Part shown: in pieces, positions 1 to 33,833 of the stretch
Layout of the letters: every line of letters begins with the position of its first letter
How positions within the stretch are numbered: position 1 is the first letter of the stretch
IMG/VR virus record: IMGVR_UViG_3300044971_003862
Span: 1 to 33,833 of that record
From: a virus
Length of the DNA stretch: 33,833 nt
Reading direction: 5' to 3' (one strand)
Program-made: the position numbers and the translations under genes
Notes under the pieces: model-generated
What the model was told of the DNA's origin: nothing
What the model saw: the letters and a program-made list of their open reading frames with translations, nothing else
The model's database searches: none

Positions 1-44
1 ACGAATGAAACCGACCGCCAAGCCATCATGCGCAACCCGACACC

Positions 45-56
45 AGGTTTGAGCAA
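45..56 (+). promoter_or_regulatory. Candidate transposase binding site L1
   Basis: The sequence AGGTTTGAGCAA is identical to the motif at 141-152 and to the inverted copy at 33784-33795. It lies outermost of the three left-end copies. Spacing to the next copy is 96 bases. Mu also has three left-end sites, with the outer one well separated. Binding is inferred from position and repetition. Confidence 0.7.
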
Positions 57-140
57 CCCCGGAAATCAGGGGAAAAAGCCGGGAATCCCCGGAAAACCAA
101 GGAAGAACGGCCAGAATCAGAGCTGTGACGACCCGCGCCG

Positions 141-152
141 AGGTTTGAGCAA
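141..152 (+). promoter_or_regulatory. Candidate transposase binding site L2
   Basis: This is a second exact copy of AGGTTTGAGCAA. It lies 41 bases (about four helical turns) outside the third copy, so the two could be bound on the same DNA face. Confidence 0.68.
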
Positions 153-174
153 TCACAGCCCCAAGAACCCGACT

Positions 175-194
175 TTGACAGAGGTTTGAGCATT
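175..194 (+). promoter_or_regulatory. Candidate transposase binding site L3
   Basis: The 20-base sequence TTGACAGAGGTTTGAGCATT is the exact reverse complement of 33762-33781 at the right end. This extended match beyond the 12-base core is the strongest evidence that the two window ends belong to one element. Confidence 0.75.
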
Positions 195-235
195 CACTTG
201 ACCATTTTGGCGTGGCGGCCTACATCGGCCCCACG

Positions 236-433
236 ATGGCGAGGGACTACAGTGGAGAGCCGTCCATTCGGGCGGGAGATCGGCAAGCACAGGTGAAGCG
301 AGCAGCAAAACTGCGCTACCGGAGGAAGTATGCCCTCACCATCGAGTGCAGCTCGGAGGCGGACCAAAAAGCCGCCTTCCGGGCCGCACAGCAGCATTTT
401 GGGGGGCGGAGAATCCGCGTGGTTGTGGCATGA
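236..433 (+). CDS. Small basic protein, first gene of the left-end cassette
   Basis: It encodes a 65-residue basic protein (many Arg/Lys, one Cys) that I do not recognise. I chose the ATG at 236; a GTG at 212 would add eight residues. Its TGA overlaps the ATG of the ABC-GNAT gene (ATGA at 430-433), so translation of the two is probably coupled. In Mu, the small com gene overlaps mom and controls its translation. This protein has the same place and size but lacks Com's cysteine-rich zinc finger, so any regulatory role is an analogy only. It could be an RNA- or DNA-binding helper. No Shine-Dalgarno is visible. Confidence 0.55.
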   Translation: MARDYSGEPSIRAGDRQAQVKRAAKLRYRRKYALTIECSSEADQKAAFRAAQQHFGGRRIRVVVA

Positions 434-1548
434 AACTGGAGATTGATCACCGTGTTAAGGAGCCCTGCACCTACCGTGCAGAGCGAGTGAAAAGCCTCTT
501 CAACTGTGAGGACGGGCACCAATTCCGTGCGGCTTTCGACCTGCCGATTGAGGGCCGCCCATGGCAGATCGGGCTGATCGTCGGGCCGTCTGGCAGCGGG
601 AAAACGTCCCTGGGCCGAATGCTCGGCACCGTCTATGCGCCGACCTGGCCCGCCCGCGCGCCCATCGTCGAGGCCATCGCGCCCGCCGGAGACTTCGACC
701 AGGTCACGGCCGCCCTGGCCGCCGTCGGGCTCGGCAGCGTCCCGGCATGGCTCCGCCCTCATGGCGTGCTCTCAAACGGCGAACGGTTCCGCGCCGACCT
801 GGCCCGCCTGGTCTGCGAACGCCCCGAGGGGATCACAGTACTGGATGAGTTCACCAGCGTCGTTGACCGCCAGATTGCCCGGGTGGGAGCGGCTGCATTC
901 GGCAAGGCCTGGCGGCGAGGCCCCGGCCAGGTCGTGGCCTTGTCCTGCCACTACGACGTCGCGGAGTGGCTCCAGCCCGATTGGATGCTGGACACGGCGA
1001 CCGGAAAATTCAGCGGGGACTGTCTTTGGCGACGGCCCGAAATCCCCGTCCAGATTCGGCACGTTCCGGGCTCCGTATGGCCGCATTTTGAGCCGCATCA
1101 CTATCTGAAGCTGCCGCCCATGGTGGCGGCCCGGCATTATGTCGGATTCGTTGGCGACGAGCCCGTCGCTCACATCGCGGTTTCCCCCAAGTTTGAGAGC
1201 GGCCGCTTCGTGCGCGCCTGCCGCCTGGTCATCATGCCGGAATGGCAGGGAATCGGCCTGGGCCTGCGCTTCCTGGAAGCCGTTTGCAGGTCTCAGCTGA
1301 AAGGCAAAAATCCATGGGGGCGGCAATGCTTCACGCTGTTCCATACCAGCCACCCCGGCCTGGTCGCCGCACTCCGCAAAAGGGCTGGCTGGCTGCATGT
1401 CTCGTCCTCCCTGTTTGGAGATGACAAAAACAGGGCTGCGGCATCGCTCGCGAGATCCCGCGCCCGCAGTGGTCGGCATGAGTCAATCGGCAGCGGTTTC
1501 GGCGGCCATCTGCGCGCCGTGAACGGCTTCAAATTCATCGGCCCATGA
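430..1548 (+). CDS. ABC-type ATPase fused to a GNAT acyltransferase (candidate Mom-like DNA modification enzyme)
   Basis: The 372-residue protein has two domains. Residues 1-200 form an ABC-type P-loop ATPase: Walker A GPSGSGKTS at 52-60, a signature-like LSNGER at 114-119, Walker B ITVLDE at 135-140 and an H-loop histidine near 174. Only about 55 residues separate Walker A from the signature, which is compact. No membrane segments are present, so it is not a transporter. Residues about 230-330 match a GNAT fold, with the acyl-CoA-binding motif A around RLVIMPEWQGIGLG (265-278). Mu Mom, which modifies adenine, is also a GNAT-fold protein. TmcA likewise joins an ATPase to a GNAT domain to acylate a nucleic-acid base. 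The gene is ATGA-coupled to both neighbours. A role in phage DNA modification is inferred from fold, context and its place at the genome end. The substrate is unknown. Confidence 0.75.
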   Translation: MKLEIDHRVKEPCTYRAERVKSLFNCEDGHQFRAAFDLPIEGRPWQIGLIVGPSGSGKTSLGRMLGTVYAPTWPARAPIVEAIAPAGDFDQVTAALAAVGLGSVPAWLRPHGVLSNGERFRADLARLVCERPEGITVLDEFTSVVDRQIARVGAAAFGKAWRRGPGQVVALSCHYDVAEWLQPDWMLDTATGKFSGDCLWRRPEIPVQIRHVPGSVWPHFEPHHYLKLPPMVAARHYVGFVGDEPVAHIAVSPKFESGRFVRACRLVIMPEWQGIGLGLRFLEAVCRSQLKGKNPWGRQCFTLFHTSHPGLVAALRKRAGWLHVSSSLFGDDKNRAAASLARSRARSGRHESIGSGFGGHLRAVNGFKFIGP

Positions 1549-2210
1549 AAGTCGTTATCGCAGGGCAAAAACGGTTCGGCCGTGATGTCGCTCAGCTCGT
1601 GCTTGAGCGGGGCTGGAAAGTGCAGGCTGTGTCCTGTCCGGTGATGGGCTCCGGCGACCTGGACAAGCTGCATATTCTGGCCCTGAACGAGGGCCTTCCG
1701 ATCATCCCTTCCGGGCAGCTCCGTGCTGACCGTATTCCCGCCGGTTGTGATTTGCTCATCGCGGCCCATTGCCATGACTTCATCAGCCGCAAGACTCGGC
1801 ACCGGTTCAGGCTCGGCGCGCTTGGCTATCACCCCAGCCTTTTGCCCCTGCATCGAGGCCGTAGCGCCATCGAGTGGGCGGTGCGTTTGCGCGAGCGCAT
1901 CACGGGCGGTTCCGTGTACTGGCTGAACGACACCGTGGACGGCGGTCCCGTCGCCGCCCAGGAGCACGTTTTTATCCGCCCCGGAGACACTCCGAGCGAG
2001 CTGTGGTCTCGTGAGCTTGCACCGCTGGGCCTACGGCTCTTCGAGCAGGTGTTCACGCGGCTTGATGCCGGGGAGCTGCCGCGCGCGCCGCAGGAGGCCT
2101 TTCTGGCGTCGTGGGAGCCTGCCCTGTCGGGCGTTCCGCCCCTGCACCGGCCCGAGCTGGAAATGCTCTGTCAGAGCGCCGCTGAGTATGCGGCGTCGGC
2201 ACAGCCCTAG
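1545..2210 (+). CDS. Formyltransferase-like protein, partner of the ABC-GNAT enzyme
   Basis: The 221-residue protein has the formyltransferase fold of Met-tRNA and GAR formyltransferases. An N-terminal Rossmann-like half begins MKVVIAG. The catalytic region has HPSLLP at 96-101, RG at 104-105 and the D-G-G-P loop with Asp132. Of the usual Asn-His-Asp triad, His96 and Asp132 are present, but the Asn two places before the His is Gly94, so the chemistry may differ. It lacks the C-terminal tRNA-binding domain of full methionyl-tRNA formyltransferases (about 310 residues). Its ATG overlaps the stop of the ABC-GNAT gene. It may supply or add a one-carbon or acyl group to the modified base; this is inference. 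Its stop overlaps the stop of the convergent gp16-like gene in a CTAG. Confidence 0.75.
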   Translation: MKVVIAGQKRFGRDVAQLVLERGWKVQAVSCPVMGSGDLDKLHILALNEGLPIIPSGQLRADRIPAGCDLLIAAHCHDFISRKTRHRFRLGALGYHPSLLPLHRGRSAIEWAVRLRERITGGSVYWLNDTVDGGPVAAQEHVFIRPGDTPSELWSRELAPLGLRLFEQVFTRLDAGELPRAPQEAFLASWEPALSGVPPLHRPELEMLCQSAAEYAASAQP

Positions 2211-2749
2211 AAGGGCATGTTTTCCAGCGGCAAATCATCGCCGCTGCAGTCATCCTGCACGATTGGTGCAGGGCCTTTTTTCGCGGCCTTCACGCGCCGC
2301 TTGGATTGTGCGTGTTCGGTGGTCCTTGAGGACACCGTGTAGGCGAACCTGAGCAGCTCGGGCGTCGGCAGATGCCGCCAGTCGGCGACACCGTGGGCGG
2401 CGCATTTTGCGGACGCCATTTCCGACAGCCAGGCTTCAGATTTTCCAGGCACCAAGCTGGCGCGCTGCTCAATGCGCCAGATGACCCTCGCCCGGCGGCT
2501 TTCTTCGAGCGCAGCGTGCGGGTCGGCATCGGCCAGGGCCTTGTCATAATTGTGCGGGTCGGCCAGCCACTTGAGTTTGTTAAACAACAGGGTCACACCG
2601 TCCTGATCCAGGGCGCTCGTGCTCTCCTCGCCCGTGGCCGCATAGGTCACGCGCGTGCGCTGCGCGTCATCCTTCACCTGCCAGCCTTGTGTCTTGCAGG
2701 CGGCAGGCCAAAGCTTGCCGAAGTAATGAGCGCGCTGGTGCGGAGTCAT
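2207..2749 (-). CDS. Mu gp16 (GemA)-like protein
   Basis: The 180-residue protein resembles the phage gp16/GemA family (DUF1018). It opens with the helical T-x-x-Q-R-A-H-Y-F-G-K-L-W start and has a central stretch on LLFNKLKWL and a following helix pair. The C-terminal 30 residues are basic then acidic. In Mu, GemA is an early protein that affects host gene expression and DNA topology. It is the last gene of the leftward early operon, and its ATG overlaps the stop of the gene before it (2746-2749). Family assignment is by pattern and position and is moderately sure. Confidence 0.7.
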   Translation of the reverse strand: MTPHQRAHYFGKLWPAACKTQGWQVKDDAQRTRVTYAATGEESTSALDQDGVTLLFNKLKWLADPHNYDKALADADPHAALEESRRARVIWRIEQRASLVPGKSEAWLSEMASAKCAAHGVADWRHLPTPELLRFAYTVSSRTTEHAQSKRRVKAAKKGPAPIVQDDCSGDDLPLENMPF

Positions 2750-3180
2750 GGCGTGTCCTGTTTGAGCAGCTCGGAGAACCGCACCGCCGCGTCTTTGCCG
2801 CCCTCGACGGCCTCGCCCTTGGAGTTGACCAGGCCGTCCGCCTTAGGCGCTACAAGCGCGGCGGGTTTAGGCCTCCACGCCGGTGCTCCTTTGCGCGCTT
2901 CATTGGCAAGGTTGAGGTCCTCCTCGAAGCGGTCCGGTGAGCCGATGAGGTTTTCAAACTTGAGCGCGCCCTCGTTCCGGTCGCCTTTGGCGATCTTGGA
3001 CCGCAGGTAGGCGATGACGATGGCAAGCTCACGCTCGGTCCACTCCCAGCCTGCCCACTCGCACCAGTCGAGCCATTGCCGCTCGCGGTGCATGTTGTAG
3101 CGGATGGAGTAGCCGGTGCGCGCCTCATAGGAGGCGTGCAGGGCGCGAATAAACGCGGGAATGTCGGCAGGCTTTGACAT
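2746..3180 (-). CDS. Early protein between MuB and gp16, unknown function
   Basis: The protein has 144 residues. I chose the ATG at 3180, close to the stop of the MuB-like gene; a longer reading from 3312 would add a proline/serine-rich leader typical of a shadow frame. The N-terminal half is aromatic and helical (RQWLDWCEWAGWEW) and resembles small replication-associated proteins of Mu-like phages. The C-terminal half is charged and probably flexible. No catalytic motif is visible. Operon position after A and B suggests a role in replicative transposition. Confidence 0.65.
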   Translation of the reverse strand: MSKPADIPAFIRALHASYEARTGYSIRYNMHRERQWLDWCEWAGWEWTERELAIVIAYLRSKIAKGDRNEGALKFENLIGSPDRFEEDLNLANEARKGAPAWRPKPAALVAPKADGLVNSKGEAVEGGKDAAVRFSELLKQDTP

Positions 3181-3181
3181 G

Positions 3182-4177
3182 TCACGCGGCAAGTTTGACG
3201 TCGGTGAGGAGGAGGCCGTTGGCGGCCTTGATGGCGGCAGCGGCGGCGCAGTGACCGGCCTTGACCAGGTCGGCGGCAATGAGGAGGTGCTTTTCCACGG
3301 CCCGGCAGGCACCGCCGCTCTTCAGGATGGTCGTGGCCAGGCCGACCGCTTCGCTGTCGGATTCCGCGCCGGGCAGGTAGAGACGGATCAGCTCGCGGGC
3401 CGTGTCCGTCGCCCGCTGCTTGCTCTTGACCTCGTAGGCGACTCCCACGCGGCTCTTGTGCTGGTCGTTGCGCGACCAGCTCGCGATGATCTCTTCATTG
3501 CCGACCAGGGCGGCCGGGCAGTCGATCCGGCTGTAGTCGTGCCAGTCGTAGGCGATCCAGTGGCGTGCGGAGGCGGTGAGGAGGTGCGCATTGTCCACGA
3601 TGAGCAGGCGGCCGGTCCCACGGAAATTCCGGACAAGCCATTCGTCCCAGGACTCTCCCTTGAGGCGGCGCTTGTTCGGCACGGCCGCGAGCACGGCATC
3701 ACGCAGGCCGCGCCAGCCGCTCATGCTCTTGCAGGCCGTGACCATGATGCAGAGAGGATCGGCGCGCCGATACACTTCCAGGGCCTTGCTCTTACCCTTT
3801 CCGGGCGGCCCCCAGGTGACACCGATGCTTTTGCTCACGCGCACGCTGTCGAGGAACTCGCGCATGGGCTCGACCATGAAGCCGTGATCGCTCAGAGCCT
3901 CGACCTTGTGCCGACTCTGAAACTCGTCGTCGAGCAGCTTGCGCGCCGCCGCCTGGAAGGCCTCGGCATCGCCGGTGAAATTGCCGCCGAAGGCGCGGAC
4001 GCAATAGGTGGCGTTATAGCCGAGCCGCTTGCCGAGCTGGTCGTTGCTGAGGCCATGGCGGTCCTTGTATTGGCTCAGCAGCTCAATGAGCGCGGGGTCG
4101 AGATCCTTGATGCGTGCCGATGGGACGGCGCTGGGGTCATTGGCGGCGGCGGCTTTTCCGTGTGGCTTGTCTTTCAT
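3182..4177 (-). CDS. MuB-like transposition target AAA+ ATPase
   Basis: In the Mu family this protein coats target DNA in an ATP-dependent way and delivers it to the transposase. The protein has 331 residues, near the 312 of MuB. An N-terminal helix-turn-helix-like region (about 40-80) is followed by the ATPase: Walker A GPPGKGKS at 123-130, Walker B LLIVDNAH at 191-198 and a sensor-1-like stretch ALVGNEE near 223-229. The ATG at 4177 is preferred over the upstream reading, which runs into the transposase gene. It follows the transposase by 31 bases, the A-then-B order of Mu. Confidence 0.88.
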   Translation of the reverse strand: MKDKPHGKAAAANDPSAVPSARIKDLDPALIELLSQYKDRHGLSNDQLGKRLGYNATYCVRAFGGNFTGDAEAFQAAARKLLDDEFQSRHKVEALSDHGFMVEPMREFLDSVRVSKSIGVTWGPPGKGKSKALEVYRRADPLCIMVTACKSMSGWRGLRDAVLAAVPNKRRLKGESWDEWLVRNFRGTGRLLIVDNAHLLTASARHWIAYDWHDYSRIDCPAALVGNEEIIASWSRNDQHKSRVGVAYEVKSKQRATDTARELIRLYLPGAESDSEAVGLATTILKSGGACRAVEKHLLIAADLVKAGHCAAAAAIKAANGLLLTDVKLAA

Positions 4178-4208
4178 GGTAGGGTGGGTGTTGGTTTGCT
4201 GGGGATGA

Positions 4209-6245
4209 TCACCAGGCCTCCGGATCGACGGCGGGCGTGGTGGAAACTTGAGCGGCGCGAGCCTTGGCCAGAACGGCGGCCGTGCTTTGCTGGTCATTGC
4301 TCTTCGTGGCAGCGGCCTGCTTGAGGACGTCGGCGTTGTTCTTGTGACGGAAGCGGCGGGCCGTGATGCTGTGCACCTGGCGGCGGATCAGCTTGGAAGT
4401 AAGTCGGGCCTCCTCGGCGGCAAACTCGCGCACGGCGGCGGTCACTGTTTCGGGCTTGTGGCGATAGGCGACCGGCTGAGCCGGGGCGATGCCCAGATAG
4501 CGGCCGCGCGCGTCACGGACAAAGAGCTGGTCCGGATTGAATGGGTTCACGAAGACCTGGTAAGTCTCGCCGTCCTTCAGCTCTTCCCGGTGGCCGTCCG
4601 GCGTGATGATGTGGCCCCAGAAGTGATGCTGGCCGGGCGGCATCCACTCGCTCTCCAGGACGAAAGCATGGCCGCGCACCGAGCGTTCCAGCATGAAGGT
4701 CTCGCCGAGTAGCTTGCAGACCGTGCCGCCGCTGATGGGGCGGAGAGCATGACGCCCGGCGTTCCAGACCTCCCAACGGTTTTTGAGAGCTGGCTTTGAC
4801 TTGATGAGCTTGGCGCTCATGAGGTGCATGAGCTGTTCGCGCTCCGAGCTAGGCACTTCGTCGAGGAGCATGACACTTCCGGCAAACTCGATGGTCTGGA
4901 CGATGTGACCGCATTGCCTCCAGCCTTCCAGCTCGTGGTCGCGTTCCGTGGCGATCTGGTGGTAGATCTCGTGCAGCAGCTGAATGCCCTGACTGTATTC
5001 GATCAGCGGGAAATCGAGCCGTGCCTTGTATTCGTCCGGAAGCCAGGCACTCACCTCGATGAGCTTGGCATTGTGTTGAAGAAGGCCGTGAAGGTTTTCC
5101 GGCCTCCTGGCCACGCTCGGCCCGGTCTGGCCGATGAGATGGCCGGTGCGGTTGTGAACCAGGTTGTTGCTCGACTCCAGGGATGCCTTGTGGCCTGGCA
5201 TACCGCGCGGCCGGCCGTGATAGAGACCGGCATGAGGGGCACGACCGTCAAAGCCGCTCTCACTCACCGTGATCATGCCGCCGGTGGCATCGTAGAGGAC
5301 CCGCTTCAGTTCCTCGCTGAAACAGGCGGTGCCGTGTTCCGCCACGCAGATCGTGCCCACGTCGGGCAGATAGCCGTGCGTGTAGAAATGACCGGCTACG
5401 ACCAGGCGCATCATGTCGCCGCTCAGCTTCTTGGTGAAGCCTTCGTCGTCGATCCACTTGGGCTTCGCGCCCCAGAAGGTTTTGAATGCTGCCGCGTAGT
5501 CGTGGGCGAACAGCTCCAACGGACGGACCGCCTGGGCGTGACCGAAGTCGTTCACGAAGAAGTCGTGTTCCAAGTCATCGAACTGGATGATGTGGCCGAC
5601 CGGGCAGCCGATGCGGCTTTGCTTGAGCCCAGGCCGGAAATGCTTGGCAGCCGTGAGGCCCTGTTTTTGCGCGACGCTGCGGAACTTGGAAGCGTCCAGC
5701 TTGCGGCGCAGGTTACGCGTGCTCCAACCTGCCGGATGGCCCGGGGGATGTGCTGGGAGGCTGCGGTGCGGCTTTGTTCGCCTCCACCAGTCGCGCCAGG
5801 TGCCATATCCGGGGATTTCCTTGCCGAGCGTCCAGTCGGCGCGCAGTGTCTTCAGCGCGCTTTCCACGCTGCGCTGGTTTGCATCGGCCCGCTTCTGGAC
5901 TTCGCGCACGAAGGCCTCGGGCAGCTTGTCGGCGGGCTGCCATTCGAGCGCGCGGTCGATCAGTACGCGCCAGTCACCTTTGCTTGCCCGGTATTCATCG
6001 AACTTGCGGCGCAGGGTGGACATGCTGAATCCACGAGGGCCGCCGAACTTGGCGGCCGCCAGGGCATATCCCGTTTTGAGCGTGGAAGCCGTGTTGATTA
6101 CCTCGAAGGCGTCGAGGAGCTTTGAGATGCGCTGTTGATTGCGCAGAGTCAAAGCGTCGAACTCGGCGACGTCCTGCACGGGGATGCAGCGGTGCACGGC
6201 CACAGAGGTGCCGCCGTGGATGTCGAGGTAGTGGTCGCGGTCCAT
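4209..6245 (-). CDS. MuA-like DDE transposase
   Basis: This enzyme would bind the end motifs, pair the ends and catalyse strand transfer. The protein has 678 residues; MuA has 663. An N-terminal DNA-binding part (1-200) contains helical segments and WW/RR-rich stretches. The RNase H-like core has its first acid in QFDDLEHD (Asp223/224), then a beta-strand ending AEHGTA with Glu303, and the third acid in KASLESSN (Glu357). Spacings of about 80 and 54 fit the family (67 and 56 in MuA). The second position is normally Asp, so Glu303 is unusual. A beta-barrel-like region (about 530-600) and a basic C-terminal tail follow, the tail being where MuA contacts MuB. It is read toward the nearby left end. 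Confidence 0.9.
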   Translation of the reverse strand: MDRDHYLDIHGGTSVAVHRCIPVQDVAEFDALTLRNQQRISKLLDAFEVINTASTLKTGYALAAAKFGGPRGFSMSTLRRKFDEYRASKGDWRVLIDRALEWQPADKLPEAFVREVQKRADANQRSVESALKTLRADWTLGKEIPGYGTWRDWWRRTKPHRSLPAHPPGHPAGWSTRNLRRKLDASKFRSVAQKQGLTAAKHFRPGLKQSRIGCPVGHIIQFDDLEHDFFVNDFGHAQAVRPLELFAHDYAAAFKTFWGAKPKWIDDEGFTKKLSGDMMRLVVAGHFYTHGYLPDVGTICVAEHGTACFSEELKRVLYDATGGMITVSESGFDGRAPHAGLYHGRPRGMPGHKASLESSNNLVHNRTGHLIGQTGPSVARRPENLHGLLQHNAKLIEVSAWLPDEYKARLDFPLIEYSQGIQLLHEIYHQIATERDHELEGWRQCGHIVQTIEFAGSVMLLDEVPSSEREQLMHLMSAKLIKSKPALKNRWEVWNAGRHALRPISGGTVCKLLGETFMLERSVRGHAFVLESEWMPPGQHHFWGHIITPDGHREELKDGETYQVFVNPFNPDQLFVRDARGRYLGIAPAQPVAYRHKPETVTAAVREFAAEEARLTSKLIRRQVHSITARRFRHKNNADVLKQAAATKSNDQQSTAAVLAKARAAQVSTTPAVDPEAW

Positions 6246-6254
6246 AATCTTTTC

Positions 6255-6560
6255 TCAGGCGGTGAACACAGTGACGAGATTTCGTGACATTTTGCGCTGG
6301 CCGAGCGCCTTTCTCAGCACGGCCTCAAAGACAAGAGGGCTCGGCTTGCTGGTTTTATGCAGTTTGTCGTCATCAATGCGGCACCAGACCTCGCGAGTGT
6401 TGCCGGTGCGGCTGCGCGTGATCGCCGCCTCGCGGAAGCGGACGAAATTCCGGTGATTGATGCGAAGGCTCCAGGAATAAAGGCCCTGCGGTGACTCCCT
6501 CAGGTCCGGGTGACCATGGACCAGCTTGTCAGCTGCGATGATGGAATAAGGGGTTTGCAT
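6255..6560 (-). CDS. Small early protein directly upstream of the transposase
   Basis: The protein has 101 residues and no recognised family. I chose the ATG at 6560, which overlaps the stop of the upstream gene as TGATG; a GTG at 6563 is also in frame. It is rich in Arg/His (SLRINHRNFVRFREAA) and likely folds as a small alpha/beta basic protein. It lies 9 bases before the transposase start, so it may help transposition or bind DNA. No catalytic motif is visible. Confidence 0.65.
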   Translation of the reverse strand: MQTPYSIIAADKLVHGHPDLRESPQGLYSWSLRINHRNFVRFREAAITRSRTGNTREVWCRIDDDKLHKTSKPSPLVFEAVLRKALGQRKMSRNLVTVFTA

Positions 6561-7333
6561 CACTTCTTGCCTTTCTTCTTGGCAGTTTTCCCGGCGAGGA
6601 CCTCGCGGGCCTTCTTGGCGGCCTCCTCCATCTTCGTGATGACAGCCTCCAGGGCCGGAGCTGGCAAACGGTGCAGCTCCTCATTCTCCAGACGGCGGAC
6701 CAGGCTTTCGGCCCAGAACTTCAACAGGGCGGCCTTCTCGGCCTTCTTGCGGCCGCTGTCGTTGTCCTCATCGGGATCTGCGGCGGGCGGCGTCACATCG
6801 CGCTGGGGCATCTCAAACAGCTCGTGCAGGCCCCATTCGTCACTATGCTTGCAGACGACCTGCAGCACCTCTTCAGGCATGGGTTTCCCGCCCTTGGCGG
6901 TCATGAGCGCGGTTTGCACTTCGGCGGGCTTCGGCAGGGCCTTGGCCTCCTCTCCGCCGGTGAGCTGGTGCCAGGTGGCATTGAGCTTGTCGGCGGTGTC
7001 CGGCGCTTCGGAAGCGATGCTCTGGAAGAATCCGCGATAGCGGCGCGCCGTCCTGGCGGTGACTCCCAGGCGCTCTTCCAGGAACGCCTCCAAAGAAATT
7101 CCGGACAGGCTGTCCGGAATTTCTCCTTTTGCCGGTCTCCCTCGCAGCTGACCGTGCATTTCCTCGTGCAAATCGCAGAGCGCGTGCACCTCCAGCCCGG
7201 CGTAGTATTTCGCGAGCTTGAGTTCGAGAGCTGACTTGCAGACAAGGCCGTGGAAGACCTTGAATCGGCCGACATGCGCTTCGAGTGCGGTGTCGTCCTG
7301 GGCGGTGATGATGGGCTGGGTGGCTTTGCTCAT
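6560..7333 (-). CDS. Early helical protein with HTH-like segment
   Basis: The protein has 257 residues. Residues about 85-105 (LEERLGVTARTARRYRGFF) look like a helix-turn-helix with an Arg-rich recognition helix. The N-terminal region is helical with a Cys/His-bearing stretch. The middle is acidic (DPDEDNDSGRKKAEKAA), and a predicted coiled coil ends in a Lys-rich tail (KTAKKKGKK). It could be a DNA-binding accessory factor of replication or an early regulator. I do not recognise the family. It sits 6 bases after the preceding gene in the operon. Confidence 0.65.
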   Translation of the reverse strand: MSKATQPIITAQDDTALEAHVGRFKVFHGLVCKSALELKLAKYYAGLEVHALCDLHEEMHGQLRGRPAKGEIPDSLSGISLEAFLEERLGVTARTARRYRGFFQSIASEAPDTADKLNATWHQLTGGEEAKALPKPAEVQTALMTAKGGKPMPEEVLQVVCKHSDEWGLHELFEMPQRDVTPPAADPDEDNDSGRKKAEKAALLKFWAESLVRRLENEELHRLPAPALEAVITKMEEAAKKAREVLAGKTAKKKGKK

Positions 7334-7339
7334 GGTAGG

Positions 7340-7603
7340 TTAGAAAAGGGTTGGCTGGCCTTTGAGGGCGCGTTTGTAGATGCGGGCTTTACGGGGGGCA
7401 GTCGGCATGGGCGGCTTCGGCACCGGCGGCATGGGCTGCAGCATGGAGAGCACGCGCACGTCCACCTGCTTGCTCAAGTCCTCGACGATGGCGTCGATCA
7501 CGGCGCGAGGGATGCGCTTCCTGGGAATGTGCCAGTGGCGGCACCGATCCAGGATAAGGCGGCGCAGACGGCACCGCACGATAGGCGTGGCGGGCGTGCT
7601 CAT
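7340..7603 (-). CDS. Small basic early protein
   Basis: The 87-residue protein has an Arg-rich N-terminal helix, a central amphipathic helix and a proline-rich segment (PMPPVPKPPMP) before a basic C-terminus. Its ATG overlaps the TGA of the zinc-finger gene upstream (7600-7603), which supports it as real and translationally coupled. Function unknown. Confidence 0.6.
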   Translation of the reverse strand: MSTPATPIVRCRLRRLILDRCRHWHIPRKRIPRAVIDAIVEDLSKQVDVRVLSMLQPMPPVPKPPMPTAPRKARIYKRALKGQPTLF

Positions 7604-7872
7604 TGGTATTTCCTCCGGCGCGGGGTTTGAGCGGTCAACTCTCGCAGGCTCTCTTTGCAGTCGGCGATCAGCGCCTGGTCAAAGGGGTTGAGCACGTCGA
7701 GGCTTGCGTTGTCCCGCGTCAGGTGAAGGCGCATGTTGAGCCACTCCATGTCCATGACGGTGCTCTGGCACACGCCGCAGACCGGCAGGCTATCGCCGTG
7801 CCAACGCTGGCGGCCGCAGCCGACCGGGCATGGCTCATAACTGGCCGGGTCGTATTTAGGGCGGCGGCTCAT
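7600..7872 (-). CDS. Small zinc-finger early protein
   Basis: The 90-residue protein has a four-cysteine zinc-binding pattern, C15-x3-C19-x12-C32-x2-C35, then a helical part. Such small zinc ribbons in phage early operons usually bind DNA or RNA or act as transcription factors. It overlaps Gam upstream and the next gene downstream by four bases each (ATGA). It is one possible candidate for a middle/late activator, since no Mor/C homologue is seen, but nothing in the sequence proves that. Confidence 0.65.
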   Translation of the reverse strand: MSRRPKYDPASYEPCPVGCGRQRWHGDSLPVCGVCQSTVMDMEWLNMRLHLTRDNASLDVLNPFDQALIADCKESLRELTAQTPRRRKYQ

Positions 7873-8483
7873 GACTTGGCCTGGTCAGGGGTGAAGGCGA
7901 AGGCCAGCTTGAAGGTTTCGACATCGGTCACCTGGATGCCGTGGGCGGCGAGGGTATTCACCAGCTCCGTGTCGGTGATGACTTTGACGCCTTCCTTGTT
8001 CAGCTCAGGGTCCGGTTGGCGGATCAAGCTTTCGAGCACGGACACCAGCGCGGCCTTTCGTGTGGAGGCCTCGCATTCGCCGAGCGCCATGATGTCGGCC
8101 TCCAGATTGAAGATCAGCGCCTTGATGATGCTCACGGCATTGGCCGGAGCCGCAACCTGCTTGCTGGCGCGATACTGAAGGGCGTGTTGCAGGACACTGA
8201 AGGTCTTCTTCCGCTTCCCACCCTTGAGCGGGAATAACCGGTCCTTGTGCCGGGTGGCGTAGGCCTCGACGGCGGCAAAGAGGTCCTTGATCTCCGTGGC
8301 CAGCGGCTCGGTGGAGTCTGCGAAGGCTTTCTTCGCAGCCTCCACGCGGGCCTGCATGTCAGCCTCGGCGCTGTTGATGAGGAGCTGCCGGGAGGCGATT
8401 TGAAAGACAACGTCGCACAGGTGCTTGTCGTCGGTGATGGTGAGGGCAGGCGCGGCCTGCGCGGTGTCGATGTCGATATTCAT
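7869..8483 (-). CDS. Mu Gam-like host-nuclease inhibitor
   Basis: In Mu, Gam binds double-stranded DNA ends and shields linear phage DNA from RecBCD. This 204-residue protein (Mu Gam is 174) has the expected long N-terminal helical hairpin with alternating charge (residues about 25-75, from ADMQARVEAAKKAFADSTEP to EAYATRHKDRLF), followed by a GGKRKKTFSV-type strand and a C-terminal region. The start at 8483 overlaps the previous stop (ATGA), so the longer reading from 8516 is rejected. It is in the early operon, as in Mu. Confidence 0.75.
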   Translation of the reverse strand: MNIDIDTAQAAPALTITDDKHLCDVVFQIASRQLLINSAEADMQARVEAAKKAFADSTEPLATEIKDLFAAVEAYATRHKDRLFPLKGGKRKKTFSVLQHALQYRASKQVAAPANAVSIIKALIFNLEADIMALGECEASTRKAALVSVLESLIRQPDPELNKEGVKVITDTELVNTLAAHGIQVTDVETFKLAFAFTPDQAKS

Positions 8484-8692
8484 GAGGGTGCGTTGTCGTG
8501 GGGAAGTTTTCCGCATTCGATCAGGCTCAGCTCGGCCGCGCAGGCGGCGCAGACCTCGCGGTGGTAGCCCTGGGCGGTGGCGATGAGGTGGTAGTCCGTG
8601 GGGGCAAGAAGGGCCTCCACCTCGCGCATGGCGGCCTGGAATGAGGCCTCCGCGTCTGCGCGCTGAGCGCGTATCTCAGGCAAGGTCGTCAT
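8480..8692 (-). CDS. Small early protein with Cys motif
   Basis: The 70-residue protein has a helical N-terminal half and a C-x2-C...C cluster (REVCAACAAELSLIECG, residues about 46-62) that could bind a metal. ATGA overlaps with both neighbours make it a secure member of the operon. Function unknown. Confidence 0.6.
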   Translation of the reverse strand: MTTLPEIRAQRADAEASFQAAMREVEALLAPTDYHLIATAQGYHREVCAACAAELSLIECGKLPHDNAPS

Positions 8693-8934
8693 GGCTGGGA
8701 GGCGGCGTGGTGAAGTGCGGCCAGCGCCCACCAGGCGACCGTGCCAATGATGAGGACCAGGACGGCCGCGTGCAGAGCCCCGCGTCCAAGGCCCGACGTG
8801 GGCACCGGCTGATAGGCAGGTTCGAGCGCGGGCAGGACATTGGATTCGGCAACGCGGCGGCGGTGCACACGGTCGCAGATGCGACGCATGGCGGCCGGAT
8901 CATCGCCGATCATGAGGATGGGTTTGGTGCTCAT
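8689..8934 (-). CDS. Small early protein with C-terminal membrane helix
   Basis: The 81-residue protein has a soluble N-terminal part containing an Arg-rich stretch (RRICDRVHRRR). One hydrophobic helix at about 53-78 (LHAAVLVLIIGTVAWWALAAL) would place it as a tail-anchored inner-membrane protein. Membrane proteins in early phage operons often act in host takeover or exclusion; no specific role can be read. Its start lies 2 bases from the preceding stop. Confidence 0.6.
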   Translation of the reverse strand: MSTKPILMIGDDPAAMRRICDRVHRRRVAESNVLPALEPAYQPVPTSGLGRGALHAAVLVLIIGTVAWWALAALHHAASQP

Positions 8935-8936
8935 GA

Positions 8937-9149
8937 TCAGGCGGCCTCCTGGGTTGAGGGTTTCTGATGGACGGCGGCAATGGCTCGACGGGTCGGGGTG
9001 TCGCCATCATCGAGCAGCACGGCGTGCCTTGGCGCGATGCGCAGCCCGCGATTGCGGAGCTGCTCCAGGTTATCGACCATGACGCTGAGGATGCGTCCTG
9101 GGGCAGGGTGCGGCCTAGACGAGGCCGTGGTGTGTTGGGTGGGGTGCAT
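8937..9149 (-). CDS. Small early protein, start uncertain
   Basis: It encodes up to 70 residues. An internal ATG at 9081 would give 47 residues (MVDNLEQLRNRG...) and removes a proline/serine-rich leader, so it may be the true start. Tight packing before the next gene (2 bases) supports translation. Basic, with no recognised motif. Confidence 0.45.
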   Translation of the reverse strand: MHPTQHTTASSRPHPAPGRILSVMVDNLEQLRNRGLRIAPRHAVLLDDGDTPTRRAIAAVHQKPSTQEAA

Positions 9150-9184
9150 GGTGGGTGCGGTTTGCTTTGGGTTTCCGGCGCGGT

Positions 9185-9598
9185 TTAGGAGGCGACGGGA
9201 AAGAGCAGGAGCTGGCCTGGATGCTCCGTGGGTGTGGCCTTGCCGCGCTTGGTGCGTGGGGCCTCGTGCATGGGCACCACGTTATCCGGCAGCGGTCCGT
9301 TCTGGAGGCCCTGGGCGGCGGGGAGAAACTGCGGGCACTGCGCGGCGATGGCGGCCAGCATCGTGGCCTTGTCACCGGTGCAGCATTTGAGGAGGTAGCG
9401 CACCACGGCGGCGCGAGGGATGCGCACGGCGGCGCGCTGGCCGGTGCCTCGCCCCTCGTGGCGCTTGCTTTCGATCTTGCCGCGCTTGATCAGGCGCTGA
9501 GCCGTGTTGCGGCCCACCTGGAGGACATACTCCACCTGGATGGTGCTTAGGTCATCATCCCCGGGGATGGAAAGTAGGCGTGCAAGGTCAGGGTCCAT
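9185..9598 (-). CDS. Helix-turn-helix DNA-binding protein
   Basis: The protein has 137 residues. Residues about 17-70 look like an excisionase/MerR-type winged helix-turn-helix. LSTIQVEYVLQVGRNTAQRL forms the helices, GKIESKRHEG the turn/strand, and VRIPRAAVVRYL the closing helix, typical of HTH_17-like phage proteins. The C-terminal 60 residues are likely disordered. It is an early regulator or architectural factor for transposition. In Mu, host IHF and the enhancer serve that role; this protein might act similarly, which is inference. Confidence 0.7.
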   Translation of the reverse strand: MDPDLARLLSIPGDDDLSTIQVEYVLQVGRNTAQRLIKRGKIESKRHEGRGTGQRAAVRIPRAAVVRYLLKCCTGDKATMLAAIAAQCPQFLPAAQGLQNGPLPDNVVPMHEAPRTKRGKATPTEHPGQLLLFPVAS

Positions 9599-9648
9599 AG
9601 GGCGCGGTTCTCAGTTGGCGGTTCGCAGTTCCTCGGCAGACTCAGCGG

Positions 9649-10056
9649 ATGACATGCTTGGATTTGATTGCCTTGTGGGATGCGGAGCTGGCGCGCTTGA
9701 GCACGCCTGAGCCGCGCGTGTCTCTGCCGGTGATTCTTGGCATCCTTCAGGGGCCTGGTTCAGAGGCGGCAGATTCAGCGTGTAGCCTCTTTGCAGCCAC
9801 ACTTGCCTGGCCGCCGCTTGAAGATCCAGTGCGTCTAGAGGTTCTGTTTCGCCTCTGCTGCGCACGATGGTATTGCAGCGTGATGCCAGAACATGAGCTG
9901 GAGCAGGATGAAACCCCAGGTGCATTCGCAGAGTCGGTTTTGATAGAGTACTGGCGAGACGCAGGGCGCGAGGACTGGGTAAGGGAAGGCCTGTGGGGCT
10001 GGACTCAGGAGGAGGGGCCGCCGGAGACATCTGTGTCATCTGGCTGGCTGGAATGA
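9649..10056 (+). CDS. Possible plus-strand gene inside the early operon
   Basis: The 135-residue acidic protein, rich in Trp, Leu and Glu, is unlike any family I know. I counted codon positions by hand: third-position GC is about 61% and second-position GC about 52%, the pattern of a true plus-strand gene. For the overlapping minus reading (9611-10072, 153 residues, Pro/Ser-rich) the same counts run the wrong way. On the other hand, the minus reading fills the early operon neatly, with 5 and 12 bases to its neighbours. Third-position GC is lower than in most genes of the window, suggesting recent acquisition. Treat the strand as unsettled. Confidence 0.45.
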   Translation: MTCLDLIALWDAELARLSTPEPRVSLPVILGILQGPGSEAADSACSLFAATLAWPPLEDPVRLEVLFRLCCARWYCSVMPEHELEQDETPGAFAESVLIEYWRDAGREDWVREGLWGWTQEEGPPETSVSSGWLE

Positions 10057-10077
10057 TTTCGGGTGTGCTCATGATTA

Positions 10078-10287
10078 TCAGCAACCTGGGTTGAGCATGG
10101 CGGTCATGTGGCTGCGGTAGCAGCGCGCCCAGAAGAGGCGGTTGGTCTGCCACTGCGTTGCCTCGGCCACGCGCTCGCTTGGCAGGAGGATGCCCCGGCG
10201 CTTGACGGCCAGGTGCAACGCATAAGCCACGACCTCGGCGGCATAGCTCAGGCGGAGGAGGCAATCGGTGAGAGGATCAGGTTTCAT
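10078..10287 (-). CDS. Small early protein
   Basis: The 69-residue helical protein (LLRLSYAAEVVAYALHLAVKR) carries one central hydrophobic segment too short and interrupted to call a membrane helix. It is the second gene of the leftward early operon, 39 bases after the RHH regulator. Function unknown. Confidence 0.55.
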   Translation of the reverse strand: MKPDPLTDCLLRLSYAAEVVAYALHLAVKRRGILLPSERVAEATQWQTNRLFWARCYRSHMTAMLNPGC

Positions 10288-10326
10288 GGTCGGCAGGCTT
10301 GCCGCGTCACGGCGCGGCGAGTTGTG

Positions 10327-10506
10327 TTAGGCAGCCGGAGACTTTGGGACCTGAATGGTGCCCGATTCGATCTGCGGTAGGATGGTCAACAGGCCGAGGC
10401 GGATGACGTCGCAGCGGGTCACGCCGAGACGCCGAGCTCCTTTTTCCACTCGATCAGCGAGCGGCTTTTTCATTCGGACTGGAATTGGCTTGGTGGTTTG
10501 GCTCAT
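10327..10506 (-). CDS. Ribbon-helix-helix regulator, first early gene
   Basis: The 59-residue protein was found by reading the minus strand directly. It starts at the ATG on 10504-10506 and stops at TAA on 10327-10329. It has the ribbon-helix-helix layout: strand KPIPVRM, helix A LADRVEKGARRLG, then helix B TRCDVIRLGLLTILPQIES. It is a clear paralogue of the divergent 75-residue protein at 10595 (shared KPIPVR, the R-x-G-x-x-R core and IRL/MRL). As the first gene of the transposition operon next to the operator repeats, it is positioned like Mu Ner. DNA binding is by family; the targets are inferred. Confidence 0.75.
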   Translation of the reverse strand: MSQTTKPIPVRMKKPLADRVEKGARRLGVTRCDVIRLGLLTILPQIESGTIQVPKSPAA

Positions 10507-10522
10507 TGGTGCGTGTGTTGTA

Positions 10523-10542
10523 TTGATATACGTTGATATACG
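10523..10542 (+). repeat. Tandem operator-like repeat, two TTGATATACG units
   Basis: Two exact 10-base direct repeats lie head to tail. A one-turn spacing is how RHH dimers usually load side by side on DNA. They overlap the candidate leftward promoter, so occupancy would repress the early operon. Confidence 0.7.
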
Positions 10543-10578
10543 TTACGGCAAGTAAAAAGATTGCCTGCCGGTTTGTTT

Positions 10579-10588
10579 CGTATATCAG
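10579..10588 (-). repeat. Inverted operator-like copy
   Basis: CGTATATCAG is the reverse complement of CTGATATACG, so nine bases (TGATATACG) match the tandem units. It lies 7 bases before the start codon of the rightward RHH gene, where binding would give autoregulation. Confidence 0.6.
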
Positions 10589-10594
10589 TCCTTA

Positions 10595-10822
10595 ATGGCT
10601 TCTCAAAAACCCATTCCCGTCCGACTCTCTGAAGATCTGATAAAACGGATCGACCGAGCTGCTAAGCGCATGGGAACAAACAGGGCCGCAATCATGAGAC
10701 TGTGCACCGAAGCCTTCGTTGACAGTTTCGAGAAGAAAGGAACCGCAGCATTGCCTATAAATTGGGAACAGTTGATTCAAGATGCAGATGGAAGAAGGGG
10801 AGAAAATAAAACTCAGTTATGA
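10595..10822 (+). CDS. Ribbon-helix-helix regulator, candidate phage repressor
   Basis: The protein has 75 residues. Its RHH core is strand KPIPVRL, helix LIKRIDRAAKRMG, then TNRAAIMRLCTEAFVDSFE. It is paralogous to the 59-residue protein on the other side of the control region. Placed like Mu c (divergent from the early operon) and followed by a terminator-bounded two-gene unit, it is the best candidate for the lysogenic repressor. This transcription unit is more AT-rich than the late genes. Its TGA overlaps the ATG of the membrane protein gene (10819-10822). No Shine-Dalgarno. Confidence 0.75.
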   Translation: MASQKPIPVRLSEDLIKRIDRAAKRMGTNRAAIMRLCTEAFVDSFEKKGTAALPINWEQLIQDADGRRGENKTQL

Positions 10823-11178
10823 AAATCCATCCCGTTGCCGCCTTCTGCATAATTCTAGGCGCGTGTGTTGTCGCGCTTGGGGCCACCGATATACCGTTGA
10901 AGAGCATCGCTACTCCAGTTGGGCTTCTTATATCTTTGGGCGTACTGCTGTTGATTATCTTGTCCCTTGCCCTGCTGTCGCCAGTAACTAGACCAAAAAA
11001 TGCCGCAGTGGCAAGGCACCCTATGACCAAGGCTGGGCACCTGTTTGCGCTTCTAGCTGCAGCTATGGTAGCGCTGAGCCTTATGTTGAATGCCGCGCTT
11101 GGATTGCTTGCAGCGGGATCGTTTTTATTCATTGCGTTGATCTGCTGGATTTTTGGGGCTGTTTTTGCCAGGACATGA
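10819..11178 (+). CDS. Four-helix membrane protein coupled to the repressor gene
   Basis: The 119-residue hydrophobic protein has about four membrane segments: roughly 4-23, 33-55, 72-95 and 97-116. No family is recognised. It is ATGA-coupled to the RHH gene and followed by a terminator, so it would be made in the lysogen. Superinfection exclusion or another lysogenic-conversion function is a reasonable guess. A holin is less likely because it is not in the late unit. Confidence 0.65.
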   Translation: MKIHPVAAFCIILGACVVALGATDIPLKSIATPVGLLISLGVLLLIILSLALLSPVTRPKNAAVARHPMTKAGHLFALLAAAMVALSLMLNAALGLLAAGSFLFIALICWIFGAVFART

Positions 11179-11205
11179 TCAAGCGCGACGCGTGGACATT
11201 GATCT

Positions 11206-11233
11206 AAAGCCCGCCCATCCAGGCGGGCTTTTT
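11206..11233 (+). terminator. Intrinsic terminator after the lysogeny unit
   Basis: A perfect 10-base stem, AAAGCCCGCC (11206-11215) with GGCGGGCTTT (11222-11231), encloses the loop CATCCA and runs into a T tract to 11233. It isolates the repressor unit from the late genes that start just downstream. Confidence 0.9.
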
Positions 11234-11238
11234 CGTGC

Positions 11239-11295
11239 GTGCTAACGGGTGGTTGAGGGTGGGCGACGGCGAGGGCCTGCCGTGGTCATGATGTG
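11239..11295 (+). promoter_or_regulatory. Late-promoter-like repeat, copy A
   Basis: Bases 11239-11268 are identical to 17962-17991, and the start GCTAACGGGTGGTT also matches 26479-26492. Without gaps, all three copies share a GAC triplet and a TGGT at fixed distances downstream. This copy lies directly after the terminator and before the first late gene, where a late promoter is expected. Promoter function is inferred from placement. Confidence 0.6.
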
Positions 11296-11415
11296 GCCGC
11301 GCTGGACGGCGCGTCATGGTTAGGGGCCGTCGCCGCACTGGGTCCGGGAGACTCACGCGGCGGCGGTTTTTCCAGGGGCGTCGTCGGCGGAATCACATCC
11401 ACCTCGAACCCCAAA

Positions 11416-11841
11416 ATGAAACACCAGCTCATGAATCGCTTCGGCCTCGTCATCGGCACCCTGGCTTTTGCCATCGGCCTCATCCTCCTGGGAGGCGGCC
11501 TGCCTTCCTGCTCCACTCCCCAGCAGACCGCCCGGCTCGTGGCGCTCTCGGAAATCGGCCTCGCCATCGCCAAGTCCAAGGGCCTCGTGTCTGAGGGCGA
11601 CACGGTGCTGATCCGAAACGGCCTGGCCGTCGTCACCTCGGAAAAGTCGGACATGGAAAAGGTCTTCAGCCTCAGCCGCATCGGTCTGCATGAGGCCGTG
11701 CAGGAGGGCGTGATCAAGGAAGGCGACTCGGTGCTCATCGAGCAGGCTGCCGCGATCATCCTGAGCACGCCGGAGCCTCTGCCCGACATGACCAGCGCAA
11801 AGGAGCCTGTGGCCGAACTTTTGCCGCCTCCCGGCGGCTGA
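11416..11841 (+). CDS. Small lipoprotein with internal repeat
   Basis: The 141-residue protein starts at the ATG on 11416; in-frame upstream codons lie too close to the promoter-like repeat. A hydrophobic signal segment (about 9-28) ends in LPSC, a lipobox with Cys32. The mature part contains a tandem repeat of about 32 residues: LSEIGLAIAKSKGLVSEGD-like at 44-75 and LSRIGLHEAVQEGVIKEGD-like at 86-117. A proline-rich tail follows. As first late gene beside the endolysin, it may be an outer-membrane lysis component (o-spanin-like), although those are usually shorter. It may instead be a surface protein. Confidence 0.6.
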   Translation: MKHQLMNRFGLVIGTLAFAIGLILLGGGLPSCSTPQQTARLVALSEIGLAIAKSKGLVSEGDTVLIRNGLAVVTSEKSDMEKVFSLSRIGLHEAVQEGVIKEGDSVLIEQAAAIILSTPEPLPDMTSAKEPVAELLPPPGG

Positions 11842-12006
11842 ACACGGTCCCCTTGTCGCGTGCGGGTATTGATCCGAACGGCGCAGGGACCTGGACCCTG
11901 AATGCCCTCCTGGATTGAGTTTGATCCACACGCAAGCGCCGACGGGCGGCGCGTTTTCCGCCGTGGGCACCCGGCACCTGCCACGGCACCTCCCCTCCAT
12001 ACCGCC

Positions 12007-12453
12007 ATGATTTCACTCACCACCGCTTACTCGATCACCGCCGAAAAGCTCAAGACACTCGCGCCTGTCTTCCGCAAACGTGTCGAGGCCTGGCTCAACG
12101 ACTGCCGCGCCGTTGGCTTGCAGCCCTACATTTACGAAGGCCTCAGGACGTCCAAGCGCCAGGACGAACTCTATGCCATCGGCCGCACGGTGAACAGAGG
12201 CAAGCCCAAGGTCACCAACGCCAAAGGTGGGCAGTCAATGCACCAGTATGGCCTTGCCGTGGACTTTGTGCCGCTGGTGCCGTCAAAGGCTGCTGGCCTG
12301 CACGAGGCCGACTGGAGCGACAAGGCTTACAAGCCCTATCACGAGATCGCCGCAAAACATGGCCTGCGCCGACTGAGCTGGGAAACTCCGCATCTCGAAG
12401 ACGCCACGGTGAAAGACTGGAAGGCCGCCGCTGAACTCTACCGCCCTGCCTGA
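12007..12453 (+). CDS. Peptidase M15 endolysin (peptidoglycan L,D/D,D-peptidase)
   Basis: This protein would cleave cell-wall peptides at the end of infection. Its 148 residues fit single-domain phage M15 lysins. The zinc ligands are in SMHQYGLAVDF (His79, Asp86) and in ETPH (His129), with Glu126 at the catalytic acid position. It lacks a signal peptide, so it needs a holin or another exit route, and no obvious holin is next to it. I chose the ATG at 12007, where the recognisable domain begins. Confidence 0.85.
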   Translation: MISLTTAYSITAEKLKTLAPVFRKRVEAWLNDCRAVGLQPYIYEGLRTSKRQDELYAIGRTVNRGKPKVTNAKGGQSMHQYGLAVDFVPLVPSKAAGLHEADWSDKAYKPYHEIAAKHGLRRLSWETPHLEDATVKDWKAAAELYRPA

Positions 12454-12455
12454 TC

Positions 12456-12809
12456 ATGACACCTGGTCGCTATGACATCACCCTCCGGCGCGGCGTGTCC
12501 TGGGAAGGACTCAGGCTGGAGCTCTTTGATTCCGCCGGTGCACCGTCGGATTTGACGGGCTGCACCGCCTTTGCCCAGGTCCGCAAAAAGCCGGGTGGTG
12601 ACATCATCGCCGAGCTGACGGCCGTTGTGTCGACCGACGTGGAAGATCCCGGCGTCATCGCCATTAGCGCCCTGACAGCCGCCCAGACGGAAGCCCTGAG
12701 TGTCGGCAAATACCGCTGGGACCTGGTCACGGCAAAAGACGGCGACCGCCATGGCCCGTGGCTGGTCGGTGAATTCATCGTCGAGGACATCATCACCAAG
12801 CCCACCTGA
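12456..12809 (+). CDS. Small beta-rich virion protein
   Basis: The protein has 117 residues with alternating strands (YDITLRRGVSWEGLRLELFD, then KYRWDLVTAKDG, then WLVGEFIVED). This matches the pattern of small beta-sandwich baseplate or fibre-attachment proteins, similar to the N-terminal BppU type. It lies directly before the collagen-like fibre and overlaps it by one base, so a fibre-joining role is likely. Confidence 0.6.
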   Translation: MTPGRYDITLRRGVSWEGLRLELFDSAGAPSDLTGCTAFAQVRKKPGGDIIAELTAVVSTDVEDPGVIAISALTAAQTEALSVGKYRWDLVTAKDGDRHGPWLVGEFIVEDIITKPT

Positions 12810-14248
12810 TGTCCGCCGTCTCCACCATCGTTGTGCGCTCTGCCGAGCAGCTCGTCACTGTCGAGCAGCCATCCACGGCACCACGCGTCGCGGCCGTCCA
12901 GGTCAGCCCTCCGCGCGGGCTGCCTGGGGCGGAGATTGAGCTGCGCGTCAATGACACGCACATCCAGTGGCGTGTTGTAGGAGCGGCGTCCTGGATCAAT
13001 CTGATCGCCCTCGCCACTCTCATCGGCCCCACCGGGGCGACAGGGGCCGCTGGAGCCACCGGCGCGACTGGCCCTGCCGGTGACGATGGCGCGGCCCCCG
13101 AACTCCAGGTGGACGGCACCATGCTGCAATGGCGGCTGGTCGGCGCGGCGACCTGGAACAATCTTTTTGACCTCAGCACGCTCGGTGGGCTGGTGACTCC
13201 TGTTGCCGTGGCCGAGGGCGGCACAGGTGCGGATAACGCGGCAGCAGCCCGCATCAACCTGGGCATTGAAAGCCTGGTGCCCGCTGTAGCGCAGGTGACA
13301 GAGCTGACTTTCAGCGGTGCAAGCGACGGTTCTTACATTGACATCCCCGTCAGCTCCACTGCGATTGTTCGGGCGTGGTGGAACGTTGATTCCGGCGGCA
13401 ATGCTCCGGCGGCTCCATCGGAGGGTGTGCTGATTGCCATGGGGGTCACGGCAGGTGTCACAGCAGATGATGCGGCACAAGCGTTGACTACTGCTGTCCA
13501 TGGCGTGCTGGGGCTCACTGCAAGCCGCTCCGGAAATGTGGTGACGCTGACGCAGCCCGCCGGAGTCGTGCCACCAGTGGATGTGAGTTCGGGCGGCGCC
13601 TTCTCAGCCACCACGACGATCACCGGAGTGGACGCGTATCGCCGATTGTTGAGCAGCCGCGCGGATGTCTTGCAGCTGCTTGACCAGGCCATCGGCTCCA
13701 TGGGATATTTTGACGGCAACATCTGGCGGGCTCTGGTCCCTACCGCGTTTTCTCAATTTGCTCGGTTGTCAGTCGGATCTGTGCCTGAATTGGTGGAGCC
13801 CGAGAGCGTGCAGTTTGCGCGTCTTGCCAATGATGCATCACTGACCAGCACAGCGCTTGCGAATATTTTGACAGTGCCGCTCAAGGCCTACGGCCGTTAT
13901 CTGGTGTTCGCGTTTGGTCCTCACACCAGCAACACGACCACGGAAGGCATGTATGTCAGCCTGAATGCGTCAGTCGCACCCAGCAGCGTGGTCTTCGGCA
14001 GCGTCAATTTCATCGGCGTCAACACCCTAAACGCCGTCAATGTGGGAACAGCCTACAATGCAATTGCTGCGGGCGCGTTGACCGGCCCTGGAACCACGGC
14101 CCGACCGTTCATTCTGTTTGGCTTTGTCGAAAACGGTGGGGCGGACACAAACCTCTACTTGCGTGCGGCAACCGAGACGGGCGGCGCGAACAGCAGCGTC
14201 CTTAAGGCCGGAACCGTGCTGGTCGCCATCCCGCTTTCTCCATTCTGA
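12809..14248 (+). CDS. Collagen-like tail fibre / receptor-binding protein
   Basis: The protein has 479 residues. It contains eight Gly-X-Y triplets at 73-96 (GPTGATGAAG...), a trimerising collagen-like stem. The stem is flanked by two copies of a module of about 28 residues (ELRVNDTHIQWRVVGAASW at 44-62 and ELQVDGTMLQWRLVGAATW at 98-116). Then comes the common phage-fibre motif EGGTGADNAAAARINLG (136-152), a middle shaft and a beta-rich tip. It would bind the host surface. The start overlaps the previous stop (TGATG). Confidence 0.8.
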   Translation: MSAVSTIVVRSAEQLVTVEQPSTAPRVAAVQVSPPRGLPGAEIELRVNDTHIQWRVVGAASWINLIALATLIGPTGATGAAGATGATGPAGDDGAAPELQVDGTMLQWRLVGAATWNNLFDLSTLGGLVTPVAVAEGGTGADNAAAARINLGIESLVPAVAQVTELTFSGASDGSYIDIPVSSTAIVRAWWNVDSGGNAPAAPSEGVLIAMGVTAGVTADDAAQALTTAVHGVLGLTASRSGNVVTLTQPAGVVPPVDVSSGGAFSATTTITGVDAYRRLLSSRADVLQLLDQAIGSMGYFDGNIWRALVPTAFSQFARLSVGSVPELVEPESVQFARLANDASLTSTALANILTVPLKAYGRYLVFAFGPHTSNTTTEGMYVSLNASVAPSSVVFGSVNFIGVNTLNAVNVGTAYNAIAAGALTGPGTTARPFILFGFVENGGADTNLYLRAATETGGANSSVLKAGTVLVAIPLSPF

Positions 14249-14249
14249 C

Positions 14250-14669
14250 ATGACTCTTTCCGACCACATCCGTCTTGCCTTTGGTCGGCCGCACGTTGCG
14301 CGCGGTCCCGCCATGGCCGACGTTACGTTTGATGACGGCCTTGAGCCTCCCAGCGCTGAGGACCTGGAGGCAACGCATGCAGCAGCCTTGCAGCTATGGA
14401 CTGAGGAGCAGGCGGCGAACAACGTGCCGCCGCCGGTGACCAGGCGGCAGCTGAAGCGGTGGCTGCATTCACGAGGCCTGCTTGAAGCGGTGCCTCAGCT
14501 GATTGCCAACATCGCTGACACCAACGCCCGTGCACTTGCTCAGATCGACTGGGATGAGGCGTCCGTGTTCGAGGCGAACAACCCGCTCGTGCTGACGTTT
14601 GCCGCTGCCCTGGGGATGACTCGCGAGCAGTTGCACGCCGCCTGGATCGAAGCCGCTCAAATCTTTTAG
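14250..14669 (+). CDS. Fibre-associated accessory protein
   Basis: The protein has 139 residues. The C-terminal 75 residues (from TRRQLKRWLHSRGLLEAVPQ through WDEASVFEANNPL to ALGMTREQLHAAWIEAA) follow a pattern common in small proteins next to phage tail fibres: an Arg-Gln helix, then I-x-W-(D/E) with NPL, then a final helix. These are thought to be fibre assembly or attachment factors. It starts 1 base after the fibre gene. Confidence 0.6.
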   Translation: MTLSDHIRLAFGRPHVARGPAMADVTFDDGLEPPSAEDLEATHAAALQLWTEEQAANNVPPPVTRRQLKRWLHSRGLLEAVPQLIANIADTNARALAQIDWDEASVFEANNPLVLTFAAALGMTREQLHAAWIEAAQIF

Positions 14670-14673
14670 TCAC

Positions 14674-15210
14674 ATGATCGCCCAAGCCACCACCGACATC
14701 AGCAGCGTGCCCGCTGACTTCGTGAAGAATTTCCTGATCATGCTCGCCTTCGTCTTCGGCGGGTCTCTGGGCGTGCTGTTTGCGCGCAAGGGCACCAAGA
14801 AAGACCCGCTGAGCATCGAGCAGCCGCTTTCCGTGGACGCCTCCGTGACGCACGCGCCGGAGTTCGCGCGGCAGACGGCTCTTGATAAGCTGCGTGCGGA
14901 CATGGAGGCGCGCACCCGTGAAAACCTGCGCCAGCATGACGAGCATTCATCTCGCCTTGCCGAGATCATCACGGCCGGCCATGAACGGCAGGAGAGAATC
15001 CTGTCGGCACTGTCGGAGATGGAAACCAGAATGACCCAGGCGACGCTGAAGGAGCTGAAGGACATCCACCAAAGACTCAACCCGCTCGCCGAAAGCACGG
15101 CAGGCCATGCCCAGGCCATCAAGGGCCTCGATGACCGGATCAAACACCTGTGGGAAATGATCCAAGCCCTCTGGTCCCAGGTCTTCCGCAAATCCGCACC
15201 CCGCTCCTAA
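14674..15210 (+). CDS. Membrane-anchored coiled-coil protein (possible i-spanin or holin-related)
   Basis: The protein has 178 residues. One N-terminal membrane helix (about 18-38, FVKNFLIMLAFVFGGSLGVLF) is followed by a long charged coiled coil (about 65-165). This matches the architecture of inner-membrane spanins. With the M15 lysin and the lipoprotein upstream it could form the lysis set. Late phage proteins with this layout also occur just before gp27, where Mu has membrane proteins of unknown role. Confidence 0.55.
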   Translation: MIAQATTDISSVPADFVKNFLIMLAFVFGGSLGVLFARKGTKKDPLSIEQPLSVDASVTHAPEFARQTALDKLRADMEARTRENLRQHDEHSSRLAEIITAGHERQERILSALSEMETRMTQATLKELKDIHQRLNPLAESTAGHAQAIKGLDDRIKHLWEMIQALWSQVFRKSAPRS

Positions 15211-15215
15211 CCACC

Positions 15216-15470
15216 ATGACCGCCGCCTCCATCGCCCTCCGTCCCGTCATCCGCGAAATCATGCGCGCCGCGCCATCACGCCGGTGGAGCGAGGCAGCGT
15301 TGATTGCTCAATGCCGCACCCTTGATCCCTCAGCCCGCGCCGTCGACGTCCAGGCGGCCGTGGTCTGGAATCAGGGCCAGGGTTTCCTGGCCAGCTCCTA
15401 CAACGCGGAGATGGAGTGTGACATGTGGTCCCTGACTGACGCGGGCAAGTCCGCCAACCCAAACGCCTGA
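15216..15470 (+). CDS. Small late protein, winged-helix-like
   Basis: The 84-residue protein has a helix-turn-helix/wing-like order (SRRWSEAALIAQC, then ARAVDVQAAVVWNQGQGFLA, then DMWSLTDAGK) resembling small winged-helix proteins. The place just before the small terminase matches Mu gp26-type genes. Function unknown. Confidence 0.55.
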   Translation: MTAASIALRPVIREIMRAAPSRRWSEAALIAQCRTLDPSARAVDVQAAVVWNQGQGFLASSYNAEMECDMWSLTDAGKSANPNA

Positions 15471-15474
15471 CGCC

Positions 15475-16122
15475 ATGGCACGCAAACCGCATCCATCCTC
15501 CGTGCTCAAGGTGCTGCCTGACGATGACCAGGCCGCGCTCTTCGACTTCCTGCGTGAGCACACGCTCGCCGAGGGCGTGGCCTGGTTGTTCTCGAACAAC
15601 GGCGTGCGGACCAATGATTCGAGCCTGAGCGAGTGGCGCTCGTGGTATAAGATGAGCCAGGACATCGCCGCCTGGGACAACGACATTGCCTCCCTGCAGG
15701 AGCAGCTCGCGGGCATGGGCACCGACCCGGATCTGATCCCCAAGATCGGCGAGGCCGTGTTCATCAGCCGGGCGGCCAAGTCGGGCGACGCCAAGACCTT
15801 CGCGACCGTGGCCTCCGTGATCCAACGCCACCGCGAGCTTCAGGCCAGCCAGCAGCAGCACGTGGACAAGATGCAGGTGAAGGGCAAGGAGCTGGAGCAG
15901 CGTGACAAGACCATCGCGCAGAAGGATGAGGTCATCGAAATGCAGCGCCGGAAGATTGAAGCGCTGGAGGCTCAGGCCGAGGCCGCGAAGAAGGCCGCCG
16001 AGAAGACCAAGGAAGCCCTGAAGAGCGGCGGCATGGACGAGGCCACGCGCAAGGCTCTGATGGAGGAGATGGACCAGATGATCCTCGGCGTGAAGAAGGC
16101 CACCAAACCAACCGCCTCCTGA
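15475..16122 (+). CDS. Mu gp27-like small terminase subunit
   Basis: The 215-residue protein matches the DUF3486/gp27 pattern. The N-terminal DNA-binding helices have the typical S-S-V-L-x-x-L-P beginning, with a segment LSEWRSWYK. A long coiled coil follows (about 115-180, heptads with Lys/Glu). Its immediate neighbour is the large terminase. In Mu this protein recognises packaging DNA. Confidence 0.75.
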   Translation: MARKPHPSSVLKVLPDDDQAALFDFLREHTLAEGVAWLFSNNGVRTNDSSLSEWRSWYKMSQDIAAWDNDIASLQEQLAGMGTDPDLIPKIGEAVFISRAAKSGDAKTFATVASVIQRHRELQASQQQHVDKMQVKGKELEQRDKTIAQKDEVIEMQRRKIEALEAQAEAAKKAAEKTKEALKSGGMDEATRKALMEEMDQMILGVKKATKPTAS

Positions 16123-16123
16123 C

Positions 16124-17695
16124 ATGCTCATTAAAACCGCGCCCGACATCGAGAGCGAAAGCGGGCTCTCACGCTATCTGCTGCCGTTGCAGGTGGAGGG
16201 AGTCATGAACGATGCCAGGTATCAATACACGGAGAAGTGCAACCGTTGCGGCTGGTCCTGGATCATGGCCCTGAAGGATGTGCGCAAGCGCCTCATGAAT
16301 CCGCGCCGCGACTGCCTGTTCACGACACAGAACTGGAACGGTGCCGTTGAGTTTGGTCGCTACATCGACCAGTGGCTTGCAGTCTATGACCTGGGGCGTC
16401 ACGTCATCTCCACCGGCGAAGAATGGATCACCGTCCACAAGGATGATGGCAAGGGCGGCAAGGTGGCCGTGCAGGAAAAGGTGGGCATCTACAAGTTTGA
16501 TGGAGGCTCGCGCATCATCCTGTTTTCGTCCTCTCCATGGGCCATCCAAACCTTTGAAGGTGACGTGCGATGGGACGAGGCTGCTTTCCATGAGCACCAG
16601 GAGCAGATGCACGCGGCTCTCTCCACCCGTATCCAGTTCGGATATGATTACCACGTCTGGAGCGCTCACAACGGCATGGGGTCTTGGTTTAACCAGGTGC
16701 TGGGCAAGATCGCCCGTGCGCCCGGCTCGGGATGGCATTGCCGCAAGATCACCATTTACGACGTGATTGAGCAGGGCCTGGTTGAAAAGATCAATGACCG
16801 GGCCGGAACAAACATGACTCGTGAAGAGTTCCTCGCCGACTGCCGCCGCCGCGCACTTACACCGGCCATCTTTGCCGAGCGTTTCGAGTGCAACCCCGCT
16901 GACTCCGGCAACAGCATCGTGCCGTGGGGAGTCATCGAGGCGCGCAGGGACCAGGTGATTGCCCGTGAGCATGTGGCGGATGCCTGGGTGAAGGATCGCT
17001 TTGGCGCGGCCGATGCCGGGAAGGAGCGGCGTGTCCGCCTCATGCGTGAATGGCTGGCGGAGCGCTTTGGCGGAGTGCTGAGCAAGCCCGCTCACTGGCG
17101 TGTCGGCTTTGACGTGGCCGCCTCCGGCAAAGGTGACCTTGGTTCATTCTGGATCGACCAGAAAGTCGGCGACACCTATGAGCAGCGCGCCCTGCTGACG
17201 ACGCAGACGGAAGACTGGCACTTCTTGAAGACGGCCTTGTGCTACTTCCTGGACACGCCGGGCATGAAGGGCGCTGGCGACGCCACGGGCCTTGGCAAAC
17301 AGATCACCTGGGAGGCCTCCCAGGATTACAGCGGCCGGTTCATCGGCGTGCCGTTCACCGTCGGCAACAAAAGCCGCATGGGCACACGCATCATGACGCA
17401 GCTGCAAACCGGCGACCGCCGTCTCGCGACCGGGCATGATGACGTGGCCATGGACGTGTTCAGCGTGCAGAAGAAGACCGAAGGCAGCCAGATCACATTT
17501 ACCACGACGGCAAACCCGCTGAACGCGGCAAGTCACGGAGACATGTTCTGGTCCGCCGCGCTCAGCTCCGAGATTGACCTGGACGGCCTGCCGGATGCCC
17601 CGCCTCCCCACCCCCTGCCCAAGCCGACGGAGGAATCCTGGATGCGTGCCGCAACCCGTGGCCTGGCGCGTCGTTTTCGTGGCCTGCCAGGGTGA
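16124..17695 (+). CDS. Mu gp28-like large terminase
   Basis: This is the packaging motor ATPase and nuclease. The protein has 523 residues; Mu gp28 is about 550. The ATPase has a deviant Walker A near 38-46 (KCNRCGWSW, matching the K-x-R-x-x-G-x-S-W form of the gp28 family) and Walker B GDVRWDEAAF at 146-155 with Asp151-Glu152. The C-terminal RNase H-like nuclease has acids in VGFDVAASGKGDLG, in GAGDATGLGKQ and in SHGDMFWSAALSSE. It starts 1 base after gp27. A Pro-rich then Arg-rich tail ends the protein. Confidence 0.88.
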   Translation: MLIKTAPDIESESGLSRYLLPLQVEGVMNDARYQYTEKCNRCGWSWIMALKDVRKRLMNPRRDCLFTTQNWNGAVEFGRYIDQWLAVYDLGRHVISTGEEWITVHKDDGKGGKVAVQEKVGIYKFDGGSRIILFSSSPWAIQTFEGDVRWDEAAFHEHQEQMHAALSTRIQFGYDYHVWSAHNGMGSWFNQVLGKIARAPGSGWHCRKITIYDVIEQGLVEKINDRAGTNMTREEFLADCRRRALTPAIFAERFECNPADSGNSIVPWGVIEARRDQVIAREHVADAWVKDRFGAADAGKERRVRLMREWLAERFGGVLSKPAHWRVGFDVAASGKGDLGSFWIDQKVGDTYEQRALLTTQTEDWHFLKTALCYFLDTPGMKGAGDATGLGKQITWEASQDYSGRFIGVPFTVGNKSRMGTRIMTQLQTGDRRLATGHDDVAMDVFSVQKKTEGSQITFTTTANPLNAASHGDMFWSAALSSEIDLDGLPDAPPPHPLPKPTEESWMRAATRGLARRFRGLPG

Positions 17696-17780
17696 CCGCC
17701 GGAAAGGCCCCTTTTGCCGCTTTGGGCGGGTCCGGACGGGTCAATACCGCTCCCACCCCCCGTTTAGGGCCTAAAACAGC

Positions 17781-17798
17781 GTGCAAACGCCGTGCAAA
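17781..17798 (+). repeat. Paired GTGCAAA repeat, first pair
   Basis: Two GTGCAAA units start 11 bases apart (17781 and 17792). The same arrangement recurs at 17924, with a matching spacer pattern (C/T)GC(C/G). One-turn spacing suggests a protein site. Confidence 0.6.
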
Positions 17799-17835
17799 AT
17801 GCCTGTCGGGCCAGGGCGAAACCCCCGGAATGCCA

Positions 17836-17849
17836 AAAACGGCCGTTTT
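17836..17849. repeat. Perfect 14-base palindrome
   Basis: AAAACGGCCGTTTT reads the same on both strands. It lies downstream of the terminase stop. Without a loop it is a poor classical terminator, but its A/T flanks could let it act bidirectionally, or it could be a dyad protein site. Confidence 0.5.
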
Positions 17850-17923
17850 GCCGGTCCGAAGGGACCCAGACCGGCCCTTGCCCACCTGGTCACCCGGTCG
17901 CGCCGGAGGCCGAGAGGCGGACG

Positions 17924-17941
17924 GTGCAAATGCGGTGCAAA
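17924..17941 (+). repeat. Paired GTGCAAA repeat, second pair
   Basis: Two GTGCAAA units start at 17924 and 17935, again 11 bases apart. The pair lies 143 bases from the first and about 22 bases upstream of late-repeat copy B, a typical activator distance. Confidence 0.6.
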
Positions 17942-17961
17942 TTTCCCGGGGGGATTCTCCG

Positions 17962-18018
17962 GTGCTAACGGGTGGTTGAGGGTGGGCGACGAGCGGTGCT
18001 GGTGATGGTGTCATGCGG
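17962..18018 (+). promoter_or_regulatory. Late-promoter-like repeat, copy B
   Basis: The first 30 bases are identical to copy A. The distal part shares TGATGGTG and ATGCGG with copy C at the same distance (18003-18018 and 26518-26533). It immediately precedes the portal gene, after the non-coding gap. It probably drives the head genes. Confidence 0.62.
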
Positions 18019-19618
18019 CGTGCTGAAACCGCTCCGCCAAATCTGGAACCGCTACGTCGCCGCCCCGGCCGGGCAGGCGGCGAACATGGCCCGCACCGTG
18101 GTCGCCAGTCTGACCATGCAGGTCCACGTTAAGTCCGCAAACCTATGGCGCGACCTCTTCAACCCTCTGCGCGGCCTGACCATGTCGCGGGCGGTGTCCT
18201 ATCTGGAAGAGGGCGAGCGCGGGGCCTATGCCGACCTGCAATGGCTGTTTCGCTACATCGAAAAGCGTGATGCCACGCTGAGAGGCGGCAAGCGCTCGCT
18301 GCTCTCCGCCGTCAGCGCCATGGACTGGGAGATCAAGAAGGTCGACAAGGCGCGCCTTCCTGCTGGTTACACCGAAGACCAGGCCAACGCTCAGGCGGTG
18401 ACCCTGCGCACGGCCTATGATGCCATCGCAAACCTGAGCGAGGCGATTGAGTTCCTGGGCCTGGCCGAATTTCGCGGCTTTGCGCACCTGGAAAAGATCG
18501 TGGGTCTTTCCGGCGGCCGCCAGACCGTCACAGAGCTGAGGCCGGTCGAGCAATGGTATTGGTGCCGCAACGGCCTCAATGGTGCCTGGGAATACAACCG
18601 GGATGCCCGGCCCGGCTCCATCAAGGGCGAAGCGATCGACACTTCCAAGTTCGTGATCCGCGAGATCGACGACCCGATCAATGAAATCGCCCTGATTGCC
18701 TTTGTCCGAAAGCAGCTCGGGCGGAAAGACGAGGACGGCTTCATTGAGAGCTTCGGCATTCCTTCGATCTTTGCGATCATGCCTCAGAACGTGCCGAGCG
18801 GCAGGGAGGCTGAATACCAGGCGCTCGCCGACCAGGTCATCAGCGACTCACGCGGCACGCTCCCCCATGGCAGCGACATCAAGACCCTGGACGCCGGGGC
18901 GCGCGGCGTTGCACCTTTTCGCGCCTACCAGGAGGCCTTGGACAAGGAGATTGTCATGGCCATCACCAGCGGCCAGCTCACCATGCTCGCGGAGAGCGGC
19001 AGCGGCACGCTCGCCGGTGGCGCGCATAGCGACACCTTCCTGCGCGTGGCTCGTGCCCTGGCGCGCCGCATCACCTCCACGTTGCAGCGGCAGTTTGACC
19101 TGGCCGTGCTGGCCGAGGCCCATCCGGGCCAGCCACCCCTGGCTTACTTCGAGATCCTGGCCAATGAGGAAACCGACGTTGGCGAGGTCGTGAAGGACGT
19201 GCAGACGCTCAAGACCGCCGGGTATCAGGTGGAAAGCGGCTGGCTGGCTGAGAAGACCGGTTATCCGGTGTCGGCGGCGCCTGCGGCTGCAACCCCTGCG
19301 CTTGGCAACCGAGCCGCCCATGCGGCCCCAGTGCCGGCCGAGACCGAAGACATCGACGGCGACTTCCTGGAGGATGCCCTGGAGATGATTGACGAAGCCA
19401 TGCAGGCCGACTGCACGGAGCTTGCAGCCCGGCTGCAAAACCTCATCACCGAAGATCTGAGCGACGAGGAATTCCGCTCACGTCTGGAGCAGCTCAAGGC
19501 GGACCTTCCAGGCCTGGCCGCCAAAGTGGGCGGCGGGGAAAAAACGGTGAAGGCATGGGAGGCCGTCCTGGCGGCCGCGCTTGGCAACGAAGTTTCCGCA
19601 GAAGACGATGAAGACTGA
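18005..19618 (+). CDS. Mu gp29-like portal protein (DUF935)
   Basis: The portal forms the ring at the capsid vertex for DNA entry and exit. The protein is up to 537 residues from the ATG at 18005. That codon lies inside the repeat element, so a later start (GTG 18020 or ATG 18086) is possible. The DUF935 core begins at NPLRGLTMSRAVSYLEEGE, followed by IEKRDATLRGGKRSLLSAV and SAMDWEIKKV, the usual Mu gp29 signature. The C-terminal 90 residues are acidic and helical. Confidence 0.85.
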   Translation: MVSCGVLKPLRQIWNRYVAAPAGQAANMARTVVASLTMQVHVKSANLWRDLFNPLRGLTMSRAVSYLEEGERGAYADLQWLFRYIEKRDATLRGGKRSLLSAVSAMDWEIKKVDKARLPAGYTEDQANAQAVTLRTAYDAIANLSEAIEFLGLAEFRGFAHLEKIVGLSGGRQTVTELRPVEQWYWCRNGLNGAWEYNRDARPGSIKGEAIDTSKFVIREIDDPINEIALIAFVRKQLGRKDEDGFIESFGIPSIFAIMPQNVPSGREAEYQALADQVISDSRGTLPHGSDIKTLDAGARGVAPFRAYQEALDKEIVMAITSGQLTMLAESGSGTLAGGAHSDTFLRVARALARRITSTLQRQFDLAVLAEAHPGQPPLAYFEILANEETDVGEVVKDVQTLKTAGYQVESGWLAEKTGYPVSAAPAAATPALGNRAAHAAPVPAETEDIDGDFLEDALEMIDEAMQADCTELAARLQNLITEDLSDEEFRSRLEQLKADLPGLAAKVGGGEKTVKAWEAVLAAALGNEVSAEDDED

Positions 19619-20606
19619 CACGCACATTCTCAACAGCATGTCCATGGAGGCCGGTGACGGCGTCACCCGCTGGATGCACGTTTGTCCCTTCGGAGAGCAC
19701 CCGTGGACGTCCGCCGATGGCAAGGAGCGAATCATCCAGGTCATCGACCGCGAAGGCTGCGAGGCCATGGCGGCGCATTATCCGATCAACGTGCCGAACT
19801 CGCGCATCGACGTGGACCATGAAAGTATGGACGCGGAGAAGAGGACGGCGGCCGTGGGCTGGGGGCAGCGCGCCGAGGTGCGGGACGACGGCCTGTGGGT
19901 GCTGACTGAATTCACCCCGGAAGGAGCCACCCTGGTGAACGGCAAGGTCTACAAGTTCAACTCACCGTGTTTCCCGCGCGAAGGCCTGGTCGACCTGGGC
20001 GACGGCCGTTTTCGCGTGACAAGGCTGAGCGTCATCGCGCTCACCAACGATCCCAATTTGAGGGGCCAGAAGCCTCTCACGAACCGCCGTGCGCAAACGG
20101 CAAACCCAAACCCAAACACACCCACCGACATGGACTACAAGGCCGAGCTGCTGAAGCTCCTGGGTCTGCCACCGGAAGCGACTGACGACCAGATCGCCAA
20201 CGGCTGCGCCGCCCACAAAAGCAAGACGGACGCGATGAACAGCCGCGTCACCGAGCTGGAGATCCAGCTCGTCAACCGTGATCTCGACGAGCACGGCATC
20301 ACCGACAGCGAGCAGCGCAAGCTGCTCACGCCCATGCTGGCGAACAAGGATCAGCGGCCCGCCGCCCTGGCCATCATGGCTCGTGGCAAGTCGGCCCCTG
20401 CGCCCGCCGCGCCTCTCCACAACCGTCAGGGCGCTCCGACGCCCGGCACGGACAAGACGCTCAGCAAGGGGGCTGATGACGAAGCCAAGGCCGAGGCGGC
20501 GTTTCACGCCGACGTCCTCGACTACAAGAACAGCAAGCAGTGCACCTACGAAGAGGCGCACAAGGCGGTCACGAACCGCCGCCGCGCCGCTTCTGCTGCC
20601 GCCTAA
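19608..20606 (+). CDS. Mu I-like head maturation protease with scaffold domain
   Basis: The protein has 332 residues. The N-terminal protease resembles Mu gp32/I: catalytic-type His in IDVDHES (about residue 68) and Ser in the strand YKFNSPCF (about 118), separated by the GLWVLTEFTPEGA strand. A Pro/Asn linker around 165-174 leads to a helical scaffold-like part (from MDYKAELLKLLGL). The gene overlaps the portal by 11 bases. The product would cleave itself, the scaffold and perhaps the capsid protein during assembly. Confidence 0.82.
   Translation: MKTDTHILNSMSMEAGDGVTRWMHVCPFGEHPWTSADGKERIIQVIDREGCEAMAAHYPINVPNSRIDVDHESMDAEKRTAAVGWGQRAEVRDDGLWVLTEFTPEGATLVNGKVYKFNSPCFPREGLVDLGDGRFRVTRLSVIALTNDPNLRGQKPLTNRRAQTANPNPNTPTDMDYKAELLKLLGLPPEATDDQIANGCAAHKSKTDAMNSRVTELEIQLVNRDLDEHGITDSEQRKLLTPMLANKDQRPAALAIMARGKSAPAPAAPLHNRQGAPTPGTDKTLSKGADDEAKAEAAFHADVLDYKNSKQCTYEEAHKAVTNRRRAASAAA
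20130..20606 (+). CDS. Nested scaffold, in-frame internal start (Mu Z-like)
   Basis: An in-frame ATG at codon 175 of the protease gene, just after the linker, would give a 158-residue scaffold alone (MDYKAELLKLLGLPPEA...). Mu makes Z from inside I in the same way. No Shine-Dalgarno precedes it, but the rest of the phage also lacks them. Confidence 0.45.
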   Translation: MDYKAELLKLLGLPPEATDDQIANGCAAHKSKTDAMNSRVTELEIQLVNRDLDEHGITDSEQRKLLTPMLANKDQRPAALAIMARGKSAPAPAAPLHNRQGAPTPGTDKTLSKGADDEAKAEAAFHADVLDYKNSKQCTYEEAHKAVTNRRRAASAAA

Positions 20607-20639
20607 CCCAGAACCTAGGAACTCCAGAAACCAACTCTT

Positions 20640-21359
20640 ATGTCAAAGCAACTTCGCGCTCTTGCGCTTCTCTCCATCACTCCGGGTGAGACCTTCGCCG
20701 ACAAGGTCGGCCGTTTCATCACCAGCGACGGCATGCTCGTCGCCTCCGCCCTCGCGCTGCCCTGGGCGCTCATCGTCGGTCACACGGACGGCACCACCGC
20801 CGCTGACGTGGCGGTGTGTTCCGGCGGCTCGCCCGGCACGTGGCCGGTGCAGCTCAGCGCCTCCCCGGGAACCGTCGCACGCGGCACCAAGCTGATGCTC
20901 ACCAGCAACGGCACGGTGAAGGCGCATGACGGTTCCACCTCCGCCCGCATCGTGGCCGAGGCCCAGGAATCCGGCACGGCGAACGAACTCATCGAGGCCG
21001 TTCTCCTGACGCCGTATTTCAGCGGCCGCCAGGTCGTGGTGGACACGGACGGTGCCACTCTCACCGCTGCTCAGAGCGGTGCCGTGGTCTCCAACGCCGG
21101 TGCATCTGCCGCCGCCGCGTTCGTGCTGCCCGCCGCCGTTCCTGGCCTGGAGTTCATCTTCGAGGTCGAGGCCGCGCAGGAGCTGCGCGTTGATCCGAAC
21201 GGCACGGAAACCATCGCCCTGCCCGCCACCGGCGTGCAGCAGGCCGCTGGCAAATACATCGTCGCGGACGCCATTGGCGAGCGCATCCACATCGTCTGCA
21301 TCACGGCCGGGACCTGGGACGCCATCTCCTACGCTGGCACCTGGACGGCTGAAGCCTAA
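20640..21359 (+). CDS. Capsid decoration-like protein
   Basis: The protein has 239 residues between protease/scaffold and major capsid, the usual slot for a head decoration protein. The N-terminal 140 residues are beta-rich (SASPGTVARGTKLMLTSNGT, IVAEAQESGTANELIEAVLL), like DUF2190-type decoration proteins. The C-terminal 95 residues (146-239, ending WDAISYAGTWTAEA) share a pattern with the protein at 29884: N-x-G-A-S, a middle R-x-(N/D)-P, and a W-D-x-I-S-x-x-G-T-W-T ending. Confidence 0.7.
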   Translation: MSKQLRALALLSITPGETFADKVGRFITSDGMLVASALALPWALIVGHTDGTTAADVAVCSGGSPGTWPVQLSASPGTVARGTKLMLTSNGTVKAHDGSTSARIVAEAQESGTANELIEAVLLTPYFSGRQVVVDTDGATLTAAQSGAVVSNAGASAAAAFVLPAAVPGLEFIFEVEAAQELRVDPNGTETIALPATGVQQAAGKYIVADAIGERIHIVCITAGTWDAISYAGTWTAEA

Positions 21360-21371
21360 CCCACCTCAACA

Positions 21372-21397
21372 GGCGGTCCGGCAGATGCCGGGCCGCC
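21372..21397 (+). other. Strong RNA hairpin before the capsid gene
   Basis: An 11-base stem (GGCGGTCCGGC with GCCGGGCCGCC, one G-U pair) and a four-base loop AGAT lie 43 bases before the major capsid start. There is no T tract, so it is not a classical terminator. It may stabilise or partition the capsid mRNA. Confidence 0.65.
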
Positions 21398-21439
21398 GCT
21401 CACAAACATCAGCAACGCAACTTCAACGCCTTCATTCCA

Positions 21440-22354
21440 ATGAGCAACACTGCCCAGACCAACATGCGCCTGACGAACTATGCCCAAGGCATTTCTCAGG
21501 ACCTCTCCCGCAAGCTTGCGGATTTCATCGCCCCTCGTGTCCCCACGGGCGGCAGCTACGGCCAGTTCAAGAAGTTCTCTGACAAGAACGCCTTCCAGGT
21601 CTACGACACCGCCCGCGCAATGGGCGGCGAGGCCAGGACCATCGAGTTCGCGGACTCCGACCCCTACTACAACTGCACGCCTCAGGCGCTCAAGATCGGC
21701 ATCGACGATGCCGAGCGCAAGCGCGCCGGTGACAACGACAGGCTGCTGGAGGAGGCCAAGGTGAAGACGCTCGTCTCCGCCGCCACCCTCAGCCATGAGG
21801 CCAAGGTTTTCGCCAAGGTCTTTGCCTCGCTGACCGCCGTCGCAGGCAAGGGCGTGTGGTCGAACGCCGCCGTTGATCCGGTGGCTCAGCTCAATGAGCA
21901 GATCAAGGCCATCAGCGATGAGACGGGCATCATGCCCAACCGCATCGTCTTCGGTCTTTCCGCCTGGGCGGTCTTCATTGATCACACCCTGGTCAAGGCC
22001 CGCCAGCCTGGTGCCGAGCTGATCGCCATGACGACGGACAAGATGAAGCCCATGCTGCTGAATCCCTCCATGCAGATCGAGATCGGCGTGCTGAGCAAGG
22101 ACAGCAAGAAGTTCGGCGCGGACAAGTCCGCCACGAACATCGTCGGCGGCGAGGTCATCATCTTCTACGGGCAGGACAACCCCTCGCTCTATGACCCCTC
22201 CGCCTTCAAGACCTTTGAAACGGTCGGCGGCGGCGTGGACAGCGTGAAGCAGTATCGCGACAACAGCCGCAGCTCCGACATGTATCAGGTCGACTGGAGC
22301 GAGGACATCCAGGATGTCGCCCCCACTCTGGCCCGCCGCATCACCCTGAGCTGA
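21440..22354 (+). CDS. Major capsid protein
   Basis: The protein has 304 residues, the typical length for an HK97-fold capsid of Mu-like phages (Mu T is 296). A helical N-arm is followed by GSYGQFKKFSDKNAFQVYDT, a spine helix region (LEEAKVKTLVSAATLSHEAK), and late beta segments with NRIVFGLSAWAVF and GGEVIIFYGQDNPS. The protein ends WSEDIQDVAPTLARRI, resembling capsid C-termini. It follows the decoration gene and is flanked by two RNA hairpins. Assignment rests on order and pattern. Confidence 0.82.
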   Translation: MSNTAQTNMRLTNYAQGISQDLSRKLADFIAPRVPTGGSYGQFKKFSDKNAFQVYDTARAMGGEARTIEFADSDPYYNCTPQALKIGIDDAERKRAGDNDRLLEEAKVKTLVSAATLSHEAKVFAKVFASLTAVAGKGVWSNAAVDPVAQLNEQIKAISDETGIMPNRIVFGLSAWAVFIDHTLVKARQPGAELIAMTTDKMKPMLLNPSMQIEIGVLSKDSKKFGADKSATNIVGGEVIIFYGQDNPSLYDPSAFKTFETVGGGVDSVKQYRDNSRSSDMYQVDWSEDIQDVAPTLARRITLS

Positions 22355-22412
22355 TCCAGCTACCCCACCGAAGGAATGCGCCTCATGCTGGCAGGCAGGC
22401 GCGACATCAACC

Positions 22413-22438
22413 GGGCTGGAGGCTGCCAACTCCAGTCC
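22413..22438 (+). other. RNA hairpin after the capsid gene
   Basis: GGGCTGGAG (22413-22421) pairs with CTCCAGTCC (22430-22438, one G-U) around the loop GCTGCCAA, in the 107-base gap after the capsid stop. There is no T tract. It may protect the capsid message 3' end or attenuate read-through. Confidence 0.6.
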
Positions 22439-22461
22439 AACCCTTTCCTGAACTACCCAGC

Positions 22462-23094
22462 ATGAACGCAGCCGTCACCGTCATCCTCATCAGCACAGAA
22501 TCCGTCGCGGAGTTTCTGCACGATTCATTCGGCAACTATCGTCCGGACCTGAAGCCAGGAGAATCGCCTCCGGGTCAAACGATGTGGCTTGGAAAAGTAC
22601 TGTCGCCAGGATTTGAGCACGAAGTCCGCCAATGGCGTTTTCTTGCGGAAGACTTCATCAAGTGGTTTCAGCGGCGGCTTGGTGATGCCGCCAAGCCTCA
22701 TCCGTTGGCAGCCGAGCTTACCACCAAGCAAGCCCCGGACATTACCACGCTCACTGCTGAGCGGGACGATTTGAATGCACGTCTGCTTGATGTCACAGCC
22801 GCTGCCGCTGTTACCGCTGGGCGGATTGAACGACTGCAAGATGAGCTTGCCCGAGTCCGCAAGCATGAGACGGAGCTGATCCAGGATCGCGACCGGCTGA
22901 TTCACAAGGACCTCGCGCAACTGCACAAAGAGGTTGATGACCTGAAGGGCGAACTCGAAAACGAGCGAGCGGCAAGAAAGATTTACAGCGACAGACTTGC
23001 GAAGTCTGATTCGGAATTGGCTGCGGCCTTGGATCGCGAGCGCCGCCTGTCCGAACGCCTGGCCAATGTCGCCTCGCTGGTTTCTGACATGTGA
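22462..23094 (+). CDS. Coiled-coil protein after the capsid gene
   Basis: The protein has 210 residues. The first 85 are globular and aromatic. Residues about 90-205 form a long coiled coil with strong Glu/Arg/Leu heptads (IERLQDELARVRKHETELIQ...). No family is recognised. Its codon use is less GC-rich than the capsid gene, and the slot between capsid and gp36 is not usual for a coiled coil, so it may be an acquired gene. Confidence 0.65.
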   Translation: MNAAVTVILISTESVAEFLHDSFGNYRPDLKPGESPPGQTMWLGKVLSPGFEHEVRQWRFLAEDFIKWFQRRLGDAAKPHPLAAELTTKQAPDITTLTAERDDLNARLLDVTAAAAVTAGRIERLQDELARVRKHETELIQDRDRLIHKDLAQLHKEVDDLKGELENERAARKIYSDRLAKSDSELAAALDRERRLSERLANVASLVSDM

Positions 23095-23124
23095 TCCCGT
23101 CCAACCGCCAACGATTTTTACGCC

Positions 23125-23571
23125 ATGCCCTGGATCAACATCACCGAAGCGGACCTGCTCAGCACAAAAATGGCACCGCTGGTCTCCGCGCTCCGCAGTG
23201 CTGCCACCGACCCGGCTCAGGACGATCCCGTTGACGCGATCACGGCGGACGTCATTGCCCGGGTGCGTAACAAGGTCAGCTCCTGCAGCACCAACAAGGT
23301 CGATGCGGACACCACGAAGATTCCGGCCAGCCTCAAGGCGCTGGCCTGCCGAATGATCATCCGCGAGGCCAAGGGCCGCCTGGACATGGACCTGACTGAG
23401 GACGAGCGCACGCAACAGGGCATCGACGAGCGCGAGCTAACCGCCGTGGCCCGCTGTGAACTCGTCGTGGACCAGGCCGAAACACCCGAGGCACCCCCGG
23501 TGCAGTCAGTCCAGCCAGGTCCGACGATCAACGCCCGCCCGCGTCGTTACCGCTGCCAGGACGGCGTGTGA
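23125..23571 (+). CDS. Mu gp36-like head-tail connector (DUF1320)
   Basis: The protein has 148 residues and begins with the gp36 pattern, an I-x-E-x-D-L segment. A helical bundle follows, with DPVDAITADVIARVRNKV and a C-terminal helix over KALACRMIIREAKGRL. The last 40 residues are Pro-rich. In Mu-like phages the gp36 gene follows the capsid gene and gives a head-completion/connector protein. Confidence 0.65.
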   Translation: MPWINITEADLLSTKMAPLVSALRSAATDPAQDDPVDAITADVIARVRNKVSSCSTNKVDADTTKIPASLKALACRMIIREAKGRLDMDLTEDERTQQGIDERELTAVARCELVVDQAETPEAPPVQSVQPGPTINARPRRYRCQDGV

Positions 23572-23587
23572 CTAAACCGCCCGCCTC

Positions 23588-25114
23588 ATGACCTTCACCA
23601 CGCCAGTCCCTCTTGAAGACGCGCTGCGTATCCTGCGCGAGAAAAAGCTGGTGCCCACGGCGCTGGGCAGTGATGGCCTGCGCGAGCTGGCGGCCGAGGT
23701 GAAAAACGCGGCGCTTTTTTCAGCACGAATGACCCAGCTGCGCCCCCTGCAGGTGCTGGCGGCCGTGCTGGCGGAAATGATCCAGGGCCAGGCCAATGTG
23801 GCGGACGCGAAACTGGTCCTGACGGAAGTCTACCGCGCCCTGGGCTATGACCCCGAGCAGGGTGGCTTCCCCCAAGACCCTCCTGGCACGATTCCACCGG
23901 CTTTGCGTGGCACGCTGCGGGATCTCAGCTCCGAGCGCCGCATGGAGCTGACCATCACAACGAATTACCGCATGGTGACCAACGCGGCCTTTGTGAAGAG
24001 GACCACGGAGGACGAACAGCGCCGGTATCAGTTCCCATGCTTTGAGCTGGTGCGCATCGCCCCCAGGACCACGCCGCGCGGGTTCGTGCGGAGAAACGGG
24101 CAGCTCGACACCAAGCCGGGCGATGACTGGGAATCCCGCTGGGTGGCCGCCGGTGGCGAACTCTACGAAAAGAACACGCGCATGATTGCGCTCAAAGGCG
24201 CGGCCGTCTGGGCCGCCCTGGGTGCTGGCGAGGGTGGTTACACCGACACGCTCGGCAACCCCTTTCCTCCCTTTGCCTTCGGCTCAGGCATGGGCCTGCG
24301 CGAAGTATCACGCGGGGAGGCCCTGACCATTGGAGTCATCGCCCCTGAGGACCAGGCGGCCGCCATGCCGTCCACCCTGCGCGCCAGCCTCAAGGCCCAG
24401 GGCAAAGGTATTCCCAAGGACATCCTGGATGCCTTTGACGACCTGGAAGACGACGGGGAGTGGCTGCGCCTGGCCAAGGCAAGGCAGCTCAAGGCCGAGG
24501 CTGCGCGCAAGCTGCGCAATGACGTGGCCACGCTGGCGGAGGTGCTGATGAATGCCCGCACCAAAAATCCGCGTGCGGCTGCGCTGCTGGGCTGGATCAC
24601 ACGCAGGCTCAATCTGCCGCCCAAGATGATGTCAGTGGCTCAGGCTGATTTCCTGTTAGAGGTGGGCGTGGCCGTGAAGAGCAAGCATGGCGACAGTATC
24701 CGTTTCGGGCAGTCGCTCAAAGCCAAATTGGACAAGATGGGTGCGGAGGGCGAGCGCCGTAAAACTCATCTGGCCTGGGCATTGCATACCGTGATGAGTG
24801 GAGCCGAGTCAGGCCGCCAGCAAAATGGAGAATGGCGGAGAAACTACGCCCGCATTTACAAACCACACGGCAAGAAGGAAAAGGCCATGCTTGTGGTGAC
24901 TAGAGTTAAGGATGGTGAGGCCTTCGACATCATGCGCAAAGACGTCACATGGGTGAAGGCGCAAGGCCTGGATAATCGGTCTATGAGCGGGCGGCCACTC
25001 ACGCCGACCTCCTCGCCTTATGCTGCCGCCAGCAAGCGAGAAGGAGCACTGAATTGTGTCACACTCCGCAGCCGCTGCAAGCTCCTTGCAGGCCTTCTTT
25101 CCACCGCTCCATGA
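23588..25114 (+). CDS. Large minor-head-type protein, function uncertain
   Basis: The protein has 508 residues. The N-terminal region (1-110) is helical. The middle (110-260) contains LSSERRMELTITTNYRMVTN, then WESRWVAAGGELYEKNTRMIALKG and NPFPPFAFGSGMGLREVSRGEA. I associate these motifs with a conserved minor head / virion morphogenesis protein of Mu-like phages, in the role of Mu F. The C-terminal third is basic with a 45-residue tail of odd composition. It is ATGA-coupled to the next gene. Confidence 0.6.
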   Translation: MTFTTPVPLEDALRILREKKLVPTALGSDGLRELAAEVKNAALFSARMTQLRPLQVLAAVLAEMIQGQANVADAKLVLTEVYRALGYDPEQGGFPQDPPGTIPPALRGTLRDLSSERRMELTITTNYRMVTNAAFVKRTTEDEQRRYQFPCFELVRIAPRTTPRGFVRRNGQLDTKPGDDWESRWVAAGGELYEKNTRMIALKGAAVWAALGAGEGGYTDTLGNPFPPFAFGSGMGLREVSRGEALTIGVIAPEDQAAAMPSTLRASLKAQGKGIPKDILDAFDDLEDDGEWLRLAKARQLKAEAARKLRNDVATLAEVLMNARTKNPRAAALLGWITRRLNLPPKMMSVAQADFLLEVGVAVKSKHGDSIRFGQSLKAKLDKMGAEGERRKTHLAWALHTVMSGAESGRQQNGEWRRNYARIYKPHGKKEKAMLVVTRVKDGEAFDIMRKDVTWVKAQGLDNRSMSGRPLTPTSSPYAAASKREGALNCVTLRSRCKLLAGLLSTAP

Positions 25115-25716
25115 GTCTGTCCTTTGAAGTGAACGTCAGCGGTGACGAGCAGGTGATCAAGCTGCTCGGCCGCCTCCGGTCTTCGTTGACTGATAAGGGC
25201 GCGCTCCATCAGAGCATCGGCACCTATGCTGAGCAGCTCACCCGCCAGCACCTGACCGTCCTGGCTGGGACCAGGCACGACACGGCCCGCCGCCTGGGGG
25301 CGAGTCCAACGGGCCACCTGGCCCGCGCGGCCGAAACCGTCACCAGCAGGGGCACTCAGGACGCTGCCATTGTCACCGTGGTTAGCCCGGGTATCAGCCG
25401 CGCCTTTGGGGATCTGACTATCACCCCGAGGTCTAGCAAGTATCTGACCATCCCGGCCGCTGCCGAATCCTATGGCCGCCGCGCTCGCACGTTCGGCGAC
25501 TTGCGCGTTGCCTTTTTTGGCCGGGGCCGCATGGCGCTGGTGCAGCCAGATCCGGACGGCTCTCGTGATCGGGTGCTGTATTGGCTCAAGAAACAGGTGA
25601 AGCAGCGGCAGGACCGCTCGCTTCTACCTCCTGACCAAGACTTTGCCGACGCTGCCGCCCAAGGCATCAAGGCTTACATCCGCATGCTTCGTTCCGCCGT
25701 CTATACCTCCTCCTGA
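25111..25716 (+). CDS. Mu G-like virion morphogenesis / tail completion protein
   Basis: The protein has 201 residues from the ATG overlapping the previous stop. Layout matches the phage virion morphogenesis family: an N-terminal strand then a helix (VIKLLGRLRSSLTD), HTS-type basic helices, LGASPTGHLARAAETVTSRG, and a final strand and helix. These proteins cap the tail or head-tail joint. Confidence 0.6.
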   Translation: MSLSFEVNVSGDEQVIKLLGRLRSSLTDKGALHQSIGTYAEQLTRQHLTVLAGTRHDTARRLGASPTGHLARAAETVTSRGTQDAAIVTVVSPGISRAFGDLTITPRSSKYLTIPAAAESYGRRARTFGDLRVAFFGRGRMALVQPDPDGSRDRVLYWLKKQVKQRQDRSLLPPDQDFADAAAQGIKAYIRMLRSAVYTSS

Positions 25717-25718
25717 TT

Positions 25719-26483
25719 ATGAATGACCTCGAACAATTCCAGACCGATGTGGAAACTTATCTGGCCTCCTGTGAGGCCGACATCCTCAACGCGGATGAGA
25801 CGCCCATCCAATGCGCTATGATCGCTCGCGTGAGACCGCGTACGGCCGCCGAGGCAGCAGGCATTCAGACGAAGCTTCAGCAGGCTTTGTCCGGGCTTCA
25901 GGGCCGCAACGGCCGCAAGGGCATCAGCATCATCGTCGGCATGCCCGAGGTGGCCGAGGTGAACAGCTCCAACCGCGCTCTATCGGGCAGCTTGACCTTG
26001 GTCATCGAGGTCCATGAGAATATCCTTGTCAATGGCGGAGCCGATGGCTGCTGGCCACATGGCGCAGAATCTTTTGCCCTGACCGTCGCCGAGCTGCTCA
26101 GTCATCAGGTCTTCTCACACTTCAGCCCTCTGCGGCTGAAGAGCATTCTGCCGGTTCCAGAGGCCGTCGTGACACAAAAGGTCGTTTATAACGTCACGAT
26201 GGTCGCCGATCTGCGGCGGCCCCTCAAACCCATGGTTGGCGCTCCAAATATCAGCCAGGCTGAAGGCGGGCTTGTGACCATCACATGCCCAACGACCGGC
26301 GCGCTCATTTACTGGACGCAGGACGGCTCATATCCGGGTCGTGCGAATGATGCCGCGCGGATCTATGAGCCGGCCGGAATCAGCCTGCCTCCGGGCACGC
26401 ACACATTGCGTGCGGCTGCATCAAAGCCTGGGCATGTTGGCAGCCTAGTGGACGAGCTGACGGTGACGGTCTCGGCGGGCTAA
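25719..26483 (+). CDS. Tail terminator-like protein with C-terminal chitobiase-like domain
   Basis: The protein has 254 residues. The first 165 resemble gp37/DUF1834-like tail-terminator proteins: an N-terminal helix EQFQTDVETYLA, then KGISIIVGMPEVAEVNS, and a strand-rich centre SGSLTLVIEVHENILVN. Residues about 175-254 form a CHB_HEX_C-like beta-sandwich (ISQAEGGLVTITCPTTGALI, YWTQDGSYPG, LPPGTHTLRAAASKPGH). This is the Ig-like fold of chitobiase C-termini, which also decorates phage tails. Its stop codon lies inside late-repeat copy C. Confidence 0.68.
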   Translation: MNDLEQFQTDVETYLASCEADILNADETPIQCAMIARVRPRTAAEAAGIQTKLQQALSGLQGRNGRKGISIIVGMPEVAEVNSSNRALSGSLTLVIEVHENILVNGGADGCWPHGAESFALTVAELLSHQVFSHFSPLRLKSILPVPEAVVTQKVVYNVTMVADLRRPLKPMVGAPNISQAEGGLVTITCPTTGALIYWTQDGSYPGRANDAARIYEPAGISLPPGTHTLRAAASKPGHVGSLVDELTVTVSAG

Positions 26484-26533
26484 CGGGTGGTTCAGGGGCG
26501 ATGACACGCCCGTGCTGTGATGGTGCAATGCGG
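26479..26533 (+). promoter_or_regulatory. Late-promoter-like repeat, copy C
   Basis: It starts GCTAACGGGTGGTT, identical to A and B, and ends TGATGGTGCAATGCGG, matching B except at two positions. It overlaps the stop of the tail-terminator gene and lies 21 bases before the major tail protein start. It would boost the tail block. Confidence 0.6.
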
Positions 26534-26554
26534 CTGCATTCCCACACCGCACTT

Positions 26555-27517
26555 ATGAGCCTGAACCGCAGCCACATTGTCAAGACTCCCGGCAAGGTCA
26601 CCTTTGATCCGACCGGCACGCCTGTCCCGCTCTTTTCCAGCGACGGCATCTCCTTCGAGATCCAAGAAACGCTGGTGATGCTGCCGGACCTGGTCCACGG
26701 CGAAAGCTCCCAGATTGTCACGGCTCGTCTTGCCGTCGTGAAGTTCAAGCCGACCAGCTTCACGGCCGCCGGGCTTGCCAAGCTCTTCACTCATGGGGCC
26801 GCCTTTGCGACCCGGCCGGGCAGCAGCATCATCGGTGCGACAGACAAGCTGCTCGACATCCACACCATGGACGGCCAGCGGCGGCGGCTCAGCTCCGCGT
26901 TCGTTTATGGCGAGCCCGCCATCACCTGCGAGATCGGCAAGACCATCCTGGGCGAGGTGACCATCTACGGCATCATCCCCCTGACCGGTGACAGCGCGGA
27001 CATCGACGACCTGGCCACGCTGGAGGCCTCGGCCTGGAATGACACCGGCTGGGACCCTGACAACGAAATCACCCCGGGCTGGGATTTCTCCTGGTCGAAG
27101 GGCACAGCCTCCGCCTGGGATGACATTGAAACCATTGGCGGTGTCACGCTCACTCCCAAGTCCACCCTGGTGGAGATGATGAGCAACCGCGACGGCCTTC
27201 GTGATGTGACCATCACCAATTATGGCGTCGAGGCCAAGGCCAAGGTCATGAACATCAGCGAGGCGCTGGTGCGCGAGGCTCGCTTCACCGGCATCCCGCT
27301 GGGCGGCCGCAAGTCGGGCCTGGGCCGCGAGATGAAGCTGAACAGCAAGGATGGCGCAGCCTTCATCCGCGCGTATGGGGCCGTCCTTCAGCCGCAGTCC
27401 AACACGTTCAACGCGGCCGACACCGTGGTGGGCGATCTGACCTGGCTGACTGATCCCACACCTGCCGCCGGAGCGCGGACGCATCTCCTGGTCACCACGA
27501 CCGACCCTGACGCCTGA
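26555..27517 (+). CDS. Major tail protein (siphovirus tube)
   Basis: The protein has 320 residues from the ATG at 26555; earlier in-frame ATGs lie in or next to the repeat element. It is beta-rich throughout, with tail-tube strand patterns (GKVTFDPTGTPVPLFSSDGI, CEIGKTILGEVTIYGIIPLT) and a C-terminal part KSGLGREMKLNSKDGAAFI. No sheath gene lies beside it, so the tail is probably non-contractile. Assignment is by place and pattern. Confidence 0.65.
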   Translation: MSLNRSHIVKTPGKVTFDPTGTPVPLFSSDGISFEIQETLVMLPDLVHGESSQIVTARLAVVKFKPTSFTAAGLAKLFTHGAAFATRPGSSIIGATDKLLDIHTMDGQRRRLSSAFVYGEPAITCEIGKTILGEVTIYGIIPLTGDSADIDDLATLEASAWNDTGWDPDNEITPGWDFSWSKGTASAWDDIETIGGVTLTPKSTLVEMMSNRDGLRDVTITNYGVEAKAKVMNISEALVREARFTGIPLGGRKSGLGREMKLNSKDGAAFIRAYGAVLQPQSNTFNAADTVVGDLTWLTDPTPAAGARTHLLVTTTDPDA

Positions 27518-27528
27518 TCATTACCACC

Positions 27529-27840
27529 ATGACGCGTCATCGACTCAAGACATGGCCGGAATTTTTCGGCGCGATCCTCGACGGCTCGAAGACCTTCGAG
27601 ATTCGTGTCGGTCGGTTCGCTCCTGGTGATGTTCTTGAGCTGCGCGAGTTCCAGCCCTGCAAGGGCTGCAAGGCAACCGGCGAGCATCCGAACGGCCTGG
27701 ATGACTGCGAGCACTGCCGTGGCGCCAAGGGCGAGTACACCGGCCGCGAAACTGAGGTGCGCGTTACCTATGTGACCGACTTCGGTCAGCCTTACGGCCA
27801 GCAGGTCCTGGGGATCGAGAAGACCGACGACCATGACTGA
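27529..27840 (+). CDS. DUF3850/ASCH-like protein with zinc-knuckle insertion
   Basis: The protein has 103 residues. Its start matches DUF3850 (PUA/ASCH-like RNA-binding fold): WPEFFGAILDGSKTFEIRV, GDVLELREF, and later YTGRE, VTYVTDF and QVLGIEK. A four-cysteine insertion (C44-x2-C47-x12-C60-x2-C63, DnaJ-like) sits in the loop. ASCH-fold proteins bind RNA or modified nucleotides. It is odd in a tail block. Confidence 0.75.
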   Translation: MTRHRLKTWPEFFGAILDGSKTFEIRVGRFAPGDVLELREFQPCKGCKATGEHPNGLDDCEHCRGAKGEYTGRETEVRVTYVTDFGQPYGQQVLGIEKTDDHD

Positions 27841-28858
27841 CAAAAAACCATCGAAGACCGCAGGTGTGGCGCGCGTGCTCAAGACTGATGAGCGCGCAGC
27901 CAAACGCCAGGCCACGGCGAAGCGCCGCGAAGAGGCGAAGCAGGCCCGCGCGAAGGACCGCAAGGCACGCGGCGGCAAGGCTGAGCAGGAGCACCTCTAC
28001 AACGGCCGTTCACCGGCCCAGGCCGCGCGCGACCGCGCCGACCGCGAGGCTGGCAATGATCGCAAGGCCCGCGCCGCCCGCACCAACGGCCGCGACGAGG
28101 GGCTCTACGGCGGACAGAGCGAAGCGGGGAAGGCACGCGGACGCGCGGCCGACAAAGCCGCACGGGATCGCGCCAGCCAGGCCGGGCGAGTGGCGCGCGG
28201 CGGGCTGCACTCATCGGCCTCGGCGACCGACCGCAAAAGCACCAAGGCGCAGACCACGGACCGCGAGGGCCTCTACGACAACAACAGCCCAGCGGCCCGC
28301 TCCCGTGGTCGCGCCGACAACCGCGCCGCCGGTGATGCCAAGTCTCAGGCAAAACGCCGCGTTGGCTCGCCAGAATACCAGGCCGAAAAGCAGCGGCAGG
28401 CCGCGCAGAAACAACGCGAGGCCGAGGAGAAAAAGCGTCAGGCAGAGGCCAAGGCCAAGGAGCTGGAAGCCCGCGCCAAACAAGCCCGCGCCCACGTGGC
28501 CAGCCTGACCGGCAAAGAGCGGCGCGCCGCTCGTCAGGAGGCTGAGGACCTCGAAGCCCAGGCGAGGCAGGCACGCGCTGAGGCAGCAGGAGCAAAGCGC
28601 GACGCGGCGACCGGCGATACCGCCGAGCAGGAGCATCTCTACTCCGGCCAAAGCCGTGCGGCTGCCAGCCGTGAAACTGCCGCGCAGAAAGTGCAGGCCC
28701 GGCAGGATCATCTTTACACTTCCCCAGCGCGCACGGCCGTCACAGAAGCGCCCGTCTCCGTGCCGCCTGTTGTCGAGCGGGGATCAGCTGCCTTGCAGAC
28801 CGCCTGCACACGCCAGGCATGGGACAATCTCGAAACCTCCATTGCCCTCCTGTCATGA
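27833..28858 (+). CDS. Highly charged repeat protein in the tail block
   Basis: The 341-residue protein is dominated by Ala, Arg, Lys, Glu and Gln. Six imperfect copies of (E/D)-x-L-Y/H-x-x-x-S-P/A-x-x-x-R-x-R-A-D have their Leu-Tyr/His at residues 55, 91, 125, 147, 269 and 294. A long predicted helix lies between copies 4 and 5 (about 180-255). It overlaps the previous gene by 8 bases and is ATGA-coupled to the next. Function unknown; a tail-assembly chaperone or scaffold is possible from its position. No frameshift site is seen. Confidence 0.7.
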   Translation: MTDKKPSKTAGVARVLKTDERAAKRQATAKRREEAKQARAKDRKARGGKAEQEHLYNGRSPAQAARDRADREAGNDRKARAARTNGRDEGLYGGQSEAGKARGRAADKAARDRASQAGRVARGGLHSSASATDRKSTKAQTTDREGLYDNNSPAARSRGRADNRAAGDAKSQAKRRVGSPEYQAEKQRQAAQKQREAEEKKRQAEAKAKELEARAKQARAHVASLTGKERRAARQEAEDLEAQARQARAEAAGAKRDAATGDTAEQEHLYSGQSRAAASRETAAQKVQARQDHLYTSPARTAVTEAPVSVPPVVERGSAALQTACTRQAWDNLETSIALLS

Positions 28859-29862
28859 GAGTCCGACTCATCACCACCGACCGCGATCCGTTCTGGCTCA
28901 TCGGGAATCCCGCAAGGAACGATCGGGATGAAATGAGCCAGGCCCTGGATGAGTCCATTCAGATCACGCGCAACATGCAGCAGCAGCAGGGCGCGGAATG
29001 GGATGCGAGCGAGTTCTTCGACCGCGCGAACCAGCGCCTCGTGCTTGACGCGACCGTCCGTTATCAATTCGCCAGCGAATGGGCACGCATGGACTTCCTC
29101 AGCCGCCTGGGCAACATCGACCCGGACGAGCAGGAGCACCATTGGGAAGGCGACATCTGGCTTCGCAACGACCTCATGGGCGGCACGGCTGGCGAGTTTC
29201 GGGAATGGAAGATTCCCAACGCCGTCGTCGCGCTGGCGGGCACAAAGTTGGACGGCGCGGTCGGCGTGCGCATCAGCTACCGAATCACCGCCGGAGGATT
29301 TAACAATTTCACCCGTGAGGGGCTGGCCGGAGTTTCCGTGCTGGCAAACGAAGCCTATGGTGACGCACCTCAGGCGTTGATTTACGGGACGGCTGCCGAC
29401 GGCGTGTTCGACACGGCAGAAACAATTTACTCCGGCTCAATCAGCAGGGCTCTTGCCGTGGGCGAAAGACTTGGATTTGTCATCGGCGACAACTTCGGAT
29501 CATTGATCACGAAAGAATTTGAGGTCGTTAACCCAGGTGGCAGCGCGGGCGGCGGGCGAATCGCTCTGACACATCCGGTCGTCGACAATCTTGACGAGAT
29601 CGTTGCGGCGTTTGCGGCGGAGTCCTCCGTGGGGTGCTTTTTGAACTCCGAAGGTGCCAGGCCGTTTATTTACCTGGGCTGGAAAAACGCACCGATTTCT
29701 GACCCTGCCGAAGTGCCTTTGAATATCACCATCAGCGATTCGCTGGGCGGATCAATCTACGAGGCCGGGTCAACAGCCGCCGCCTTCAACACAGCCTCCA
29801 TTCCAGTGCTGGTCACTGATGACGAGGACCAGCTCCTAGTCGCCGACGAATCCGATTTTTAA
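28855..29862 (+). CDS. Tail-region structural protein, unknown
   Basis: The 335-residue protein begins MRVRLITTDRDPFWLIG. A helical part (30-100, with TRNMQQQQGAEWDASEFFDR) is followed by beta-rich sequence with a mid-region like phage tail or capsid proteins (GLAGVSVLANEAYGDAPQAL). I do not recognise the family. It starts by ATGA overlap with the repeat protein and lies before the shared-module protein and the tape measure. Confidence 0.65.
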   Translation: MRVRLITTDRDPFWLIGNPARNDRDEMSQALDESIQITRNMQQQQGAEWDASEFFDRANQRLVLDATVRYQFASEWARMDFLSRLGNIDPDEQEHHWEGDIWLRNDLMGGTAGEFREWKIPNAVVALAGTKLDGAVGVRISYRITAGGFNNFTREGLAGVSVLANEAYGDAPQALIYGTAADGVFDTAETIYSGSISRALAVGERLGFVIGDNFGSLITKEFEVVNPGGSAGGGRIALTHPVVDNLDEIVAAFAAESSVGCFLNSEGARPFIYLGWKNAPISDPAEVPLNITISDSLGGSIYEAGSTAAAFNTASIPVLVTDDEDQLLVADESDF

Positions 29863-29883
29863 GCCACCACAACCCACACGATC

Positions 29884-30339
29884 ATGAGCGTTTACCTTGA
29901 TGACCAACCCCCGGCCTCCAGCCTCACCGGATACCTCGCAGGTATCATTGACGGTGCCTGGCGGAAATTTTCCTTCCAGCTTTTCGAGCCAGCCGTGAAA
30001 CGCGTTGAAAACGTCACGGCGGCGACTCGGACGGTCGAGGCCTTTGAATCCAGCATGATTTTCACCAACCACGGCGCGAGCGCGACTGTGACTCTCAATC
30101 TGCCTCCGGCCACCGAGGGCCTGCGGGCCACACTGCTTGTTCGGGCCGCACAGGCCTTTCGCGCGAACCCTCAAGACAGCGATGTCATCGCTAATAACAC
30201 AACGGTCGGGGGGGCAGACGGCGGACTTGGAAAATTCATCGGCTCGTCAACCCTCGGAGCCTGCATACAGCTGCAGTGCGTGGTTGCCGGCCGCTGGGAC
30301 ATCATTTCTTCCCGGGGCACCTGGACGCTTGAGACCTGA
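29884..30339 (+). CDS. Tail-region protein sharing a module with the decoration protein
   Basis: The protein has 151 residues. Residues about 57-151 match the C-terminal 95 residues of the head protein at 20640 in pattern: TNHGASATVTLNLPPATEGL, AAQAFRANPQDSDVI, and the ending GRWDIISSRGTWTLET, compared with GTWDAISYAGTWTAEA. The N-terminal part has a hydrophobic start (SLTGYLAGIIDGAW). It is probably a virion protein with a beta-fold surface module. Confidence 0.65.
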   Translation: MSVYLDDQPPASSLTGYLAGIIDGAWRKFSFQLFEPAVKRVENVTAATRTVEAFESSMIFTNHGASATVTLNLPPATEGLRATLLVRAAQAFRANPQDSDVIANNTTVGGADGGLGKFIGSSTLGACIQLQCVVAGRWDIISSRGTWTLET

Positions 30340-30358
30340 TCTCTGACCTAAGCTGCGA

Positions 30359-32119
30359 ATGAGCACTGCCCCAGGCATCGACATCCCGATCCGGACCAAG
30401 GTCGACGACAAAGACGTCCCAAAGCTGGAGGCGAATCTGAAGTCTCTCCGCGCCAGCCTCAGGCAAGCAAATTCGGAACTGGAAAAGGCAAGCGCTGGCT
30501 CCTCGGCATTTGATGCCGCTGCCGCTGACGTCGCGCGCCTGAAAAACGAGATCAAAACCCTAGAAGGTGCCGCAACCCGTGCCGCTGGCAAAAAGGGTGA
30601 TGCGGGCATGGGTATGCTCCAGCTTGGCCAGGCCATCGAGGATGCGCAGTATGGTCTGCGGGGCGTGATGAACAACATCCCTGGCCTGGTCATGAGCCTC
30701 GGGCTCGGCGCTGGCGCGGCTGGTGTCCTTCAAGTCGGCCTGGTGGCCGTGTCTCAGGTGCTTGACCTCATTGGCAGGCAGAGCAAAGGCCTGGAGAACA
30801 AACCGATTCTAGGAGAGCTGACCTTTGACGAAAAGGTCATGGACCAGGCCCGGCAGTTCACGGAGCTGCTCGAACGCCAGCGTGATGCGGTCGAACAGCG
30901 GAATGTGGCCCTGCGCGATACTGTTGAGGCAGCGGCCGCCGCGATCAAAGCGGAGCAGGAGCTGATCAAGTTCCGCCGCCAGGTTGAAGACGAGGACTTC
31001 GTGTCCACAGGAGATCCCGTGCGGGATGCCGCCATTCGCCGCGACCGTGCCCTGCAACGAACGATTGAGGATGCCAACACGCGCCAAAGCGAGCGAGGCA
31101 CCAAGCTGGCCGGGGCGCGGGGTGAACAGCAGAACCGTGAACAGGATGTGGCGGGCTTGGAAGTGCAGCTTGCGAAGCAAAAAGAGCTGGTTGAGGGCAT
31201 TAGGAAAAGAGCGGCTTTGGAGAAAGCCTTGGCATTCGCGCAAGACCCGAAAATGCGAGCGTCTGCAAATGCCGGAGACACTGCGGGCAGTTTACGCGAG
31301 TGGGCCGTCAGCGGCATGTTGGATTCAATGCCCTTTGTTAAGGATCTCTTCATAGGCCGAAAGGCCATCGACGGCGCGCAGGTGGCCATGCTTCAGAGCA
31401 AAATGAAGGGTCTTCCAATGCTCCCAGGATTTGAGCCGACGGGCAATGCCGAGGAGGATGAAAAAAAGCGCCGGGAACTGCTGTCTGCCGAAGTGGAGCG
31501 CCAGCGCGAACTCCAAAAGCTCCGTGACGATGCCGCCCGTGAAGCTGAGACGGGCAAACGGAGGCTTGCGACGACCGAAGCCGCCACATCTGCCGAGGCT
31601 CAGCTCGACGAGGCCAAAACGGCCCGCGAACAGGAGCTGATCAGGCGACGCGCTGAGGCGGAGACGCAGCGTCTGCTTGAAGAGGAAAACAAGAAGCGAC
31701 AGGAGCAGGCACAAAAGGAGGCAGCCGCCTCCGATCTCGACGCCGGAGTGAAGTCCGCGCGCTCGGGCCTGAATAACATGGTCAATGCCGTCGGCTCACA
31801 GGGCGCTGGTCCGGATGCCTACCGAGGCGGGCTGAATGCTCTCAGCAGCGCGCTTGGAGATGGCAAAGGCGACACCGCAGCAGAGCTGGACGTCGTGGAG
31901 CGGATGCGCGCCAGCATCGCGAACGGGTCGGCCACCCGAATGGAGGCCCTTCAGCGTGCCCTTGGAGAGATGGAGCGGCTACAGTCTGGCAGCACTCAAA
32001 TGGAGCAAAAGCTCGCTTCCGTGCTGGGTGCCTACGCGACCAAACTTCAGCAGATGTCCGCTGTTCTCAATGAGGTGGAAAGCAGGGTCAACAACATCGA
32101 AATCACCGGCCGCAGATGA
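30359..32119 (+). CDS. Tape measure protein
   Basis: The protein has 586 residues. It begins IPIRTKVDDKDVPKLEANLK, a common tape-measure opening, and continues through long charged coiled coil. A hydrophobic segment at about 85-135 (LGQAIEDAQYGLRGVMNNIP, LVMSLGLGAGAAGVLQVG) is typical of tape measures. More coiled coil (330-470) is rich in Glu/Arg/Lys. At about 0.15 nm per residue the tail would be near 90 nm. The gene overlaps the hub gene by four bases. Confidence 0.8.
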   Translation: MSTAPGIDIPIRTKVDDKDVPKLEANLKSLRASLRQANSELEKASAGSSAFDAAAADVARLKNEIKTLEGAATRAAGKKGDAGMGMLQLGQAIEDAQYGLRGVMNNIPGLVMSLGLGAGAAGVLQVGLVAVSQVLDLIGRQSKGLENKPILGELTFDEKVMDQARQFTELLERQRDAVEQRNVALRDTVEAAAAAIKAEQELIKFRRQVEDEDFVSTGDPVRDAAIRRDRALQRTIEDANTRQSERGTKLAGARGEQQNREQDVAGLEVQLAKQKELVEGIRKRAALEKALAFAQDPKMRASANAGDTAGSLREWAVSGMLDSMPFVKDLFIGRKAIDGAQVAMLQSKMKGLPMLPGFEPTGNAEEDEKKRRELLSAEVERQRELQKLRDDAAREAETGKRRLATTEAATSAEAQLDEAKTAREQELIRRRAEAETQRLLEEENKKRQEQAQKEAAASDLDAGVKSARSGLNNMVNAVGSQGAGPDAYRGGLNALSSALGDGKGDTAAELDVVERMRASIANGSATRMEALQRALGEMERLQSGSTQMEQKLASVLGAYATKLQQMSAVLNEVESRVNNIEITGRR

Positions 32120-33696
32120 CCGCTGAATATCAGGTCAAAATCAACGACGGCGACCTTGTGAATCTGCGCTCTTTAGGGCTCAGTTTCGCGTCTCTGCGAC
32201 TGCAAAACATGCAGCCGGATGAGGCCGATTTGAGCTGGGTGCGGCGGCGGCTGCAAGCCTGCCCGCTGGCCCATAATGACAAGGTCGAAATCTACCGTGC
32301 GGGGCGGCGGTTTTTTGTCGGCCGCGCCCGCCTCGGCGCGATCTCTAACACCGGCTGCGGGATCAAGGTCGTCGGCCCCTGGTCTCACCTCGATGAGCAG
32401 CTCTACCAGCTGTCCCTTTTGGACCCTGATATTGGCGATCCTGACGGCCGGATTTTTGGTGACAGTTTTGCCGTCACATATCCAGCCGGAACTCCGATTC
32501 CAACCGGGGGGGGGACGGTGGTTTTACCAGCCGACTTGACCATCACGACGACGCTCTCAAATCGCACGTTTTATGCGGGCTATCCGGCCACGACTCGGCT
32601 GATCGACACAAACTCACTTTGGACGGCGCGCGGATGGCTGTTCCGGCCTGGAGGCACAGCTGGGCAGATCTACACAACGATCGCCGACGAATGGGCGCGG
32701 ATCATGGCCTTCATGGCCACGACAAACGCCCCCGATTTGTTTAGTGTCGGCACGGTCGAGCTCGGGGGCACAGTAGCGCCCAAAGTGCGCACGTTTGCGG
32801 ATGCAGCGGTTTCAGAGTGCCTGCGGCAGGTTCTGGCCATGAAACCCGACGCGGCCGTGTGGTGGGATTACAGCGGCGAAAGTGCCCCCTCAATCAATGT
32901 CCGGGTCGCCAGTTTGGAGACCCCCCTGGCGTTGAGGATTGGCCGCGTGGACGGCTCTATTTTGAGCAGCTACCAGGTGCGAGTCACAGACGACCTGGTG
33001 CCGACCGGAGTCATCGTGCGGTGGGAGGGTGAGTCATCGCAGGACACCGGCCTGGCCGCGCCCCTGTTGGTCGACTTTTTCCCGGGCATGATCGTCCTGA
33101 AAAACGTCACTCTGACCAACGGCAGCACAACAGTGACCTGCACGAGCACCTCAGGCCTGGAGGTCGGGGCTCTCATCACGAACTCGTCGGCTGTGACTGG
33201 AGTCGCCGTCACAGAGGTGACCAACGCCACGACCTTCAAGATTGCGACTGCTCCTTCTGGCAGCTCATCCGGCCTGACCTTGTATGCGATTTCCCCGACC
33301 GGGGCTCCGATGAGCTACGAGCCTGGCGTGCTCCTGCACACCATTGATTCCCAGGTGCCCCGCGCGGAGGGCATTGCCCGGGAGCTTTATACAAGCCTGG
33401 CCGTCCGGCGTGGGCAGGGCACCATCGCGGCCGTGGACCGCGATTTTAGCCTGGGTCTCAGGCCAGGCAGGGTCATCACCCTGGATGACGACCCGGCGCT
33501 TGCAGGCGTTCAGCTGTGGGTTCAGGGCGTCACCTGGTCGCCGGACACCGGCATTGCCCAGCTCACCGTCGGCTACCCTGCCCACCTCCGGCTCAATGAC
33601 CGGATTGACCTTCGGGGCTGGCTCCGGGTGGCCTTCGAGGGGCCGTGGTGGTCGCATCAGATGACCGTGCCTCCCCCGCCGCCTCCGCCGCTCTGA
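32116..33696 (+). CDS. Tail tip / baseplate hub protein
   Basis: The protein has 526 residues directly after the tape measure, the hub/distal-tail slot. It contains strand-rich segments (WVRRRLQACPLAHNDKVEIY, RRFFVGRARLG), a region like phage hub proteins with GYPATTRLI, and a likely Ig-like insert at about 333-400 (TLTNGSTTVTCTSTSGLEVG, then TNATTFKIAT). It ends in a polyproline tail. It is the last gene before the right end, so this phage has a very short tail-tip gene set, while the fibre lies elsewhere (12809). Confidence 0.7.
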   Translation: MTAEYQVKINDGDLVNLRSLGLSFASLRLQNMQPDEADLSWVRRRLQACPLAHNDKVEIYRAGRRFFVGRARLGAISNTGCGIKVVGPWSHLDEQLYQLSLLDPDIGDPDGRIFGDSFAVTYPAGTPIPTGGGTVVLPADLTITTTLSNRTFYAGYPATTRLIDTNSLWTARGWLFRPGGTAGQIYTTIADEWARIMAFMATTNAPDLFSVGTVELGGTVAPKVRTFADAAVSECLRQVLAMKPDAAVWWDYSGESAPSINVRVASLETPLALRIGRVDGSILSSYQVRVTDDLVPTGVIVRWEGESSQDTGLAAPLLVDFFPGMIVLKNVTLTNGSTTVTCTSTSGLEVGALITNSSAVTGVAVTEVTNATTFKIATAPSGSSSGLTLYAISPTGAPMSYEPGVLLHTIDSQVPRAEGIARELYTSLAVRRGQGTIAAVDRDFSLGLRPGRVITLDDDPALAGVQLWVQGVTWSPDTGIAQLTVGYPAHLRLNDRIDLRGWLRVAFEGPWWSHQMTVPPPPPPPL

Positions 33697-33761
33697 TCCT
33701 TGCAGCCCACCTGCACGTGCCGTGCACTAACAGTGCAGCCCTGGTGCATTCCGGGGGTGAA
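33697..33761. other. Right-end non-coding leader to the transposase sites
   Basis: These 65 bases hold repeated TGCA elements (GTGCAC, GTGCAG, GTGCAT) and a small stem, TGCACT (33723-33728) with AGTGCA (33732-33737). No gene. A third right-end transposase site, as in Mu, was looked for and not found. Confidence 0.55.
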
Positions 33762-33781
33762 AATGCTCAAACCTCTGTCAA
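33762..33781 (-). promoter_or_regulatory. Candidate transposase binding site R2
   Basis: The reverse complement is the 20-base sequence at 175-194, exactly. The core lies 21 bases from the outer right site, two helical turns, close to Mu's adjacent R1-R2 spacing. Confidence 0.75.
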
Positions 33782-33783
33782 TT

Positions 33784-33795
33784 TTGCTCAAACCT
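33784..33795 (-). promoter_or_regulatory. Candidate transposase binding site R1
   Basis: The reverse complement is AGGTTTGAGCAA, identical to sites L1 and L2. It is the outermost right-end copy. About 38 bases follow to the window edge, and these must include the true right terminus or the host junction. Confidence 0.7.
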
Positions 33796-33833
33796 GATGG
33801 CGCTTACCGGGGGAGCATCGGGCAGGCTTCTCG

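Follow-up and report, generated by a model that had tools for sequence, protein, structure and literature searches.

GNATs use acyl groups from CoA thioesters. In TmcA/NAT10 such a domain is joined to an ATPase and acylates a base, TmcA carrying a RecD-like helicase and acting on tRNA, and in phage Mu the mom gene lies at the right end of the genome, with com overlapping it by 50 nt. Citing earlier work of their own, Iyer et al. (2021, PMC7824862) predicted that a coupled ABC ATPase-GNAT enzyme, exemplified by that of Tenacibaculum phage pT24, adds an uncharacterised acyl group to DNA bases. As for formyl transfer, FDH (ALDH1L1) passes formyl to a phosphopantetheine arm (PMC8748788), and formyl-CoA production has been proposed for HypX (PMC6802093). 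Here we describe a phage cassette in which an ABC-ATPase-GNAT gene is followed by a gene for an FDH-type formyltransferase (FT) and preceded by a small third gene.

The window analysed is the whole virus record IMGVR_UViG_3300044971_003862 (33,833 nt), a Mu-like genome with matches to a MuB-like protein (phrog_296), a transposase (phrog_310), Mu Gam and the Mu portal (Table 1). The pT24 gene is a homologue of the gene for its ABC-ATPase-GNAT protein, P0001 (35.7% identity over 76%, E 7e-43), and encodes the same coupled enzyme; by sequence, P0001 belongs to the predicted ABC-ATPase-GNAT DNA-acylation system, base acylation itself being a prediction. The initial annotation had presented the locus as a candidate new DNA-modification cassette, and this novelty holds in part: ABC-GNAT as a base acylator had been predicted before (PMC7824862), while the FT pairing, the third gene, the exchange with mom and the proposed formyl donor stand as additions. 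The text of that 2021 paper contains neither a formyltransferase nor ParB, and to its system we add an FT-linked clade, a stand-alone tail gene and a com/mom slot. In a literature search that covered sources other than Iyer et al. 2013 (NAR, doi 10.1093/nar/gkt573), we found no description of any of these four additions and no report of an enzymatic formyl mark in phage DNA.

Table 1. Features of the cassette and of the phage ends, in window coordinates.
Feature	Position	Strand	Basis or remark
Left phage end, three direct repeats around AGGTTTGAGCA	44..197 (44-60, 140-156, 181-197)	+	repeat search; inverted copies at other end
Tail gene, stand-alone C-terminal tail of ParB-like proteins	212..433 (conserved ~311-430)	+	HMM E 2e-13; start uncertain, GTG 212 or ATG 236
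P0001, ABC-ATPase-GNAT protein, 372 aa	430..1548 (ABC half ~430-1041; GNAT half ~1042-1545)	+	Pfam, PHROG, motifs, AF2 model
Walker A GPSGSGKTS	583..609	+	nearly invariant in relatives
ABC signature LSNGE	769..783	+	motif alignment
Walker B with D139-E140	829..849	+	D139 and E140 invariant
H-loop His174	949..951	+	invariant
GNAT CoA-pyrophosphate loop QGIGLG (Q273-G278)	1246..1263	+	G274 and G276 invariant
P0002, FDH-type formyltransferase, 221 aa	1545..2210	+	Pfam, profile vs PDB, structure
G94-Y95-H96: Gly at the catalytic-Asn position of amine formyltransferases, then catalytic His	1824..1832	+	83-sequence alignment
Catalytic Asp132 (= FDH Asp142)	1938..1940	+	83/83; alignment with FDH
Right phage end, two inverted end-repeat copies, TGCTCAAACCT at 33764 and 33785	33764..33795	-	repeat search

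AGGTTTGAGCA occurs in three direct copies at 45-192 and in two inverted ones at 33764-33795, and these end repeats place the cassette just inside the left end of the phage, where the direct repeats are, by analogy with Mu, probable transposase-binding sites. Beginning some 20 bases inward of the last of them, the cassette reads inward and is convergent with the early operon. Two ATGA-coupled enzymes at the extreme end of a Mu-like genome had been noted at the outset, and P0001 and P0002 are indeed such a pair, overlapping by ATGA at 1545-1548. The comparison then made with the position of Mu mom is correct as to the extreme end of the genome, but the end is the opposite one, as the repeats rule out a Mu-type right-end placement in this window. 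Furthermore, no com was seen within the window in the 211 bases upstream of the cassette, so that the window cassette differs from Mu com-mom both in lying at the opposite end and in standing without com. No sigma-70 promoter-like site was found in positions 1-2400 of the window, and a search of E. coli genomes found no DNA similar to the cassette.

That P0001 joins an ABC-type ATPase to a GNAT domain is confirmed by several lines of evidence. In Pfam, ABC_tran passes the cut-off (E 1.4e-6) and Acetyltransf_1 falls slightly under it (E 0.0017), while PHROG 11143 is matched along the full length of the protein (E 3e-131). The Walker A, signature and Walker B/DE motifs, the H-loop His174 and the QGxGxG CoA loop are invariant or nearly so in an alignment of 18 relatives, and in the AF2 model (pLDDT 81) both halves find structural matches, the ABC half with MalK and others (Z ~14) and the GNAT half (residues 205-372) with the GNAT 1y9k (Z 14.6, rmsd 3.0, 134 residues). 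The likeness to Mom put forward in the initial annotation is borne out in role and position and is not detectable in sequence: P0001 has no Pfam match at E<=1 to the Mom profile PF25680, and profile-profile alignment of the GNAT half with Mom (hhalign) gives a probability of 2.9%, with the HY residues alone aligning, and kinship of the GNAT half with the Mom family was rejected. The Mom structure 8bv8 ('Methylcarbamoylase mom') is absent among the matches listed in the structure search with the P0001 model, an absence that excludes nothing. The parallel drawn with TmcA survives as an analogy only: the union of ATPase and GNAT is alike, but P0001 has no match at E<=1 to the TmcA, RecD-like or NAT10 families of Pfam, its ATPase is of the ABC type where TmcA has a RecD-like helicase, and its context is that of a phage.

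The third gene, overlooked in the first reading, overlaps P0001 by ATGA. Over its final 40 residues it matches the C-terminal tail of ParB-like proteins whose genes stand immediately ahead of ABC-GNAT in other phages (Gordonia BiggityBass gp1, Jace, metagenomic phages); the ABC-GNAT genes of Streptococcus MismyG and Lactococcus P335 likewise follow a ParB-like gene. Transposable phages have lost the ParB domain, and there the tail is encoded separately, as a protein of roughly 40-100 residues. A profile of this tail gave 110 matches among 30,988 open reading frames screened; 107 lay where an ABC-GNAT gene begins, and the other three in ParB-like genes slightly farther upstream. Because the tail has been kept after loss of the main domain, it is probably the part that contacts the ABC-GNAT protein. 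A ParB-like gene also lies directly before, and overlapping, a Mom-like gene in Microbacterium phage Antuna (L044), in the manner seen with ABC-GNAT genes elsewhere, and ParB-like proteins may be partners to several DNA modifiers of phages.

To follow the cassette as a unit, relatives were collected from phage records, viral contigs and a scan of 84,980 prokaryote genomes, the latter yielding 418 confirmed relatives of which the best 80 were taken, and 99 loci with at least 53% identity were treated as close relatives. The tail lies upstream of ABC-GNAT in all 99 and FT lies downstream in 87. Isolated phages with an intact cassette include Gordonia phages such as BiggityBass and Komp_PAO1_1, whose host is the laboratory strain PAO1. 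Two of the 12 remaining loci are contig ends (L013, L126), and the other ten are real absences in the sequence examined, with tail and ABC-GNAT present and FT not adjoining. Distant relatives (<40% identity) mostly keep the tail or ParB and never have FT; the core of the system is therefore tail plus ABC-GNAT, with FT confined to one clade. Downstream of the distant FT-less ABC-GNAT genes we found no common enzyme that could act as another acyl supplier, the genes there being terminase small subunits or of unknown function. Where FT is present, pairwise distances of ABC-GNAT and FT are correlated (r 0.775, 69 loci, Mantel p 2e-4), a correlation to which shared phage descent contributes, and in one metagenome bin contig (L081:1233-2849) ABC, GNAT and formyltransferase share a single 534-aa open frame, for which a sequencing indel is also a possible cause.

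The gene neighbourhood of these relatives links the cassette to Mu com-mom. A Com zinc ribbon (PF10122) is encoded upstream of the cassette in Komp_PAO1_1 and in Pseudomonas-type prophages (E 9e-21 and 3e-7), and com is found upstream in 51 of the 99 close relatives, its stop overlapping the start of the tail gene by ~10-90 nt in most of them; a ParB domain is found in 11 of the 99 and never together with com. In addition, two Porphyromonas phages, 013a_WW2885 and 006a_EM3, share 88% identity across the 5.7 kb that end with the last phage tail gene and 82% in their right-terminal 87 bp; in the interval between these flanks, WW2885 has a homologue of Mom (32.8% to Mu Mom) and EM3 the cassette tail gene, ABC-GNAT and FT. 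Judged from these alignments, mom and the cassette have been exchanged in one slot in the Porphyromonas phages. The likeness to Mu com-mom thus extends from the GNAT fold and the end of a transposable phage to an overlapping com in many relatives and an interchangeable slot, while the cassette differs by its ABC half, tail protein and FT, besides the lack of Pfam or profile similarity to Mom. A role in cell-envelope sugar pathways, which would speak against DNA modification, finds no counterpart: many upstream neighbours in bacterial genomes are phage tail and tail-fibre genes, no envelope-sugar genes occur among the upstream neighbour families listed, and P0002 is nearer to FDH than to sugar formyltransferases. 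The com synteny, the com/mom slot and the ParB-like partners, set in a phage-tail neighbourhood, make DNA modification likely, and we consider it probable that the cassette modifies DNA bases, as the initial annotation had proposed, a case made by gene context. Nine of 62 upstream neighbours match the phage reverse transcriptase family phrog_1423, others being tail fibres (L047-L126), and diversity-generating retroelements probably adjoin the cassette slot in several prophages. In the jumbo Aeromonas phage PX29 (L037, L043), homologues of Mom and of ABC-GNAT, the latter without FT, occur together in one genome but in separate places.

P0002 had first been described as a formyltransferase without the tRNA-binding domain, and both the fold family (Formyl_trans_N, E 1.7e-18 in Pfam) and the loss of the tRNA-binding C-terminal domain are upheld, the model being of low confidence past residue 188. 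A true amine formyltransferase it does not appear to be. All 83 cassette formyltransferases aligned keep the catalytic His and Asp, whereas the position of the catalytic Asn is occupied by Gly in 58, Ile in 18, Ala in four, Val in three and Asn in none. This Asn is a catalytic residue in FMT, ArnA and GART; FDH has Ile104 in its place, and the Ile104-to-Asn change leaves less than 10% of the hydrolase activity (PMC4388273). In line with this, the P0002 profile run against the PDB ranks FDH hydrolase domains first (E 6e-40), ahead of Fmt (7e-24), sugar formyltransferases (1e-18) and PurN (1e-12). By structure FDH is again best (Z 26.4, rmsd 2.4, 30% identity) and Fmt is tied with it by Z (25.5), so that the FDH-type assignment is decided by sequence: with His and Asp kept, Asn replaced and FDH as its nearest relative, P0002 is of the ALDH1L1 hydrolase-domain type. 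Methionyl-tRNA formyltransferase (Fmt) was rejected on score (48.4 bits against an NCBIfam cut-off of 201.5) and for the missing Asn and tRNA-binding domain, and PurN, the glycinamide ribonucleotide formyltransferase of the usual annotation, was rejected likewise (TIGR00639, 43.5 against 150.1 bits; Asn missing). P0002 thus shares fold and catalytic His and Asp with the FDH hydrolase domain and the HypX N-terminal domain, and with FDH also the lack of the Asn; in contrast to these proteins, the phage enzymes are stand-alone and short (157-247 aa), have no C-terminal subdomain or carrier domain, and have a GNAT as partner. In Bacteroidota loci FT is short (157 aa in EM3), its match beginning at about residue 57-66 of P0002, and has Ile at the Asn position as FDH does.

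Since the formyl acceptor is a pantetheine thiol in FDH, and is proposed to be one in HypX, and since such a thioester is the kind of donor that a GNAT uses, the simplest joint reading of the two enzymes has FT loading formyl onto CoA for use by the GNAT half. We tentatively favour a model in which the locus is a late phage cassette in the role of Mu com-mom, with formyl passing from a thioester made by P0002 through the GNAT half to a base amine in DNA. P0002 would take formyl from 10-formyl-tetrahydrofolate to the thiol of CoA, free or GNAT-bound, a step modelled on the phosphopantetheine arm served by the FDH hydrolase domain and on the proposal for HypX; that P0002 supplies the acyl donor in this form we hold to be an evenly balanced call. 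The GNAT half of P0001 would then use this thioester to formylate an exocyclic base amine in phage DNA, the ABC half might bind ATP, dimerise on DNA and expose the base, as we guess by analogy, and the small tail protein would dock the enzyme in place of the ParB-like protein that carries this tail in other phages. The resulting mark would protect phage DNA from restriction. The ten close relatives with tail and ABC-GNAT and no adjoining FT, and the distant relatives that never have it, count against this model; either ABC-GNAT can use another donor or those loci have decayed. So do the lack of detectable kinship between the GNAT half and Mom and the left-end, com-less position of the cassette in this window. 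We also doubt that the final mark is a plain N-formyl base. N6-formyladenine is labile in water, which speaks against its persistence as a mark unless further processing follows or another base is the target. The proposal in full, in which an FDH-type enzyme and CoA would yield a formyl thioester from which an ABC-ATPase-GNAT would write formyl or a formyl-derived one-carbon group on a base amine, is accordingly a speculative one, with the chances leaning against it.

Three other readings of the same genes were weighed. In a two-step hypermodification, the GNAT half would add an amino-bearing acyl group (e.g. glycyl) to the base and P0002 would formylate its free amine. This reading shares the gene linkage between FT and ABC-GNAT, agrees with the action of true formyltransferases on amines and fits FT being an accessory of a conserved core, ABC-GNAT occurring without it as well; we nevertheless find it unlikely, because the Asn used by amine-formylating enzymes (PMC4388273) is missing throughout the cassette family. 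Quite unlikely, too, is a role of P0002 in plain 10-formyl-THF hydrolysis or folate supply, its gene being joined to ABC-GNAT by transcriptional linkage only and the GNAT half using acetyl-CoA: the isolated FDH domain does hydrolyse 10-formyl-THF (PMC4388273) and FT-less relatives exist, but tight adjacency over several bacterial phyla, the correlated divergence and the one fused frame argue against it. Finally, it appears decidedly improbable that ABC-GNAT is a host-takeover or anti-defence factor that acylates RNA or a protein, be it the host polymerase, the ribosome or a restriction or CRISPR protein. Proteins and tRNA are substrates of many GNATs, RNA polymerase is a target of phage GNATs such as phiKMV Rac (PMC7824862), and a P. 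gingivalis phage annotation labels the ABC-GNAT gene 'acr candidate', but the exchange with mom in one slot, the upstream com and the ParB-like partners point to DNA.

With 418 confirmed relatives in one genome scan, hundreds of genomes carry the enzyme, and the exchange in the mom slot shows phages swapping DNA armours, often under one regulator, Com. If P0002 does feed formyl to the GNAT half, the cassette would represent a folate-fed base modification, found across several bacterial phyla and written by an acyltransferase that uses formyl-CoA, and a new chemistry, with formyl-CoA as donor, among the phage DNA marks that defeat restriction. The FDH-type active site narrows 'some acyl group' to a guess with a predictable mass, namely a formyl group that would add 28 Da and be labelled by 13C-formate.

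Both enzymes are misnamed in various public records, those of Gordonia phages (gp3) and Porphyromonas phages among them, the ABC-GNAT gene as an ABC siderophore transporter or acr candidate and the FT gene as a tRNA-methyltransferase or phosphoribosylglycinamide formyltransferase. Lastly, a distant relative of P0001 is present in 120 Acinetobacter plasmid records, many of ~100-128 kb; among the matches listed, the similarity is confined to the ABC half, with 30% identity across 49% of P0001.

Follow-up and report, generated by a model that had tools for sequence, protein, structure and literature searches.

Gene layout of the window

The window, that is, the whole stretch of DNA that was analysed, is the 33.8-kb virus contig IMGVR_UViG_3300044971_003862 (33,833 nucleotides), which encodes a Mu-type portal, a Mu I-like protease, a major head protein, a terminase, a Mu-type transposase, a MuB-like protein, and Gam. 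Judged by sequence, it belongs to a Mu-like transposable phage of soil and water bacteria, with relatives in Verrucomicrobiota. The relatives of its portal among sequenced genomes are almost all Verrucomicrobiota records (1 of 15 is labelled Betaproteobacteria); the nearest of them, in a Prosthecobacter MAG, has 65% identity, and the portal of the viral contig L095 is equally near. The transposition genes and other early genes are transcribed leftward from about 10.5 kb, and the late genes rightward from 11.4 kb. The early control region holds repeats of its own (TTGATATACG) between two divergent ribbon-helix-helix-like genes. The features that bear on late transcription are as follows.

4209–6245, minus strand: Mu-type transposase A, early operon (phrog_310, E 2.4e-17)
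7600–7872: zinc-ribbon protein of the early region
9185–9598, minus strand: HTH_17 (BldC/excisionase-type) protein of 137 aa, leftward early operon (PF12728, E 6.6e-07), candidate late activator
11206–11233, plus strand: terminator-like hairpin with T-run, ending the upstream operon (10-bp stem, −18.6 kcal/mol, z −5.06), 8 nt before copy A
11239–11295, plus strand: element copy A, with block GTGCTAACGGGTGGTTGAGGGTGGGCGACG at 11239–11268, a spacer, and a −10-like CATGAT at 11287–11292; heads the lysis/fibre block
11416–11841, plus strand: lipoprotein-like gene of the lysis block, the first late gene past copy A; a homologue follows copy A of L095
16124–17695, plus strand: terminase large subunit (phrog_5909, E 7.4e-12), closing the block before copy B
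17962–18019, plus strand: element copy B, with the same 30-nt block as in A at 17962–17991, TGG, and then a −10-like TGTCAT at 18009–18014
18020–19618, plus strand: Mu-type portal (PF06074, E 2e-37), first gene after copy B
25719–26483, plus strand: gene closing the head/neck block, with copy C overlapping it
26477–26534, plus strand: element copy C, with the GCTAACGGGTGGTTCAGGG block, TGG, and then a −10-like TGCAAT at 26524–26529
26555–27517, plus strand: gene opening the tail block downstream of copy C

The three-copy element

Exact copies of GCTAACGGGTGGTT lie at 11241, 17964, and 26479, all on the plus strand, and the sequence is found nowhere else in the window on either strand when up to three mismatches are allowed. 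The element common to the window copies measures 14–30 bp: copies A and B are identical over 30 nt (11239–11268 versus 17962–17991), and, by eye, B and C have TGATGGTG and ATGCGG in common at the same offsets, while GAC at element positions 25–27 and TGGT at positions 43–46 are present in all three. The preliminary description of this DNA had listed these three copies, the spacing of GAC and TGGT, the 30-base identity of A and B, and the distal bases shared by B and C, and all of these identities hold. The repeat exceeds chance: as the strongest same-strand repeat of the window, it gives a pair score of 30, whereas 30 dinucleotide shuffles stay at or below 19.7 and contain no 13-mer in three copies. 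Under the settings used for a repeat scan of the whole window, this is the only family with three well-separated copies.

The placement of the copies is likewise as first described, each pointing rightward before the lysis/fibre, portal/head, and tail blocks, respectively. Copy A follows the hairpin and T-run that end the upstream operon, at a site (11206–11233) for which a simple terminator scan lists nothing; copy B sits between the terminase and portal genes, the portal starting with GTG at 18020, 5 nt past the −10-like box; and copy C takes in the stop codon of the 25719–26483 gene and is followed by the tail gene at 26555. Dispersal of the element within genes had been named as an observation that would speak against a promoter; the window copies sit instead at gene boundaries.

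Private elements in related phages

The portal-locus survey comprised 61 of 64 loci and the window (L104, L135, and L152 were left out), and the repeat scan comprised 25 sequences. The window element itself has no close match elsewhere: an exact 14-mer search of IMG/VR gave 89 stretches, with a single match in each of the 80 listed and no extended similarity in any of the 89, which were treated as chance. The portal region, used as a nucleotide query against phage records, returned no match, and an Rfam search gave nothing at the gathering score. A search of relatives had been proposed in the preliminary description, and six related phages or prophages turn out to carry a different element of their own at the corresponding late-block heads, in three copies in five of them and in two copies in a mosaic one. 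Seven element sets, with 20 copies in total, are thereby compared, namely those of the window, L095, L143, G002C97, G015C3, G061C5, and G049C12; the repeat is identical or nearly identical inside one phage and different between phages.

For instance, L095 and L143 each hold a different three-copy repeat, the only such family in each phage at the settings used, at the three corresponding boundaries. A query with the protein encoded upstream of copy C led to ten further regions, of which G002C97 and G015C3 have a triple of their own, G202C16 has a hairpin-type triple, and seven have none (three of these seven are shorter than 14 kb, and the early region is missing from some). In G002C97 and G015C3, the third copy is displaced upstream by one gene and precedes the homologue of the 25719–26483 gene; G061C5 has its three copies at the expected boundaries; and G049C12, a mosaic with another head module, has only two, identical in 34 of 34 nt, one heading the lysis block and the other preceding a head gene. 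A terminator-like hairpin with a T-run stands just before copy A in all seven phages by eye, only that of the window having been folded.

Several other sequences were set apart. The three-copy element of G202C16, at comparable places, forms part of a terminator-like hairpin, and no HTH homologue is detectable in that region. L106 was left uncounted because copy A there runs into a hairpin and T-run, even though its 28-nt sequence is present in two exact copies and shows a repeat at lag 9, and an HTH_17-like protein is encoded as well. Besides the window, L095, and L143, several portal relatives possess low-complexity or tandem intergenic repeats at many places. No such element is seen in L093 (47%), the one relative in the first scan, nor a repeat of this kind in L102, which, like L167, gives a weak HTH match; in the Akkermansia phage DTMo-2021a, whose portal is distant (25%), a late-block repeat was not seen.

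Four records were searched over their whole length, and in each of them exact copies of the element are restricted to the phage or prophage. In the L095 contig, the count is 3 of 3; in G002 (7.3 Mb), the elements of two prophages are each present in three exact copies; and in G015 (6.1 Mb), the three exact copies are all in the prophage. Two of the three whole-genome searches (G002, G015) reveal no site elsewhere at three or fewer mismatches, and the L143 pattern has two 3-mismatch sites elsewhere in the G002 genome. Sites for the transposase at the phage ends are an unlikely explanation, the elements of L143 and G015 amounting to just three exact copies genome-wide, all at late-block heads.

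That the reader is coded by the phage is favoured by the different elements of the two prophages in the MAG G002, whose cohabitation rests on the binning. The same difference between two prophages of one host would be explained, as would the private sequences and the heteroimmunity of cohabiting prophages, if the element were an operator or stoperator of an immunity repressor that silences the late genes in the prophage; its orientation with transcription suits such a role as well. Nevertheless, a repressor must act in the early region, and six of the seven phages have no copy there at 4 or fewer mismatches of 18 (in the leftward early region of the seventh, G049C12, two near-matches overlap, differing from the element at 3 and 4 of 18 positions), while the early control region of the window carries the other repeats mentioned above. 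Because that control region is without the element, a repressor operator is very improbable.

The reading as an activator site is, moreover, in keeping with the turnover of the element. The tail proteins encoded after copy C in L095 and L143 are 82% identical, and around copy C the downstream 5′ leader GCTTAACACC...CTGCCATG is nearly unchanged and the flanking genes are conserved, whereas the element between the genes differs. Such turnover amid conserved neighbours fits a site that would follow a changing protein.

Anatomy of the element

The lag-9 self-similarity summed over the seven cores is 51, as compared with a mean of 15.3 and a maximum of 30 in 4000 shuffles. The period was noticed before testing; lags 5 to 15 were all tested on the first five cores, where only lag 9 was prominent, and the cores found later, those of G061C5 and G049C12, give the strongest lag-9 signal (10 and 13), a score of 6 being reached at this lag by 2.4% of random 29-nt windows from the same genomes. 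The site of direct 9-bp repeats is accordingly seen at lag 9 in six of the seven elements, and in the window at lag 10 (GGGTGGTTGA GGGTGGGCGA; score 6, shuffle P for lags 8–11 = 0.09). The seven cores contain no dyad excess (P 0.63), and G/C-rich sites predominate among the phage elements.

Past the core, by 13–28 nt, an ATG-containing −10-like box is present in 18 of the 20 copies, random sets (2000) having a mean of 5.1 and a maximum of 12. This weak box, typically about 15–21 nt past the core and of the type CATGAT or CTGAAT, is often preceded by TGn, and the TGGT of the earlier motif looks in part like such an extended −10, namely TGn followed by the first base of the −10 hexamer. The boxes match at about 2–4 of 6 positions by eye, in an alignment that is not strict and in which copy A of the window is offset by one base. 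The likely start codon of the portal gene (GTG or TTG) lies 5–9 nt past the box in all six phages with a portal copy, again by eye, and from this distance the portal message would appear to be leaderless or nearly so. An in-frame ATG further upstream offers an alternative portal start in L095, G061C5, and G015C3.

These distances bear on two other explanations. A structured leader RNA or an RNA processing site common to the late messages is suggested by the position of the element just upstream of the first genes; however, the three window copies give no signal of RNA structure (z −0.4 to 1.0), and with a portal start so close to the −10-like box, the core would fall outside the message if the box is used, which makes an RNA element barely credible. 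Alternatively, the late promoters could be constitutive, with the element as the loading site of an antiterminator like Q or AlpA that would bind there and carry polymerase past downstream terminators. A precedent exists in AlpA of Pseudomonas aeruginosa, which recognises an element embedded in a promoter and governs a lysis operon (PMC9371919, PMC7969949), and the sites here are likewise in the promoter region. The core, however, ends about 15–21 nt before the −10-like box and covers the −35 region rather than only the space between −35 and −10, and the promoters look too weak for constitutive use, so that antitermination is quite unlikely as compared with activation of the late promoters by an early phage protein.

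The candidate reader

An HTH_17 protein is encoded in the leftward early operon of all seven element-bearing phages, and in the first five, no early family other than this one and the transposase is common to all. Among 13 sequences searched, the five with the HTH protein are the same five that have this kind of element, some of the other eight lacking the early region. The HTH profile alone, run over 68 host-family genomes, recovered the three prophage copies already known and added two places (G061C5 and G049C12), both of which carry a repeat at their block heads, an outcome that had been predicted. A sample of 384 genomes of the class yielded only G002, G015, and a short weak match in G225, and viral contigs yielded no further relative beyond L095. 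All five members scanned match PF12728 (HTH_17) at E ≤ 1 (best 6.6e-07), the window protein lying above the curated cut-off.

The predicted structure, based on a five-sequence alignment, has a mean pLDDT of 70.5 (83–91 over residues 1–40), and its top PDB matches, with modest scores, are Pukovnik Xis (56 residues at 2.0 Å, Z 6.2) and BldC–DNA (probability 1.00 in Foldseek, where E is 0.06 at best); fold-search rows outside the winged-helix group (EF-hand and other helical proteins) were taken as background. On DNA, BldC forms a head-to-tail oligomer with one protomer per 9-bp direct repeat (PMC5859096). Since such a fold fits the 9-bp repeats, the HTH_17 protein is the best candidate activator, and it would presumably bind them. 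Its recognition helix, at 22% identity, is only somewhat less conserved than the rest of the protein (31–37%), so that co-variation between this helix and the site can be called no more than suggestive.

GemA and MuB homologues were dismissed as regulators, being absent from some of the phages. The same late promoters could also be served by another phage reader, either a small sigma-like factor or the zinc-ribbon protein. Zinc-finger proteins serve as activators in P2-like phages, Ogr of P2 being one, with a site of the form TGT-N12-ACA, and a zinc-ribbon protein is encoded in five of the seven early regions (window, L095, L143, G002C97, and G061C5). The same pattern, however, does not find it in G015C3 or G049C12, both of which bear the element; the Ogr site is exact in none of the 20 copies (6 of 20 have it with one mismatch or fewer); and among the early ORFs scanned, no sigma family matches above the curated cut-off. 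Such a substitute for the HTH_17 protein is therefore considered unlikely.

Proposed mechanism and significance

The three copies are interpreted as late promoters of a Mu-like phage of Verrucomicrobiota that would be activated by an early phage protein, most likely the HTH_17 protein, with a probability of about 0.72. The earlier proposal of late promoters read by a phage activator thereby gains support from comparative tests, namely the relatives' elements, their confinement, their turnover, and the co-occurring early DNA-binding protein. In this mechanism, each late promoter would consist of a phage-specific activator site, built as a tandem direct repeat of 9–10 bp units, followed by a spacer and a poor extended −10, with no recognisable −35. 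The early protein, most likely the one encoded at 9185–9598, would bind the repeats head-to-tail next to RNA polymerase and activate the operons for lysis, portal/head, and tail jointly. Between phages, the recognition sequence would change quickly, all copies of one phage changing together. The chances are about even for the broader proposition that a BldC/excisionase-type winged-helix protein was recruited as master late activator by transposable phages of Verrucomicrobiota, with its specificity replaced repeatedly and all late operators along with it, such that even two prophages of one cell would be on separate late circuits.

The openly licensed literature that was searched contains no description of such a late-gene circuit that could be found, nor anything found on late-gene regulation in phages of Verrucomicrobiota. 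The analysis supplies a candidate control circuit for late genes in transposable phages of this phylum, with a named candidate activator and its sites, and, if it is true, a new protein class would be added to the phage late activators. At least seven matched activator/operator sets would become available for studying how a regulator and all of its sites change specificity jointly, and they may form a natural panel of mutually exclusive activator–promoter pairs. Moreover, a simple rule for late promoters in uncultured phages is suggested, that is, two or three private repeats of 9-bp units at the heads of late blocks.

Comparison with known systems

BldC of Streptomyces resembles the candidate reader in its HTH_17-type fold and in the head-to-tail binding of 9-bp direct repeats cited above; it is, however, a host developmental regulator with A/T-rich sites, whereas the phage sites are mostly G/C-rich and differ between phages. 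Xis and RdfS, excisionase-type factors that also act on transcription, belong to the same fold group, and RdfS raises transcription from several promoters (PMC11963761); these proteins act with tyrosine recombinases, whereas the phages here are transposable. AlpA and Q are comparable in that a promoter-embedded recognition element controls lysis genes; AlpA, however, is described as having a Q21-like fold and an element located between −35 and −10 (PMC9371919).

A close counterpart is the Mu late regulon, in which one phage activator, C, turns on several late operons, lysis included, from promoters with non-consensus −10 and −35 (PMC4461284). Like Plys, PI, PP, and Pmom of Mu with C, the window and its six relatives have, in a transposable phage, a shared site heading several late operons that include lysis. 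The differences are that the sites here are direct repeats without dyad excess, that the promoter stands before the portal gene rather than gene I, and that the early operon runs leftward. A six-frame search of the window and the L095 contig, both of which may be fragments, found the Mor/C family (PF08765) in neither at E ≤ 1. In P2 and P4, several weak late promoters are read by one small phage protein, Ogr or Delta, bound upstream, and the arrangement proposed here would be alike in each of these respects. By protein (0 of 2 records), the window is not of the Mu C family, and by site (0 of 20 copies), it is not of the Ogr type, as far as these sequence comparisons reach; the best reading is that the system would operate in the manner of the Mu (C) and P2 (Ogr) late regulons while probably depending on an unrelated, fast-changing activator.

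Repeats in two further relatives

In L106, a relative of the phage, a 28-nt repeat occurs in two exact copies, at 6185 and 11574, which contain the lag-9 repeat (direct, of 9-bp period) CCCAACNNN and precede a block resembling a lysis block as well as a Mu I-like gene; L106 also encodes a double protein resembling HTH_17, the proposed late activator, and is a possible eighth case of a late-block repeat with such a protein. The element of the relative G202:C16 (L224, L225) is built from 9-bp ATCCCC repeats, merges into a hairpin and T-run, and stands in three copies at the type of block head where late elements lie elsewhere; no HTH_17 homologue was detectable in G202:C16.

Early region and other genes

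Two divergent ribbon-helix-helix-like genes flank 10-bp direct repeats TTGATATACG at 10507-10594, probably the early operator, whereas Xre/S24-type repressors lie around the corresponding place in the related L095 and L143.

Other genes of the window:
346-1548, +, ATPase and GNAT-like fusion (phrog_11143, E 4.4e-131)
1545-2210, +, formyltransferase-like protein (PF00551), next after the fusion
2207-2749, -, GemA-like protein (below Pfam cut-off), downstream of the MuB-like gene; 47% identical to its L143 prophage counterpart
7600-7872, -, small zinc-ribbon protein; similar ones in L095, L143, G002C97 and G061C5
27529-27840, +, tail-block protein matching phrog_986 'RNA-binding protein' (E 6.9e-20)

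No late element precedes the pair at 346-2210. By analogy with Mom, this ATPase/GNAT-like and formyltransferase-like pair may possibly form a DNA-modification module, a candidate counterpart to what Mom provides in Mu.
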